DNA of 64,000 nt from Nocardia asteroides (GTDB lineage: Bacteria; Actinomycetota; Actinomycetes; Mycobacteriales; Mycobacteriaceae), in assembly GCA_019930625.1 (NCBI GenBank), contig CP082844.1, forward strand, positions 5,952,001 to 6,016,000, given 5' to 3'. The position numbers and the translations under genes were made by a program. Within the stretch, counting starts at the first letter, position 1; every line of letters starts with the position of its first letter. The notes beneath the pieces were generated by a model that did no database searches, had not been told where the DNA came from, and saw only the letters and a program-made list of their open reading frames with translations. Positions 1 to 64,000 of the stretch are shown in pieces.

Positions 1-1154
1 TCGAGGTAGGAGATGACCTGCCGCACGGAGCGATGCATGCTGTACAGGTCGAGGCCGTAGAAGCCGGTGAGCGCTGCACCCCCATGACGTTGTTCGTCGT
101 TGTGCCGGCGCAGCCAGGAAACGAATTCCTGGACCACTGTGTTTCGCCACATCCATACGGGGAACCGTTCGAAGCCGCTCAGCGCGTGGGCCGCCGATTC
201 GTCCGTCCCGAGCCCGTGGACGTATCGGTCGACCCGGTGAGCATCGGGCCAGTCCGCTTCGGCCGCGACGCCGGTGAAACCTTTCGCGGTGATGAGCCAG
301 CGGGTGATCGCTGCTCGGGCGGAGTAGAACTCGTGGGTGCCGTGCGAACTCTCGCCGATGAGCACGAATTGTGCGTCGCCGACGAGATCCTCCAAGGCTT
401 CTTCGGATGGCACGCCTGCGGGAGCCGCGATCGCTGCCCTGCGTGCCGTCTCGACAGGGTCGGTCATGGTGGTCGAGGCCTCTGCCGGGGAAGTCGCGAG
501 TAGTTCCCGGACCTGTCCGTCGGTTACCTGGGCGAAGTTCCAGAATGAGTCGCCGACCGCGAGGAAGGGAGAGGGCATGCTCGCGCATACCATTTCGTCG
601 ACCAACGCCTCGAACTCCCGGCAGGTCGATTCCGGCGCCGCCGGAACGGCTACCACGATGCGCTTCGGCTCGCCCGCGGCGATCGACTGTACCGCGGCGA
701 ACATACTCGCGCCGGTGGCCAAGCCGTCGTCGACGAGGATCACGGTGCGGCCCGCCACGTCCATCGGTCGGCGGCCGCCGCGGTAGGCGGCCTCCCGCCG
801 CATCAACTCCCGTGCCTCGTCACGGGCGATGTCACGCACCTGTTCGGCGGTCAGGCGCATACCTCGGATAAGGTCGTCGTTCACCACGATCCGGCCGCCG
901 CTGGCCAGCGCGCCGATCGCGTATTCGGGATTCCCCGGTGCGCCGAGCTTGCGCACGATCAGCGTGTCGAGCGGGGCGCCGAGTGCGGCGGCGACCTCCC
1001 AGGCGACCGGGACACCGCCGCGAGCGAGACCGAGTACGACGACGTCAGGATTACCCCGGTAATGCTGGAGCAGTCCGGCGAGGACGCGACCGGCCTCGCG
1101 GCGGTCGCGGAAGATCGGTTGGGGTTCGTCACGGGTGATCGGCGCCGATGCCAT
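1..1154 (-). CDS. Phosphoribosyltransferase / erythromycin-esterase fusion, 3' end outside window
   Basis: The reading frame is open from an ATG at 1154 to the left edge, about 384 visible residues. Residues 1-215 look like a type I phosphoribosyltransferase, with the PRPP loop [13 protein letters not shown] near residues 137-149 and an earlier [12 protein letters not shown] segment. From about residue 240 an erythromycin-esterase-like domain begins, with [14 protein letters not shown] and a downstream ADWPDAHRV segment. The family hydrolyses esters or acts on unknown substrates, and this fusion order is known in actinobacteria, often near stress genes. The gene is partial only because the window ends. 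It is transcribed away from the next gene block. Physiological substrate unknown. Confidence 0.85.
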
Positions 1155-1618
1155 GACGTGCTCCTCTCAGCGGATGGCGTCCGGGGCGCTCCGGGATCGC
1201 GCAGATCGCCAGGACACGTCCCGGGCGCGCATACCCACAAGCTTGCGCGTGAGCAGGCCACTGAGTGAGAGGCATCCTGCCCGCGCCGAATGGACCATGG
1301 TCACCGGTGCGGCGGACGCTCATGCCACAAGCCGGAATCGCAAGACCAACGGCGCTCCACTCGGCGACGATCAGATCTGCCCAGTGCGAGATGGCGAAGA
1401 ACACTGGGGTGTGGAAGGAGGTCTTCGATGATCGCGGCACGCCGGGCGTCCTGGGGAGACGGCTGGAGTCTCTCGGGACGAGGATGCCGCGAGGCACGGA
1501 AACACTTCACGATCCGTTTCGCTGTCCCCACATCCTCTTCCCGACAACTAGCGCGTCCTTGGTTCCTCCGGGTGTGGGAACACCAACGGCGCCGGTGTGC
1601 TGGAGCGGATCGGGGAAC
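1155..1618. other. Intergenic, no gene recognised
   Basis: About 460 bp between the esterase fusion start and the sulP stop. ORFs here have no recognisable motif and no convincing ribosome site. It presumably carries the promoter of the gene starting at 1154 and the 3' end of the sulP operon. Confidence 0.5.
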
Positions 1619-3277
1619 TCACGTGGTTTGTCCGGCAGGGTTCGGCGCACATCTGCGGGCGTGGGCGATGGCCTCGGGGGTGTGCTCGAAGATTTGCGCG
1701 TCGCCGCCGGTGGGCAAGGCGCCGATCGTGGCGAGGCGGCGACGATGATCCGCGCGCAGACCGGACATCAGGACGGTGATGTCGCGGTGTTCGAGTTTGC
1801 CGATCGCGTCTTTCAGCACCAGCGCGCCGGTGGTGTCCAAGGCGGTGATTCCGGACATGCGAAGGATGACCACGTGCACGTCGGACACTTCGGCCAGTTC
1901 CAGCAGGAACCGGTGAGCGGCGGCGAAGAACAAAGGCCCCTCGATGCGGTAGGCCACGATATGGTCGTGCAGCAGGTCGTGTTCCTCGGCCAGATGGTCG
2001 GTGGCGTCGGCTGGCATCCCGAGTGGGACCTGCTGTAGCCGGGCTTCTTTCGCGACCGACCGAAGAGCGAGCACGATGGCGATGCCGACGCCGACGGCGA
2101 CCGCGGTCACCAGGTCGAGGGCGACGGTGACGCCGAAGGTGATCGCCATGATGATCGCGTCGCCGCGCGAGGCACGGGCGATCGCGGTCAGCGACGCGGT
2201 CTCCACCATCCGGACGGTCGTCGCCAGCAGGACTCCCGCCAGGGCTGCCAGTGGGATTTCCGCCACCATGGGTGCGGCCAGGTAGATGATCGCGGCCAGC
2301 ACGGCGGCGTGGGTCAGCGCCGCGAGCCGGGTGCGCGCGCCGGAGCGGACGTTGACCGCGGTGCGGGCGATCGCGCCGGTGGCGGGCACACCACCGAACA
2401 TCGGGGCGGCGATGTTGGCCACCCCTTGGCCGAGCAGTTCACGATCGGGGTCGTGACGGGTGCCCACGGCCATCGCGTCGGCGGCGGTCGCCGACAGCAG
2501 TGATTCCAGTGCGGCGAGCGCCGCCACTGCCAGTGCAGGCGCGATCAATGACCCGAGCTGGTCGAGGTGCACGAATCCTATGGAGGGAGCCGGCAATCCG
2601 GTTGGGATCTGCCCGATCGGGGTCAAGTCGAGATCGAACACCCGCACTGCGACGGTGGCTGCGGCCACAGCGATCAGCGCGAACGGCAGCTTCGGCAGAT
2701 ACCGGCCACCGGCCAGGACTACCGCGGCTACCACCAGTGCGGTCGCCAGTGTCAGGTGGTGCGGGTGCGAAATGTATTGACACACCGCGTCGAATGCCGA
2801 CTGCCACACCTTCTCGCCCTCGGCGTGCTCGATCCGCAGCGCTGACGGGACCTGCTGCAGCGCGATGACCACCGCGATGCCGGCGGTGAAGCCCTCGATC
2901 ACCGGGGCCGGCATGTAGCGTACGGCCCGCCCGACCCCGGCAATTGCGAGCACTACGAGTACGAGACCGGCGAGCAGCCCTACGGCGAACACCCCGCCGG
3001 CGCCGTGCTGGCCGACGATCGGCACCAAGACCACCGTCATCGCGCCCGTGGGTCCGGACACTTGGAAGCGGGAGCCGCCGAACACCGCAGCGGTCGCGCC
3101 CGCGACGACGGCGGTCGCCAGTCCAGCGGCCGCGCCCAACCCGGAGGAGATTCCGAAGCCGAGCGCGAGCGGCAGCGCCACCAGCGCCACGATCAGACCC
3201 GACAGTAGGTCCGCGCCGGGCGCGCGCAGCGCGGCTTGCCAGTCCGACCAGCGCGGCAGTAATGCGAGCGCGTTCAC
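1619..3277 (-). CDS. SulP family anion transporter with STAS domain
   Basis: A 552-residue membrane protein starting at GTG 3277, which overlaps the pckG stop in a GTGA arrangement; an upstream in-frame extension is antisense-type sequence inside pckG. Residues 1 to about 420 form many hydrophobic segments with SulP-type glycine-rich helices. About residues 440-545 form a STAS domain, with the conserved DTTGALVL loop at the usual phosphorylation-loop position. SulP proteins move sulfate, bicarbonate or dicarboxylates at the cytoplasmic membrane, and the substrate cannot be read from sequence. Translational coupling to PEP carboxykinase makes bicarbonate or a C4 acid a reasonable guess alongside sulfate. 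Confidence 0.88.
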
Positions 3278-5106
3278 AGCGCCCTGGCCAGACGCATCTT
3301 CAGCGCGGCCAACTGCGCACGCAGCCGGTCGGGCAGCCGATTGCCGCCGATGGTGGCGTACCACTCGTCGATCGACGTGGTCTCGGCCACCCACTCGTCG
3401 ATGTCGACGGCCAGCGCCGCGGTAGCCAGTCTCCGGGCTCGCTCCGACAGGCCGGTCAGGTCCAGGGCGTCCGCAGTGGGCACGAACCCGATCGGTGTCT
3501 CCACGGCGTCGGCGGCACCGTCCAGGCGCTGGAGGGCCCACTCGAGTACACGCATGTTGTCGCCGAAGCCGGGCCACAGGAAGCTGCCGTCGGCGCCACG
3601 TCGGAACCAGTTGACCTGGAATATCTTCGGCAGCTTCGCGGGATCGGCGTCGGCGCCGATTTTCAGCCAGTGCGCAAAGTAGTCGCCGACGTGGTAGCCG
3701 AGGAACGGCAGCATCGCCATCGGATCCCGCCGCACCACACCCACCGCTCCAGCCGCCGCCGCGGTGGTCTCCGACGACAGCACCGACGCGGTGAACACCC
3801 CGTGTTCCCAGTCGAAGGTCTCAGTCACCAGCGGGACTGTCGTCTTGCGGCGGCCGCCGAAGAAGATGGCCGAGATCGGCACCCCAGCCGGGTCGTTCCA
3901 CTCCGCCGCCACCGACGGGCACTGCTCGATCGGGGTGCAGTAGCGGGAGTTCGGATGCGCGGCAGGGGTTCCCGACTCAGGGGTCCAGTCCTGGCCGTGC
4001 CAGTCGATGAGGTGCCCGGGCGGAGCGTCGGTCAAGCCCTCCCACCACACGTCACCGGCGTCCGTGCGCGCGGTGTTGGTGAAGATCGAATTACCGGCAT
4101 CGATCGTAGCGATCGCGTTCGGGTTGGTCTGCTCGCCGGTTCCCGGGGCGACGCCGAAGAACCCCGCCTCCGGGTTCACCGCGTACAACCGGCCGTCGGC
4201 GCCGAAGCGCATCCAGGCGATGTCGTCGCCGATCGTCTCCGCAGTCCAGCCGGGCAGGGCGGGTTCGAGCATGGCGAGGTTGGTCTTACCGCACGAGGAC
4301 GGGAAGGCGGCCGCGATGTAGTGGATCTTTCCCTGCGGTGTGGTGAGTTTGAGGATCAGCATGTGCTCGGCCAGCCACCCCTCGTCACGGCCGAGCACCG
4401 AGGCGATCCGCAGCGCGAAACACTTCTTGCCCAAAAGCGCGTTACCGCCGTAGCCGGAGCCGTAACTCCAGATCTCCCGGCGTTCCGGGAAATGTGAGAT
4501 GTACTTGGTCGAATCGCACGGCCACGGCACATCCACCTGGCCTTCTCCCAGTGGAGCGCCCACCGAGTGCAGGCACTTCACGAAGCCCGTCCCGTCGCTG
4601 AGTTTGTCCCACACGGGTGTGCCGGAGCGGGTCATGATTTGCATCGCCACCGCCACATACTCCGAATCGGTGGCCTGCACACCGTATTTCGGATCTTCGG
4701 CATCCAACGGTCCCATGCAGAACGCGATCACATACATCGTCCGTCCCGCCATGGCCCCGCGGTAGTGCTCGGTCATCACCGTGCGCATGTCCAGCGGATC
4801 GACCCAGTTGTTGGTCGGGCCGGCGTCCTCGCGATCTTCCGAGCAGATGAAGGTGCGGTCTTCCACCCGCGCCACATCGTCGGGATCGGACACGCACCAG
4901 AAGGAGTTCGGCTTTGCCGCAAGCGGCACGAAGGTGCCCTTCTCGACCAGCAGCCCCGTGAGTCGGTCCCACTCTCCTCTAGAGCCGTCGCAGAAAACGA
5001 TGCGATCGGGTGCGGTCAACTCCGCGACTTCGGCGACCCACGTCAGGATGCCCTCATGCTCGGTCGGTGCCTGCGCGCTCTCGGCAACGTCCAGGTGGCT
5101 GGTCAC
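3274..5106 (-). CDS. pckG: Phosphoenolpyruvate carboxykinase (GTP)
   Basis: A 610-residue protein of normal length for GTP-dependent PEPCK, which interconverts oxaloacetate + GTP with PEP + CO2 + GDP. The P-loop with the hyper-reactive cysteine, [12 protein letters not shown], lies near residues 268-279, followed by a [10 protein letters not shown] metal/nucleotide segment. The start is GTG at 5106, with AGGAGC about 9 nt upstream. The 93-bp leader toward arsR is AT-rich (roughly 5131-5160), unlike its surroundings, and may hold an operator. It lies in an apparent operon arsR-pckG-sulP, so gluconeogenic or anaplerotic flux seems to be under the ArsR-type protein. Confidence 0.97.
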
Positions 5107-5199
5107 GACGAATCGCTCCTTCGAAAACTGCTAGGTTTTTAGTTTAGAAAAATTGCAATCAGCTACCGAGCGGAAGCGGCATTCTTATAAATGGCGAGG

Positions 5200-5535
5200 T
5201 CAGGCGGGTTCTTCCAGGGCTTCGACCTGACCGGCGACTACGCCGGTGAGAATGGCCCGTGCGACCGCTAGAAGCTCGGCGACCTCGGGAGTGGTCAATT
5301 CGTAGGTCACCGAGAGGCCTTCACGGCGAGCGGTCACCAGTCCGGCGCGCCGGAGGATCGACAACTGCTGGGACAAGTTGGCCGCCTCTATCCCGATCTC
5401 GGTCAACATCTCCGAAACTGCGTGCTCACGCTGACTGAGTAGCTCGAGCACGCGCACCCGCACCGGATGCCCGAGTGTTCTGAAGAAGTCGGCCTTCATC
5501 TGATAGAGCGGCCGCTGCAGTCCTGGCATCGCCAC
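5200..5535 (-). CDS. ArsR-family winged-helix regulator without cysteines
   Basis: A small winged-helix repressor of about 111 residues, with a typical ArsR recognition region (SEMLTEIGIEAANLSQQLSILRRAG) and a wing ending in GLSVTYELTTPEV. It has no cysteine, so the classic thiolate metal-sensing mechanism is not available. A GGAGG at 5541-5545 fits a GTG start at 5535 or ATG at 5529. It lies upstream of pckG and sulP in the same direction, and an inverted repeat upstream (5583-5600) suggests autoregulation. The effector is unknown; a metabolite or anion is possible. Confidence 0.85.
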   Translation of the reverse strand: MAMPGLQRPLYQMKADFFRTLGHPVRVRVLELLSQREHAVSEMLTEIGIEAANLSQQLSILRRAGLVTARREGLSVTYELTTPEVAELLAVARAILTGVVAGQVEALEEPA

Positions 5536-5582
5536 CACTCCCTCCGGTTCCCGGCGAAGCGGTATCGGTATCCACCGCCTTA

Positions 5583-5600
5583 TTTGCAGAGTTTAGCAAA
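5583..5600. promoter_or_regulatory. Candidate ArsR operator upstream of the arsR-pckG-sulP operon
   Basis: TTTGC at 5583-5587 and GCAAA at 5596-5600 form an inverted repeat with an 8-nt spacer in an AT-rich island, about 50 bp upstream of the arsR start. Size and position fit an ArsR-family operator. Binding is inferred. Confidence 0.45.
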
Positions 5601-5950
5601 CAATGCTTTTGGCAATTCGGGGGACCGTCCTCGGACCAGGACCTCCTCGCTGCACGCGGTCTCGTCGCGGTCAGCACCACGATCGAGCGGCCGCACCTCA
5701 GTCGAGAGAATGCGCCCACCCATGTGATCCGGTGACGACGAACAGTGCGTCGTGGCTTCCGTGATGATGCAGTCGTCGCGGGCCCTGGCCATGCTGGCCG
5801 AGTCACGGCTGCTGGGATTCGCTGCGGTGCGCCTCCCCGGGGCGAACGGCCTCCGCATTCGGGAATTGCGGCCCTGTTCAGGAGGTGCCCGGGTCGGTTT
5901 TCCTGAGACGAATCCGCTCGTCGGAAGGAGCTGTTCGGGAAGGAGCGGGC
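5601..5950. other. Divergent intergenic region, no gene recognised
   Basis: About 350 bp between the arsR operator and the P-type ATPase start. It should contain the ATPase promoter. No supported ORF was found. Confidence 0.4.
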
Positions 5951-8335
5951 GTGTCCGGAACGAATTCGATGATCGAGCAGTGGTCCGGACGGGCCGCTGT
6001 GTGGGTGGGGCCGGTGCTGGTGTCGGCGACGGTGGCCGCCCTGATGTCCGGACTGGTGTTCTGGCTACTCGGGCTGCGGGAAGTCGCTGAGGGTTGCTGG
6101 ATCGCGGCCACGGTGGTGGCGGTCGTGCCTGCGGTGTGGTGGATGGTCACCACGCTGCTGCGGGGTCGGGTCGGGGTGGATTTGATCGCGGTGTTGTCGC
6201 TGGTGGGCACCTTGCTGGTGCACGAGTATCTCGCTGGTGCGCTGATCGCTGTGATGTTGGCGACCGGTCGCGCACTGGACGCGGCGGCCGAGCGACGCGC
6301 GTCGCACGATCTGAGGTCTCTGCTCGAGCATGCACCGCGTTCGGCACGCCGCCGTGTCGGCGCCGAGGTGAACGTGATCGCGTTGGACGAGGTCGCCGTC
6401 GATGACGTGCTTTTGGTGGCGCCCGGCGAGGTGGTGCCGGTCGACGGGCGGGTGCTCGACACAGTGGCCGTACTGGACGAATCGGTGCTCACCGGCGAGC
6501 CGTTGCAGGTCGAGCGGGGGATCAGCGAACCGGTGCGCAGCGGTGTCGTGAATGCCGGCGCCTCCTTCGAAATCCGTGCGACCGCGACCGCGGCGGACAG
6601 CACCTACGCCGGAATCGTGCGGCTGGCTCGAGAAGCCGGCGCCGAGAACGCCCCCGTGATCCGGTTGGCCGACAGGTACGCGGCCTGGTTTCTGCCCTTG
6701 ACGCTGCTCGTGGCCGGGGCGGCGTGGCTGTTGAGCGGGTCGGCGGTGCGCGCGGTCGCGGTCCTCGTCGTGGCCACCCCGTGTCCGCTGTTGTTGGCCG
6801 CGCCGGTGGCTATCGTGTCGGGGCTGTCGCGGGCCTCCCGCCAGGGGGTCGTGATCCGCAGCGGCGGTGCGCTGGAGAACCTCGGCCACGCGACCACACT
6901 TGTCATGGACAAGACCGGAACGCTCACCGCGGGCCGGCCCGCGGTAGTCGAGGTGATCGCCGCCCCTGGCCAGGACGCGGCCGAGGCATTGCGGCTGGCC
7001 GCGTCGGTTGACCAACTGTCGCCTCATGTGCTGGCCGAGGCGATCGTTACCGAGGCGCTGGCTCGCGACGCGGCGCTGTCGCTGCCCACCGCTGTCAAAG
7101 AACAGCCTGGCCGCGGCATCTCCGGCATCGTCGAGGGCCACCGCGTCGAGGTGGGCAAACTGCCTGATTCGGCGACGGGATCCGAGTGGGCGCGTGCGGT
7201 GGACAGCCGAGCGCGCTTGGACTCCGCGGCGATCGCGTGGATCGTCGTCGACGAGGAGCTTCTCGGGGCGGTTCTGCTGCGCGATCCGTTGCGGCGGCAC
7301 GCGCCGCGAACGATCCGCAGACTGCGCGAGGCGGGGTTGAACCGGCTGGTGATGCTCACCGGCGATCGCCTCGAACCGGCCCGCGAGGTCGCCGCCGTGC
7401 TCGGCCTCGACGAGGTGTACGCGGGGCAGAGTCCCGCCGACAAGGTCGCCGCGGTGCGCGGCGAACGCGAGCGCGCGGTGACGGTCATGGTCGGTGACGG
7501 TGTCAACGATGCTCCCGCCTTGGCGGCCGCGACTGTCGGTGTGGCGATGGGCGCACGCGGGTCCACCGCTTCTTCGGAGGCCGCCGACATCGTGCTCACC
7601 ACCGACCGGCTCGACCGGCTCGCCGACGCCATGGACACCGCCCGCTGGTCGCGCCGTATCGCCGTGCAAAGCGCCGTGGTCGGGATGAGCCTGTCACTGC
7701 TGGCGATGATCGTGGCCGCCGCCGGGCTGCTCCCGCCCGCCACTGGTGCACTGCTGCAAGAGGTCATCGATGTGGCGGTGATCCTCAACGCGCTGCGAGC
7801 GCTACGGGGCAGTCCAGCCGCTCGCACCGAAGTGGCCGCGGCGACAGAGGAATTGCTGCACCGCTTCGCGGGTGAACACGAGACTCTGCGTGAGATGCTC
7901 ACGCTGTTGCGTACCGCCGCTGACCGGCTCGCCACCGCCAACGATCCCGCGGCCCTGGCCGCTGTCGAGGACGCCAACCGCTTCCTGGTGACCGATCTGC
8001 TGCCCCACGAACGCGCCGAGGAAACCCTGCTCTACCCGGCGCTGGCCGGCCCGCTCGGCAGCACCGAGGCCACCGCGACGATGAGCCGCGCCCACGCCGA
8101 GATCCAGCGGCTCACCACCCGCGTCGGCGCCCACCTCGAACGCGCCCACGCCGCGGGCGCCATCACCGGCGACCAGATCGACGACCTACTCGCCTGCCTC
8201 TACGGCCTGCACACCTTGCTGCAGCTGCACTTCCTGCAGGAGGAGGAGAACTATTTCACCCTCACCGACGACGACCAACCCGAGAACATTCCGGCCTCTC
8301 AGCAGCCTCACCCCCACGAACCCCTGCGGCGATGA
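5951..8335 (+). CDS. P1B-type metal ATPase with C-terminal hemerythrin (HHE) domain
   Basis: A protein of about 794 residues. GTG 5951 is chosen because GGAAGGAG ends 6 nt upstream; ATG 5969 is an alternative. The P-type core has the membrane motif TPCPLLLA (Cys 278), the phosphorylation site DKTGT (Asp 320) and the hinge GDGVNDAPAL near 515. The usual SEHP signature appears as SPHVLA, keeping His but not Pro. No N-terminal heavy-metal-associated domain is present. Residues about 635-790 form a hemerythrin-type four-helix segment with the expected His/Glu positions (GEHETLRE, LLPHERAEE, RAHAEIQ, LQLHFLQEEEN). It probably exports a transition metal, with the C-terminal domain as an iron/oxygen or metal sensor. 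The metal is not predictable. Confidence 0.92.
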   Translation: MSGTNSMIEQWSGRAAVWVGPVLVSATVAALMSGLVFWLLGLREVAEGCWIAATVVAVVPAVWWMVTTLLRGRVGVDLIAVLSLVGTLLVHEYLAGALIAVMLATGRALDAAAERRASHDLRSLLEHAPRSARRRVGAEVNVIALDEVAVDDVLLVAPGEVVPVDGRVLDTVAVLDESVLTGEPLQVERGISEPVRSGVVNAGASFEIRATATAADSTYAGIVRLAREAGAENAPVIRLADRYAAWFLPLTLLVAGAAWLLSGSAVRAVAVLVVATPCPLLLAAPVAIVSGLSRASRQGVVIRSGGALENLGHATTLVMDKTGTLTAGRPAVVEVIAAPGQDAAEALRLAASVDQLSPHVLAEAIVTEALARDAALSLPTAVKEQPGRGISGIVEGHRVEVGKLPDSATGSEWARAVDSRARLDSAAIAWIVVDEELLGAVLLRDPLRRHAPRTIRRLREAGLNRLVMLTGDRLEPAREVAAVLGLDEVYAGQSPADKVAAVRGERERAVTVMVGDGVNDAPALAAATVGVAMGARGSTASSEAADIVLTTDRLDRLADAMDTARWSRRIAVQSAVVGMSLSLLAMIVAAAGLLPPATGALLQEVIDVAVILNALRALRGSPAARTEVAAATEELLHRFAGEHETLREMLTLLRTAADRLATANDPAALAAVEDANRFLVTDLLPHERAEETLLYPALAGPLGSTEATATMSRAHAEIQRLTTRVGAHLERAHAAGAITGDQIDDLLACLYGLHTLLQLHFLQEEENYFTLTDDDQPENIPASQQPHPHEPLRR

Positions 8336-8340
8336 CGCCG

Positions 8341-8556
8341 TCACCTGGAGCGGGCGCAGGTACCTGATCCCGCGCGCGGCTGCGGTAGGCGCTCGATCAG
8401 CCGGCGAGGTCGATCGTCCCCCCGAGAAATTCCGTTGGCCGCGACGGAGAGCAGTGTCCGTTCCCGCAGTCGCGCCTCGTTCAGTTCTTCCTCGGGCACA
8501 CCGTGCAGAACGGCTTTCGCAGGGACGTGGGCTTCATCGATGCCGGTGAGGATCAC
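8341..8556 (-). CDS. Small hypothetical protein
   Basis: A 71-codon ORF starting at GTG 8556. It overlaps the stop of the preceding decayed frame as GTGA and has AGGAG about 9 nt upstream. The product is charged and not recognised. It is the last member of the csoR-DUF2892 unit, and coupling and codon use are the only support. Confidence 0.4.
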   Translation of the reverse strand: MILTGIDEAHVPAKAVLHGVPEEELNEARLRERTLLSVAANGISRGDDRPRRLIERLPQPRAGSGTCARSR

Positions 8557-8897
8557 CGGGGAGAACTCCTTTTGGAACGGTGCATGGTCAAGCTCTGGAC
8601 GTGTCCGGGTTTCGCCTGGTTCTCGTCCAGTGCGCGGGCGTTGATTTCGCGCTCGGCAAGGGCGCGGACCAGCTGGCTGCGGTCGACGGTGTGTGCCGAC
8701 CGGTATTCGAGTGCGGATTCCTGGCCTTCCTCCAGGTCGTGTCAGGCCGGTGAGCGCGCCGAATGCCTGTTCGGATATGGCGTTTCGGGCCAGATCGACG
8801 GCTTTTCGAGACTGGTCGCGTAGAGGATCGTGGCGAGCTCGAGGTTCGTGGCGTGATCCGCTTTCTCCTCGGTCCGGGCGCGGTCACGAGAGGTCAC
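8553..8897 (-). pseudogene. Decayed small helical protein gene
   Basis: A GTG start at 8897 overlaps the DUF2892 stop (GTGA). The frame reads well to about residue 31, then a coherent helical stretch continues in another frame, and the last 60 residues return to the first frame after an in-frame TGA. Two compensating frameshifts around 8740-8810 best explain this. The reconstructed protein is charged and helical and not recognised. A sequencing error cannot be excluded. Confidence 0.45.
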
Positions 8898-9142
8898 GTT
8901 CGGAGTGTCGGGCAGTAGTCGGCCGGCCCGGCGGGAACACCGAGCCGCCGCAGCAGCAATGTCACCGGACACCATCCGACGGCGCTGTAGAGAAGCAGGT
9001 TCGCGCCGACCAACCCGGTGAAGATCAGCCACCATGGCGAGAACATCGCGGCCAGTAGCGCACTGATCAGCACGAACGTACCTGCCAGCAGCGGCACGAC
9101 GCGTGCGATGGACCAGCCGTGATGTCGAGATACTTGCCGCAT
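8894..9142 (-). CDS. DUF2892 / YgaP-like small membrane protein
   Basis: An 82-residue protein with two hydrophobic helices and the C-terminal GWCPVT...LGVP pattern typical of the YgaP-type DUF2892 membrane module, which elsewhere is attached to rhodanese domains. ATG 9142 is chosen because GAAGGA sits 7 nt upstream; upstream ATG and TTG codons lie too close to that site. It follows csoR directly. The family association with sulfane sulfur fits the CstR-like features of the neighbouring regulator. Confidence 0.75.
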   Translation of the reverse strand: MRQVSRHHGWSIARVVPLLAGTFVLISALLAAMFSPWWLIFTGLVGANLLLYSAVGWCPVTLLLRRLGVPAGPADYCPTLRT

Positions 9143-9173
9143 GTGCATGTCCTTCAATCCGTCGGGGTGCTGT

Positions 9174-11686
<2,513 letters not shown>

Positions 11687-11700
11687 GAGTTCCTCCTTGT

Positions 11701-11716
11701 ATACCCCCTGGGGTAT
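11701..11716. promoter_or_regulatory. CsoR-family operator 1 upstream of mmpL
   Basis: ATACCCCCTGGGGTAT, a near-perfect palindrome, begins 15 bp upstream of the mmpL start codon. It is likely bound by the repressor encoded at 9174-9443. Confidence 0.78.
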
Positions 11717-11734
11717 GCAGATTCAAGTACTAAG

Positions 11735-11750
11735 ATACCCCAGGGGGTAT
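11735..11750. promoter_or_regulatory. CsoR-family operator 2 upstream of mmpL
   Basis: ATACCCCAGGGGGTAT, same class as the previous site and 34 bp away centre to centre (about three helical turns), which suggests cooperative occupancy. Confidence 0.78.
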
Positions 11751-12604
11751 TAGAAGAAAAGGTGGCTCCCCACAGGCGGGCGCATCTGGGGGCCACGAGA
11801 GCGGTGCCGGTGGAACTTCGATCGCGCCGCGGATCGGCTGATTTCGGAAACGGTCGCTGTTGACCACGCCCGATGGTCAGGAGTGCCATCCCCAGATCCG
11901 CCGACCGTCAGATGGCCGTTGAGCCCTCATCCGGCCGGGCTGGCATACCGGTCGGGCCAGGCTGAAGCGGCCATGCCGCATGAGGCGATGGTCGCCTACT
12001 CGATACTCGCCATGCTGATTGATGGTTGCGGACGGGCCCGCCATTCCCGTCCAACGTCACCGGCTCGTCCTCGAGCAGCCGGGTGATGAATAGCGGAACG
12101 TCTTCTCCGAAGCTCCACCGGACCGAAGTTTGTTGCAGTCAGGAACCGGCAGGCGACCGCGTCGGAGCTGACGGACGTGGCCGAAGGTGAACGGCCGCAG
12201 GAACGATCCAACGTGGATGGCGCGGAGGCCCGGGCGAAGACCCGCCCCATCACGCCGTGCCGCGGCAGCGTCATGTCATCGATCGAGTCGGCACCGCAGA
12301 CCATCCACCGCCAGCGATGCGACCTTAACCCCAGCGTTCGCGCCCTTGTCGACACGCTCAGTTGTTGCCGCGACGGCTCATCCACTACGAAATAGGCCGC
12401 GCGCAATGTATCCCTTGAGCGTGCGTTGGTAGAGCAAACAAACTCGAGCAGATTGAGTTCCGGGTATGCCAACCCGAGCCGAGCGGTTAGCGACAGGCAC
12501 TTCGGCACCGCGAATCTCTCGTGGGCAAGCACCAGTGACGCTGCGACGAGCGATCGACATGATCCATCAGAGGTGATTCTCCCGCAGCCTGCGAACAAGC
12601 TCGG
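11751..12604. other. Mostly non-coding debris upstream of mmpL
   Basis: No intact gene seen. Long ORFs here have arginine/serine-rich translations without motifs. A short stretch reading like the C-terminal part of an NDP-sugar epimerase is listed separately. Confidence 0.4.
12030..12143 (-). pseudogene. Possible NAD-dependent epimerase fragment
   Basis: Between stops, one frame reads GEDVPLFITRLLEDEPVTL followed by DGNGG, resembling the segment of sugar epimerases that precedes the Gly-Asp-Gly turn. Only about 35 residues support it, so this is a weak call. Confidence 0.22.
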
Positions 12605-12790
12605 TTACCGATTCGGCGAGCCCTGAGGCCGTCTGCTCCTGGCAAGTGGATGGGGTTCGCCGGTGATCGTCATGAGCGCTTCGACGACATCACCGCGCAG
12701 GTGGGTCAGGACGGCAGTGTCTTCGTGGTGCTGCCCGATATAGATCCGCTCGATCGTCTCGCCGAACAGCTGGCGGACGTGAGCACGCCG
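12605..12790 (-). pseudogene. Tyrosine recombinase C-terminal tail fragment
   Basis: The last 45 residues or so (EDTAVLTHLRGDV then TGEPHPLAR) match the tail seen at 47211-47340 and, more distantly, the recombinase at 51224. Nucleotide similarity to 47260-47345 is obvious by eye. The upstream catalytic domain is absent. Confidence 0.55.
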
Positions 12791-12993
12791 CCCTGCCCTC
12801 GTTGCTGGGGTGGGTGCGTGACTACGGTGGCATCCTCGTCGCCCTCGCCTACCTGCAGTACATGTCCCTGGCCGCAGCGCTGACTCTATGGGGCGCACGC
12901 ATGAACCGGCCCCGCTCCCGCGCATTGCACCGCTCCTCCATCCACACCCCAGCGTTTGCATCACGGTCCACGCGGCGCGCGGACCGGGGGTGA
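12781..12993 (+). other. Hydrophobic ORF fragment
   Basis: A plus-strand frame encodes one strongly hydrophobic helix (GGILVALAYLQYMSLAAAL) followed by a basic tail. It has no start with a ribosome site and no family match. It may be a membrane-protein remnant. Confidence 0.2.
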
Positions 12994-13017
12994 GCGAAGG
13001 TGAACCTCGTGCGAGGT

Positions 13018-13347
13018 TTAGTGTTCGACTTCGTGGATGACGGCTTCGGCGCGCACGTGCAGGACTTCCTGCAGAACCATCCTCGACATCGACATGTTCG
13101 ACAGGTGCCCAGGCAAGGTGATCACCGTGTGCGCCGCGGCGCGGCGGCATTCCTGCATCATTTCGGCGAACGCCGGGGGTAGCAATCCGCCCTGTGGTGG
13201 TGGTTCGTGGAACACGGTGGCCAGCTCGTAGCCCAGCGACCGGGCAGCAGCCCGTAACGTGTCCTCACCCGCGGCGCGGGCGCGGTCACCGATCAGGTCA
13301 TCGCGCAGATACCCGTAAGCAAGAGGCAGCAGTGCAGTAGTCATCAT
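13018..13347 (-). CDS. Hypothetical protein with a resolvase-like fold pattern
   Basis: About 109 residues from ATG 13347. The pattern AYGYLRDD, then an SLGYELATVFHE strand-helix and an AAHTVITLPGHL strand resembles the N-terminal fold of serine recombinases, but the catalytic serine and arginine set is not evident. Such small proteins are common in actinomycetes and uncharacterised. Codon use is normal for the genome. No operon partner is evident. Confidence 0.55.
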   Translation of the reverse strand: MMTTALLPLAYGYLRDDLIGDRARAAGEDTLRAAARSLGYELATVFHEPPPQGGLLPPAFAEMMQECRRAAAHTVITLPGHLSNMSMSRMVLQEVLHVRAEAVIHEVEH

Positions 13348-13796
13348 GGAAACCAGTTCCGCATCGACGGCCACCCAGAAAGACATTCGTCTCCGGCCGG
13401 CCGGATTGATATGTTCGCCGCAGCCTCGCCCGCAACGCCGGGGCCCGGCACACGTGGACACCACGTATCCGATCCACGACCGCGTCCCCTACTGGGCGTC
13501 GTTGCCCGATCGGCTCCACCACGTTGTGCACCACAAGGGGTCGCTATCGTCGCGACGAGCATCAACCACCCGGACGGAACCCCGCCCACCAGCAGCCCTA
13601 CCCGCCGACACCACCAACCCTGCCCGCATAGGTAGACATTCCTCATCCGAAACCCGCCCACCCATTACCTACCGCGTGCGTAGCCTGCCGTCTCACATCC
13701 CCAGCCGGTTGGTGCGCGCCGGCGACACTGCGGTCGAGGTCGTCGTCGTACTCGCCGTAATCGGGCGGAGTGCCGGGTTTGGCTGGTGCGTTCTCG
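13348..13796. other. Intergenic, no gene recognised
   Basis: About 450 bp. Overlapping ORFs in several frames are proline- and arginine-rich and without motifs. No repeats or hairpins stood out. Confidence 0.4.
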
Positions 13797-13994
13797 CTAT
13801 CGGTCGATGGGTGAGCGGTCACTGATCGATGGGGCCAATAGCAGGGTGGTACTGCCATCTCCTTCTGTGATCTCGTAGCCCTCGATCACGTCAGTCGGCT
13901 TGATCTCGGCATGCCCGACCAGACGTCCGTCCCGACGACACCCGGAATCGGCTACCCGGACCACACCCCATTCCACGACCGTCCCGAAGTACAT
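13797..13994 (-). CDS. Small hypothetical protein
   Basis: A 65-residue ORF from ATG 13994 with GGAAG about 7 nt upstream and strong G/C at third codon positions. The product is acidic (KPTDVIEGYEITEGDG). Not recognised. Its 5' end abuts the IS256 remnant on the other strand. Confidence 0.42.
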   Translation of the reverse strand: MYFGTVVEWGVVRVADSGCRRDGRLVGHAEIKPTDVIEGYEITEGDGSTTLLLAPSISDRSPIDR

Positions 13995-14325
13995 ATCTGT
14001 CACTTCCGACGCACACGCCGGCTTGGTGGCCGCAATCGGCGCCACCCTGTCCGGTGCGAGCTGGCAGCATTGTCGCACCCACTACACGGTCAATCTGATG
14101 TCGGTGTGTCCGAAATCGTCGTGCCCGTGGGTGCGGACCTTGCTGCACTCTGTATTCGATCAAGCCGACCCGGATCGGTTGCTGCCCAATACGATCGGAT
14201 GCTCGATGCGGTGGCCGAGAAACTGCCGAAGGTCGCCGACCACCTCGACACCGCCCGCGCTGATCTGCTCGGGTTAACGAGCTTCCCCAAGCAGATCTGG
14301 TCCCACCACCCCGTGCGCCGTGAGG
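13995..14325 (+). pseudogene. IS256-family transposase remnant
   Basis: One frame gives TSDAHAGLVAAIGATL, RTHYTVNLMS and WVRTLLHSVFDQ. A second frame then gives AEKLPKVADHLDTARADLL and SFPKQIWS. Together they cover the central and C-terminal part of an IS256/Mutator transposase with a frameshift near 14180. N- and C-terminal ends are missing. Confidence 0.8.
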
Positions 14326-14355
14326 TGAGGTTCCCCCGCTGAGCCGGAGAGCTGA

Positions 14356-14600
14356 TTATCTGGTTCCGGCTGGAACCCGTTGATGGTAGCTGTCCTCGTA
14401 CTCGTCCGGTGACCGCCAATCCAGCTTCTTCTGGATGCGCTGGGTGTTGTACCAGCCGTCGATGTAGGAGAACAACGCGTTCTCCGCGTCTCCCCTTGTG
14501 CGCCAAGAGTTCCGGTACACCAGCTCGGTCTTCAGCGTGGAGAAGAATCCGCGCGATCGTCGTTCGGAAGACCGGTGGACGGACATTGCCGAACAGGTCG
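14356..14600 (-). pseudogene. IS3-family OrfB C-terminal remnant
   Basis: FFSTLKTELVYR and IDGWYNTQRIQKKLDWRSP are the conserved C-terminal end of IS3-group integrase-type transposases. The rest of the element is absent. Confidence 0.8.
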
Positions 14601-14727
14601 ATCGGTCAGCGCCGGTCGCGCCCAACCGGCGAGTTCGCGCGCACTCGTTTTCCCGCGCTCGAGGCGGTTCGCTGACCGGGTGGTGACGCATCGCGACTGG
14701 GCTGTGTCACGAGGCTATCAACTCACT

Positions 14728-14772
14728 CTCCCAGTGTGGGAGACCTACCAGCTCTTTCTCCCAGTGGGGGAG
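14728..14772. promoter_or_regulatory. Tandem palindromes upstream of the biosynthetic cluster
   Basis: CTCCCAGTGTGGGAG (14728-14742) and CTCCCAGTGGGGGAG (14758-14772) are two near-identical palindromes 30 bp apart, ending 21 bp before the ATG at 14794. The spacing of about three helical turns fits a repressor or SARP-type activator site. Which protein binds is unknown. Confidence 0.5.
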
Positions 14773-14793
14773 TAACGACCGGACGGGAACCCG

Positions 14794-15795
14794 ATGTTCC
14801 GCATCTTGCCTCCTCATGCTTTGCCCACTACCCGTGCTGATCTGCGGTTCTGTCCGGCCGTCGGGGAGGCCTTCGCCGCACTGGCCGTGATCACTCCGGC
14901 GTGGTCGGACTATGAGGCGCTGGAGCAGGTCCGGTCCGTTACCCTGCCGGAGGAGACCGCACCACTGCACCCGGCACCGCGCACGTTGGCCGGGGCACTG
15001 GACCACGCGTTCGAGATCCAGCGCGTGAGCGGGACGACAGCGCTCGTGCACAGCGTTCTCACGGCCTACCGCATCCTCCTGGAGGAGGCGATCAATGGCG
15101 GCGTGTCCCTGACCCCACGCCAGTGGGGGACATTGCGCCTGGCGTTCTCGGCTCTGTGCCGATTCGCGGTGGACGGCACCCCGCCGCCGGTGGCCGCGGC
15201 GCTGACCTGCCGGGTCATCGCCCCCCACGGTCACCGCGACTCATTGGGCAGGTGGATTCGCGGACACCATGTGTTCATCGTGCTGCTGCAATGGATTTCA
15301 ATCGCGCTGCACGTCATGGTGAGCCATGTGGCGTCGGGCGAGATTCGCCGCGCGCGTGATGCTTTGGCCACCGCATGTTTGCTCATGCGTGGCTCAGCCA
15401 TGGCTCTTCGGTTCACCGGAGATTTTCCGTCCGGCGACTACGAACAGCACATCCGTCCCACGCTGCTGCCACCGGCAGCTCCGCCGAAAATGACCGGACT
15501 ACATTGGGCTGATCACCGGTATCTGGCACGCAGCCTGACGACGGCAAGTCCGGTGCTGGCCGATCCGCCGCATCAGATGCTCGCGTGGCGGAATGCGTTT
15601 CACCGGGCATTGCAGGACACCTACGAGTCCCACAAATTCGTATGCGCCGAATTCCTCGGACCCAGCGGAAGCACGCCCGTGTCGTCGGCATCCGGCTCGA
15701 CGCCGATCGGCATGCTCAACCGCCTGAAAATTCACCGAACACAATTGGCAGTGAACCCTACGCGGGCTCCACGAGACACGGCTCTGCCCGAGTAA
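14794..15795 (+). CDS. Unrecognised protein, first gene of the cluster's plus-strand operon
   Basis: A 333-residue, mostly helical protein with no recognised domain, signal peptide or metal motif. A hydrophobic stretch (HHVFIVLLQWISIALHVMV, about residues 158-177) could be a buried or membrane helix. Codon use matches the following genes and the next ORF begins 5 bp after its stop, so it belongs to the same operon. It may be a cluster-specific enzyme or binding protein. Function unknown. Confidence 0.75.
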   Translation: MFRILPPHALPTTRADLRFCPAVGEAFAALAVITPAWSDYEALEQVRSVTLPEETAPLHPAPRTLAGALDHAFEIQRVSGTTALVHSVLTAYRILLEEAINGGVSLTPRQWGTLRLAFSALCRFAVDGTPPPVAAALTCRVIAPHGHRDSLGRWIRGHHVFIVLLQWISIALHVMVSHVASGEIRRARDALATACLLMRGSAMALRFTGDFPSGDYEQHIRPTLLPPAAPPKMTGLHWADHRYLARSLTTASPVLADPPHQMLAWRNAFHRALQDTYESHKFVCAEFLGPSGSTPVSSASGSTPIGMLNRLKIHRTQLAVNPTRAPRDTALPE

Positions 15796-15800
15796 TCACC

Positions 15801-16754
15801 ATGAAGAACTTCGCAACGTCGAACGAAACACTGCACGCGACTGTCGTACGTGGCCTGACTTCGTCGGACAAGTACATACCGACCACATGGGTGTTCGATA
15901 CCCGCGGTGGGGATCTTTACGAACACGCCATCACCGTGCCCGAATACTACTTGTCCGTGGCCGAGACGCGTCTGTTGACGGTCAGTGTCGCTGGCATAGC
16001 GGATGCGACCCGTGCCCGGACTCTGATCGACCTGGGGTGCGGCGCCGCGTCGAAATGCCGGCCCTTGCTCGAGCAGCTCCATTCGCGGGGCTTGTTGACC
16101 TGCTACGTGGCGTGGGATATCAACGAGGACGCTGTCGCGCAATCCGTCGAATTCGTGTCCGCCGCGTTTCCCGCGGTGGCCATCGAATCGATCGTGGAGG
16201 ATTTCCACGAGTCTGCTCGACCGCTGTCGTTCGGTAACCCACAGTTGGCGATCTCCTTGGGGTGCACCTTCGGCAATCTCTCGCCCGGTGAACGCCACGC
16301 TCTCTTCAGCTCACTGTGCCGCAGGCTCGGCGCATCCGGCAGTCTGCTGATCGGCGCCGATTTGCTGAAGAATACCGACAAGCTGCTGGGGGCGTACGAC
16401 GGTACCGCGCCGAGCGATTTGTGGAAGAACGCGTTGGTTCGGGCCAACGCCGAATTGGATGCTGATTTCGATCTGGACAACTTCGTCTACCATAAGCAGT
16501 GGAACGCCGCGGCCCGGCAAGTCGACCACTATCTGCGCGCAACCACGTCGCACAAGGTCAGCCTCCGGCGGATGGGAGCGACCATCGGCTTCGCGCGGAA
16601 CGAACTGATCAAGGTGGCGCACTCGGCGAAAATGTCGGCCCTTGAATGGACGCAGGAGCTGGAGACGGCGTCGTACACGGTGCAACGCTGGTGGATCGAC
16701 GATCGCGATACCTACGGGCTCTGTCTGGCTCAGGCTCAGCCATTCCGCGGATAG
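15801..16754 (+). CDS. EgtD-like amino-acid betaine synthase (SAM-dependent N-methyltransferase), altered substrate pocket
   Basis: 317 residues from ATG 15801. The EgtD (histidine N-alpha-methyltransferase) family is recognised from the FDTRGGDLYEHAITVPEYY entry segment, the SAM motif IDLGCGAASK near residue 75 and SLGCTFGNLSPGER. In the C-terminal substrate motif, EgtD normally reads TE-x-S-x-K; here it is VAHSAK, so the glutamate that contacts the histidine side chain is Ala273. The residue matching the other specificity position (Met in mycobacterial EgtD) is His243. A substrate other than histidine is therefore likely. No egtA, egtB or egtC neighbours are present, and the next gene is an N-methyl amino-acid oxidase homologue. 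Confidence 0.85.
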   Translation: MKNFATSNETLHATVVRGLTSSDKYIPTTWVFDTRGGDLYEHAITVPEYYLSVAETRLLTVSVAGIADATRARTLIDLGCGAASKCRPLLEQLHSRGLLTCYVAWDINEDAVAQSVEFVSAAFPAVAIESIVEDFHESARPLSFGNPQLAISLGCTFGNLSPGERHALFSSLCRRLGASGSLLIGADLLKNTDKLLGAYDGTAPSDLWKNALVRANAELDADFDLDNFVYHKQWNAAARQVDHYLRATTSHKVSLRRMGATIGFARNELIKVAHSAKMSALEWTQELETASYTVQRWWIDDRDTYGLCLAQAQPFRG

Positions 16755-16763
16755 TTGGCAGTC

Positions 16764-17915
16764 ATGTTCGATGTTATCGTCGTGGGTCTGGGCGGAGTGG
16801 GCAGCGCTGCAGCCTGCCATCTTGCCCAGCGCGGCTTGTCGGTCCTAGGACTGGAAAAGTATTCGCCCGTCCATCACTATGGCGCCAGCCACGGCGGCAC
16901 CCGCATCATGCGTCACCTGCAGTACGAGGACCCGGCGTACGTACCGCTGGCGAGACGAGCTTCCGAACTGTGGGAACGTGTGGAGCACGACGCAGGCACG
17001 AGAATTTTCTCGGCAATCGGGGGACTGATGGTAGGTCCCGAGAACGGGCCACTGATCGCGGGCGCCGCGAAATCCGCCGCAGAATGGGACCTGCCCTGTG
17101 AGTTGCTGGACGCGGCCGACACCCGTCGCCGTTTTCCGACTCTCAATCCCGGGCCCGGCATGGTTGCCGTGTACGACGCCGGAGCCGGGGTTGTGCACCC
17201 CGAAGCCGCGGTGGCGGCACATCACATGTTGGCCGAGCGAGCCGGCGCGCATTTGCGTTTCCGGGAACCAGTGCTCGACTGGGCGGCTCGCGGCGACGGT
17301 GTCCGGGTGCGGACTGCCAGTGCGGTCTACACCGCCAGCCGGCTGGTGCTGTGTCCAGGCGCGTGGGCCAAACATCTGATCCATGTCGGCATGGAACTGA
17401 ACGTGGAAACCATTGTTCAATGTTGGTTTCGCCCACGGGACGGGGCCGCGGACTTCGACTATGCGAAACACCCCTCCGTGATCTGGGAATGCGACAACGG
17501 CGTCATGTTCCTGTGTTGTCCCGATATGCGGGACGGTCAGGGTGTGAAGATCGGGTTCTCGTTGGGCACACAGGCAGAGGTGCCGGACAACCGAATCGCC
17601 CGTGCGGCGGATATTCAGCAGATACGCCGGTACCTGCGCAACCGCATGCCGTCGGTGGCCGGTGTGGTGCGACGGCATGCGACGTGTGTCGACGGCACGA
17701 CGGCGGATCAGCATTTCGTGGTGGCGCCGCACCCGGATCATCCGAACGTGATCGTGGGATGCGGGTTCTCCGGCCACGGATTCAAGTTCGTCCCGGTTCT
17801 CGGGGAGATCTTGGCCGATCTGGCGAGTGCCGGGACAACAACGCACCCGATCGACCTGTTCGACCCGCGACGGCCGCGAACACTGAGGATCGGACACGAA
17901 CTGCCGAAGGGATGA
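16764..17915 (+). CDS. FAD-dependent N-methyl amino acid oxidase (SolA / sarcosine oxidase family)
   Basis: 383 residues from ATG 16764; an upstream TTG lacks support. The N-terminal dinucleotide fold is IVVGLGGVGSAAACHLAQRG, followed by the family motif GASHGGTRIMR. Cys308 in TCVDGTTADQHF occupies the covalent flavin attachment position of this family, and the C-terminal GCGFSGHGFKFVP segment is typical. These enzymes oxidise N-methylated amino acids to imines with H2O2 release. Placed directly after the EgtD-like methyltransferase, it probably acts on the methylated amino acid or a later cyclic amine. The next gene starts 6 bp after its stop. Confidence 0.9.
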   Translation: MFDVIVVGLGGVGSAAACHLAQRGLSVLGLEKYSPVHHYGASHGGTRIMRHLQYEDPAYVPLARRASELWERVEHDAGTRIFSAIGGLMVGPENGPLIAGAAKSAAEWDLPCELLDAADTRRRFPTLNPGPGMVAVYDAGAGVVHPEAAVAAHHMLAERAGAHLRFREPVLDWAARGDGVRVRTASAVYTASRLVLCPGAWAKHLIHVGMELNVETIVQCWFRPRDGAADFDYAKHPSVIWECDNGVMFLCCPDMRDGQGVKIGFSLGTQAEVPDNRIARAADIQQIRRYLRNRMPSVAGVVRRHATCVDGTTADQHFVVAPHPDHPNVIVGCGFSGHGFKFVPVLGEILADLASAGTTTHPIDLFDPRRPRTLRIGHELPKG

Positions 17916-17921
17916 CCTCCG

Positions 17922-19730
17922 ATGGCCGACATCGCGGACCGAGCGAGTGTGCAGTTGCTGGCCACCGACCTGGCCGAGGCGGTGATACCGTATTTCAGCC
18001 CGGGTGGCGCCCGGGTACGGCTCGGCGTGAACACCACCGGTTACGACGACACCGCGGCCGAATTGGAGGCGTTCGCCAGGCCGCTGTGGGGACTGGCTCC
18101 GCTGGCCGCGGGCGGCGGGGACTTCACGCACTGGGAGACCTATCGCCGCGGCCTCGCGTCCGGCACAGACCCGGCCCATCCGGAGTACTGGGGTCGGCCC
18201 GGTGACCGCGATCAGCGGATCGTCGAGGCGGCGGCATTGGGTTTCGCGCTGGCCCTTGTGCCGGAACAACTCTGGGATCCGCTGACCGGGCCGCAGCGTG
18301 ATCGGGCCGCTGCGTGGCTGTCCTCAGTGCTCGACTGCGCGACCGTCGAGAACAATTGGCGATTCTTCCCGGTGCTGGTCGGGCTGGGCCTGGACCGGGT
18401 CGGCGTGCGATACGAACGCGCGGCCAACGTGGCGCGCCTGGACTGGCTGGAGAGCTGCGCGCTCGGTGACGGCTGGTACGCCGACGGGCTCACCGAACGA
18501 CGCCGCGACTACTACGTGTCCTTCGCGATGCACTTCTACGGGTTGGTGTACGCGGCACTGGCCGGGGAACGCGACTCCGCACGCGCCGAACGGATGCGTG
18601 CGCGGGCGAGCGCGTTCGCCGCGGATTTCCGGCACTGGTTCGCCACCGACGGCGCGGCTGTTCCCTTCGGCCGCAGCCTCACCTATCGGTTCGCCCATGT
18701 CTCGTTCTGGGGTGCGCTGGCCTTTGCCGATGTAGAGGCGCTGCCCTGGGGTGAGGTCAAGGGATACCTGCTGCGCAACCTGCGGTGGTGGCGCGACCGT
18801 ACGATCACGACGGCCGACGGGCTCCTGTCGGTGGGATACGGCTACCCGCAGCCCTTGCTGGCCGAGCAGTACAACGCCCCCGGATCGCCGTACTGGGCGA
18901 TGAAGGCGTTTCTTCCGCTGGCCCTGCCCGCCGACCACGCCCTGTGGACGGCTCCGGAGCAGCCCGCCCCCCAGCTGCCGGAAACCAGTACCCAACCGCA
19001 CGCGGGTGTCGTGCTGATGCGTTGCGAGCAGGGGCGGCAGGCGATCGCGCTCGGTTCCCTGCAGTACCACCAGTGGGCGCGGCACAGCGAGGCGAAGTAC
19101 GCGAAGTTCGCGTACTCCTCGTGGTTCGGCTTCAGCGTGATGTCCGGCGCGCACGGCCTCGCGCAGGGGGCGTTCGACAGCACGCTGGCGCTCAGCGACG
19201 ACGGTGGCGAACATTACCGGACCCGCGAGGTGCCGCTGGATCCGGTGGTGCACGACGGCTTGGTGTACTGCCGCTGGCGGCCGTGGCCGGACGTCGACGT
19301 GGAGACCTGGGTGCAGGCCGATCCGCCGTGGCACGTGCGCGTGCATCATATCCGCAGTCCGCGCGCGCTGGTCACTGCGGAGGGCGCGTTCGCGGTGGAC
19401 CGCGACACTGTCGCAGGTCCGCCGACCACCTCGGCCGGCCCGGGGCACGCCCGAATCTCCGGTCCCACGGGACTGTGCGTGATCGATGACCTCGACGGCG
19501 ATCGAACCGGCCAGCTCGTGGCGGCCTTTCCCGGCACGAACGTCATGGCCCGCCGCACTGTGATCCCCACCCTGCTCGGAACCCACCCACCCGGCGAGTT
19601 CTGGCTTGCCTGTGCGGTTCTCGGCCTCGCCGATGCCGTCGGCGGTGGCGACGGTGACGGCTGGCCCCAGCCGCCGAGGCGCCCCGAGCGGTCCATGTTG
19701 CTGGCCGCGCGGTCGACGCCGGACGCCTGA
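17922..19730 (+). CDS. DUF2264-domain protein
   Basis: A 602-residue soluble protein matching the DUF2264 layout: an aromatic-rich alpha-toroid N-terminal half (FARPLWGLAPLAAGG, ENNWRFFPVLVGLGL) and a beta-rich C-terminal half (SLQYHQWARHSEAKYAKFAYSS). The family is structurally related to polysaccharide-lyase/heparinase-type proteins and lacks an assigned reaction. It is the last gene of the plus-strand operon. In this context it might remove or rearrange a sugar or carboxylate, but that is speculation. Confidence 0.85.
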   Translation: MADIADRASVQLLATDLAEAVIPYFSPGGARVRLGVNTTGYDDTAAELEAFARPLWGLAPLAAGGGDFTHWETYRRGLASGTDPAHPEYWGRPGDRDQRIVEAAALGFALALVPEQLWDPLTGPQRDRAAAWLSSVLDCATVENNWRFFPVLVGLGLDRVGVRYERAANVARLDWLESCALGDGWYADGLTERRRDYYVSFAMHFYGLVYAALAGERDSARAERMRARASAFAADFRHWFATDGAAVPFGRSLTYRFAHVSFWGALAFADVEALPWGEVKGYLLRNLRWWRDRTITTADGLLSVGYGYPQPLLAEQYNAPGSPYWAMKAFLPLALPADHALWTAPEQPAPQLPETSTQPHAGVVLMRCEQGRQAIALGSLQYHQWARHSEAKYAKFAYSSWFGFSVMSGAHGLAQGAFDSTLALSDDGGEHYRTREVPLDPVVHDGLVYCRWRPWPDVDVETWVQADPPWHVRVHHIRSPRALVTAEGAFAVDRDTVAGPPTTSAGPGHARISGPTGLCVIDDLDGDRTGQLVAAFPGTNVMARRTVIPTLLGTHPPGEFWLACAVLGLADAVGGGDGDGWPQPPRRPERSMLLAARSTPDA

Positions 19731-19743
19731 CGATCGGCGTCCT

Positions 19744-22056
19744 TTACACCGCTGATCCAGTGTTGTTGCTACCCAGGGCTTCCCACAGTTCGCTGCGCGA
19801 GATCGGCATGCGGTCGATCCGCAACCCCACGGCGTCGTCGATCGCCGACGCCACCACGGCAAGCACCGGCAGGGTGCCGGCCTGACCGACCCCGGTGACC
19901 CCGATCGGGTTCGCCGGGCAGACGTGGTCCGGTACACGTGCCAGCCGCACCGGGGGGATCTCCGCCACGCTGGGCAGCAGATACTCCGTCAGGGTCGGAG
20001 TGACCAGGCGCCCGTCCGCGTCCAGCGGGAGACGCTCGTAGAGCGCCTCGCCGAGACCGTGGGCGATGCCGCCGAGCACCTGTCCGTCCACGATCCCCGG
20101 ATCGATGACCGTCCCGCAGCCGGTCACGGCGACGTAGTCGACGATCTCGATCCCGGCGGTCGCCACATCGATCTCGACCACGGCGGCGTGCACCCCGTAG
20201 CCAACGGCGGAATCCGCTGCCGTGTAGTAGGCGGTGGCGGCCAGGCCGGGGTGCTCGCCGTCCGCCAGCGGCAACGGATCGTCGAGATCGCCGGTGTCAT
20301 GGGCGAATTGGACGAGCACGGGGTGGCACAGCCGGGCTATCGCGGCCAGGTTCAGCCGGTCGTGTGGGCGGGACCGCGAGACCACCACGCCGTCGCGCAG
20401 ATCCAGGTCGACGATGTCGCAGGCCAGCTGGTGCGCGGCGGCTCGCAGTGCTTTGTTTCGCACCTTGTGGCACGCGATCGCCACGGCCGAGCCAGCCATG
20501 ACCGCACTCCGGGAGGCCACCGTGCCAGGGGTGAACGGGAATCGCTCGATGTCGCCGCAGGTCACATGGACCCAATGTGGCGACACGCCGAGTTCGTGGG
20601 CGGCGATCCTGGCAAGGGTCGTGTGCTGGCCCTGGCCCTGGCCGGTCAGCCCGACGAACACGTGGACGGCGCCATCCGGGTCGACCCGGACGTGGGCGCC
20701 CTCGTAGGGGCACGGCCCCCGCCCGGTCCGTTCGACGTAGCAGGCCAACCCGACCCCGAGGTGCCGGCCGCGGGCGCGTGCGGCCTCGCGTCGCGCCTCG
20801 ATCGTTGCCCAGCCCACGAGGTCCGTGGCCTGCCGCAGCGCGGAGGGATAGTCGCCGCCGTGGTGGGGGATCGGGCCGGGATAGGGCAGGTCCACCGGGC
20901 GGATGAGGTTGATGCCGCGGACCGCGGCGCGGTCGCGTCCCAGATGCGCGGCGATCGCATCCATGGTCCGTTCGATCACGAACATCGCCTGCGGTTTGCC
21001 GGCGCCGCGCACCGGGGTGACCGGCGGCATGGTCGTATACAGGACCTCGCACTCGATCCGGACAGCGTCGATGCGGTACAGGCCGCACAGGTGATTTGCG
21101 GTGTTGACCGGCACCCGGATCCCCACGGGTGTGTAGGCCCCGGCGTCGTGCCAGAACCGCACGTCCAGGGCGAGTACCCGCCCGACATCGTCGAATGCCA
21201 CCCGCACCTTGTGGAGCTGCCCGCGCTCATGTGTCGAGGCGAAATGCTCTTTGCGGTCCTCCACCCACTTCAGCGGTCGGTCCAGTCGTCGCGCGGCCCA
21301 CGCCACCAGGACCTCCTCGGGCCACGGGTGCACGCTTTTCACGCCGAATCCGCCGCCCACGTCGGGGGCGACCACCTCGAGCCTTGACTCCGGGAGGTCC
21401 AGGTGGTCGGCCAGCAGTCGCCGCAGACTCGCCGGGGTCTGGGTGGCGGAGTAGACACGCAGGCCTTCGTCGGTTGGGTGCGCGTAGACGCCCCGCATCT
21501 CCATCGGAGTGGACGCGGTGCGCTCCACGTCCAGCTGCACGGTGAGGGTGTGCGGTGCGGTCGCGAGCACCGCCGCAGCGTCGCCGTGGACCTGGATGAA
21601 GCGCCCGGCGATGTTTCCGGGAACATCGGCATGCACCAGCCGGTTGGCTGCGCGGGCGGCCTCGATGCCCACTACGGGCGGCGTCGGGTCGTAGGTCACC
21701 TGGACCCGGTCGCGGGCGTCCTCGGCGACGTACCGATCCTCAGCCACGATCATGACCACCGGCTGACCGGCATGGTGCACCTCGCCGCCGGCCAGCGGGC
21801 GCGATGTCCGCGGCTGTGTCAGCGCCGCGTGGGGTTCGAGCTGCGGCAGTGGTGCGGCTATCGATTCCGGCAGGTCCTCGAACGTAATGATCGCGATAAC
21901 GCCGTCGACGGCCCGCGCGCCGGTGCTGTCCACGTCTACGATCCGGGCGTGCGGATGGGGAGACCGGACGAACACCACAGCTGGTGCACCGTGCCCGAGG
22001 TCATCGAGATACCGGCCGCGTCCCGTGAGCAGCCGCTCGTCCTCACTGCGGGTCAT
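19744..22056 (-). CDS. Xanthine-dehydrogenase-family molybdenum hydroxylase, large subunit with catalytic Glu replaced by Gln
   Basis: 770 residues. The molybdopterin-binding subunit is recognised from GGGFGVK, VRGAGKPQAMFVIER, GQGQGQHTTLARIAAHE and the C-terminal cofactor loop. That loop, normally GVGE with the base-catalytic glutamate, reads GVGQAG here (Gln725, codon CAG at 19882-19884). Hydroxylation normally needs this Glu, so activity may be altered or lost. ATG 22056 overlaps the 2Fe-2S subunit gene by 14 bp. The motif set is closer to form-II CoxL-like and aldehyde-oxidase-like enzymes than to CO dehydrogenase, because there is no AYxCSFR loop. Likely a cluster oxidase. Confidence 0.92.
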   Translation of the reverse strand: MTRSEDERLLTGRGRYLDDLGHGAPAVVFVRSPHPHARIVDVDSTGARAVDGVIAIITFEDLPESIAAPLPQLEPHAALTQPRTSRPLAGGEVHHAGQPVVMIVAEDRYVAEDARDRVQVTYDPTPPVVGIEAARAANRLVHADVPGNIAGRFIQVHGDAAAVLATAPHTLTVQLDVERTASTPMEMRGVYAHPTDEGLRVYSATQTPASLRRLLADHLDLPESRLEVVAPDVGGGFGVKSVHPWPEEVLVAWAARRLDRPLKWVEDRKEHFASTHERGQLHKVRVAFDDVGRVLALDVRFWHDAGAYTPVGIRVPVNTANHLCGLYRIDAVRIECEVLYTTMPPVTPVRGAGKPQAMFVIERTMDAIAAHLGRDRAAVRGINLIRPVDLPYPGPIPHHGGDYPSALRQATDLVGWATIEARREAARARGRHLGVGLACYVERTGRGPCPYEGAHVRVDPDGAVHVFVGLTGQGQGQHTTLARIAAHELGVSPHWVHVTCGDIERFPFTPGTVASRSAVMAGSAVAIACHKVRNKALRAAAHQLACDIVDLDLRDGVVVSRSRPHDRLNLAAIARLCHPVLVQFAHDTGDLDDPLPLADGEHPGLAATAYYTAADSAVGYGVHAAVVEIDVATAGIEIVDYVAVTGCGTVIDPGIVDGQVLGGIAHGLGEALYERLPLDADGRLVTPTLTEYLLPSVAEIPPVRLARVPDHVCPANPIGVTGVGQAGTLPVLAVVASAIDDAVGLRIDRMPISRSELWEALGSNNTGSAV

Positions 22057-22540
22057 CGTGGCGCTCCCCGCGCAAGATGGCGGCGGCGCGCAGCGCCGCG
22101 GTCACGATCGGCCGGTAGCCCGTACAGCGGCAAAGGTTTCCGGCGAGCACATCCTCGAGGTCCTGCGTGGACGGGCGGGGATTGTCGCGCAGATACGCCA
22201 CGAGGGTCGTGAGGACGCCCGGGGTGCAAAATCCGCACTGCAACCCGTGCTCGACCTGCATGGCCTGCTGCAGTGCCCGCAGGGCAGGCCCGGCCAGCCC
22301 TTCGACCGTGGTGATCGCGTACCGCTGTGCGGCGACGGCCAGTAGCAGGCACGAGCGCGCCGGTGCGCCATCCACCAGCACCGTGCAGGCACCGCACACG
22401 CCCTCCTCGCAGCCGACGTGGGTAGCGGTCAGCCCGAGGTCGTGGCGCAGACAGTCCGACAGCAAGCGTCGGTCGCAGACGCGCACCAGGTGCGCCGCGC
22501 CGTTGACCCGCAGCGTGATCACGTGGGCGTCATCGGGCAT
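22043..22540 (-). CDS. 2Fe-2S subunit of the molybdenum hydroxylase
   Basis: About 165 residues from ATG 22540. The N-terminal plant-type ferredoxin cluster CEEGVCGACTV and the C-terminal cluster CGFCTPG with CRCTGY give all eight cysteines. It passes electrons from the molybdenum centre to the FAD subunit. It overlaps both neighbours (11 and 14 bp), the usual coupled order FAD - 2Fe2S - Mo. Confidence 0.95.
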   Translation of the reverse strand: MPDDAHVITLRVNGAAHLVRVCDRRLLSDCLRHDLGLTATHVGCEEGVCGACTVLVDGAPARSCLLLAVAAQRYAITTVEGLAGPALRALQQAMQVEHGLQCGFCTPGVLTTLVAYLRDNPRPSTQDLEDVLAGNLCRCTGYRPIVTAALRAAAILRGERHDDPQ

Positions 22541-23405
22541 CGTTGGGCTCCGCAAGCGCATGTGCCGTGGCCGCACGCAGTGCGCGGGTGGTCAGCACGT
22601 CGACCAGGTGACGGCGGTAGGCGGCGGTCGCGTACCGGTCGCCGACGGGGTGGATCTGCTCCCGTGCTCGCCGGCCTGCTGCGATCCACTCCACCCGGGT
22701 CGCGTCGCTGTCGATCGCGGTCTCGGTGAGATCCAGGGTGGGGGGCGTCACCGCGATGCCCATATATGCCACCCGCGCCCGGTCGATGCGCCGCTGTGCG
22801 GTGAGCGTGACGGCCGCGGCGACCCCGACGATCGCCCGCCCGACCCGACGCCGCCGGCTCACCTCCACCACCGCCGTTCCCGTCCCGGGTGGCGGGCGCC
22901 GAATCAGCGCCGACACCACCAGATCTCGCGCGCCGACGCCGTCGGCGAGGAACACCTCGGCGGGCACGGTCCTGGTCCCCTCGACGCCCGCCACCTGCAC
23001 GCTGCCCCCGGCCAACGCCAGCGCCGCCCGCAACTCCGCCGAGGGCAGTCCACCGACGAGGCTGCCCACAATGGTCCCGCGACTGCGCACCGCCGGCACC
23101 GCTACCAGGCATAGCGCCTGACGCAGCAACGGCAGCACGCCGATCACCTGCCTGTCGTGTTCCACATCGGCTTGGCGAGCCACCGCGCCGAGGCGTACTC
23201 CCGCCGGCTCCAGTCGCACATAGTCCAGACTCGCGATCCCGTTGATGTCGACCACGTGTCCCGGAGTCAACTGCCGCGTGATCAGCAGCGGCATCAGCGA
23301 CTGTCCGCCGGCGAGGATCGCCGCGTCGTCGCCCAGCGCCGCGAGGACGTCCACCGCCTCGGTCACAGTGGTCGGCGCGTGATACCGCAGTGCTGGTGGT
23401 GCCAT
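22530..23405 (-). CDS. FAD-binding subunit of the molybdenum hydroxylase
   Basis: About 291 residues from ATG 23405 (an upstream GTG/ATG region to 23453 is less likely). FAD contacts ILAGGQSLMPLL and TIVGSLVGGLPSAEL match the CoxM/XDH medium subunit. The start lies 136 bp from the divergent glycosyltransferase start, leaving room for a shared promoter region. Confidence 0.92.
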   Translation of the reverse strand: MAPPALRYHAPTTVTEAVDVLAALGDDAAILAGGQSLMPLLITRQLTPGHVVDINGIASLDYVRLEPAGVRLGAVARQADVEHDRQVIGVLPLLRQALCLVAVPAVRSRGTIVGSLVGGLPSAELRAALALAGGSVQVAGVEGTRTVPAEVFLADGVGARDLVVSALIRRPPPGTGTAVVEVSRRRRVGRAIVGVAAAVTLTAQRRIDRARVAYMGIAVTPPTLDLTETAIDSDATRVEWIAAGRRAREQIHPVGDRYATAAYRRHLVDVLTTRALRAATAHALAEPNDAR

Positions 23406-23541
23406 GCGGCAACCGTCGTGCAGTCCGCTGACAGCGGCGTGACGCCGGCCCATCGCGGACCGTCAGGGGAACGTCAGCCGCGACGCCTGTGCCGTCACCA
23501 ACAATCACACCTGCCACGTTCCGCCGAGACAGGAGCCACAC

Positions 23542-24714
23542 GTGCGAGTGCTGTGCACCGTGACGGGGTCACCGTCACACGGACGGGCCATGCTCCCGAT
23601 GGCTCGTGCCCTCGTCCGAGCCGGGCACGAGGTGGCCGTGGTCACCTCGGAGTATGTGGCCGAGACGTTCGCCGGCGAGCCGATGCGCGTGCATCCCGTC
23701 TTCCCTACCATGGCGCAGGTGCTGCGCGGCATGCGCGCCGGACTGTCCGAAGTACTCACGCAAGACCTCACCCCCTACCTGGAGACGGTCCACTTCGTCG
23801 GCGGTCCGCACGTAACGGCCGCGTTCCACGCGATCATGCCGGTGGCGCGGGCCTGTGCCCCGGACCTCGTGCTGCGCGACGGCGCCGACCTGGCCGGGTG
23901 CCTGATCGCGGAAGCACTTGGCGTGCCGCACCTTTCGGCACCGTCGGGCGCCACCAACATCCTGGACCCAGAAGGGGTCCTGCCACTGGTGAGCGCCCGC
24001 CGTGCCGAGGTGGGGTTGCCTGCGCAGGACGCGATGGCCATCTTCCGGTATGGCCGCCTGGATGCCATGCCGCCCCAATACTCGTGCGCCCGGTACGAAA
24101 TACCACTGCCGTACGCCTACCGCCAGCCACTGTGGGAGTACGACGGCAGCATGCCGGAGATACCCACTGATAAACCGCTGGTGCTCGCCACCTTGGGTAC
24201 CGCGCTGCCGATGTTCGCCGAGATCCGTCGGCAGGGACTGCCCGATGACGAGCACACTCCGCGTATGCGAGAACCGTTGCGCGCCATCATCGAGGGACTG
24301 TCCCGGGTGGACTGTCATGCTGTGGTGGCCACCGGCGGCACCCCGGTCGATGACGTCCCGGTCGGCGCGAATGTGCACCTGGTCGACTGGATTCCGCAAC
24401 GGCGTGCCCTGCAGCGGTCACACCTGCTGGTGACCCACTGTGGATACAACTCGGTCCGTGAGGCGTTCAGTGCCGGGGTGCCGATGGTCGCGGTACCGCA
24501 GTTCGCCGACCAGGCGCATCATGCGGCGTTGATCGAAGGGTTCGGCCTGGGGCGGCGTGCCGAGCAGACCGCGGACGGTGTCGCCGGGGCGTGTCAGCGG
24601 GTGCTGGCGGATGAAACCATCCGCGAGCGGATGCGCAGCGCACATGGTGCGATGCTGGCGCTGCCCGACGAGGACGGCATCGTGGCGCAGCTGCAGAACC
24701 TGGTCACACCGTGA
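23542..24714 (+). CDS. GT1-family glycosyltransferase
   Basis: 390 residues from GTG 23542, with AGGAG 6 nt upstream. The GT-B fold is recognised from the N-terminal GSPSHGRAMLPMARALVRAGHEV and the C-terminal nucleotide-sugar signature VDWIPQRRAL, THCGYNSVREAFSAGVPMV and PQFADQ. Such enzymes glycosylate natural products using UDP- or TDP-sugars. Together with the UDP-sugar dehydrogenase and PIG-L deacetylase downstream, a uronic acid or N-acetylhexosamine donor is plausible. Its 3' end overlaps the convergent asnB 3' end by 11 bp. Confidence 0.9.
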   Translation: MRVLCTVTGSPSHGRAMLPMARALVRAGHEVAVVTSEYVAETFAGEPMRVHPVFPTMAQVLRGMRAGLSEVLTQDLTPYLETVHFVGGPHVTAAFHAIMPVARACAPDLVLRDGADLAGCLIAEALGVPHLSAPSGATNILDPEGVLPLVSARRAEVGLPAQDAMAIFRYGRLDAMPPQYSCARYEIPLPYAYRQPLWEYDGSMPEIPTDKPLVLATLGTALPMFAEIRRQGLPDDEHTPRMREPLRAIIEGLSRVDCHAVVATGGTPVDDVPVGANVHLVDWIPQRRALQRSHLLVTHCGYNSVREAFSAGVPMVAVPQFADQAHHAALIEGFGLGRRAEQTADGVAGACQRVLADETIRERMRSAHGAMLALPDEDGIVAQLQNLVTP

Positions 24715-26551
24715 GCCGTGGGGAGAACACGTCGATCCAGGTGGCGATGTCCAACGCATGATCGATGCCGTTGCGGGCGGTGGGTGACAGACTCTCCGGC
24801 GGGTGCCGCACGACCCCGTGCAGCCAGTCCCGGTCCACGATGTCCCACACCGAATGGTTCGGCTGTGCCAGCACCTCTCGGGCCTGCTGTTGCAGCGCAC
24901 GGGCATACCCCGTGTCTTGCGTGGACGGATACGGGCTCTTCTTGCGCCGCAGCACCGGCTCCGGCAGTACCTTGCGCGTCGCCGCGCGCAGCAGGCTTTT
25001 CTCCCGGCCGTCGAACACCTTCATGTGCCATGGCGTCCCGTACACGTATTGGACCAGGCGGTGGTCACAGTACGGCACCCGCACCTCCAGCCCGACGGCC
25101 ATGCTCAACCGGTCTTTGCGGTCGAGCAGGTCCCGCAGGAACCTCGTCAGCGTCAAGTAGTAGCGGGCACGCATGCGCCGCTCGGTTGCGGTGTCCTCGG
25201 ACAGGCTGTCGACCTCCGCCAATGCGGTGGCGTACTGGTCCCGGCTGTACTGGGCGAGATCCAGCTTGCGGGCGAGGTCTGGGTGGAGCATGTCGGTGGG
25301 GTCCGGCCAGCGCATGGACGGGCCCATCGCAGGCAGCCACGGGAAGGTGTCGTCGTCGCCGTCGGGTGCGGTATGCAGCCACGGATAGCCGCCGAACACC
25401 TCGTCGGCCGCCTCACCGGACAGCGCCACCGTCGAGTGCTCGCGGATCGCCCGGAACAGCGCCAGCGATGACATGTCCAGGTCGGCCAGTGGGACCGGGA
25501 GTTCGCGCGCGGTGATCACCTCGGTGCGCACCGCCGGGTCGGTCAGACCCGCGGTGTCCAGCACGACCTCGCGGTGCACCGATCCGACATGGTCCGCCAC
25601 CAGATGTACGAAGGGGGTGTCGCGGGCCGGGCGCACGACGTCACCGCGGAACGCGTCGGCGTGTCCGGCGAAATCGACGGAAAAGGTCCGCACCCGCTCC
25701 CGCTGTGCGGTGAGGTGCCGGGCCGACAGAGCCGTGATCGTGCTGGAATCCAAGCCACCGGACAACAGGACACACCTGGGGACGTCCGCGGTGAGCTGCT
25801 GGGTGACGACCTCGTCGAGCAGGCCACGGATGGTGTCCACGGTCGTCGCGCGATCGTCGGTGTGCTCGTCGGTGCGCAGCCGCCAGTATGTGCGCTCACG
25901 CAGACCCTCACGGGTGATGGCAATCGTGGTGCCGGGCAGCACGTCGCGCAGGCCGGCCCACATGGCGTGCCCGGGTGTGTGGGGTTTGAACGCCAGCATT
26001 TCCCGGAGACCGTCGATATCGACCCGCCGCGCGGGCAGCGGATGGGCGAAGATGGCCTTGGGTTCGGAGGCGAACAGCGCGCCGTGCTCGGTCGGCCACA
26101 CATACAGCGGTTTCACGCCCAGCCGGTCCCGGACCAGCAGCAGCCGCTCCACTCGCGCGTCCCAGATGGCCATGGCGTACATGCCGGTCAGCCGGTCGAC
26201 GAAATCGTCACCCCACTGGAGGTATGCGTGCAGGACGACTTCGGTGTCGCACAGAGTGTCGAACCGATGCCCGTGGGCCCGCAATTCGGCGCGCAGTTCC
26301 CGATAGTTGTAGGTCTCTCCGCTGTAGACCATCACCACGGGGCCGTGCGGCGTGCGGACGCTGACCGGTTGGGCACCGCCGTCGACATCGATCACCGCGA
26401 GGCGACGATGACCGAGTGCCACCCGGTGATCCATCCACAGACCGTGCCCGTCCGGACCGCGGGGCGCCAGGGTCTGGGTCATGCCGGCCAGCGTTGGTCC
26501 CTCGCCGGTCAGGTCACGGTCGAACGCCAGCCACCCGGTGATTCCGCACAT
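24704..26551 (-). CDS. Asparagine-synthase-type glutamine amidotransferase
   Basis: A 615-residue class II amidotransferase. The nucleophile Cys2 is present (MCGITGW), with APRGPDGHG and a YSGETYNYREL variant of the glutaminase loop. The synthetase PP-loop is LLSGGLDSSTI, followed by GEAADEVFGGYPW. The family makes amides from carboxylates with ATP and glutamine. Located between a glycosyltransferase and a SARP rather than in primary metabolism, it may amidate a uronic acid or scaffold carboxylate, as AsnB-like proteins do in moenomycin biosynthesis. It starts 2 bp after the SARP gene's stop, so the two are co-transcribed. Confidence 0.92.
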   Translation of the reverse strand: MCGITGWLAFDRDLTGEGPTLAGMTQTLAPRGPDGHGLWMDHRVALGHRRLAVIDVDGGAQPVSVRTPHGPVVMVYSGETYNYRELRAELRAHGHRFDTLCDTEVVLHAYLQWGDDFVDRLTGMYAMAIWDARVERLLLVRDRLGVKPLYVWPTEHGALFASEPKAIFAHPLPARRVDIDGLREMLAFKPHTPGHAMWAGLRDVLPGTTIAITREGLRERTYWRLRTDEHTDDRATTVDTIRGLLDEVVTQQLTADVPRCVLLSGGLDSSTITALSARHLTAQRERVRTFSVDFAGHADAFRGDVVRPARDTPFVHLVADHVGSVHREVVLDTAGLTDPAVRTEVITARELPVPLADLDMSSLALFRAIREHSTVALSGEAADEVFGGYPWLHTAPDGDDDTFPWLPAMGPSMRWPDPTDMLHPDLARKLDLAQYSRDQYATALAEVDSLSEDTATERRMRARYYLTLTRFLRDLLDRKDRLSMAVGLEVRVPYCDHRLVQYVYGTPWHMKVFDGREKSLLRAATRKVLPEPVLRRKKSPYPSTQDTGYARALQQQAREVLAQPNHSVWDIVDRDWLHGVVRHPPESLSPTARNGIDHALDIATWIDVFSPRLTV

Positions 26552-26553
26552 GG

Positions 26554-27459
26554 CTAGTCCGTCTCGTCGCGTGACAGCGCGGTGTCCTGGCGCAGGATCG
26601 CGAGATAGGTTTCCCGCAGGGGTGGGGTTGGTTCGACACCGTACAGGGCTCGGAGGCGATCACGGAGGCACCAGTAGACCTCGAGCGCTTCTGCTTGGCG
26701 GCCTGCCGAATACAGCGCCGTCATGTAGAGCTGGTGGAAATACTCGCGATCTCGGTGCCGGTCCACCAGCATCGAGAGCTCCGGGATGAGCTCGCGATGC
26801 CGGCCGGCACGCAGCTCGGCCTCCAGGACTCGCTCGGTCAGCAGCGACCGCTGCTGCTCCAGATGAGTGCGCTCGGTCGAGCCGAGAGCCCCGAGCTGCA
26901 CATTGATGAAAGCGTCCGTATCGGTCCACAACGCCAGCGCGCTGCGGCCGACACCGATTCCGTCCGGTGACCCGGTGCCGAGCAGGTGCAATGCGCGTTG
27001 CGTCAGCTGCCGGAACTCCGCCACATCGAAACCGGTATCGCCGAGGTCCAGCCGGTACGCACCGGAGGGCCCATGTTCGATCGTGATCTGCTCGCCCCAT
27101 CCACGGAGGAACTTCTTGAGCCGCATGACACCGGACTGCAGGGCCCAGTCGGGCCGGTGCGGTGGTTGTCCGTCCCACAGCTCCGTGATCAGCTTGTCCG
27201 TCCACACGTACGTGCCCGCATTCACCAGCAGCGCCACCAACAGCTTGGACCGCATCGTGGAGGTCAGGATCTCTACTCGATCACCCCGACGGATAGTCAA
27301 CGCTCCCAATGCCTGGATACGCAGGGGTGCCTCGCTGGATAGTCGCGTCCCTTCCCGGACCAGGGCCAGCGAGGATCGCATTGCCGAAACGGGTTGGGCC
27401 GAGTCGCTCATCCAGGACCCCGGTGCGCCGAAAGCGGGCGAAATATTGTTGTGCACCAT
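26554..27459 (-). CDS. SARP-type pathway activator (winged helix + BTAD)
   Basis: About 301 residues. An OmpR-like winged-helix DNA-binding domain (about 45-135, LGALTIRRGDRVEIL, SKLLVALLVNAG, ELWDGQPP) is followed by a bacterial transcriptional activation domain (about 140-300, DVAEFRQLTQRAL, EYFHQLYMTALYSAGRQAEAL). There is no ATPase or TPR extension, so it is a small SARP. These proteins switch on adjacent antibiotic clusters by binding direct repeats. ATG 27459 is used; GTG 27462 is possible. Confidence 0.9.
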   Translation of the reverse strand: MVHNNISPAFGAPGSWMSDSAQPVSAMRSSLALVREGTRLSSEAPLRIQALGALTIRRGDRVEILTSTMRSKLLVALLVNAGTYVWTDKLITELWDGQPPHRPDWALQSGVMRLKKFLRGWGEQITIEHGPSGAYRLDLGDTGFDVAEFRQLTQRALHLLGTGSPDGIGVGRSALALWTDTDAFINVQLGALGSTERTHLEQQRSLLTERVLEAELRAGRHRELIPELSMLVDRHRDREYFHQLYMTALYSAGRQAEALEVYWCLRDRLRALYGVEPTPPLRETYLAILRQDTALSRDETD

Positions 27460-27789
27460 CACATCTGATGTCCTGACCAGCTAAACAAGCTCAGACCGAA
27501 TGGTCTGCGGGATTGATGATAGCTGCGGCGCCGCTGCAATGTTTGCTACTGCTGGGAACTCTGTGGCCGCTCGGAACTCCTCCGGAAGCCGGTGCTTTGC
27601 CGGGTCGCGCGGGCTTCATCGCGGTAGCCACGCCATTTGTCGGCCATGAATCCGGTCGGTGACGTCGTCGAGAATGTTGCGGGCCGGTACCGATCAGCTC
27701 CAACACCATGTCGCTGGCGATCAACCGGCCGGTTGCTCGGTGCCCGCGGTCACACCGGCGGCCTGCGCCGCGGAAACCGGCAGGGTGCG
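27460..27789. other. Intergenic upstream of the SARP gene
   Basis: About 330 bp between the SARP start and the flavin monooxygenase stop, both on the minus strand. It is expected to hold the SARP-asnB promoter. No supported gene. Confidence 0.45.
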
Positions 27790-28953
27790 CTAGATCCACG
27801 GATCATCGACCGTGGCACCGAACTCGGCACGCCCCACCTGGCTGAGCACCCGGGGCCAGTCGTTGACCACGTGCACGCTGCCCGCGTGCACGTGTCGCCA
27901 GAAGCTCGCCATCGGGCCTGCCGAGGACAACGCGGTGGCCCCGGATCGGGTGAACAACTCCTCGACCGCCCGGACAACCCGGTCGGTGCCCAGCGTCTGA
28001 TCGCGCCGCGTCCGCAGCCGCAAGTGGTACGGGATCCCGTCGCCTCGCTGCGCATACGCCAGTTGCTCGGCGATGTTGTGCTCCACCTGGAGGGTCGCCG
28101 CGTCGATGTCGGACGCGGCGCGCATCGACCGCACGTGCACGAACGGGTCGTCGACAGCGTGCTTTCCGTCCGAGATCCGCACCCGTGACCGGACCCAGTC
28201 CGTGTGCTCCTGGTAAAAACCTTCCGCCGCCCCGATGATCGACATGGTGATCGTCGTCGGGAAGACGCTACCCATGGCCAACCGATACAACGGAGCGTGA
28301 TTGACCTGGTGGCCGGGACCGCGCAGTTGTGTCCAATCCCGCGCACTCAACACTCGGTGATCGGGCACGAACGCGCCCTCCACAACGATGTCGTTGCTCC
28401 CGGTGCCACGCAGACCGACCGAGTCCCACACGGCGTGAACCGTGTAGTCACTGCGCGGTATCAACAGGGTCAGGTACTCCGGGTCCGCACCTTCACGAGT
28501 GCACATCGCACCGAGCAACGCCCACTGGCAGTGGTCGCAACCGGACGAGAAACTCCACCGTCCCCGCAGCTCGTATCCACCGCGGACAGGGCACACTTGC
28601 CCGACGGGAGCGTACGAGGAACTGACCAGCGTGTCCGGGTCGTCCCCCCAGACGTCGTCCTGTGCCTGTGGGGAGAACAACGCGATCTGCCACGGGTGCA
28701 CCCCGACGATGGCGGCCACCCAGCCGGTATTCGGGCAGGCGGACGAAATCCTCCGGACGATCCGATAGAAGTCCAGCGGATTGGACTCGTAGCCGCCGAC
28801 GCGCGCGGGTTGCAGCATTCTGAAGAAGCCCGCGGAAATCAGCGCCGACATGGTCGGCTCGGGCACTCGCGCGGCCCGGTCGGTATCGTCCGCACGATCC
28901 CGGATGAGCGGCAGCACCTCGCGGACCAGTTCGAACACGGTCTTGCTGTGCAT
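27790..28953 (-). CDS. Group-D flavin monooxygenase (acyl-CoA-dehydrogenase fold)
   Basis: About 387 residues. ATG 28953 is preceded by GGAGGGG at about 6 nt. The acyl-CoA dehydrogenase fold is clear (LQPARVGGYE, FSSGCDHCQWALLGA, VGLRGTGSNDIVVEGAFVPD), but it lacks the dehydrogenase catalytic Glu context. It resembles reduced-flavin-dependent monooxygenases such as HsaA, DszC and the sugar N-oxygenase KijD3. It would hydroxylate an aromatic ring or oxidise an amine. A separate flavin reductase is not visible in the window. Confidence 0.85.
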   Translation of the reverse strand: MHSKTVFELVREVLPLIRDRADDTDRAARVPEPTMSALISAGFFRMLQPARVGGYESNPLDFYRIVRRISSACPNTGWVAAIVGVHPWQIALFSPQAQDDVWGDDPDTLVSSSYAPVGQVCPVRGGYELRGRWSFSSGCDHCQWALLGAMCTREGADPEYLTLLIPRSDYTVHAVWDSVGLRGTGSNDIVVEGAFVPDHRVLSARDWTQLRGPGHQVNHAPLYRLAMGSVFPTTITMSIIGAAEGFYQEHTDWVRSRVRISDGKHAVDDPFVHVRSMRAASDIDAATLQVEHNIAEQLAYAQRGDGIPYHLRLRTRRDQTLGTDRVVRAVEELFTRSGATALSSAGPMASFWRHVHAGSVHVVNDWPRVLSQVGRAEFGATVDDPWI

Positions 28954-29065
28954 ATTCCCCCTCCACGGTGACGGGCGTGATCCTGGCAAGCGTGATCGTC
29001 GATGCGGTCGCTGGCGTGCGCGTGACGCGACCGTTTGCGGCCCGCGACTCGGCGCGCATCACCCA

Positions 29066-29785
29066 ATGGTCAGCGCGTCGCACCACTGTGTCGGCATGCC
29101 GGTATTCGGGCTGACACAGGGTGAGCGGGTCGTCGTCGTCGCGCCGCATCCCGACGACGAAACCATCGGCCCTGGTGGCACGATCGCGCGGATGACTGCC
29201 GAGGGCCTGCAGGTGCACGTCCTCTGCGTCACGGTCCGTGCCAACGGCGGGGTGGCCGACCCGCAGGAGCGGGTCACGGAGTTCGAACAGGCGTGCGCGG
29301 CGCTCGGCGTGACGACCGCCGCGGTCGTCTGGATCGATCAGGCCGGCGACATGGACATCACGACTCGGCAGCGCCGGCTGGTCGACGTGATCACAACCCA
29401 CGAGCAGGCGTCGCTGGCCGCGGTGCGTCCCACCGCCCTCATGATCCCGGCGGAGGCCGGATACCACCAAGATCATTGCGCGGTCTTCCGCGCTGGGTTC
29501 GCCGCCGCGCGGCCACGTCCCTCGGTGCCCACCCCGCGGGTGGTCCTGGGGTACCGCGGAGTGGAGGAGCACTGGTCGCCCACCCACAACGCGTGGCCGA
29601 TCACGGTCGACACCACCGACTTCTGGGCCACCAAAGAGCAAGCCCTGCGCTGTTATCGGTCCCAGATCCGGCCCGATGGCCAGCCCCGATCCCTGGAGCA
29701 CATCCGGCTCGTCGACGCCGCGGTCGGAGCAGGCTACGGCCTCCGCTACGCCGAGTTGTTCCGCCCGTACCGACTGGCGTGGTGA
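29066..29785 (+). CDS. PIG-L family deacetylase
   Basis: About 239 residues (ATG 29066; ATG 29096 also possible). The zinc site motif APHPDDE is at the N terminus and the distal His appears in AGYHQDHCAVFRAG. The family N-deacetylates GlcNAc conjugates or cleaves related amides, as in mycothiol and teicoplanin pathways. Its stop overlaps GTG 29782 upstream of the UDP-sugar dehydrogenase ATG, so the two are translated together. This suggests work on the same sugar. Confidence 0.9.
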   Translation: MVSASHHCVGMPVFGLTQGERVVVVAPHPDDETIGPGGTIARMTAEGLQVHVLCVTVRANGGVADPQERVTEFEQACAALGVTTAAVVWIDQAGDMDITTRQRRLVDVITTHEQASLAAVRPTALMIPAEAGYHQDHCAVFRAGFAAARPRPSVPTPRVVLGYRGVEEHWSPTHNAWPITVDTTDFWATKEQALRCYRSQIRPDGQPRSLEHIRLVDAAVGAGYGLRYAELFRPYRLAW

Positions 29786-29787
29786 TC

Positions 29788-31062
29788 ATGACGCACGCAG
29801 CACACGAGAAGGTGACCGTCGTCGGGATCGGTTACACCGGCCTGCCGCTGGCAGTGGCACTGGCACATGCGGGTGACCACGTGTGGGGTGTGGACGTCGA
29901 CCGACGCCGGGTGGCCGCGGTCCAGCATGGAGACAGTCCGGTCGACACGGTCACCGCCGCGGAAATCCGGTCCGTGGCCGGCCATCTGCATCCCACCACC
30001 GACCCCGGCGTGCTGGCGGACAGCGCGATCGTCGTCGTGTGCGTGCCGACGCCGGTCCACGAGACGGACAACACCCCTGATCTGCGCCCACTGATCTCGG
30101 CGGTCACCACGATCCGCGACCACCTGCGTCCGGGACAGCTCGTCGTGGTCGAGTCCACCGTGCCCCCGGGCACCACCGTCGATCTGCTGAGGCCGATCCT
30201 CGAAGAGTCGGGTCTGGTCGCCGGAATCGACTTCAACCTGGCGTACTCGCCGGAACGCATAGATCCGGGCAACACCAGGTTCCGGCTGACAACGACTCCC
30301 CGCGTAGTCAGTGGGCTGACCCCGGCCTGCCGCGACCGAGCCGCGATGTTCTACCGGCGGGTGGTCGCGAACATACACACCACAGTCGGAATTGCCGAAG
30401 CGGAAACAACGAAGATCCTCGAAAACGTCTTTCGCCAGGTGAACATCGCCTTGGTGAACGAATTTGCCCAGGTATGCCATGAGCTGGACATCGATATCTG
30501 GGATGTCATCGCCGCGGCAGCCACAAAACCCTACGGTTTCATGCCGTTTCGGCCAGGCGCGGGTGTCGGCGGGCACTGCATTCCCGTCGACACCCTGCTG
30601 ATGATCCACCACACCACCACTCGGCTGGGCCGGGCGCTGCGGCTGGCGGAGACGGCGCACGCCATCAACGCCGACATGCCCAGATGGGTGGCCGATCGCA
30701 TCGTCAAGGACCTCGACGACCGAGGCGTGACACTGCCCGACGCCACCGTCCTGTTGCTCGGCGTCACCTACAAGCCCAACGTCGCCGACACTCGCGGAAC
30801 GCCCGCCATCCCGCTCACCGAGGAGCTGCTGCGCCGCGGCTTGACGGTCACCTATCACGACCCGTACATCCCTGAGCTGCGCTGGGCCGGACAGCGGTTG
30901 CGCCGCTGCGACGATCTCGCCGCTGCCGTCGGCTCCGCGGATCTCGTGGTCGTAGTCCAACGTCACAGGGACTACGACGCGCAGACGCTGGCCTCGGCCA
31001 GAAGGCTGTTCGACGCCACCGGACCGGCAACCGACCATCACCGCGGCACCGCGCAGGGTTGA
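29788..31062 (+). CDS. UDP-sugar 6-dehydrogenase (WecC/UDP-glucose dehydrogenase family)
   Basis: 424 residues from ATG 29788. The N-terminal NAD fold is VVGIGYTGLPLAVALA, the linker reads YSPERIDPGN, the catalytic cysteine is Cys264 in GVGGHCIPVD, and the C-terminal domain has LLGVTYKPNVADTRGTP. It oxidises the C6 hydroxyl of a UDP-hexose or UDP-N-acetylhexosamine to the uronate. The family section is closest in look to UDP-GlcNAc/ManNAc dehydrogenases. It probably supplies the donor for the cluster glycosyltransferase. Confidence 0.93.
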   Translation: MTHAAHEKVTVVGIGYTGLPLAVALAHAGDHVWGVDVDRRRVAAVQHGDSPVDTVTAAEIRSVAGHLHPTTDPGVLADSAIVVVCVPTPVHETDNTPDLRPLISAVTTIRDHLRPGQLVVVESTVPPGTTVDLLRPILEESGLVAGIDFNLAYSPERIDPGNTRFRLTTTPRVVSGLTPACRDRAAMFYRRVVANIHTTVGIAEAETTKILENVFRQVNIALVNEFAQVCHELDIDIWDVIAAAATKPYGFMPFRPGAGVGGHCIPVDTLLMIHHTTTRLGRALRLAETAHAINADMPRWVADRIVKDLDDRGVTLPDATVLLLGVTYKPNVADTRGTPAIPLTEELLRRGLTVTYHDPYIPELRWAGQRLRRCDDLAAAVGSADLVVVVQRHRDYDAQTLASARRLFDATGPATDHHRGTAQG

Positions 31063-31655
31063 TCTCCACGATCCGGCATGCTTCCCGGCTGCTGTATGTG
31101 CTGCTTACTCTCTGCGTACCAATGCCCGCTGGCCAACTCGCACCGCAGCTTGTCGCCGCCGTCACCCCAGATTCGCGCAACGATTACTACTCGCCTCGAT
31201 CCCCCTTTGTTGGGAGCGGGCGTGCGCTGAGGATGACGTCAATGCAGTCGATCACCTCGTCCCTTGGCATCGATGGTGGGCTGATGCCGCCAAGCCTTTT
31301 GGTGGTGACTCCACAGGTCTTCGTGTCGCCGGAGGAGCGCCAGTCGATAGTGTTTCCCAAAGTAGAGGTGAAACCGAAAATAACTGCCCGCCTTGCAGCG
31401 GGAACGATCTCGGACATCGTTGTCGAGAAGATTTCCCTGAAAGATCACAAACTACGCATCGACATCGTTCGAACCAGTATCAAGGCCGATGGCTGCCTGA
31501 CCGGACTCACACTCCGTTCCTACGTGATCGTGACGTTCACCGACAACGTTCCCACGTCGGGTTTTTCAGGACGTAGTGGCGGCCGAGCCGGTGTGTCGTG
31601 CGGTTCTCGCCGAAGGCTTCGGTATCGTCACCTTCCACGGCGAGGACGCCAGTGA
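31059..31655 (+). pseudogene. MspA-like porin, shortened or decayed
   Basis: A frame with a secretory-type hydrophobic start (LLYVLLTLCVPMPAGQ) runs into features of the MspA/NfpA porin family: VVTPQVFVSP, ITARLAAGTISDIVVEKI and KADGCLTGLTLRSYV. The usual ending after RSYV is lost, and the beta-barrel part is only about 100 residues, roughly half of normal. Family members form outer-membrane channels in mycolata, which fits a Nocardia-like host. The 3' part overlaps the opposite-strand small gene at 31537. Confidence 0.5.
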
Positions 31656-31812
31656 CCTCGAAGGCGCCGTGGTGGTCGCTTTCGTCCCACTGTGGCAGCC
31701 CGTCGAGGTACACATGCGTGTTTCGACCGCACCGCAGCACGGCCCCGGCCATGGCGTTCTCGGCGATGCCGTAGAGCACGACCTCCTCGTCGAGATAGTC
31801 TGCGAAATCCAC
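31537..31812 (-). CDS. Small protein paired with the transglutaminase, possible immunity or inhibitor
   Basis: 91 residues from GTG 31812, with AGGAGG 5 nt upstream. It begins 34 bp after the transglutaminase stop, so the two form an operon. The product is acidic and beta-rich (DYLDEEVVLYGIAENAM, DGLPQWDESDHHGAFEVTG) and has no signal peptide. Small cytoplasmic proteins directly downstream of a toxic enzyme are usually immunity proteins, and an inhibitor role is inferred from position only. Confidence 0.65.
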   Translation of the reverse strand: MDFADYLDEEVVLYGIAENAMAGAVLRCGRNTHVYLDGLPQWDESDHHGAFEVTGVLAVEGDDTEAFGENRTTHRLGRHYVLKNPTWERCR

Positions 31813-31846
31813 TCTGTCCTCCTGGCCGCGGCTATGGTCGGTGGTT

Positions 31847-33133
31847 TCAAGGCATGTCCCGCACGAATGCAATGCAGACCACCGAACTGTCGAAATCGGG
31901 ATAACCGGTGAAGAATCTCTCCGGTCCGCTCTGGTAGACACGCATCGGATCCTCAGGGTCGGTACGCTCGGCGTGATTGGCATGCCACCAGCTTCCGCTG
32001 CCTTCGTCATACCATCCGTAGTCGAACTTTATGAACCCGGGCTTACCCTGGAAGAGGTCCTTGGACATGTCGACCTGCCCGGTGTGGGGGTGGGGGGCGA
32101 ACCTGTCCGGATTCGGAAGCACCGACGAGGTCCCCAGCGGGTGCCCGAGGATGGTTGTGGCTGGTTTTCCGTCCAAGCCCAGCTTCTCTTCCTGGCCCGA
32201 CCAGAAGTGTTTGGCGAATATGTGTGCGCGCACGTTCGACAGATCACCGGAGGGTAGCGCGTCGGTGACCCCGCGCAGCGGGGCGAGGTGTTTGTCCGCG
32301 CGTACCAGCTCGGCGAATTTCGCGGCGTCTGCAGGCCCGGTGGCGAGGATGTCGTTGAATTTCGCGGCGTACTCGGATACCTGCTGGAAAACCTGCTGTC
32401 CACCGACGGCCTTGGCGGCATCTCGGGCCTCGAGCAAGGCGGTGACCTGCTCCGCCCCGATGCGGACCCAGTACTGCCGCGTTGTCGTTTTGGCCTGCTC
32501 GTATTCGTCTTCCAACTCTTTGATCTTCGCCTGTAGGCGCGGCACGGTGAATGAGTCCTGGCCCGCGCCCGGCTTCTTCAACTCGGTCTCGAGGTCCTGT
32601 CGCGCCCGAGTCAGATCGCGCCGTAATCTGTTCACCGCGTCGTTGGCGATCTCCCCGGGGCCGAGCACCTTCTCGGTCTCTGCGACCAAGCGATGGGCTC
32701 GCGCGTCGGCGAATGCCAGATTCGTCGGAGGAACCTCGATGCCGGTGCGGCCCAGGCGCACCATGGTCAGTCCGATACAGCCCAAGTCGACCGTCTTGAC
32801 TTCGGCCTGGGTGAGCTTTCGCCCGATTCGGTCCTCGAAGGACTCGATATAGTCCTGTTTAGTGTGGACACGTCGCTCCGCGGCGGCCACCGGCCGGTCG
32901 AACAGGACGGAGGCCCGCGCGGGGACCGGCGACGCACTCTCCGAGACATCGCGGCCAGCCGCCCTCACGGGGTTGGCGCCATCTCTGTCGGTGGTGAGTG
33001 CTTCCTCGACACCGCGGTTGAGCGTGCGTGCCGTTGGCCTGAGTATGGTTTCAGCGGCACCTTCTACCGCCCGAACGGTCGCACCCGCTAACCGTTCGGT
33101 GGCCTCCCGCATCACACGCCCGGCCTCACTCAC
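31847..33133 (-). CDS. Microbial-transglutaminase (mTG) domain protein
   Basis: About 428 residues from GTG 33133, with GGAGGACAGG upstream; the frame is open to 33199. Residues about 110-428 align by motif with Streptomyces mTG. The catalytic cysteine region is DLGCIGLTMV (Cys119), followed by NLAFADAR, then KHFWSGQ, VDMSKD, FDYGW (Asp371) and WWHANH (His384). Last comes the closing TGYPDFDSS segment. The Cys-Asp-His triad and its HxxH spacing are preserved. mTG crosslinks proteins through Gln-Lys bonds. There is no signal peptide or typical pro-region; residues 1-110 are charged and helical. It could be a toxin-like effector delivered by another route, or an internal enzyme. Confidence 0.85.
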   Translation of the reverse strand: MSEAGRVMREATERLAGATVRAVEGAAETILRPTARTLNRGVEEALTTDRDGANPVRAAGRDVSESASPVPARASVLFDRPVAAAERRVHTKQDYIESFEDRIGRKLTQAEVKTVDLGCIGLTMVRLGRTGIEVPPTNLAFADARAHRLVAETEKVLGPGEIANDAVNRLRRDLTRARQDLETELKKPGAGQDSFTVPRLQAKIKELEDEYEQAKTTTRQYWVRIGAEQVTALLEARDAAKAVGGQQVFQQVSEYAAKFNDILATGPADAAKFAELVRADKHLAPLRGVTDALPSGDLSNVRAHIFAKHFWSGQEEKLGLDGKPATTILGHPLGTSSVLPNPDRFAPHPHTGQVDMSKDLFQGKPGFIKFDYGWYDEGSGSWWHANHAERTDPEDPMRVYQSGPERFFTGYPDFDSSVVCIAFVRDMP

Positions 33134-33526
33134 CCGCTGACGACCTGTCCTCCCACAGCTCCGGCGTCGAGCATACGTGCGGGGGCAAATCTGAGGCAAA
33201 CCTCAGAAATCGCGCCGGGTGTAGCACCGCGCTCGGTATCGGGGAATAGCGAGCACGGCCGGAATCTGGGAGGAAGGGAGAAGCCCGAGAATGGCCAACA
33301 GAGCCCCTCCCGAAGCCGAGGCTACTTCCGCGCGACACGCCAGTCGCAGCGAAGCGACTCCCAACCATGACCAGCCCGTCATCGCGCCGGGTCCGAACAA
33401 CCACAGAACATGACGCGCATTAGGTCAGGGGGTAGAGGTCAGTAGTAATCGCACGGAAAAACAACGACGATGGCTTATCAGCAGCGATGTTCGTCACCGT
33501 GACCGGCCAAACGCCTGACCACCAAC
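33134..33526. other. Intergenic between transglutaminase gene and repeat copy A
   Basis: About 390 bp with no recognised gene. Two short overlapping ORFs have no motifs. It may contain the transglutaminase promoter. Confidence 0.4.
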
Positions 33527-34388
33527 ACGGGGTCGCCGTAGTATCGGCCGAAAATCGGGCGGATTTGGCGTAGCCGCTGGTCAGTGGGTGCGGGGAAGCG
33601 TCAGGACCGATGAGGCTGGTCAGTTCGCGCATGGCCTGGGGCGAGGGTTTGAAATAGCGGCGCAGGTTCTCGGCCTTGCGGTGACGCGATTTGGCCATCA
33701 GTTCGAGCAGGCTCGCGCCGGATTCGCCGAGGTGTGTCAGGCCGGAGTGCCGGAGTTCGTGCAGGTCCCATCCGGTTCCGGGCCCGTCGGTGGCGGTGGC
33801 GGCGTCGAGGAGATCGCGGGTCTGGTCGTAGGACAGCGTGCGAGTCCGGTGTCCGGGCAGGTGTCGCGGTCTGCGAGGTATTTCCCTGGTCCGGGTCGGC
33901 GGTGGGTCACGAATACCGGTCCACGGCTTCGGCCGCGGAGCAATCGCGGTAGTAGCCGGGCGGTGCCGGCGTCCCAGTAGACCGTTTCGAGGACGTGCTC
34001 GTGGTGGGTGGCGCCGCGGCGGCGGGTGCGAGGTTTGGCGCCTTTGGACTTCACCCGGGCGCACCGGCCCGCCAGGTCGAGGTCCTCGATGTTGAGCTGG
34101 AGCAGTTCCTCTGTGCGAGCGCAGGTTCATACCGCATCCGCCACAGGGTCTTCTCCCGCAGATGGATCTCGCGACGGGAGATGAGCCGATCGATCGCGGT
34201 CCGCGAGCGCACTGGTGTCTCCGAGTCCAGCGGAGTCGATTGCGCGGCCGACGCCGGGACGTCCCAGCCTTGCTCTCGGCACCAGGACAGCCATTTCGCG
34301 ACCGCGGCGCGGCGCGCGGTCCAGGTGTTGACCGCCGCTTGGCCCCAGAGAGATTCCAGGGCCGCGCCGATCTCGTCGTCGGTGACCG
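33527..34388. repeat. Long direct repeat, copy A
   Basis: About 862 bp, highly similar by eye to 57701-58573 in the same orientation, including a non-coding border with GGGGTCGCCGTAGTATCGGC. It contains most of a tyrosine recombinase gene. Divergence starts abruptly at both ends. Confidence 0.85.
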
Positions 34389-34400
34389 CTCATCGCCTGT
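33581..34400 (-). pseudogene. Tyrosine recombinase, N-truncated and frameshifted (copy A)
   Basis: Pieces in three frames rebuild an integrase catalytic domain: [47 protein letters not shown], then [20 protein letters not shown] and [15 protein letters not shown] with the His-x-x-Arg and Tyr boxes. Compared with copy B it has one extra base loss near 34125 and another near the 3' end, and it lacks the first 65 or so residues. It shares with copy B a one-base loss just before LSYDQ (about 33840). Not functional as written. Confidence 0.8.
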
Positions 34401-34599
34401 GCTGCCCGGACCGCGTCCCATTGCCGCTGCCAATGTAACGGTGCCATCGTGGTGTATCTTGGCCCATGCCTCCCGGAAGGCGTCCGTCCGGCCGTCGCCG
34501 CGATTCATCGCCGTAATCCACCGGCGTAGTCCGACCCGGGGGTTGAACGTATTGCCGCCGTCGAGTGGACGCGGGCAATCCGTGCTGGCGTGCTGGACG

Positions 34600-35560
34600 G
34601 CGGACTCGCTCGCCCTCTTCAGTCGGTCTCGGGCGTCCGTAGGGATGGGCGAAGGGATCGAGGTCGATGCGGGTAGTCGGCTTGTCCGCATACATGTACC
34701 GGATTGCGTCGTCGAGTGCGGCGCGGATGTGCAACGGATCGTCGACCTCGAGGTAGCCCCACCGTCCGAACCGGCCGCCGTTGTTCGCCGCCACACACCA
34801 CAGGTTGCTGGCGGTGTCTGCCTTGATCTGGCGGGCGCCTTGGTCCTTTCGGCCGCCGGAGACCTCCAGAATCAGGTAGCGCTGTACATCCTCGTCCCGG
34901 CGGCGGAGCCGAACGAGGAAGCCCGGCCGGTAACGGCGCACGGCCCCGGTTTAGGGGATGGCGAATTCCAAGCGGTCATTCTTGACATAGGCGGCCACGT
35001 CAGCGTGCCGTTCCAGCTCAAGGGCGGCGATCTCCTCCCAGATGTTGCCGGAGCCTCCGCCGCCGGAGTCGAGCACTACATGAGACACTGGCACTTCTCA
35101 TCCGTCACGTGAGTGGCCTTGGTCGTCTGGAAGCGCAGGTCGTCGGCGCTTCCGGTGGGTGGGCAGAATGCACGATCGCGGACCACCGGATCGCGAGAGC
35201 GTTCGTTCCAGACGATATGGCCGGTCCGGTGCTGCGCGGCATCCTCGGCGTACACGCCGATCATCAGCCCGGGAAAACGCCGTCGCTGTATCGGACCCTG
35301 CTCCCCATCCATTCCCGTGTCGCACGAACCAACTGCGGGACCAGCCACGGCTCGTGCACCTTCTGCGCATCCGAATACAGCGGCAGCAAGGAGTTCACCG
35401 CTAGCTTGAACGCCACCTCATTGGATCGTTTGCCGCGCAGATCGTCCAGGGTATGCGCATCTGTGGCACCGATGACACCGGACACCTCTGTGCTGATCTG
35501 CTCGTGAAAGATTTTGTGGCATTCCGCCCGACCGTGATCGAACATCTTTTAAGATCTTCG
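34600..35560 (-). pseudogene. Type III restriction enzyme R-subunit, C-terminal remnant
   Basis: Successive frames give PWLVPQLVRATREWM, a FPGLMIGVYAEDAAQ helix, RFQTTKATHVTDEK, SHVVLDSG, WEEIAALELERHADVAAYVK and then [23 protein letters not shown] and [15 protein letters not shown]. This is the end of a type III Res subunit including its nuclease domain (EVSGGRK). At least one frameshift and one in-frame TAA (near 34955) disrupt it, and the helicase part is missing. Recombinase copy A abuts its 3' end. Confidence 0.7.
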
Positions 35561-35720
35561 AGAGGTGACGAACCGTTCTCCGACTGTAGTGTGACTGACC
35601 TCCCGATGTGTCCACTCGCGGCCACCATCCGCCGGCGCAGCGCTCGAGGGCCAGTCCGCGAAAGCTCAGATCCGACCCGTGATTCCGGGCCAACTGGAAA
35701 TCAGGAGCTGATAGCGGGCA

Positions 35721-36611
35721 TCATTTTCGTTCTTCGGTTGCAGCGGTGACGGACGCAATTCTTCCTTCGTGATCGTCTCGACCCCTCGGCAGGTGGCCGC
35801 TCTCGGAGTCGCCGTTCGGCGCCTTGCCATCACGCAATGGCGTAGCGGAACCTATCGAGATATTGAAGTCGAATATTAGCCCCCTCTTTAAATCGACTTG
35901 ACTTGCACGGAATGGGTTCGAGCATTTTTTGTTTCTTGGAAGAATCTGATGCTGCCACTGGTAAACATCCGCATTCGAGTAAGTGCCATGGTAGGCGATC
36001 AATTGTGGCCCACGACTTTCCGGTGGCATCCAGGGAAGCCCGGGATCTTGCTCTCGTATCAGGTGAACCATCACGAGTTCTTCGAGCAAGAAGGCCAAAG
36101 TTGCACGGTCGTGCTCCTGGACCTCCGCATGGACCAACGCGCTGAATATTGGGTCGGTAGCAATTCTTCTTTCAAGAATTTCAACGCACTTCTGAAAGGT
36201 TCTGGCGACTCCCAAGAGAAGATGATTCCACGAGACACACTCCAACACACCAGATTCGACGAGTGCATGTCCCTTTGTTGCTTCGATCCGGCGGAAAGCG
36301 TTCTGGTGACCGAGCATCTGCGCAACAGTCCGCCTGTGAACGCTGAACGCGGACTCCTTGCCGTTATTACAGTACAGGCCATCAGTATACAATATGACGA
36401 TCTTCAACGCGCGCTCGGGATTTGCCGTAAGGAAGGACAGGACCACGTCGTATGTCGCCTGTGGCCCCTGTGAGTTCTGTAGTTTGCTCATGGAAAGCGG
36501 CAGGATGAGGGTGGAATTGTTCGGTAGCGGACCGATTTCATCCCCACGCGCTCGAATAATTTTTCCGCTACCCTCGGGTGGCGCCACCACATCCTGGTTG
36601 ATCGGATTCAT
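35721..36611 (-). CDS. Low-GC gene resembling tRNA-dependent cyclodipeptide synthases
   Basis: 296 residues from ATG 36611, in DNA visibly richer in A/T than the surroundings. The order of features fits a cyclodipeptide synthase: LPLSMSK with Ser40 at the acyl-enzyme serine position, a Rossmann strand IVILYTDG (about 71-78), a middle helix LGVARTFQKCVEILERR, the Glu pair in AFLLEELV (177-178) and a Tyr-His (207-208) in IAYHGT, as in the NYH group. Position 178 of AlbC is normally Tyr; here it is Phe, and the loop before Tyr-His is about nine residues longer. If correct, it would use aminoacyl-tRNAs to make a diketopiperazine. No tailoring gene is adjacent. The last 50 or so residues are extra. 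Confidence 0.5.
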   Translation of the reverse strand: MNPINQDVVAPPEGSGKIIRARGDEIGPLPNNSTLILPLSMSKLQNSQGPQATYDVVLSFLTANPERALKIVILYTDGLYCNNGKESAFSVHRRTVAQMLGHQNAFRRIEATKGHALVESGVLECVSWNHLLLGVARTFQKCVEILERRIATDPIFSALVHAEVQEHDRATLAFLLEELVMVHLIREQDPGLPWMPPESRGPQLIAYHGTYSNADVYQWQHQILPRNKKCSNPFRASQVDLKRGLIFDFNISIGSATPLRDGKAPNGDSESGHLPRGRDDHEGRIASVTAATEERK

Positions 36612-37180
36612 CTACCCTTACCCTTACACTCGCGGCTATATTTTTTGAGGCTCATTAAATGGTATTCGATCGTACACTGCGAAGAATGCGCCGAGTTCTC
36701 GCAGCGGTGGACAATTGGACGTGGCGAAACAATTCATTCGACGCTAGAATTAGCGATAGAAACCGAATCAATGGAAACCTAGGATATGTGTGCGATGATG
36801 GTGCTGAATGAAGCTTTTGGCGCACTAGATGTGCTCGACCGACGTGGGCGCCGCCGGATGAACTAACGACAAGTAATTTCACGCAGCGCTAATTTCGTGG
36901 TGGACATAGGCTGACAAGTAGCCCGATGATAGCGGAATGTCACAGATGGTGGCAAGCCGCTGTATGCGTCCCGGGGAAGTCGAAGTCTCAATCCGTGAAC
37001 CCGTTGCTCTGGCGAGGGGGCCCGAAGCTTGTCGGCACTTCCGACGGCAAGCCGCCGACGCGGCGGCCCCGCGATGGAGAGGAATCCGAGTATGGATGAT
37101 GATCCGGGTAAGTCCCCGGGCGACCGGATCGCCCACCGCCACTCCTGCAGCATGAAATCCCGCTGCACCGCGTCGAGTGC
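36612..37180. other. A/T-richer intergenic region
   Basis: About 570 bp upstream of the low-GC gene. No supported ORF. A short tandem ACCCTT array occurs at 36614-36628. It probably carries the promoter of the gene at 36611 and part of a decayed IS5 element. Confidence 0.4.
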
Positions 37181-37624
37181 GTGTTGCGCGTCCTGGGCCG
37201 CAAGGTGCTGTCGCTGCTGCTGACGGCCGGTCAGGGGGCGGACTGCCCGCAGTTCACCGCGGTGCTCGAGGCGATCTCGGCGCCCCGCCTGGGCGCCGGT
37301 CGCCCGCGGACCCGTCCGGACGAGGCACTCGCGGACAAGGCGTACAGCTCGCGCGCCAACCGCTCCTATCCGCGCCGACGAGCAATCACCGCGACGATTC
37401 CGGTCCGGGCCGACCAAGCCGCCAATCGGCGCAAGAAGGGTTCTGACGGTGGAAGGCCACCGGTGTTAGACGCCGAACGATATAAACAGCGTCACGCGGT
37501 CGAGTGCGGGATCGGACAGCTGAAGGAAAACCGGTTCGTGGCAACACGGTTCGACAAGCTCGCCGTCCGCTACCAAGCCGTCGTGCACATCGCCGCCATC
37601 AATCAATGGCCACGGCATGGGTAA
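37181..37624 (+). pseudogene. IS5-family transposase, C-terminal half
   Basis: VLSLLLTAGQGADCPQF, RTRPDEALADKAYSSRAN and the end motif AVECGIGQLKENRFVATRFDK with YQAVVHIAAI are the C-terminal catalytic part of an IS5-group DDE transposase. The N-terminal half and terminal repeats are not seen. Confidence 0.8.
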
Positions 37625-37717
37625 GGGCGGCCATCTGCTTGCCCTCACACTTCTAAATTTCGATCCACCGATGGGTTACTGCTCGGTTGAGGCGTGCTGC
37701 CGCGCTGATGTCGCTGG

Positions 37718-38027
37718 CTACATTCGATGATGAGAACCATGTCCAGAATCGAGATCGAAATCGCGCCGAGCAGAAAGGATCTCGTCTTCCAGTTCCCTAT
37801 CGCGCATGCGGCGCCACTGGTCGACTCGAAGTTCAGAGACGGCGCGGGCGAGTTCGTCGGCGTGGCGGCGCCGCGCGTCGTCGAGCGTTTCGACCAGTCG
37901 CCAGCGCAGTGCTGCGGCGGGCTGTTCATCCGGTAACGGGCGCTGCGCGGCGGCGGTGCGGACATCAGTCGGTACGTCCAGGTCGGTGTCGGCGACCTGA
38001 CCACGATCGACGAAGCCGCCTTAGGCG
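37718..38027 (-). pseudogene. Remnant of a helical accessory protein
   Basis: A frame starting after a TAA reads about 100 residues of charged helix (AALRWRLVETLDDARRRHADEL, RRDFDLDSGHG) ending at TAG 37718. Composition resembles C termini of conjugation or mobilisation proteins, but no motif allows a name. Confidence 0.35.
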
Positions 38028-38410
38028 CATCGCGGCTGAGCTGAGTTGAGGGGCCTGGCGGTGAGCCGCGGTGTGATCTTTTCGGTGTCGCGGCCGCCGC
38101 CGATGTGTCAGTGTGGAGCGACGCAAGATCCGTTGAGAGAAGCGTGTATTCGGTGATCTACTAGGGAGGGTGCTGTGTTGCAGGCCGCCTGGCCTGATGG
38201 CACCACCTTCGCCCGCACCGACCTCGACGCCGCCCGCACCGGGCAGTAGTAGAGGCTTTCTCGGCCCAGTACATGCGTTCTCGGGTCCACCACGTCTCGG
38301 CCAGCCAGCCGTCGACTATCTCACCGGCGGCGTTGATCGGCGGATAGCACAGCTGGTAGGAGGCCACCGGTGACCTCGCCAGCGCTTCCGAGCGGCGTCT
38401 TCCCTGCTTC
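38028..38410. other. Degenerate region, no gene recognised
   Basis: About 380 bp. A minus-strand stretch near 38245-38370 reads as a plausible peptide (GEIVDGWLAETWWTRERMYW) but has no supported start or family. Confidence 0.3.
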
Positions 38411-38436
38411 CTGAAGCGGCCTTCAGGCCGCTTCAG
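38411..38436. repeat. Perfect 12-bp inverted repeat hairpin
   Basis: The 12-nt arm CTGAAGCGGCCT and its exact complement are separated by 2 nt, and a further CTTCAG copy follows at 38444. A very stable GC hairpin, with no T tract on either side. It is 70 bp upstream of a small gene and may be a terminator or a protein-binding site. Confidence 0.5.
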
Positions 38437-38505
38437 CGTGGCTTCAGGGCCTCCCTGCCACTCTGGCCGCCGATGATCGACAACGGCGAAAGGGGAGAAC
38501 AGACC

Positions 38506-38706
38506 ATGAACCCGACAGTGCGCATCGACGGGTATCCCTACCGAGTGGTGGGCAGGACTCGCCTGACGACGGCCTCACGGGCGTGCTACGGCAAGTACCG
38601 GTTCGTCCTGCGGCGGTTGACGGACGGGTCGCTCTGGACGGTATTCGACTCCCGGGTCACATCCACGTCGGAACTGCTGCAATGCGAAGGCGAACCGCGG
38701 CGGTGA
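38506..38706 (+). CDS. Small hypothetical protein
   Basis: 66 residues from ATG 38506, with AAAGGGGAG 7-8 nt upstream. A compact beta-rich sequence (RIDGYPYRVVGRTRL, YRFVLRRLTDGSLWTVFDSR) suggests a small barrel-like fold. Family unknown. Confidence 0.55.
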   Translation: MNPTVRIDGYPYRVVGRTRLTTASRACYGKYRFVLRRLTDGSLWTVFDSRVTSTSELLQCEGEPRR

Positions 38707-38759
38707 CGACCCCGCCGAGGATCCGGCCGCCGTGTCCGGCGACCGGGTCCTCCGGCCTG

Positions 38760-39080
38760 CTAGCGTCCGCGCGCTTCCCGCTGCTGTTCGCGCGCTTGGG
38801 CGCGGGCGGCGCGGGTTGTCCCGGTACCCGGTGTCGGCGGCGGGCGGTCCAGCTCTTCGGCCGGTGGCGGCATGCTCACGGCTAGGATGCGCGCGACGTC
38901 GGGCGGCAGTTTCGCCAGCAGTTGCGCTCGCGCTTCGACGATGCGTGCCAGCTGTTGCCGGCGGGCGTTCTCGGCTGCCTTCTGCGCCGCCTGCCGTTCG
39001 ACAGCTTGATGCACAGCTTGTTGCACTCGCGCTTTCGCGTCCCGCTGTCGTTGTTGCTGCTGGCGTATCAGCTCCGGCAC
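38760..39080 (-). CDS. Coiled-coil Gln/Arg-rich protein, probably the tail of the next gene
   Basis: 106 residues beginning at GTG 39080, inside the end of the upstream frame. Almost entirely a charged coiled coil (PELIRQQQQRQRDAKARV, ENARRQQLARIVEARAQL). The same frame continues as coherent helix upstream of the GTG, so a frameshift splitting one longer protein is more likely than two genes. Confidence 0.45.
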   Translation of the reverse strand: MPELIRQQQQRQRDAKARVQQAVHQAVERQAAQKAAENARRQQLARIVEARAQLLAKLPPDVARILAVSMPPPAEELDRPPPTPGTGTTRAARAQAREQQREARGR

Positions 39081-39496
39081 GTTGTGCCGCTCGCGTTGTA
39101 CTCCACGTGCCTGCTGCTCGATGGCCGTCCGAGTTTGCGTGCCTTCTCCGCTTCCGCGCGGGAGACCTCCACCACCTGGAAGTGTTCGGGAAAATCGCGT
39201 CGCAGCGCCTCGAGCTGCGTGCGGACCGCCGGGTCGGCGGCTCTGGCCCGGATCACCCAGGTGCCTGTGGCGTGCGGGTCGCGGATCAAGACTTCCCGGT
39301 CCAGGCGGAGTTGATTGAGTGTGTGGGCGGTGGCGCGGACCACGACACCGCTCTTGTACTCGGTGAAGTCCCGACCACCGTGCTCGTTGAGGCGGGCGGT
39401 GTCATGAATTCGGGTGTTTCCCTTGCCTTTACCGAGTTCGATCTTCGCTTCGTGACGCCACCCGTTGTGGCGGGTTTCGCCGCGTTGCTGTGCCAT
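39068..39496 (-). CDS. Hypothetical protein with possible ExK nuclease-like motif
   Basis: About 142 residues from ATG 39496 (the frame is open to 39598). The segment TRIHDTARLNEHGGRDF followed by TEYKSGVVV resembles the Asp...Glu-x-Lys core of PD-(D/E)xK-type domains found in effectors and mobile elements. This is a pattern-level resemblance only. It overlaps the coiled-coil frame at 38760-39080 by 13 bp, probably one protein broken by a frameshift near 39140. Confidence 0.4.
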   Translation of the reverse strand: MAQQRGETRHNGWRHEAKIELGKGKGNTRIHDTARLNEHGGRDFTEYKSGVVVRATAHTLNQLRLDREVLIRDPHATGTWVIRARAADPAVRTQLEALRRDFPEHFQVVEVSRAEAEKARKLGRPSSSRHVEYNASGTTCRS

Positions 39497-39688
39497 CCCT
39501 CGATGGAAGTGGCGGCCGCGGTCGCGCGTTTTGCGGGATCGTTCGCTACGACGGCGTCGCTCGTCCTCCTCGGACATCCTCGACCGTCCCCGCCGCACAC
39601 GGTGCCCGCTATTGCGGCCATGCTCCCGAGTCTCTGTAATCGTCGATGCGATCGGCGATGTCGTCGGTGAACCCGGCGTCGTGTTCGA

Positions 39689-40249
39689 TCATCGACAGCA
39701 GCATGTCCACGGGGTTGTCGACATCGGAGGTGTAGTCGTAGCAGACCGACGGCCCGTCCGCGCGCGGATCACCGGCTCGGCCGCATCGAGCCAAATCGTC
39801 ACCAGAGGAACCGATTCAGGAAGGCCGGTGTAATCCCGGAGGTGATCACTCAGCGGCATCTCGCGCGCAGCGGCATGGCGGATGGTGGACAGGAACGGGG
39901 CATCGAGCACGACCGGGTGTGTGGCGGCGACGGTGAGTCCGGTCCGGATTAGCCCGTCATAGATACCGGGCCCCACGAGCGTCCGGTAGGTCTCGGAATC
40001 GCGATCGTGGGGATCGCCGGACAACTTCCGCATGACCGATTCCTCCAGCAACGGCGCGAACCGATCCTTGTCCAGCACCGGGGCACCCAACACCTCCGCG
40101 AGATACGCGGCTGCCGTCGACTTCCCAGACGCCGGGAACCCTGCCACGACGACAGCGCCACAGGAGTGCAGTCCGGTGACCGCATCGCGCAGCGCCCCGG
40201 CCACCGACTGGGGCAGGGCGGTGCCGCGTGCTGGGTGATCATCTGTCAT
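39689..40249 (-). CDS. P-loop kinase (zeta-toxin/AAA-like), C-terminally frameshifted
   Basis: About 186 residues from ATG 40249. The Walker A motif GFPASGKST follows the first strand, with LDKDRFAPLL and VTIWLDAAEPVIRAR typical of small nucleotide or zeta-type kinases. After about residue 168 the frame turns into low-complexity sequence, while the frame at 39609-39794 carries a sensible C terminus, so a frameshift near 39770 is likely. Substrate unknown. Confidence 0.6.
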   Translation of the reverse strand: MTDDHPARGTALPQSVAGALRDAVTGLHSCGAVVVAGFPASGKSTAAAYLAEVLGAPVLDKDRFAPLLEESVMRKLSGDPHDRDSETYRTLVGPGIYDGLIRTGLTVAATHPVVLDAPFLSTIRHAAAREMPLSDHLRDYTGLPESVPLVTIWLDAAEPVIRARTGRRSATTTPPMSTTPWTCCCR

Positions 40250-40419
40250 GTGATCAGTCCACCACAAGACATCGGCGAAGTCGCGGAGCCGAATGGTCGA
40301 TTCATGCGAAATGCACTGTGCTGCTGCTTTTTCTGGCGATTCGGGCGTCGTCTAAAGGCAGTGGCTCTGGCGAGAAGTCCACTAGTTTCGCAGCAGCCTA
40401 CAGAGTGGCGGGGCTACCG

Positions 40420-40554
40420 ATGATGGTGATCGACGTGCAGCGCGGGTTCGTCGTCCCGTGCTTGCAGCATGTCGTCCCGATGGTCGATCACGTCCATGTC
40501 TCGCTCGCCGCTGCGCTCAACGCGAGGCTCCTCCGGCCCTGTGTCAGCGGCTGA
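40420..40554 (+). pseudogene. Isochorismatase-like hydrolase, N-terminal fragment
   Basis: MMVIDVQRGFVVP followed by HVVPMVDHV resembles the start of cysteine hydrolases of the isochorismatase family (the VIDMQ-x-GF motif). Only about 45 residues remain. Confidence 0.4.
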
Positions 40555-40675
40555 TGCGCGCGGCGGAGCGCTGGTCTGTACGCGCGGTCCGGTACGGCGC
40601 CGCGCGTGTCGCGCGCGCAGCAGGCGCGGCGGCCTTCACGAATCGTGACTGAGCGCGCGCACCGCGCGCGATGCT

Positions 40676-40932
40676 GGATTCAGCAATCGGCCACATTCGG
40701 CAACGTCACCCTCCACCGCCGCGACAACGCCCTGCTGTTCCCCAGCGTGGAATCGCTGATGCGATACGCCCAGGTCATCCTGCGGTTCACCTGCGAAGTA
40801 CCGTCTCAGAGCCCGCACCACGATGTGATTCTTGCCCGAGTCGAGGACGAGGTGCGGTCGTGGTTCACGTCCAACAACGGTGGGCCGTGGCGCGACGCGA
40901 AGGGCTACACCGTGTTCACCAGTACCTGCTAG
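40676..40932 (+). pseudogene. SAM-dependent methyltransferase, C-terminal fragment
   Basis: FGNVTLHRRDNALLFPSVE and GGPWRDAKGYTVFT match the C-terminal part of class I methyltransferases common in actinomycetes. The SAM-binding domain is missing. Confidence 0.5.
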
Positions 40933-41030
40933 CCGGACAGCCGGGGCGCACCGAGGTCGCGGGCTGATCAGTGTCCACACGCATCGGCCGATCAACGCTG
41001 TCAGGCGTGCGCCCGGCACGTCATCCGCCG

Positions 41031-42089
41031 TTATCGAGCCGAACCCGCCTGACTCCAGTTGAACCCGAGTTCGCCCTTGTCGGCGAGGATGCGTTCCCAC
41101 CACTCGCGGTGGTCGCGGTACCAGCGGACCGTCGCGGCGATCTCCGGTTCGAACTGGCGTTCCGGCCGCCACCCCAGCTCGGTCTCGAGCTTTTCTGGAT
41201 TGATCACGTAGCGGCGGTCGTGATTCGGGCGATCCTCGATGTGTTCGATCCACTCCTCGGGATCCAGCCCCAGCTCGGTCACCACCATGCGGGCGATCTG
41301 CAGGTTCGTTACTTCCTGACGTGCCGAGATGTCGAAGATCGGCAACAGTCCCGGATCGGTCGCTGCCGCTTTCGGGATCGGCCCGAGGTCGGCGTGCAGG
41401 ACCCGGTGCACCGCTTCACAGTGGTCCAGCACATGCAGCCAGTCACGACTTTGCAGGCCGTCGCCGTAGACCGGGATCTTGCGGCCGCGCAGCACGTTCG
41501 TCACGGCCAGCGGGATCAATTTCTCCGGCAGCTGATACGGCCCGAAATTGTTCGCGCAATGGGTCAGGCGGATATTCATTTCGGGGTAGGTCGCCATGTA
41601 GGCGCGTACCATCTGATCCCCGGCCGCCTTGGCCGCCGAGTACGGCGTCTTCGCGTTCAGCGGGCTGCGCTCGGTGAACCACTCATCGCCCGGCGCCAGC
41701 TCCCCGTACACCTCGATCGTCGACACATGCACATGCGAACGCACCGGCACCAGACGGCTGGCTTCGGCCATCACCTGCGCGCCCAGCGCATTGGACCGCA
41801 TGAACGCCGAGGGGCCCAGGATCGCGCGATCGTTGTGGGACTCGGCGGCGAAGTTGACCACGAAATCCGGCCGATACCGCCGGTAGAGCCCCTCCATCAC
41901 CTCGAGATCGGCGATATCAGCCTTCTCGAAATCGATCCGCTCGATCACCGGATCCAAGTTGGCCAGGTTCCCGGCGAACCCGATATAGTCCACCGCCACC
42001 ACCCGCGCCTCCGGCTCCCGGCCCAGCAGGAAATGCACATAATTCGCGCCGATGAAGCCCGCGGCGCCGGTGACAAGGTAGACGGCCAT
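41031..42089 (-). CDS. NAD-dependent sugar-nucleotide dehydratase/epimerase (RmlB-like)
   Basis: 352 residues, full length, ATG 42089. Extended short-chain dehydrogenase with the NAD motif TGAAGFIG (7-14), Tyr150 and Lys154 in YSAAK, and CANNFGPYQLPEKLIPL typical of the RmlB group. The catalytic trio of dehydratases, Thr-Asp-Glu in STDEVYG, reads STIEVYG: Thr124 and Glu126 are kept but Asp is Ile125. It may therefore be a 4-epimerase/dehydratase variant with changed acid-base chemistry, such as a UDP-sugar 5,6-dehydratase-like enzyme. Intact among decayed neighbours, so possibly under selection. Confidence 0.85.
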   Translation of the reverse strand: MAVYLVTGAAGFIGANYVHFLLGREPEARVVAVDYIGFAGNLANLDPVIERIDFEKADIADLEVMEGLYRRYRPDFVVNFAAESHNDRAILGPSAFMRSNALGAQVMAEASRLVPVRSHVHVSTIEVYGELAPGDEWFTERSPLNAKTPYSAAKAAGDQMVRAYMATYPEMNIRLTHCANNFGPYQLPEKLIPLAVTNVLRGRKIPVYGDGLQSRDWLHVLDHCEAVHRVLHADLGPIPKAAATDPGLLPIFDISARQEVTNLQIARMVVTELGLDPEEWIEHIEDRPNHDRRYVINPEKLETELGWRPERQFEPEIAATVRWYRDHREWWERILADKGELGFNWSQAGSAR

Positions 42090-42333
42090 GGCTGGCTAGC
42101 CTAGCCAACCCCTCACCGCCACGGAGTCCTCAGACACCGCCACTGACCTCGTCCGGTTGGGTGGTCGACAGCGTAGCCGCCGTCGACCAACTCGGTGTAT
42201 CACTCACGATCCGGCTGCGGACATCGAGCCAGCGCCGAACTGATGCCGCGCGTCGCGCGGACACCGCGTACACGAACGCGATAAGAGGAACTACTCAGCT
42301 TGGACTCAGGTCACAAGCTCGGTGATCGGGCGT

Positions 42334-42513
42334 TCAGTACCCCGCCGCCGGTTCGGCTGGCACGAGAGTGTCGGTGCGGACGCTGAACGGGTAGCTGCCG
42401 GGGGAGTCGAGCACCGCCTGGACGACGGCATGATCCTCGTCTTCGAATTCCAGGACCTCGAACACCGAGACACCGCCCGCCACCAAGAGCACCTTGTCGC
42501 CGACCTGCACCAC
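42334..42513 (-). CDS. Small hypothetical protein
   Basis: A 59-residue ORF from GTG 42513 or 42510 with coherent sequence (GDKVLLVAGGVSVFEVLEFE, then SYPFSVRTDTLVPA) and good third-position GC. The ribosome site is weak. Not recognised. Confidence 0.4.
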   Translation of the reverse strand: MVQVGDKVLLVAGGVSVFEVLEFEDEDHAVVQAVLDSPGSYPFSVRTDTLVPAEPAAGY

Positions 42514-42625
42514 GCCAATGAGCCTATCTCGCCATACCGACCGGTACGGTGCTTGCGGCCGGTCTTAGTGCCTTGGGGAACTCCATGGCCGACCGCCGCT
42601 GGTTTGCTGGTGCTGTGATCGTCGG

Positions 42626-44065
42626 GTGTCGAGGGTTCTGTTCCCGCATCTGGGCCAGATGGTCATCAGTGCGGTTGATGTTGCGGGTTCCACGGTTCGT
42701 ATCGATGCAGCCACCCGGGAGGAGGCGGTGGCGTGTCCGGGCTGCTCGACACCGTCGCGTCGAGTGCACAGCCGGTATCGGCGCCGTTTGGCCGACACGG
42801 CCATCACCGGCCGCGAGGTCGTCATCGTTCTGCGGGTCCGGCGCCTGTTCTGCGGCAACACCGGCTGCGGGCGAAGGACTTTCGCCGAGCAGGTACCCGG
42901 ACTCGCCGCCCGCTACGGGCGGCGGACGTTGCTGCTGCAGCGAGTGTTGTCCGCGGTCGCACTCGCCTTGGGCGGCCGCGCCGGAGCACGGTTGACCGGG
43001 CATTCGGCAGCGCGGGTCAGCCGCATGACCCTGCTGCGGCAGATCCGCGCGCTGCCCGATCCGGCGCCGGTGCGGCCCCGGGTTTTGGGGGTGGACGACT
43101 TCGCCCTGCGCCGCAGACACCGCTACGGCACCATCCTGATCGACATGGCGACCCGCCGACCGATCGAGATGCTCACCGACCGCAGCACCGAGAGCCTGAC
43201 CGCCTGGCTTCGAGACCGCCCCGGCATCGAGATCATCTGCCGCGACCGGACCGGCGCCTACGCCGAAGCAGGCGACCACAGCAGCACCGCACGCGATCCA
43301 GGTCGCTGATCGCTGGCACCTATGAAAAACCTCGGCGACGCCGTCGAACGCACCGTCGCCCGCCACCGCCGCCACCTGACCGCGGTGCCCGGCCTCGACG
43401 ACACACCAGCACGGCTCGACATCAGCGAAATCGCGGCGGCCCTGCCCCACGGCCCGGTCGAACCACATCTGCGTGCCGATCGGACCGCGGTCCGAACCCG
43501 CGAGCGTTATGCCCAGGTCCACACCCTGATGGCGCAGGGCCACAGCCTGCGCAGCATCGGTCGCGAGCTGGGCTTGGCCCGCGGCACGATCCGCGACGAG
43601 TTCAAGCCCTACCTGCACCAGCGATGGAACCAGGGCACCACCAACGCCACTTCGTGCGCGCCTACCTGCAGCCGTTCCGCACCACCGCCCACATCCCGGC
43701 ACCACCCCCACCACCGCCCTCGATCCGGCGGGTCACCGCCTGGATCATGACGAAACCCTCGCGGATCGACCCCGCCGGCCAGCGTCGGCTCGACGCGATC
43801 CTGGCCGCCAGCCCCGAACTCGATGCCCTCGCCGGACATGTCCGCGCGTTCGCCAGCATCATGACCGAACTGCGCGGCGCAGAACTCGAAACGTGGATGT
43901 CCGCCGCCACCCCCGATGACCAGCCGGAACTGCACTCCTTCGTCCGCGGCTTGCGCCGCGACCAGGACGCGGTCACCGCCGGTCTGAGCCTGCCCTGGAA
44001 CAGTGGCGCCGTCGAAAACCACGTCAACCGGATCAAGATGCTCAAACGCCAGATGTTCGGTCACG
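42626..44065 (+). pseudogene. ISL3-family transposase, frameshifted and 3'-truncated
   Basis: The N-terminal zinc-finger part ([32 protein letters not shown]) and the first catalytic region ([21 protein letters not shown]) are in one frame from GTG 42626. KNLGDAVERTVARHRRHL follows after two compensating shifts near 43300, and NSGAVENHVNRIKMLKRQMFG lies in a third frame. The usual end after RQMFGRA is replaced, so the 3' end was cut, probably by the IS701 fragment. Confidence 0.88.
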
Positions 44066-44189
44066 GCGAACCCAGATCTACTCCGGAAGCGAATCCTGCT
44101 CAGTTACTGAGCATTACGCGACCTCCCGATCACGAAATATGGACCAGAACCGCGAGTGTGCGTCCGGCGAACCGCAACAGCAGCCGAGC

Positions 44190-44610
44190 AGCCGAGCAGC
44201 CTGCCCGAATGCTGGCTGCTGGCCGAATGGCCGACCGGTGCGCCCGAACCCACCGACTACTGGCTGGCCACCCTCCCACCCACGATTCCGCCACGGGACC
44301 TGGTGCTGGCCAAGATCCGCTGGCACATCGAACACGACTACCGCGAACTCAAAGACGGACTCGGCCTGGACCACTTCGAAGGACGATCCTGGACCGGCTG
44401 GCACCGGCACATCACCCTCGCCTGCATCGCCCAAGCCATCTGCACCCAACTGCGACTCACCCCAAAAGCCCCTGCGCAGGCCTGACCCTCTACGCCGTCC
44501 TGCGCCGACTCCAACACCTACTCGCCACCTGGACCGGCCACTGCCACACCTGCCACAAACCCATCCCCACCCCACCCCACCACGATTACACACCTAACAA
44601 AGTCCTACTA
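44190..44610 (+). pseudogene. IS701-family transposase, C-terminal remnant
   Basis: PECWLLAEWPTGAPEPTDYWL, RWHIEHDYRELKDGLGLDHF, then in another frame LTLYAVLRRLQHLLATWTG. These are the conserved C-terminal blocks of IS701 transposases. One frameshift near 44485; no N-terminal part. Confidence 0.85.
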
Positions 44611-44880
44611 GGCGCTTTCGTGGTCGTCGAATCGCATTGACGGTGTCGGCAATCTATCCGGCAACCTGCCCGCACGCGCTGGATCACGGATTTTCACACG
44701 TGGGAATTATGTAGTTGACACATCATGGGAACCTTGTGATCGTGAGGGCGATCACAAGCCGTCCGATGCGCAGGGCGGCTGAGTGCGGTGGAGCCGCGCG
44801 GGCCAGGCGTGCCGTAAAAGACTGGTCGGGGCGATCGGCTTTCGCCGCGTCGACTCCGATCGAACGAGAGCAATAGCAGT

Positions 44881-45676
44881 ATGGAATATAGAGAACAGGT
44901 GGCGAAGTTGATCGACTCGCTGCTCGCGGTACCGGCCTGTCGTGCCGAGCTGGAGTATCTGCAGCGCAGACTATCCATCCCACCGCAGGAGATCATCGAT
45001 GCATGGATGTTCTACGACCTCTCCATCATGAACTACTCGAACGAGTCGTACTCTTCCACTTCGTTGCGTATGGCGATGCATCTCCACAATCAGCTTGCTG
45101 GCAATTGGCATGATCGACGGCAGGAGATCGTGCTCGGATATCTGGAGACCATCGCGCCGGAGGCGGTGTGCGACATCGGTTTCGGCACGCCACAGCGCTA
45201 CGTCCGGCACTATCTGTCCACCCGGCGGGTCGAGATGGCGCTGTGCGAATTCGAGTCGACAAGTTTGGAGTTCGCGGAGTTGATGCTCGAGCACTGGCGC
45301 CCGGACTGGAGTAGTACGATCAAGCTGATCGAGCACGACATGAACCGCGATGAACTGCCCGCCGGTTACCCGGCGTACCTGTTCCAGGATTCGATCGAAC
45401 ACGCTCTGCAGCCGACCGAGACACTGCACCGATATGTCGACAGCGCTTGGTCGGGCACCTATTTCCTCTTCTCGCTGCCCATTGAGGTGGCCGACCCCCA
45501 TACCGGGGCACCACATCTCGTGGACCGAGGAGGCCGCAGCGCTCGATTGGCTCGGTGCGGCCGGTCTGACCGTGCTCGACAAGGAAGTAATCCATTTCCA
45601 CGCTGATCTCGATCTGCATTCGCACCGGCTGCATCCGGACACTCGGCAATTGGCGGTGCTGTCCGTCAAGAAGTAA
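44881..45676 (+). pseudogene. Class I SAM methyltransferase with a single frameshift
   Basis: The frame from ATG 44881 gives about 210 sensible residues, with the SAM-binding glycine loop CDIGFGTPQRYVRHYL and the acidic CEFESTS strand. After about 45510 the sensible sequence continues in another frame (SWTEEAAALDWLGAAGLTVL, DTRQLAVLSVKK) to a stop at 45676. One base change would restore a protein of about 264 residues, so this may be a recent mutation or a sequencing error. Confidence 0.6.
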
Positions 45677-45979
45677 CACCCGCTGAGTCGAAATGTCGCC
45701 GACTTCGACATTGGGTTCGGGCGAAGCCGACGACCAGCAACCCCTGCCTTGCGCGTCGACCACGCGGATGAGGGCGTCGGCAGCAGGGCGACTGGACAGG
45801 AAATAGATTGAATGGGCACGGTGCGGGTTGCCAGCGTCCTCGCGACCGTGACAGCACACCAGGGGTGAGACCCATGAACGCACCAAGTGTGTGGGTGCTC
45901 CCACTCGTGTGCACGGTCGGACGATTGATGTAGGTGTCGCCGGGAGCGCCGGAACAAGGCAATCCCGAAGGGCACCACA
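45677..45979. other. Intergenic, no gene recognised
   Basis: About 300 bp between the methyltransferase end and an FAD-enzyme fragment. No motif-bearing ORF. Confidence 0.35.
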
Positions 45980-46115
45980 ATGCAATTCACCCCCGAAGCC
46001 TCGTCGAACGCTCCGGTATCCAACACGTCCCACCACGTCGATGTGATCATCGCCGGGTGCGGGCCGACCGGCGCGATGCTCGCCGCCGAACTGCGGTTGC
46101 ACGACGTGCGAGTCC
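45980..46115 (+). pseudogene. FAD-dependent monooxygenase, N-terminal fragment
   Basis: VDVIIAGCGPTGAMLAAEL with RVLV is the FAD-binding start of class A aromatic monooxygenases. Similarity ends near 46115, at the junction with the stress-protein fragment. Confidence 0.6.
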
Positions 46116-46185
46116 TAGTGCACTTGCACGGTCCACGCGCCTCGGAGCGGCCGATCGCCGCGAGTGCCCGCGGTAGCGGACACGC

Positions 46186-46400
46186 TCACTTCGGATGTAC
46201 GACCATGACGGGGCACTCGGCGTGCTGCACGAGCCAATTGCTGGTGGAACCGAGAAGCAGTCCCTGGAATCCGCCCCGGCCGCGGCTGCCGACAACGACG
46301 AGTTGCGCGTGCGGCGACCAATCGCCCAGATGTTCCCGAGGCCCGGACAGATACACTTTGCGGATCACGGTGACCTGCGGGTATTTCTCGTGTATCCGGA
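46186..46400 (-). pseudogene. Universal stress protein, C-terminal fragment
   Basis: QLVVVGSRGRGGFQGLLLGS followed by VQHAECPVMVVHPK is the ATP-binding C-terminal half of UspA domains. The upstream half is in disarray across frames. Confidence 0.7.
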
Positions 46401-47210
46401 GGCGGTGAGCGCGGCGTCGAGCGCGCCGACACTGGCCCCGCCCGGGGCGGTGGGAACGGATTCCCACCGGCAGCTGACGTGTCGGCCGTAGACGCTGCCG
46501 TCGTCGCTGTAGAACAAACTCGCAGGCGTACAGGTCGGCGACCGCACCGGCGGGGTCGTCGAGGCGGGCGGTGACGTGCAGGTCGACGATTTCGGTGTCG
46601 GTCACCGCCCCATCCCGCCGTGTGGACCGGCCGCCGTGCTGCAGAACGGGCTGGGGCAGGCGAGACGGCTTGCGCGGCACGGTCGGGCCTGCTCGCGCAG
46701 GTGCGTCCCGAGCAGGGGCTGGGGCTGCGGTCGGCGGCCGCGGCCTGGCGCTGGGCAATCGCGTCGTCACGCGCGGCGACAATGTTGGCGGTCTTGTCCT
46801 TCCACTGCTGGCGGCGCTCGGCAGCGCTGCGGCCAAGTTCCCCGGCCTGGCGGGCGCGGTCGTCGACGAGAGTCCGGATCTGCTGGCGCACTTCCGGATC
46901 CACGCCCGCGCGGGCCAGTGCCTTACCCAGCTGGGTGCGCTTGATCGTGTACTGCTGTCGGTCCGGTGCCAAGCTGGTGCCTAGCGCTCCGGAGGCCACG
47001 CTGAACAGGAATCGGTCATCGAGGACACCTCGAAGCGCAGGCGCTGGTCCTCGCGGCTGCGCGGGAGCGGCGTCGACCAGCTCGGTGATTCGCCAGAGCA
47101 ATGGTGTCGTACACCGCTGCGCCCGCGTGGGTGCCCAGCCGGGCACGGATCGGCGCAGTTGACTTGATCCCACGGGAGGTTGGTTCGACGGCGTCGTCTG
47201 ACGCGTTCGT
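46401..47210. other. Decayed region with a coiled-coil remnant
   Basis: About 800 bp without an intact gene. On the minus strand near 46740-47000, one frame gives a coherent charged helix (KRTQLGKALARAGVDPEVRQ, AAERRQQWKDKTANIVAARD) of the kind seen in conjugation or mobilisation proteins. Its ends are not definable. Confidence 0.35.
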
Positions 47211-48370
47211 CTACCGAGGGGGTGTGTGATGGGGCCGTTTGATCCGTGCGAGTGGGTGGGGTTCGCCGGTGATGGTCATGAGTGCTTCGATGACATCCCC
47301 GCGCAGGTGGGTCAGCACGGCTGTGTCTTCGTGGTGCTCCCCGACCACCACCGGCCCGGCCGGGACATCGACCAGATGCTCAGCGAGCGAAGCGAGTTCA
47401 ATGTTGCGGGCACCAGGGACGTGCCCGGCGGCGTACTCGCCGTGCTGGCGGATATCCAGCACCGCCGCCGACGGGTGCGCGGTCAGCTGATCGGCGGCGA
47501 GCAGCTGCGCCGCGGTGCTTTCGACCGGCCCGGTCCAGGCGTTCATGCCACCGTGCAATTCTCCGGCGAGGGTGTCGAAGCCGACTTTGGCTGCTTCCCA
47601 GACGATGTCGTCGGGATTCTGTGTGGTGTCGCGGACGATGACGATCGGCCGGTTCGTATCGGCCAGCCAGCCCAGCCAGGTGGCGAACACCGGGCGCAGG
47701 GTGATGGCCAGTGCGCCGGGGATGTGCTCGGCGGCGAAGTCGGCCTGGTGACGCACGTCGACGACCTGGGCACCCTCGGCGATCAAATCGGTGACCTCGC
47801 CGGCGGTCAGCGGCTCCAGTTCCGGGGTGGAGCCGAGCACGGCCGGGCCCTTGTGGTTGATCTCGCCCAGCCGCAGGAAATAGTCGGGGAAGCTGCCCAT
47901 CGAGCCCAGCAGGGCCTCGACGAAGGCGTCCTCACCGTCGGCCCGCAGCAGCGGATTGGTCGCGCGCTCTTTGCCGATGGTGCTGACCCGCTCACCCCCA
48001 AGTGAGGACGAGCAGAACGACCCCGCACCGTGCGTCGGCCACACCGGGGTGTCCTCGGGCAGGGTCATCAGCCGCTGCAACGAACGATATTGGTCCCGCG
48101 CCAGCGGGATCGTCTGCTCGGGGCTGACCAGGTCGGTGCGCCCGGCGGTGCCGACCATCAACGATCCGCCGGTGAACACTCCCAGCAGCTTGTCCTCCTC
48201 ATGCAGCAGGTAGGACAGGTGCTCGGGGGAATGGCCCGGGGTGAACCACGCGTGCAGGGTGAACGCGCCGATGGCGATGGTGTCGCCGTCGCCGAGAGCG
48301 GTCACCTCGAATCCGCGTGGCCCCACCTCGGGTGCCAGGACGGTCGCACCGTCGATATCGGCGAGCCCAA
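47211..48370 (-). pseudogene. MBL-fold / double rhodanese persulfide protein, truncated at both ends
   Basis: The frame carries the second half of a metallo-beta-lactamase fold (LHAWFTPGHSPEHLSYLL, DTPVWPTHGAGSFC) followed by two rhodanese domains (VDVRHQADFAAEHIPGAL; LDIRQHGEYAAGHVPGARN). The zinc-binding N terminus with HxHxDH is missing: the sequence starts abruptly at the junction near 48370. The last rhodanese stops at GPVVV before its active-site loop and is fused at about 47342 to the EDTAVLTHLRGDV...TGEPHPLAR tail of a tyrosine recombinase. The ancestor handled sulfane sulfur; this version is probably inactive. Confidence 0.75.
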
Positions 48371-48373
48371 GGC

Positions 48374-48934
48374 GAGCGGACCGTGGAAGCACTCGCCACC
48401 GCGGCAGGGCTGAACCTGACGACCGCGTCTGCGCATCTGCAGACGCTCAAGCAGGCCGGATTCGTCGCCACTCGCCGCGAGGGGGTGCGGATCCACTATC
48501 GGCTGGCCGGGGACGACGTAGCGCAGCTGTTCGCGCTGCTGCGCAAGGTCGCCGAAACCCACCAGGCCGCCGTGGCCCCCGCCCGCGACAACTACCTGCG
48601 CCCCGACGGCGGTATGGAGATGAACCGCGAGCAGTTGCTCACCCGCGCTGCGGCCGGTGAGGTGATCGTGCTGGATGTGCGGCCGGTGCCCGAATACGAG
48701 GCCGGCCACATCCCCGGGGCAGTGAGCATCCCGGTCGAGCAGCTGGCCGAGCGCATCGGGGAGCTGCCCGGCGACACCGAGATCGTGGTGTACTGCCGCG
48801 GCGAGTACTGTGTGCTGGCCTACGACGCGGTGCGGCTACTCACCGACCGCGGCCGTCGGGCGATCCGCCTGCACGACGGCATGCTCGAATGGCGCTTGGC
48901 CCGACTGCCCATCGAAGCCGCCTCTCCGGCATGA
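48374..48934 (+). pseudogene. ArsR-rhodanese fusion regulator, 5'-truncated
   Basis: Winged-helix part (LTTASAHLQTLKQAGFVATRREG, RIHYRLAGDDV) followed by a rhodanese domain with DVRPVPEYEAGHIPGA and the active-site loop VYCRGEYC. The first 30 or so residues and the start are missing at the junction near 48370. Intact relatives sense or process persulfides. The frame overlaps the downstream cysteine desulfurase start as ATGA. Confidence 0.75.
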
Positions 48935-49380
48935 CCACACCCGTCCCCGACCGGCCCGGTCCCGCCGATGGGCCGGTGTATCTGGACTACAACGCCACCA
49001 CCCCGGTCGATCCGCGCGTCGTCGCCGCGATGCTGCCCTACCTCACCACCTGCTTCGGCAACCCCTCCAGCAGCCATGCCTACGGTGCCGACCCGGCCGC
49101 CGCGCTCGTCACGGCCCGAGCGCAGCTCGCCGTCCTGATCGGTGCCCTGCCCCCGGAGATCGTGTTCACCGGCTCGGGATCGGAAGCGAATCTGCTCGCC
49201 TTGCGCGGAGCCATGGTGCGCACGCCCGGTGCCCACATCATCACCCAGGCCACCGAACATCCCGCGGTGCTGCAGACCTGCCAGGCCCTGGCCCGGCTGC
49301 ACGGCGTGCGGGTCACGGTGCTGCCGGTCGGTGCTGATGGCCGCCTGGACCCCGCCACAGCAGAACAGATTGCCACGGCG
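48931..49380 (+). pseudogene. Cysteine desulfurase, 3'-truncated
   Basis: ATG 48931 overlaps the previous stop. VYLDYNATTPVDPRV, FGNPSSSHAYG, FTGSGSEANLLAL and TEHPAVLQTCQAL are the N-terminal half of an IscS/NifS-type PLP enzyme. Sequence identity stops after about 150 residues, before the PLP lysine and the catalytic cysteine, so it cannot be active. Confidence 0.85.
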
Positions 49381-49506
49381 AGAGGCGATTTCGGAATACC
49401 CGGGTGCGACAGGGGCACCGGGCAGATTCCGCCGTACTGGTGGCATCGACGACGGCGTGGCGACCTTCGGGCCGGCAGTTCCTGCACGTTCTCGGCGGAC
49501 GGTTGC

Positions 49507-50103
49507 CTACGCCGTGCGCCGAGTAGTGAAGTCGAATTCGAAGTATTGCTCTGCGGCGGAGGGGATATGAGTGAGCGTGAGGTCGGCCAGGTTGCCCTGG
49601 TCGGTCTGCACGCAGAGATGGCTGCCGGTGGGCAGGTGATAGACATCGTCGAGGGTCTGCGTCCAGGCGACCGGCGGGATCTTGGTGCAGCGATCGGGTC
49701 CGATATCCTCGCGGGGCACCGCGAAGCGGGCACGGCCGTTGGTCATGGCGTTGAGTGTGTCGCCGGTCTTCGACGGGCTCATGTCGACGCCTGGTTCGTT
49801 CTGATCGCGCACCTGCCCGTTGTCCAAGTCGATGCCCTCGACGTTGATGAGCCTGGCGTGTCCCTGGGCGAGAGGTGCAGCGGTGGTCGGTATCTCGGCC
49901 GACGAAGTCGGGCCAGTGGTCGGCACCGGCGGTATGCCCGACGGTTCGGAAGCGGAGTTCGGTCCTGAGCACTGGGTGACGCCGAAGACAACGAGTGCGA
50001 CCACGACGCTCACTACGCCCGCCGAGCTACCGACCACGGTCCAGAAGTGCGTCGAGCCGTACCTGTTGCTCCTTGCGGGTGCTGGTCGTTGGTCCTGGGT
50101 CAT
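49507..50103 (-). CDS. Membrane-anchored extracytoplasmic protein, unknown
   Basis: 198 residues from ATG 50103, with GGGGGAAG about 5 nt upstream. A short basic N terminus, one transmembrane helix (about 20-42, GVVSVVVALVVFGVTQ) and a Pro/Thr/Ser-rich linker precede a small C-terminal domain (LPTGSHLCVQTDQGNLADL). Layout suggests a surface-exposed anchored protein. No catalytic motif seen. Confidence 0.6.
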   Translation of the reverse strand: MTQDQRPAPARSNRYGSTHFWTVVGSSAGVVSVVVALVVFGVTQCSGPNSASEPSGIPPVPTTGPTSSAEIPTTAAPLAQGHARLINVEGIDLDNGQVRDQNEPGVDMSPSKTGDTLNAMTNGRARFAVPREDIGPDRCTKIPPVAWTQTLDDVYHLPTGSHLCVQTDQGNLADLTLTHIPSAAEQYFEFDFTTRRTA

Positions 50104-50371
50104 CTGCTGCTTCCCCCTGTTGTCCGGATGCTGTCGAAACCTGGCACGAGCGAACCGCAACCCGCACCGCAGAAGCTGTCCCACGCGTCGCGAGACACGA
50201 AAGACTCTACATAGCAACCATTATCTCGATGCGCCTTCGGCCGACCACCCGTCGGAAATCCACTTCGTTCGGCGGTCGCGCGCTGGTATGCGTCGTCGGC
50301 GAGCTCGCGCTGGGGCCGGGTCACCGCGAGGTCACCGCATCCGGCTTCGGGCCGCGGTTCATACGAACATG

Positions 50372-50519
50372 CTCGAGACCGCCCTCGAGGCGGAGATGAC
50401 CGAGCACGTGGTTTAGGACAAACACGACCCTGCCGGTCGCGGAACGCGATACTCCCGCAACGGCACTCGCTCGAAACGGTGCTGACCCGGATCGGGCCGG
50501 TCGAGATCGAGGTGCCGCG
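50372..50519 (+). pseudogene. IS256-family transposase, N-terminal remnant
   Basis: NMLETALEAEMTEHV, an in-frame TAG, then DKHDPAGRGTRYSRNGTR and RIGPVEIEVPR, the usual beginning of IS256 transposases. Only about 50 residues remain. Confidence 0.75.
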
Positions 50520-50599
50520 AGGTTCGGTCTGCCGGACGAGGTCGAGCGCGCTCCCGCGCGGACAGATCCGGGCGGCGCTGACCCGGGCCCGCCGCATCG

Positions 50600-50975
50600 T
50601 GGTGACCGTCGATCACCCCTCCGAGGCGCCGGCGGTCGAGTTCCCCGGCCCGCGGATCGTTCGCCACCAGGAAGTCGAAGGATTTACTCCCGAGGTCCGC
50701 ACGAAGTACATCGACACCAGGCTCGCTGATACTCGATTCGTCCTGGATGCGCTGACCGGGCTGACCTACGGCAGCGATCCCGGCCCCCGGCTCCTTCCCG
50801 CCGGTCTGCCCGACATCCTCGATCTCGATCACGTGGGAGCGGCCGGGCATTCCTCCGGCGGGTACGCCGCGGTCGAGGCGATGCACGGTGACCGCCGCAT
50901 CGACGCTGCCGTCGACCTCGACGGCCAGATCGGCGTCGACGACGTTTTCGGGCGCGCGGCCACCGAAGGCACCGA
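50600..50975 (+). pseudogene. Alpha/beta hydrolase fragment
   Basis: About 120 residues with the nucleophile elbow GHSSGGYAAVEAM and a following RRIDAAVDLDG strand, as in secreted lipase/PAF-acetylhydrolase-like proteins. Both ends run into transposase debris. Confidence 0.5.
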
Positions 50976-50999
50976 TCGGCCCGTCGATGAGCTGCCGAG

Positions 51000-51170
51000 A
51001 TCGCCCGGACGCGGGCCCGGCGATATCGCGGTAACGGCCCGAAGGGGCCGAAGCCCGATTGCGCAGTTTCGGGTCACCGCCGTAGACCTCGTCGCCGGTC
51101 ACCCACGATGCGGGGACACCGGCCTCGAGCGCATCAATGGCCGCGCCGACGATCGGGCGGACACGACCGG
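51000..51170 (-). pseudogene. IS701-family transposase, internal fragment
   Basis: AIDALEAGVPASWVTGDEVYGGDPKLR-type sequence marks the catalytic Asp region of IS701 transposases. About 55 residues only. Confidence 0.6.
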
Positions 51171-51223
51171 GTAGGTGCGGTGCGGGAAGGCCGCCCGCAG
51201 GTGGTGAGCACAGGCACCTGTCA

Positions 51224-51802
51224 CTACATGCGGGCGAGAGGGTGGGGCTCGCCGGTGAGCGCGACCAGCACTTCGGCCACTGTGGCCAGTCGCCGAGGAT
51301 CGTGCCGATGGTGAACCTGGGTACCGTCGACGTGTGGGGTTCCGCGCTTGAACAGGGTCGCAGCAGAGCGCCCGAATCGATTTTTGACGAACTCGCCTGT
51401 GGTGTGGCCGATCCAATCCATGTTCACCTGTAGTTCTTCAGCCCATGGGAGTTCATCACGGAACCGGCGGACGAGGTACTGGTAGCGCGCAAGAGCGACC
51501 GGTGTGCCGTCGTGGTATCGCAATACCCGCTCGGTGACATTCCGGCCACCGCGGTTTCTCACATGATCGAGCAGGCGGCTCATCAGGGTGGGGGAGATGG
51601 GTTGCCACCGGATCGCCCCACCTCGTTCGTAAAGTCTTATCAGGCAGTCGTCGCGTTCGAGGTCTTCGATGTCCAGCCGGAGAACGGAGCTTCTCCGGCA
51701 GGCTGTTTCGATGTGTAGCCGGCGGATGAGTGCGTCGAGTTCGATGTCATCGCCGGTGGTCGAGGCCACCCGGCCGAGGTCTGCGATCTGGTCGAGACTC
51801 AA
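51224..51802 (-). pseudogene. Tyrosine recombinase catalytic domain, degenerate
   Basis: About 190 residues. HIETACRRSSVLRLDIEDL and RWQPISPTLMSRLLDHV are the first catalytic block, and the tail ends TGEPHPLAR. The second block, normally Leu-Arg-His-Thr-Thr, reads WIGHTTGEFV (Arg lost), and the Tyr position of the tail is not evident. The N-terminal half is absent: the IS110 element lies immediately upstream. Confidence 0.65.
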
Positions 51803-51834
51803 TGCGCGGGCCTTGCCGGAAGCCTGGGATGTCT

Positions 51835-52085
51835 AATGAGATGTAGCGGGTCGGTCGATCGGGCAGACTCGCTGCCGGTAGCGGCTGGCGGGTGAGCACT
51901 GTTTTGGCCCCCAGGACATCGAGTCCTGAAAAAAGATCGTGCCCTCGCTGGTCGACCGGGAGGATGGATCGCTGATGGGATGTCGTGCCCGCTGGCTTTG
52001 GCGTGAGCACTGATTCATTAGGGCGCCGAGAGTTCTCCCGAACGCTACCGCTGTCATAGGCATCTGTTGAGGGACAGGAGAATTG
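51835..52085 (+). ncRNA. Candidate IS110 bridge (seek) RNA region
   Basis: Non-coding left end of the IS110 element. In IS110-group elements this segment is transcribed into a structured bridge RNA that pairs with donor and target DNA. The call rests on position and length, and the fold was not computed. Confidence 0.35.
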
Positions 52086-52088
52086 GCG

Positions 52089-53306
52089 GTGCTGTTCGTC
52101 GGAGACGACTGGGCCCAAGACCACCACGACGTCGAGTTGATGAACGCCGCGGGGAGACGGCTGGCCAGGGCCCGGCTGCCCGAGGGTGTCGACGGGATCG
52201 CGCGGTTTCACGCGCTGGTGGCCGAACACTCTGCCGCGGACGCTGATGAGGTGGTGATCGGCATCGAAACAGACCGCGGACCGTGGGTGGCGGCGCTGAT
52301 CGCTGCAGGTTACTCGGTGTTCGTGGTCAATCCGCTGCAAGCGGCCCGCTACCGGGAGCGGCATACGGTCTCCGGCGCCAAGAGCGACCCCGCCGATGCA
52401 CACGTGCTGGCCGATATGGTGCGCACCGACTCCCATCAGCTGCGACCGGTCGCTGCCGACAGTGCAGAGGTTGAAGCATTGAAAGTGATGGCGCGAGCGC
52501 ACAAGACGCTGATCTGGGAACGCACCCGCCATGTTCAACGCCTGCGGCACGCACTGCGCGAGTATTTCCCCGCCGCGCTGGAAGCCTTCGACGATCTCAC
52601 CGCCTCCGACGCCCTGGAACTGCTCGGTAAGGCACCGGAGCCGGTGTCGGCGGCGCGGTTGTCGCTCAACCAGATCCGTGCCGCGCTCACCCGTGCCCGC
52701 CGTCGCGGTGTCGAGGCCAAAGCCGCCCGCGTTCAGCAGGTGCTGCGCAGCGAACACTTGCGCCGAGACGCGGTGATCGACACAGCGTATGCGGCCACCA
52801 CGCGGGCGTCGGTCAGTGTGCTGATCACTCTGCGCGAACAAATCACCATCCTGCAGGGGCAGGTGGAGGCACATTTTGGCCGGCACCCGGACGCTGAGAT
52901 CGTTCTGTCCCAACCAGGAATGGGAGTGGTCCTCGGTGCCCGGGTGCTTGCCGAGTTCGGAGACGCCCGCGATCGTTATGCCTCGGCGAAGGCTCGCAAG
53001 AACTACGCCGGCACCAGCCCGATCACCCGCGCATCAGGCAAGAAGAAAATCGTCGCGGCACGGTTCGTGCACAACGACCGTCTCATCGATGCCCTCCTCC
53101 GTCAGGCGTTCAGCGCCCTGACCGTCTCGCCGGGTGCGCGTGCCTGCTACGACAAACACCGCGCCCGCGGCCTCGAACATCAGGCTGCGCTGCGCCAGCT
53201 GGCCAACCGCCTTGTCGGCATCCTTCATGGCTGCCTCAAGACCCGAACGGTCTACGACGAGACCACCGCATGGTCCATGCACACCGAGAAAGCCGCTGCT
53301 GCTTGA
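52089..53306 (+). CDS. IS110-family DEDD transposase
   Basis: About 405 residues, intact. GTG 52089 is preferred because AGGAG lies 8 nt upstream; TTG 52083 is too close. The N-terminal RuvC-like DEDD domain starts VGDDWAQDHHDVE, continues with GIETDRGPW, and has KSDPADAHVLADMVR. The C-terminal Transposase_20-type domain has SQPGMGVVLGARVLAEFGD and the serine region YAGTSPITRASGKKK. The only transposase in the window that looks complete. Confidence 0.93.
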   Translation: MLFVGDDWAQDHHDVELMNAAGRRLARARLPEGVDGIARFHALVAEHSAADADEVVIGIETDRGPWVAALIAAGYSVFVVNPLQAARYRERHTVSGAKSDPADAHVLADMVRTDSHQLRPVAADSAEVEALKVMARAHKTLIWERTRHVQRLRHALREYFPAALEAFDDLTASDALELLGKAPEPVSAARLSLNQIRAALTRARRRGVEAKAARVQQVLRSEHLRRDAVIDTAYAATTRASVSVLITLREQITILQGQVEAHFGRHPDAEIVLSQPGMGVVLGARVLAEFGDARDRYASAKARKNYAGTSPITRASGKKKIVAARFVHNDRLIDALLRQAFSALTVSPGARACYDKHRARGLEHQAALRQLANRLVGILHGCLKTRTVYDETTAWSMHTEKAAAA

Positions 53307-53324
53307 CATTCAACCCCCTGGGAT

Positions 53325-53680
53325 GTCTTTTTCGCCCGCACGTGCGAGGCGTCGGCGATGACCCGGTCGAAATCGATCAACCCGGCGCTGTTGGCGTGGG
53401 CGAGCATCGCCTGGTGCATCGCCTCGAACACCCCGGCCGCTTGCCAGTCCCGCACCCCGCCGCCAACAGGTCATGCCCGACCCGAATCCCAGTTCTTGGG
53501 GCAGGTCTTCCCACCCGATCCCGGTGAACAGCACAAACAAGATCCCCTGCAACACCAGCCGGTCGTCCATCCGCGCTGGACCCGGCGTGCCCGGCGCCCG
53601 GACCGGCAGTAGCGGTTCGATCACTGCCCACAACTCGTCATCCACGACCCACGGCGCCGCCACAACGAAACATACTGCAC
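53325..53680 (-). pseudogene. IS5-family transposase, N-terminal remnant
   Basis: VDDELWAVIEPLLPVRAPG and LQGILFVLFTGIGWEDLPQ in one frame, then LRDWQAAGVFEAMHQAML and DFDRVIADASHVRAKK in another. This is the N-terminal half of an IS5-group transposase with a frameshift near 53470. It ends exactly at the IS110 edge. Confidence 0.8.
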
Positions 53681-54650
53681 CGCAACAACAATCACCGCCA
53701 ATCAACCGAACCTGTTAGGTGCTCTTAGCGCTCGCTCAGCACCTAGGCGATGCACCACCCGAGAACGAACAGTTCGCGAACATTCGTACCTACGGTTTCG
53801 GCACAGCACCGCTGCCGCGGCGAGCGATCGCCGAACGGTCGTTTCCGAACGCTCGTGAGATCGTTCAGAAGGTATGCCGACGCCCCAGGCTGTCGGTACC
53901 CGCCGGGATGACCATTCTCCAGACCTTGTGCTCACGCTTCGATTCCTCACTCACCGACAGCCTCGACCGCAGTCGATTTCGCCGCCTGCGACGGCACCGC
54001 CAACCGCAACCGGGCAGGAGCCACGCTCGCAGAGCCTGACAGGCGTGCCACATGTCGTGGCGCAGAGCGTCCGCCTTCGAGACGAAACCTGCACCGCTTT
54101 CAACTTGTCCGGGGCCCCGCCCGTTACAAGCCTTCAGCGCAAGCAGTCAGGGCGTCAAGATCAAAGAGGTACCCACCTTGTACACATTTTCGGAGAAATA
54201 CACCCACACTGGGCACCCCTTTCCGTCAACAGCCGAAAAGGTACCCGCGCTGGGTGACTTTGCCGGCTTCTGCGGATGAAGCCGCCGCGACAAGTACAGC
54301 AGCCCCGGGGCCGACGAAGCGGCAGCGCGCAGTGATACGCCGATGCAGTCCGGTTCGTATCAGGCTCCCTCACCAGCATCACTGAACCATCTACCAATTC
54401 CCACCAGCCAGCCCCGAACCGCCGGGCCCTTGGCCGCCGCAGATGCCTTCGCGGACACCAGCCCGGAAGAAACACTCCCGCTACTTCCTGAACCCGAGGA
54501 CGAAGCGCTCATGGTTGAGAGGACGTTTCGAGCTCCGACGGACACCAGACCGATCGAACCGCCCCGTGTCAACGCCGCACTTTTGACCGACTAACTACGC
54601 AGATTTGCGGATCTGCGGTGTCCGGACCATCTCACGGGGCCTAAATGAAC
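53681..54650. other. Long region without a recognised gene
   Basis: About 970 bp. Several ORFs of 70-130 codons overlap but none has a family motif or good start; the best candidate (54343-54594, acidic, Pro-rich) is weak. Short AGGTACCC direct copies occur near 54164 and 54239, with a TTTTCGG/CCGAAAA inverted pair between them. Confidence 0.4.
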
Positions 54651-54678
54651 GCATCCTCTGCAAATTTGCAGAGGATGC
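54651..54678. repeat. 28-bp perfect palindrome at the edge of an IS3 fragment
   Basis: Two 14-nt halves, GCATCCTCTGCAAA and its exact reverse complement, meet with no spacer. The palindrome lies just outside the truncated end of IS3 orfB. It could be a terminator, a recombinase site or an inverted-end scar. Confidence 0.6.
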
Positions 54679-54681
54679 ATG

Positions 54682-55361
54682 TCAAAACGTGTCCGGAGGG
54701 TGGCTGCCGGCATCGGAATGATGAATCAACCCTGGCTCGATCGGGTGTCCATAGTGGTCGCGTCGCCAGACCGCCATGTTGAGCGCTTTGGATACCAGCG
54801 CGGCTGTCTTCGAGTTGGACGCGGTCCAGCCCACGATCGCCCTGGAGTAGGCATCGAACACGAATGCCACATACGCCCATCCCGACCAGGTCGACACATA
54901 TGAGAAGTCCGCAACCCACAGCTGGTTCGGGGCGTGCGCGGTGAAGTCCCGGTTGAGCTTTCCGGGGCACGCACACCATCCTTACCGGGGATCGTGGTTC
55001 GGTGTCTTCGACCACGCACGACCCCGTTCATGCCCAACTTCCGTATGAGCCGATCTACCGTGCAGAACGCCACCTCATGGCCTTGCCGGCGCAGATACCG
55101 GGTCATCTTCCGGTGGCCATACATTTCTTCCGGCGTGCCTTGCAGATCACGCAGCCAATTCTCCAAATAGGCATCGGCGATATCGCGGTCGGATGGTGGC
55201 CGTCGCCGGGCTTTGCGGTAGGTCCGTGGCGCAATCTGCACTCCGTGTGCAGCCAACACACGGCAGATCGACTCGACGCTATGACCTTGCGATACTGGTC
55301 GACGAACCCGACGATCAACGGTGTCGCGGGTCGAGTCCCGCGCGAAAAAAGCTGACGCCAA
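54682..55361 (-). pseudogene. IS3-family OrfB, frameshifted and C-truncated
   Basis: Begins ASAFFARDS in the -1 frame relative to orfA. It continues with YRKARRRPPSDRDIADAYL, MYGHRKMTRYLRRQGHEV and VDRLIRKLGMNGVVRGRRHR. The DDE part (WVADFSYVSTWSGWAYVAFV, GLIHHSDAGS) lies in another frame after a shift near 54965. The terminal third is missing. Confidence 0.85.
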
Positions 55362-55635
55362 CTTCAGAATCTCGTTGCTTCAGATCGCGGTTTTCTCTAC
55401 GCAGCCGATCCAGTTCTGCCCGCTCCGCCGCCGATAACCCTTCCCCGGCGACCGGCTGGCGCAGGCCCGGCTCGGCCTGCGCTTTGACGATCCATACCCG
55501 CAGCGTCTCAGGATGCACATCGACCATCGGGCCGATCGCCTGAGCAGCGGCATATGCGGATGGATACTCGTCGAGGTGATCGAGAGCCAGACGCAGGGCC
55601 TTCTCCCGAACCTCGGGCGGGTAACGCTTCGGCAT
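55315..55635 (-). CDS. IS3-family OrfA
   Basis: About 106 residues from ATG 55635 (MPKRYPPEVREKALRLAL), a helix-turn-helix and leucine-zipper protein of the IS3 group. It overlaps orfB by 47 bp. The overlap contains a T6 run (AGCTTTTTTCGC on the coding strand) suited to the programmed -1 frameshift that makes OrfAB in this family. OrfA itself looks intact although the element is dead. Confidence 0.8.
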   Translation of the reverse strand: MPKRYPPEVREKALRLALDHLDEYPSAYAAAQAIGPMVDVHPETLRVWIVKAQAEPGLRQPVAGEGLSAAERAELDRLRRENRDLKQRDSEVGVSFFRAGLDPRHR

Positions 55636-55653
55636 GATGACCATCTTCCTCAA

Positions 55654-56438
55654 GAAAGGAAGCGGTCCCCAACACGTGCCGGTTCACTTGTCCGGGATCT
55701 TGAGATAGCAAATCCGAGGTCGTGTGTGGAACAGCAAGAAGAAGCACGCCGAGCGGAGATCCGGAAGGTCCCCTCGGAAGGGGTGAAGACGGCCGCATTC
55801 ACCGAACCGACTCACGAACGCAATGCCAAACGTATACGCCGATTAGCTGATACGGCGTGAAGCCGTCGCGGCCGTGCGCGAGTACGCCGACGAGTGGATG
55901 CGCGGGCCACTCGGCTCGACGGTGCCGACGCCGACGCAGCTTGCGAGTGGGCCGAGTGGATCCGTCGGCATGCCGCACGTACCGACGGATCTGCGGGTCG
56001 CTCAGCACCGTTCGGGTCACTTCGTGTAGCCAGGACGAACAGCAACCTCATACAAAGGGTTGGAGCATTTACAAACCCTGGAGGTAGTGCATGATTCGAT
56101 GCGTACGTGGTGTCGGTCTCGCGGTCCGGGTCCGACGGTGGCCGCTCGTGCGCGCGCTTCATCGACGAGAGAGCCGCAGCGGCATCTCCGCACGCCGCCT
56201 GTCCCCGATATGACGGCCTCATTTCATCGCCAAGCCCGTTCAGTCAATGGCGCGCAGATCCTCGCTCGATGGAACGGTCTCCGATGGCAACGTGGTCAGG
56301 AGAAGTTCCTGCGCTGGACCGGCGCCCGTTGCGTGATGATGCGGTGTAGTTCAGCGTGACGGTTCTCCTGACGATCCGCCAGGCCTTGGTGCCTAAGAGT
56401 TCCCGGCTATCCCTGTCGGGATGCAAGCGTTTCGCGGC
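55654..56438. other. Degenerate region with a small-protein remnant
   Basis: About 780 bp. On the plus strand near 55855-56035, two frames give VREYADEWMRGPLG and DADAACEWAEWIRRHAARTDG, which look like parts of one small conserved actinomycete protein broken by a frameshift. Nothing else recognised. Confidence 0.35.
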
Positions 56439-57200
56439 CTATAGGGCGTCGTCCTTGAGAAGGCGCGTGTCAAAGTCGTAAGACAAGATCCACCGGAACT
56501 GAATGTGGCGCCGCAGGTACTCCGCGAGCCTTTCGTGTTGAAACATCGACACCCAGTCAAGGTCGGCCTCAGCGGATTTGTTGGTCGAGTCGAACGAGCG
56601 CCGATAAAGCTTGCCGGACTTCGAGAGGTACGGGGGATCAAGGTAAGCGACCACCCGGTTCGGGAGTAGTGTCTTGTAGTGAGACGCAACCCCGCTGAGG
56701 GTTTCCCGCCAGTCGGCGCGCCATACATCGGTGATGCGGCCGGTGTCGTAGAGGTGGCCGACATAGCGGAGGCGCTCGGTGAGGGGCTCTAGGTTGAATC
56801 GGCACCCGATTCCGTAGGCGGAGGTCTGGGCGCGGCCGCCGATCGGCCCGGCTTGTCCGTGCAGGATTCCGGAGAACGTAGTGCGATTGAGGAACAGGCA
56901 CTTCGTCGCGAGTTCCAAGTCGGTCGCTGCCCGGCTGTATCCGGGGACAGGATTCCAGGATCGCCAGTAGTCCCAGCGCTTGAGGGCGGTCGCACCGCCG
57001 GGAGCGATAAAGCGTTTGTGCTCATCGGTGATTCGGTCGATCAGTTCGTCGGTACGTCCGGCAGCGACCTGCCAAAATGCTGCTACGAGAGGATCGGCAT
57101 CCGCCAGGAGTGCTCGATCGACGATGCCGGCGCCGACAAGACGCAAGGCGGTCGACGCGCCGCCGGCGAACGGCTCGACGAGCAGTTCGACGCGGTGAAC
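56439..57200 (-). pseudogene. Adenine-specific DNA methyltransferase (D12 class), 5'-truncated
   Basis: The frame is open from a TAG at 57201. It contains the SAM-binding motif VEPFAGGAS at its very start, TALRLVGAGIVDRALLADADPL, and the catalytic DPPY in YLDPPYLSKSGKLY. Relatives start about 30 residues earlier (an aromatic-rich YFGGK segment), which is missing here at the junction with the acetyltransferase fragment; no start codon precedes the motif except TTG 57146. Intact relatives methylate adenine. Probably inactive or poorly translated. Confidence 0.75.
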
Positions 57201-57217
57201 CTACGGAATCGCAGGTC

Positions 57218-57562
57218 AGAGCCGGGCTCGAGAGAAGAAAAACGTTCATGGCGATGCGCGACGGCCTGCCCGTCGCACGTTCCGGTCTCGTTTCCCACGA
57301 GCAGGCCGGTGCCTTGGAATTGTGTGCGGTATGGGTAGCGCCGGAAGCTCGCGGGACCGGCACCAGCGACATGGTGGTACGTGCCGCGCTCGATTGGGCG
57401 CGTGACAGCGGCTACCGAGAGATCAGGCTCTGGGTGCGTGAGAACAACAAACCAGCGAACGACCTCTACACTCGCCTGGGCTTCACACCCACAGGGCAGC
57501 AGAAGCCGAGGCGCACAGACTCTTCACTGGCAGATATCGAGATGAGACACGAGTTCTCCTGA
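57218..57562 (+). pseudogene. GNAT acetyltransferase, C-terminal part
   Basis: AVWVAPEARGTGTSDMVVRAAL is the acetyl-CoA binding motif, followed by REIRLWVRENNKPANDLYTRL and GFTPTGQQ. The first strands are missing. It is joined head-on to the truncated methyltransferase. Confidence 0.75.
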
Positions 57563-57700
57563 CAAGCTAACGCCCGAACCCAACGCGCTTCAACGCTCAG
57601 TTGTCATCGTCATCGTCGGGGCGTCCGGATCCCGCGAGGGCCGGTGATTGGCGCCGAGGTCGGGCAGGTGGAAGCTGTAGTGGCCTCCGAGGCGGACGTG

Positions 57701-58573
57701 ACGGGGTCGCCGTAGTATCGGCCGAATTTCGGGCGGATTTGGCGTAGCCGCTGGTCAGTGGGTGCGGGAGGTGCCGGGGCCGATGAGGCTGGTCAGTTCG
57801 CGCATGGCCTGGGGAGATGGCTGGAAGTAGCGGCGCAGGTTCTCGGCCTTGCGGTGACGCGATTTGGCCATCAGTTCGAGCAGGCTCGCGCCGGATTCGC
57901 CGAGGTGTGTCAGGCCGGAGTGCCGGAGTTCGTGCAGGTCCCATCCGGTTCCGGGCCCGTCGGTGGCGGTGGCGGCGTCGAGGAGATCCCGGGCCTGGTC
58001 GTAGGACAGCGTGCGAGTCCGGTGTCCGGGCAGGTGTCGCGGTCTGCGAGGTATTTCCCTGGTCCGGGTCGGCGGTGGGTCACGAATACCGGGTCATGGT
58101 TGCGGCCGCGGAGCAGCGGGGGCAGTAGCCGGGCGGTGCCGGCGTCCCAGTAGACCGTTTCGAGGACGTGTTCGTGGTGGGTGGCGCCGTGGCGGCGGGT
58201 GCGGGGTTTGGCGCCTTTGGACTTCGCCCGGGCGCACCGGCCCGCCAGGTCGAGGTCTCCGATGTTGAGCTGGAGCAGTTCCTCTGTGCGAGCGCAGGTT
58301 TCATACAGCATCCGCCACAGGGTCTTCTCCCGCAGATGGATCTCGCGACGGGAGATGAGCCGGTCGATCGCGGTCCGCGAGCGCACCGGTGTCTCCGAGT
58401 CCGGCGGAGTCGATCGCGCGGCCGACGCCGGGACTGCCGACTGCCGGGGCGTCCCAGCCTTGCCGACGGCACCAAGAGCCATTTTGCGACCGCGGCGCGG
58501 CGCGGGTTCCAGGTGTTGACCGCCGCTTGGCCCCAGTGAGATTCCAGGGCCGCGCCGATCTCGTCGGTGACCG
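57701..58573. repeat. Long direct repeat, copy B
   Basis: About 873 bp, same orientation and highly similar to 33527-34388. The two copies enclose about 24 kb. Confidence 0.85.
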
Positions 58574-58763
58574 AGTCCAGGGTCCGGCTGGGGCCGGGCA
58601 GTCCGTCCGCATCACGGACGTCGAGCGCATCGACGGTCTGGACGACCGCGATGCCGTAGGCGCGGCAGGTGTTGCCGGGCCCGATGGTGTCCAGGAACGC
58701 TTCAGCCGATCCGCGCAGAGTGCGGGGCGCGGCGGTGTGGATCCGGGTCACGGTCGCCGCCAT
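57755..58763 (-). pseudogene. Tyrosine recombinase, frameshifted (copy B)
   Basis: ATG 58763 with GGAGAGG about 11 nt upstream. The N-terminal SAM-like arm/core-binding part ([37 protein letters not shown]) is present. After a disruption near 58480, the catalytic domain follows ([36 protein letters not shown]), then [37 protein letters not shown] and [15 protein letters not shown] in a third frame. The one-base loss before LSYDQ (about 58010) is shared with copy A. An inverted repeat lies upstream at 58848-58882. Confidence 0.82.
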
Positions 58764-58847
58764 CGGGCCCACCTCTCCGCCTTGCCCCGGATAACGGGGC
58801 CGGGTCGTGTCGTCGCCGCGGCAGGATCGCCGCTGGCCGGACCCGTT

Positions 58848-58882
58848 GATATCCCGGATAACAGGCCGTTATCCGGGATATC
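58848..58882. repeat. Perfect 15-bp inverted repeat upstream of recombinase copy B
   Basis: GATATCCCGGATAAC and its exact complement are separated by the 5 nt AGGCC. A further CCCGGATAAC copy lies at about 58786. Repeated arms of this kind upstream of an integrase suggest attachment-site arm sequences or a regulator operator. Confidence 0.6.
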
Positions 58883-58996
58883 TCTCGGCTGGCCTTTATC
58901 GGACGCGATATAGGCGGGCCGTCAGCGCCATGTTGAACAGGCCCGAAACCTTTGGCCTGGTGGTGCCGAGACCGTCTGTCGCACACCCGAGATCAG

Positions 58997-59395
58997 TCAG
59001 GGTTGCAGCGGTACGCGACGAGGCCGAATGACACGGTGGGTGATTCGCCAGCCGAGAGTGGTCCGCTCGACGGTGTCCTCGTAGGTAGCGCTGCCGACCG
59101 ACCCGTCCGTCATGATGCCGATCCCCTTGGAGTGTGCGTGTGCTGTTCCATCCCCGGCGTCGGTAACCACGATGTTCGTGACATGGTGGGCTACCGGATT
59201 GCCATTGCCCAACGATAAGGCGGCTGCGCGGAGGCCGGCCAGGCCGGTCAGGACGCCGCCACCCAGCGCGCTCACGTCATAGGTGATCCCCTCGGCGAAC
59301 ACGGCGCGCAACCCCTCGAAGTCGCCGCGGTCGGTGAGAAGTCCGTGCAGGTTGATCAGGTCCGTGATGGCGAGTTGGTCTTCGGTGGTCAACAT
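58997..59395 (-). CDS. SnoaL-like / NTF2-fold protein
   Basis: 132 residues from ATG 59395. The SnoaL-like pattern is LTTEDQLAITDLINLHGLLTDR, FEGLRAVFAEGITYD, HHVTNIVVTDAGDGTAHAHS and a final RTTLGWRITHRV. This fold serves as isomerase, cyclase or ring-hydroxylating enzyme subunit. Divergent from the TetR gene and probably repressed by it. Confidence 0.85.
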   Translation of the reverse strand: MLTTEDQLAITDLINLHGLLTDRGDFEGLRAVFAEGITYDVSALGGGVLTGLAGLRAAALSLGNGNPVAHHVTNIVVTDAGDGTAHAHSKGIGIMTDGSVGSATYEDTVERTTLGWRITHRVIRPRRVPLQP

Positions 59396-59417
59396 TGTGC
59401 AGCCTTCCGATACTTAA

Positions 59418-59433
59418 TCGGGGATCTCCCCAT
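59418..59433. promoter_or_regulatory. TetR operator 1 (SnoaL side)
   Basis: GGGGA-TC-TCCCC palindrome with AAT flank, about 25 bp upstream of the SnoaL start. Same core as the site at 59453. Confidence 0.6.
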
Positions 59434-59452
59434 TTCATGTGCTGTACCGTAA

Positions 59453-59468
59453 TCGGGGATGTCCCCGA
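59453..59468. promoter_or_regulatory. TetR operator 2 (overlaps tetR start codon)
   Basis: TCGGGGATGTCCCCGA, a perfect palindrome whose middle contains the ATG of the TetR gene. Spaced about 35 bp from operator 1. It suggests steric autoregulation and a leaderless or very short leader transcript. Confidence 0.65.
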
Positions 59469-60040
59469 ATAACAAGCGTGGCCCCAGATCAGACGCATCG
59501 CGCAGTAACGCGCGTTTGCTTGCGGCCGCTCGGGAACTGATGACTACTGCGGGCGCCGACGTCGCCCTCGACGAGGTGGCGCGACGCGCCGGCGTCGGGA
59601 ATGCGACGCTGTACCGCCACTTCCCGACTCGCGCGGACCTGCTCGTCGCCGTGTACAGCGACGAGGTCACCGCCCTGTGCCGCCGCGGTGCGGAACTGAT
59701 CGACGCCGGGTCGCCACTTGAGGCCCTGTTCGCTTGGCTCGACGCGTTCGTAGTGCATGTGGCGACGAAGCGTCCGCTCGCCCTCGCTGCGACTGAGGGG
59801 TCCGGTGATCGTCGGACGCCGCTGTTCGAGAAATGGCATGCCTCGATCACGTCGACCGCCGCCGATCTGGTGGATCACGCCCGGCCGGTGTTGTGCCCAG
59901 GCCTTGCCGCAGCCGACGTGCTCACGCTGGCCAGTGGAGTAGCGCTCGCCTCGGGAGCCGACGTCGAGTATGCGCGCCGCCTGGTGGCATTGCTGCGCAC
60001 CGGCCTGGTGTCCCAGACTGCTGATGCCATCCCGCCTTGA
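59459..60040 (+). CDS. TetR-family repressor
   Basis: 193 residues from ATG 59459. The N-terminal DNA-binding domain has ALDEVARRAGVGNATLYRHFPTR; the ligand domain is helical and alanine-rich. There is no ribosome site before the ATG, which lies inside an operator, so leaderless translation is likely. It is expected to control itself and the divergent SnoaL gene in response to an unknown small molecule. Confidence 0.9.
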   Translation: MSPNNKRGPRSDASRSNARLLAAARELMTTAGADVALDEVARRAGVGNATLYRHFPTRADLLVAVYSDEVTALCRRGAELIDAGSPLEALFAWLDAFVVHVATKRPLALAATEGSGDRRTPLFEKWHASITSTAADLVDHARPVLCPGLAAADVLTLASGVALASGADVEYARRLVALLRTGLVSQTADAIPP

Positions 60041-60198
60041 AGGGGCTCCGGACTGGCAGGGTCTCGTAATCAACTGTCGCGGGTTCGAGGTGCCCAGCCG
60101 GACGGTTTCCGGGCTCGTGGGCCGGAGGCGTAGCGGGTCCAGTAAGCGGCGCCATCGTCAACTGGCTGCACCAGGCGGTGGCTTGGTGAGGAGGGGCG

Positions 60199-61015
60199 GT
60201 GAGATCGACAGGTCCGCGGCATTCGGATGTTCGGCTGATCGTGGCTGCTGGTGGTACCGGTGGGCATATCTATCCCGCGGTCACCACAGTGCGCGCGCTG
60301 CGTGAGGAACTGGCCAGCAGCGGGCGTCGCCTCGACGTGTTGTGGGTCGGGCAGGCCGGCGGGTTGGAATCGAGGATCGCGGCCAGCGAGGGTATCCGGT
60401 TCGCTGCGGTGGCGACAGGCAAGATCCGTCGCGCGGCCAATCCGTTGAAGATGGTTACTCGCGACAATGTTGTGGACATGTTGCGTCTGCCGCGCGGTAT
60501 CGCCGAGGCTTGGCGGACGGTGGGCCGGTTCCGGCCGGATGTGGTGCTCACGACCGGTGGGTACGTCACCGTGCCGGTCGGGTTGGCGGCGTGGTTGCGG
60601 CGTCGGCCGTTGGTGGTGCACGAGCAGACTGTCCGTGTGGGCCTGGCCAATCGGTTGCTGGCCCGTCTCGCCAACCGCGTGGCCCTGTCGTCGGAATCCA
60701 GTCTGACGTTGCTACCGGGACGCGCTGCGGCGAAGTCCGCCATCATTGGTAATCCTGTGCGGCCGGAGTTGTTCGACGGCGACGCTGACAAAGCTGTCGT
60801 CGCTGTGGGCGCTGACGGTTTCGACCGCAGCTTGCCGACCGTTTATGTCACCGGTGGTGCGCAGGGCGCGGTACAGATCAATCGGGTCGTGCGTGAACTG
60901 TTGCCGTGGCTGCTACAGCGCGCCAACGTGATCCATCAATGCGGCAAAGCATCGATCACTGAACTCCGTGAGCACGCCGCCACGCTCGATTCAGTGTTGG
61001 GTGCACGGCTCAGCC
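60199..61015 (+). pseudogene. MurG-like glycosyltransferase, 3' end lost at the IS30 insertion
   Basis: GTG 60199 with AGGAGG about 5 nt upstream. GGTGGHIYPAVTTVRAL, LTTGGYVTVPVGLAAWL and YVTGGAQGAVQINRVV are MurG motifs (UDP-GlcNAc:lipid I transferase fold). About 272 residues remain of about 360, and the donor-binding C-terminal motif is absent. The frame runs into IS30 at 61016, and the rest of the gene is not found after the element. Since MurG is essential, this is presumably a second copy or a secondary-metabolism paralogue. Confidence 0.8.
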
Positions 61016-62451
61016 TCAACCGGTGGACGCAACACCCGAGGTCACGGAGGGTGTGTGGGAAGGCCATCGGATTGGATGCGAGAGGTCACTGGACGAGCGC
61101 CGATGCGGTCGCCGGGAGCTCCCGGTTTACCGCGGGCCGTGGAGCGGTTGTTCTGGGACAAGATCGCCGAGGGCATGCTCCCCGGCGAAGCCGGTGTCGC
61201 AGTAGGGGTATCGCCAGTCAAGGGCAGCCGTTGGTTCCGCGATGCTGGCGGGATGTCACCGTATTCGTGGCCGCAGCCAAGCGGCCGCTACCTGTCCTTT
61301 GCCGAGCGTGAAGAGATCGCGCTGCTGAAATCCCAGGGCAGTGGCGTCCGTCAGATCGCCCAAGCGCTTGGCCGCAGTCCATCCACGATTTCGCGTGAGC
61401 TGCGGCGTAACGCCGCGACTAGGGGCGGGAAGTTGCACTACCGGGCATCGGTGGCGCAGTGGAAAGCTGAGCTGTTCGCCCGCCGCCCTAAAACCGCCAA
61501 GCTCCTGGATAACCCACGATTACGCGACTACGTCCAGGAGCGCCTGGCAGGCCGGATCACCGACGCGCACGGAAGAACGGTCAAGGTCCGAAGACGGAGA
61601 AATGGACCGGCCGCAACAGGCCCCATCGCGCCGACCGAGGCTGGGTGCAGGCGTGGAGCCCCGAACAAATCGCCAAGCGGTTGCGCATCGATTTCCCCGA
61701 CGATGAGTCGATGCGGATCAGCCACGAGGCGATCTACCAGGCGCTCTACATCGAGGATCGGGGCGGGCTCAGCCGTGAACTGATCTTGAACCTGAGGACC
61801 GGGCGCGCGTTGCGGATGCCGCGGGCACGCTCAAAGCGTGTGGCCTGGGCGCACGTGACCCCGGACGTGTTGATCAGCGAACGACCCGCCGAGGCAAACG
61901 ATCGCGCGGTCGCTGGGCATTGGGAGGGCGACCTGATCATCGGCGCCGAACGCTCCGCGATCGCCACGCTCGTCGATCGGAGTACTCGATTCACGATGCT
62001 GGTTCACTTGCCCCGCGAACGAGGATGGCGCGAGAGCGTTCCGGTAAAGAACGGTCCCGCGCTCAGCGGTTACGGGGCAGTGTCGATGAACAAAGCACTC
62101 GCGGCGGCACTGGCGAAGCTGCCCACGAACATGATGAAGTCCCTGACCTGGGACCGGGGAAAGGAACTCTCCGCCCACGCGGAATTGACGGCCACTACGG
62201 GGGTCGCGGTCTACTTCGCTGATCCACATAGCCCGTGGCAGCGCGGGACCAACGAAAACACGAATGGTCTTCTACGCCAGTACTTTCCGAAGGGAACGGA
62301 TCTGTCACGGTGGAGCAAGCGGGATATCGCAGCGGTCGCTTCCGCGCTCAATGCGCGACCGCGGAAGGTCCTTGGATGGCGCACTCCAGCCGAGGTTATG
62401 GAGCAGCATCTACGATCGCTTCAACAACGAAATGTTGCGTCGACCAGTTGA
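61016..62451 (+). mobile_element. IS30-family insertion sequence
   Basis: Terminal inverted repeats TCAACCGGTGGACGCAACA (61016-61034) and its complement-like partner at 62433-62451 match at 17 of 19 positions. Length 1436 bp. The element encloses one frameshifted IS30 transposase gene and interrupts the murG-like gene. Confidence 0.85.
61076..62451 (+). pseudogene. IS30-family transposase, frameshifted
   Basis: First frame (ATG 61076): YLSFAEREEIALLKSQGSGV, ALGRSPSTISRELRRNAATR, PRLRDYVQERLAGRITD. Second frame (from about 61640): WSPEQIAKRLRIDFPDDESM, ISHEAIYQALYI, GHWEGDLIIGAERSAIATLV, LTWDRGKELSAHAEL and SPWQRGTNENTNGLLRQYFP with the DDE residues. One shift near 61600-61640 separates them. 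Could be inactive, or a sequencing error. Confidence 0.85.
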
Positions 62452-62758
62452 ATCCACCCTGGCTGCCTCGAGCCGAATGTACGACAGCGCTTTTCGGTGG
62501 CCGAAACGCAACCGCGTTGCGCAAGGCGCGAAGGTTGGGATCCCGGCGGCGCTTGCGCGCGGCGATACAGCATGCCTTCGTCGGCAGTAATAGCGGTGTG
62601 AGGGATGGAGACGGCGCATGGTGGTGGTGGATATCCATATGGTTTCTTCTCTGCCACCCTGACACGGGGCACCGCCGAGAACCGGGCCGGACGCATCGCA
62701 GGCTCGTCGCGCCGAGCCCGAGCAGGGCCTGCATCACCTGCGGAGGTTCCCGCACGTC
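62452..62758. other. Region downstream of IS30, no gene recognised
   Basis: About 300 bp, which does not continue the murG-like sequence. Minus-strand ORFs here have no motif. A deletion next to IS30 is likely. Confidence 0.4.
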
Positions 62759-62788
62759 TTGACAGGCAAGTTGGCACTTGCCTATTCT
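62759..62788 (+). promoter_or_regulatory. Promoter with operator between -35 and -10
   Basis: TTGACA at 62759-62764 and TATTCT at 62783-62788 are separated by exactly 18 bp, and those 18 bp are the perfect inverted repeat GGCAAGT-TGGC-ACTTGCC. A start 7-8 nt after the -10 box would place transcription at the GTG 62796, so the arsR message is probably leaderless and repressed by its own product. Confidence 0.7.
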
Positions 62789-62795
62789 CACTCTC

Positions 62796-63083
62796 GTGAG
62801 CGACGTTTACAAGGCGATCGCAGATCCGACCCGACGAACCATTCTCGACGAACTCATCAACCAGGACCGTCAGTCGCTGTTCGAACTGTGCAGCCGTTTG
62901 GCGATGAAACACGGAATCACCTCATCGCGTCAGGCCATATCGCAGCACCTCGCCGTGCTCGAGGAGGCCGGTCTCGTGTTCGCGGTCAACGACGGCCGCC
63001 ACAAATACCACTTCGCCAACACCACACCCCTGCAAGCCATCACCGACCACTGGTCACAGACACCCGGAAGGGACATCCCATGA
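62796..63083 (+). CDS. ArsR-family regulator of an AHSA1 gene
   Basis: 95 residues from GTG 62796. Winged helix with YKAIADPTRRTILDELI, SSRQAISQHLAVLEEAGLV and the wing GRHKYHFANTTPL. It belongs to the SdpR-like subgroup usually paired with AHSA1/START-domain proteins; the single cysteine is not in a metal-site pattern. The stop overlaps the next start (ATGA). Operator and promoter are described at 62759. Confidence 0.9.
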   Translation: MSDVYKAIADPTRRTILDELINQDRQSLFELCSRLAMKHGITSSRQAISQHLAVLEEAGLVFAVNDGRHKYHFANTTPLQAITDHWSQTPGRDIP

Positions 63084-63613
63084 CCGACACCACAGCCTAC
63101 GGAACACTCGAGACGATCGACGGGCGACGTGCACTGCGTTTCGACCGCTCTTACGCCTACCCGATCCAGCGCGTATGGCAGGCGGTCAGCACGCCGGCAG
63201 AACTCGAACGGTTCTTTCCAGGTGCTGCGGACTGGACACCGACAGCGGGCGAGACCATCGACCTCGGCGGTGCGACCCTCGAGGTGACCGAGGTCGATGC
63301 ACCGCACCGCCTGGCGTGGACGTACGCCGGCCAGCCACAGAGTTTCGAATTGGCCGAAGAGGAAGGCGGCTGTCGTTTGATCTTCACTCACGTCATCGAC
63401 CACATCGAGGACTTGCCGGCAGCGCAAACCGCAACTGGCTGGCATACCTACCTCTCGCGACTCGAACCCCACCTGGCTGGCGGGCACCTCTCCGACGAGG
63501 AGGCACACAAGCCGTGGAAGGATCTCCACGAACGCTACGCCGAGCGCTTCGGCGTCGATCCGGAACCGGGCCGGCGCTGGGCGGCGGAGCATATGCCCGC
63601 CGGTCAAGACTGA
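63080..63613 (+). CDS. AHSA1/START-domain (SRPBCC) protein
   Basis: 177 residues from ATG 63080. Typical AHSA1 features: FDRSYAYPIQRVWQAVSTPAEL, FFPGAADWTPTAGETIDLGG, HRLAWTYAGQPQSFELA and GWHTYLSRLEPHL. The fold binds hydrophobic ligands. Such genes are coupled to ArsR regulators in many actinomycetes, with unknown ligand. The C-terminal extension (KPWKDLHERYAERFG) is common in this subgroup. Confidence 0.9.
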   Translation: MTDTTAYGTLETIDGRRALRFDRSYAYPIQRVWQAVSTPAELERFFPGAADWTPTAGETIDLGGATLEVTEVDAPHRLAWTYAGQPQSFELAEEEGGCRLIFTHVIDHIEDLPAAQTATGWHTYLSRLEPHLAGGHLSDEEAHKPWKDLHERYAERFGVDPEPGRRWAAEHMPAGQD

Positions 63614-64000
63614 GCCGATCTGAACGGACATCGATATGAGCCCGGCGCTGCGAAGAACTCAACTGCAGAAGTGTCGCATGTCTGGTGCTCTTGTCGAAGT
63701 CCGCAGCAACTTACAGGACCTTCCGTAGCTGGATCCTGGCGGTGACCATCATGGCCGCCGCCACCGGCAACCACCACACGCGGGCGGTCGAGGCGAAGAC
63801 AGATCAGGCCGGATGTCTCGGACACTCGAGTGCCGCAGCACCCCGCCCGCAAAGAACTATCGAGAGCGATGCATCAACATGATCGACTCCCACCAGCATC
63901 CCATCGCTGCGGCGCCTGCCTATTTCGGACAACATGTCCGGCAATAGGCGCCGCTGTAACGACGGCAGGTTCACACCCCATGATCGGTGCATGGCGACAC
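63614..64000. other. Right edge, no gene recognised
   Basis: About 390 bp. A minus-strand ORF (63804-63992) and a plus-strand ORF (63685-63882) overlap; neither has a ribosome site or motif. Confidence 0.4.

Follow-up and report, generated by a model that had tools for sequence, protein, structure and literature searches.

A SARP-associated gene set of Nocardia asteroides with a possible amidated isoquinoline glycoside as its product

Positions 14794-31062 of a chromosome stretch from Nocardia asteroides raise the question of which product, if any, could be made by the genes found there together. The window, i.e. the whole stretch of DNA analysed, comprises 64,000 nucleotides. A preliminary description had proposed a glycosylated amino-acid-derived cluster with no NRPS, PKS or terpene core, and the latter point is confirmed for the 30 ORFs of the window scanned with Pfam, none of which encodes such a core. 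Our own answer is a tentative one: the locus may be a cryptic, SARP-controlled cluster whose product is a tyrosine-derived isoquinoline, glycosylated and amidated, with its uronic sugar dehydrated.

Gene content and organisation

All genes named in the preliminary description are present and intact at their place. The locus holds 13 intact, full-length, in-frame ORFs; the earlier figure of eleven is reached only if the three molybdenum hydroxylase subunits are taken as one. These genes, together with two candidate regulatory sites, are as follows.

14715..14772, no strand: candidate operator, a 28-nt direct repeat present twice with 30 bp between the copies, both copies ending in dyad CTCCCAGTGNGGGAG, 82% identity
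14794..15795, +: U, SfmD-type histidine-ligated heme aromatic hydroxylase, predicted tyrosine 3-hydroxylase (PDB 6vdp; H241, H280, C284)
15801..16754, +: alpha-N-methyltransferase of the EgtD family, substrate pocket altered (PF10017)
16755..17915, +: SolA/MSOX-family N-methyl amino acid oxidase, proposed FsqB-like oxidative cyclase (NF008425; PDB 7exs, 2uzz)
17922..19730, +: DUF2264 + DUF2264_C, predicted beta-D-glucuronate 4,5-dehydratase, former GH154 (BcGDH residues)
19744..22056, -: molybdenum hydroxylase large subunit, Gln725 for catalytic Glu (PDB 1t3q)
22043..22576, -: molybdenum hydroxylase [2Fe-2S] subunit (Pfam)
22530..23453, -: molybdenum hydroxylase FAD subunit (Pfam)
23457..23477, no strand: candidate SARP site, GGACCGTCAG/GGAACGTCAG direct repeat spaced by 11 bp, within the divergent promoter of 88 bp
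23542..24714, +: GT1 glycosyltransferase (GT), predicted uronosyltransferase (46-47% to Ktm28)
24704..26551, -: AsnB-type glutamine amidotransferase (retains Cys2 and SGGLDSS)
26554..27462, -: SARP transcriptional activator (PF03704)
27790..28989, -: group-D flavin monooxygenase, HsaA-type (NF045629)
29096..29785, +: PIG-L/LmbE deacetylase (HPDD and HxDH kept)
29788..31062, +: UDP-sugar 6-dehydrogenase (UDPDH; TIGR03026)

The likely true start of the EgtD-like gene is 15801 and not 15585, and those of PIG-L and UDPDH are 29096 and about 29788. The genes had been called mostly coupled. This holds for the left operon of U, EgtD-like, SolA and DUF2264 genes (gaps of 5, 0 and 6 bp), for the molybdenum hydroxylase subunit genes, which overlap one another, and for the AsnB-SARP and PIG-L-UDPDH pairs (2 bp each), but the region as a whole comprises several transcription units on both strands.

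The candidate operator sits upstream of the left operon. Its repeat motif has no third exact match within the 64-kb window, and a shuffle control, with the motif taken from the site itself, gave at least 3 matches at up to 2 mismatches in 4 of 100 shuffles. For the GGACCGTCAG/GGAACGTCAG repeat as a candidate SARP site there is moderate support. CGTCAG-N5-CGTCAG occurs exactly at 23457..23477 only, and another 12 sites of the 64-kb window, counting both strands, match it with 1-2 mismatches. At 11-bp spacing, 9 of 10 is reached at 5 positions, which make up 4 places, in the whole window; at other spacings the count is 2-25.

Genes for aromatic amino acid chemistry

The product of 14794-15795 had been described as a protein with no recognised domain, and it indeed gave no match in the versions of Pfam and NCBIfam searched. 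A PDB search identifies it as an SfmD-type heme hydroxylase (6vdp, '3-methyl-L-tyrosine peroxygenase', E=1.7e-39, residues 2-312 of 333), which rules out an orphan protein, and a protein database gives PF27188. The heme-ligand positions H241, H280 and C284 do not vary across the 12 sequences aligned. We take the bis-His ligands and the Cys thioether of SfmD to be H274, H313 and C317, numbers which fit the chain numbering of 6vdp. U thus belongs to a known family and is predicted to be a tyrosine 3-hydroxylase. Saframycin-type clusters share this homology of U to SfmD. Large genes recur beside relatives of U, and the one locus scanned for NRPS genes (L035) differs from ours in having them, together with O-methyltransferase and berberine-type oxidase genes.

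The EgtD-like protein scores 212.1 bits, below the NCBIfam EgtD cut-off of 290.9. Pocket residues Y39, M252 and E282, kept in 30 of 30 EgtDs compared, are replaced by F, H and A, while S284 is retained. In EgtD, E282 has a role in imidazole binding. The M and E positions are those differing between PDB 4pim and 4pip. With three pocket residues replaced, the enzyme probably methylates another, aromatic amino acid and not histidine; the histidine link implied by the preliminary description is not supported, and a product derived from histidine or ergothioneine was set aside on the same ground. An ordinary EgtD is encoded elsewhere in the genome. Among 5,717 candidates scored, the EgtD-like protein had no relative at E<=1e-60 but itself.

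The SolA-like protein lies above the cut-off of NF008425, the N-methyl-L-tryptophan oxidase model (384.2 bits, cut-off 257), and matches PDB entries 7exs (E=4.8e-67) and 2uzz (E=2.9e-54). The motif words for a putative flavin-linking Cys, its position judged by motif only, and for GFSGHGFK are present; we take both to be MSOX/MTOX amine oxidase motifs. NikD is matched far more weakly (about 4e-24), and NikD-like aromatisation was kept as a possible later role only.

An N-methyltransferase and a phenol hydroxylase are likewise encoded in the fungal fumisoquin (fsq) cluster. In that pathway the flavin amine oxidase FsqB of Aspergillus fumigatus, with an active site described as similar to those of MSOX, MTOX and NikD, fully cyclises N-methyl-DOPA and demethylates N-methyl-tyrosine, and therefore the meta-hydroxyl is needed. 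By analogy, U and the EgtD-like and SolA-like enzymes would match what is needed for making N-methyl-DOPA and cyclising it to an isoquinoline. In contrast to the fungal pathway, no NRPS-like protein was found in the Nocardia cluster. The closest structural relatives of FsqB are fructosyl amine oxidases, and the SolA-like protein comes closest to MSOX/MTOX, so its sequence does not mark it as a cyclase; an FsqB-type role is proposed from its operon context.

A cluster for a glycosylated aromatic amino acid with no isoquinoline is a rather doubtful alternative. The EgtD-like enzyme would here make a mono- or dimethyl amino acid or a betaine, which the SolA-like enzyme would oxidise or demethylate in the manner of N-methyltryptophan oxidase. 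Tryptophan would be a possible substrate, in line with the NF008425 score and with the E-to-A change of the pocket, also found in 4pip, presumably a tryptophan-accepting EgtD variant. Against this, U is closest to a hydroxylase of a tyrosine derivative, MarE/TDO gave no match to U at E<=1, and methylation followed by demethylation would by itself achieve nothing. The isoquinoline reading meets a difficulty of its own: EgtD enzymes trimethylate histidine, and a betaine could not be oxidised by the SolA-like step. The retained S284 also counts against it.

Sugar and tailoring genes

The former GH154 family, including DUF2264, was proposed in 2025 to consist of uronate 4,5-dehydratases, and a role as a glycosidase freeing the aglycone was ranked lower accordingly. 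All 10 BcGDH active-site residues are kept in the Nocardia DUF2264 protein, as judged by eye from an alignment against the listed residues, and two of its three PDB relatives are glucuronate dehydratases. No signal peptide was seen by eye. A GH88/GH105 enzyme is a usual, not strictly defining, partner of such dehydratases. A search for GH88 (PF07470) gave no match in this genome and matches in 3 of 14 control genomes. BcGDH of B. caccae and BT_3677 are of the same family but belong to polysaccharide utilisation and are coupled to GH88, whereas the Nocardia gene lies in a cluster with a SARP gene.

The GT and a UDP-sugar dehydrogenase have relatives in the conkatamycin cluster (ktm), where Ktm28, a predicted glucuronosyltransferase, and Ktm30 are the predicted sugar genes; conkatamycin, however, is a polyketide and its sugar was identified as ordinary D-GlcA. 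Relatives of the GT on plasmids were not found at E<=1e-40. PIG-L shares 57% identity with a related Nocardia protein encoded next to UDPDH and GT genes, and UDPDH 60% with one from the same cassette. The PDB entries nearest to UDPDH are UDP-ManNAc-type, Cap5O and CalS8, and its ambiguous specificity is a further point against the isoquinoline reading. Capuramycin-type clusters likewise combine a GT with three 'putative CO dehydrogenase' genes, and their product carries an unsaturated mannuronate, the 4,5-dehydration of which was suggested to follow transfer; they differ in being nucleoside pathways, with an NRPS in two of three clusters and no DUF2264 protein among the gene-table entries covered.

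The preliminary description had made its reading depend on conservation of the gene set. None of the other genomes examined contained the full set, which speaks partly against it; PIG-L, UDPDH and GT alone recur together. A complete homologous cluster was absent from 15 U, 13 DUF2264, 14 AsnB and 11 weak-U Nocardia loci, and none of the other 12 cluster genes occurred in the 15 U-relative loci. These comparisons, and that of the sugar cassette, were made by tblastn (E<=1e-6) within loci spanning about 10-21 kb and would overlook a cluster that is distant or split; molybdenum hydroxylase relatives were compared in loci of about 4-5 kb only. The genome searches covered samples of the available genomes, apart from one that took in 150 genomes of the genus.

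It is unlikely, yet worth weighing, that the left operon with the molybdenum hydroxylase and the sugar/tailoring genes on the right are two functionally separate sets joined by insertion events. In another Nocardia (G042) related PIG-L, UDPDH and GT genes are adjacent near modular PKS genes without the left operon, relatives of U occur without the sugar genes, transposase fragments lie near the cluster, and DNA similarity to three congeners ends after PEPCK, short matches excepted. The lack of a conserved orthologous cluster, the separate cassette and the transposase fragments also weigh against the isoquinoline reading. On the other hand, DUF2264, with its uronate chemistry, lies in the left operon and the uronate-making genes on the right, and the molybdenum hydroxylase gene MoM and GT are only an 88-bp promoter apart.

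The molybdenum hydroxylase large subunit is nearest in PDB to quinoline 2-oxidoreductase (1t3q, E=3.3e-115). At Gln725 (codon CAG, 19882-19884), 29 of 29 relatives and all four printed PDB alignments have Glu, presumably the catalytic residue. The change is an unexplained warning sign and another point against the isoquinoline reading, as is the result that profile searches of the 13 ORFs yielded neither a flavin reductase nor an exporter. With the mobile-element remnants, Gln725 would also fit a cluster that is silent or in decay and whose complete product is no longer formed; we consider this improbable, as none of the 13 ORFs is truncated and AsnB, PIG-L, SolA, UDPDH, GT and U all contain the motifs looked for in them. 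The flavin monooxygenase scores 520 bits with NF045629 (cut-off 450) and is 56% identical to a paralogue in the same genome.

A catabolic locus degrading a glucuronide or isoquinoline compound, suggested by the quinoline 2-oxidoreductase match and by the action of characterised GH154 members in polysaccharide breakdown, is very improbable, since SARP, GT, UDPDH, AsnB and the SfmD-type hydroxylase point to biosynthesis and a GH88-family enzyme to finish uronide breakdown was not found in the genome.

Proposed pathway and implications

A glycosylated amino-acid-derived cluster, as first described, is still the best general reading, given the SARP, the SfmD-type hydroxylase, the GT related to Ktm28 and the conserved sugar cassette; the histidine link and the unknown protein drop out of it. 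For the isoquinoline reading we infer the reactions, their order and the product from sequence. U would hydroxylate tyrosine at position 3 to L-DOPA, whose alpha-nitrogen the EgtD-like enzyme would methylate. The SolA-like flavoenzyme would oxidise the N-methyl group to an iminium, and attack by the catechol would close a tetrahydroisoquinoline-3-carboxylate, as in FsqB chemistry. The HsaA-type monooxygenase and the molybdenum hydroxylase may adjust the ring oxidation, and AsnB may amidate a carboxylate. UDPDH would supply a UDP-uronate (GlcA or GlcNAcA) for transfer by GT, with deacetylation by PIG-L if the sugar is N-acetylated. Finally, the bound uronate would lose water via DUF2264, giving a 4,5-unsaturated sugar.

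In the literature searched we found no paper with both SfmD and EgtD, and met neither an assembly-line-free bacterial isoquinoline route nor a GH154-type tailoring dehydratase. That the locus combines such a route, of berberine-bridge-like logic and with a tyrosine 3-hydroxylase, a repurposed EgtD and an MSOX-family oxidative cyclase as its proposed parts, with a GH154-type dehydratase tailoring a natural-product sugar to the 4,5-unsaturated form is a proposal we put forward with considerable doubt. If true, EgtD-fold enzymes would gain a role in bacterial alkaloid N-methylation, oxidative cyclisation would be a new role for a bacterial MSOX-family enzyme, and GH154 dehydratases would gain one in natural-product glycosylation. 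Loci of this kind may escape cluster finders that require a core enzyme.

Setting of the cluster and candidate regulatory sites

The genome comprises two contigs, and the window takes up positions 5,952,001 to 6,016,000 on the one of 7.36 Mb. Its genus is given as Nocardia by inference, from a glycosyltransferase of the congener G042 that is 99% identical to one recorded for Nocardia sp. JCM 34519.1. The stretch 14794-31062 is filled by 13 full-length open reading frames (ORFs), which bears out the gene set that a preliminary description had observed at this place; the eleven genes counted there are right if the three subunits of the molybdenum hydroxylase are taken as one, and wrong as a number of ORFs. 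DNA similarity to three congeners stops at about 5.6 kb, just beyond a PEP carboxykinase gene, with short scattered matches thereafter, and transposase pieces are found at 13.9, 42.6 and 52.1 kb. By these two observations, the region is lineage-specific and probably acquired.

Candidate sites and flanking genes:
3274..5106 (-), second PEP carboxykinase
5885..8335 (+), single ORF joining a heavy-metal P-type ATPase and a C-terminal hemerythrin domain
14715..14772, pair of 28-nt direct repeats with CTCCCAGTGNGGGAG dyads, directly before the first gene of the cluster
88-bp promoter (molybdenum hydroxylase operon / glycosyltransferase), CGTCAG direct repeat with 11-bp spacing, candidate SARP site
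31059..31655, MspA-like ORF, adjoining the next
31847..33199 (-), protein whose C-terminal part matches microbial transglutaminase, outside the cluster assignment

The other PEP carboxykinase copy of the genome is at 1,636,665, and two or more copies are also present in 4 of the 6 congeners searched. Direct repeats with 11-bp spacing are a known layout of SARP sites. As this spacing shows no enrichment across the window, support for the candidate site is moderate.

The left operon and a predicted ring closure

The first gene of the left operon (14794-15795, here called U) has no match in the copies of Pfam and NCBIfam used here, and had been described as an unknown protein without a recognised domain. 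This description is superseded by phmmer, which matches residues 2-312 of U to SfmD with E=1.7e-39. H241, H280 and C284 of U align with the heme-ligating histidine pair and the thioether cysteine of SfmD and are invariant in all 12 aligned sequences. The ligand numbers of SfmD were assumed, and agree with the chain numbering. SfmD is the 3-methyl-L-tyrosine peroxygenase of saframycin biosynthesis, classed in the literature consulted among the histidine-ligated heme aromatic oxygenases, where use of H2O2 is noted.

Only one other relative of U turned up among 7,999 scored candidates in the protein database. At 15 genome loci with relatives, a group of large genes was present in 12 and a methyltransferase group in 13, and none of the other 12 cluster genes was found. 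A Pfam scan of neighbouring proteins from two of these loci, L035 and L032, identified the large genes of L035 as a three-module NRPS and the methyltransferases of both as O-methyltransferases. Within the genus, U was matched in 12 of 150 genomes (E<=1e-8), i.e. the window's own and 11 others (L156-L166); the latter are distant SfmD-like proteins of 28-34% identity, with no other cluster gene in the surrounding 17-20 kb at E<=1e-6.

The EgtD-family methyltransferase has its likely start at 15801 and scores 212.1 bits, below the NCBIfam EgtD cut-off of 290.9. Matches were found in 147 of 148 genus genomes (E<=1e-40), with 31-37% identity where listed, the window copy itself excepted; the host's separate, ordinary EgtD at 2,937,821 is 34% identical. 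Beyond the window methyltransferase itself, none of the 5,717 scored candidates reached E<=1e-60. Thirty EgtDs were aligned, comprising 29 of the genus loci and the host's own. Y39, M252 and E282 (M. smegmatis numbering) are invariant in all 30, where the window protein carries F, H and A; N166 and S284 are kept. Of these positions, M252 and E282 distinguish PDB entry 4pim from 4pip, the latter presumably a tryptophan-accepting variant. Specificity sites, including for tryptophan, were identified from EgtD structures according to the review consulted.

The SolA-like oxidase (16755-17915) is above the cut-off of the N-methyl-L-tryptophan oxidase (MTOX) profile, and its nearest PDB entry is monomeric sarcosine oxidase (MSOX), followed by MTOX. 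FsqB, a flavin amine oxidase of the fungal fumisoquin pathway, is described as resembling MSOX, MTOX and NikD in its active site; as reported, it converts N-methyl-DOPA completely to an isoquinoline, and N-methyl-tyrosine, without the meta-hydroxyl, is merely demethylated. Two genes directly upstream of the oxidase, in the same operon, are predicted to encode a meta-hydroxylase and an N-methyltransferase, and this supply is the main argument for proposing an isoquinoline: the two enzymes would furnish an N-methyl-DOPA-type substrate, on which the oxidase would close the ring as FsqB does. Such an isoquinoline-forming role of the oxidase is proposed on the basis of gene set and analogy and not of likeness to a known cyclase.

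Sugar genes and the DUF2264 protein

The glycosyltransferase (GT, 23542-24714) shares 52% identity with a protein from Amycolatopsis and 46-47% with Ktm28. The conkatamycin paper gives Ktm28 as a predicted UDP-glucuronosyltransferase, Ktm30 as a putative UDP-glucose dehydrogenase and the sugar as D-GlcA. For the UDP-sugar 6-dehydrogenase (UDPDH, 29788-31062), the UDP-ManNAc/GlcNAc type provides both the best-scoring specific profiles, every one below its cut-off, and the nearest PDB entries. A UDP-GlcNAcA product would fit the PIG-L deacetylase, which would suit an N-acetyl sugar, and the Ktm28 relationship speaks for UDP-GlcA.

In another Nocardia genome, G042, PIG-L (57% identity), UDPDH (60%) and GT (44%) are adjacent, a second GT (47%) lies a few genes past the cassette, and modular PKS genes lie beyond. 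Conservation in other genomes, which the preliminary description had considered for the whole gene set, was found for this cassette and for no other part of the cluster. At E<=1e-45, PIG-L was matched in 1 of 298 order genomes, the host's own, G042 not being among the genomes shown. The Nocardia PKS locus of G042 (L107:396-7002 with L106), with its PIG-L, UDP-sugar dehydrogenase and two GTs, is possibly a relative of conkatamycin-type clusters.

In PDB the DUF2264 protein has three relatives, of which two are glucuronate dehydratases and the third is filed as beta-galactosidase. The BcGDH paper puts the whole GH154 family forward as dehydratases that introduce a 4,5 double bond, and describes BT_3677 as active on 1-O-methyl-glucuronate and as bearing a second domain; a second domain is present in the window protein too. 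Ten alanine variants of BcGDH were inactive, a result for which the authors caution that their substrate was a poor one; an alignment read by eye shows each of the ten residues kept in the window protein. At E<=1e-20 the protein was matched in 30 of 298 order genomes, host included, and in none of the sampled members of the host genus and family besides the window copy. The 13 loci around the best matches held no other cluster gene. PF07470 (GH88-type), the usual partner, had no match in the host genome and was matched in 3 of 14 control genomes.

Remaining enzymes and the predicted product

AsnB was matched in 57 of 148 genus genomes, host included, with 44-58% identity, and no other cluster gene was found in 14 AsnB loci (13 other genomes and the host's second copy). 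The monooxygenase is a diverged HsaA; of 98 genus genomes, 43, that of the host among them, have a match at E<=1e-120 with 48-58% identity, and the second copy in the host is 56% identical. The large subunit of the molybdenum hydroxylase had no other match in 98 genus genomes (E<=1e-200) and was matched in 61 of 296 class genomes, host included (E<=1e-170). Its catalytic Glu is kept in 29 of 29 relatives, taken from 29 loci out of 60 other matching genomes, and is replaced in the window by Gln (codon CAG, 19882-19884, minus strand); with this replacement the subunit would be retuned, crippled or mis-sequenced. Capuramycin clusters are reported to hold three 'putative CO dehydrogenase' genes and a GT, and capuramycin an unsaturated uronate, with dehydration thought to come after transfer. 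The resemblance to the window cluster is suggestive only.

The specific route, to a tyrosine-derived, probably isoquinoline-like product that is uronosylated and dehydrated, is put forward tentatively. With considerably more confidence, the product class is assigned as a glycosylated aromatic-amino-acid metabolite.
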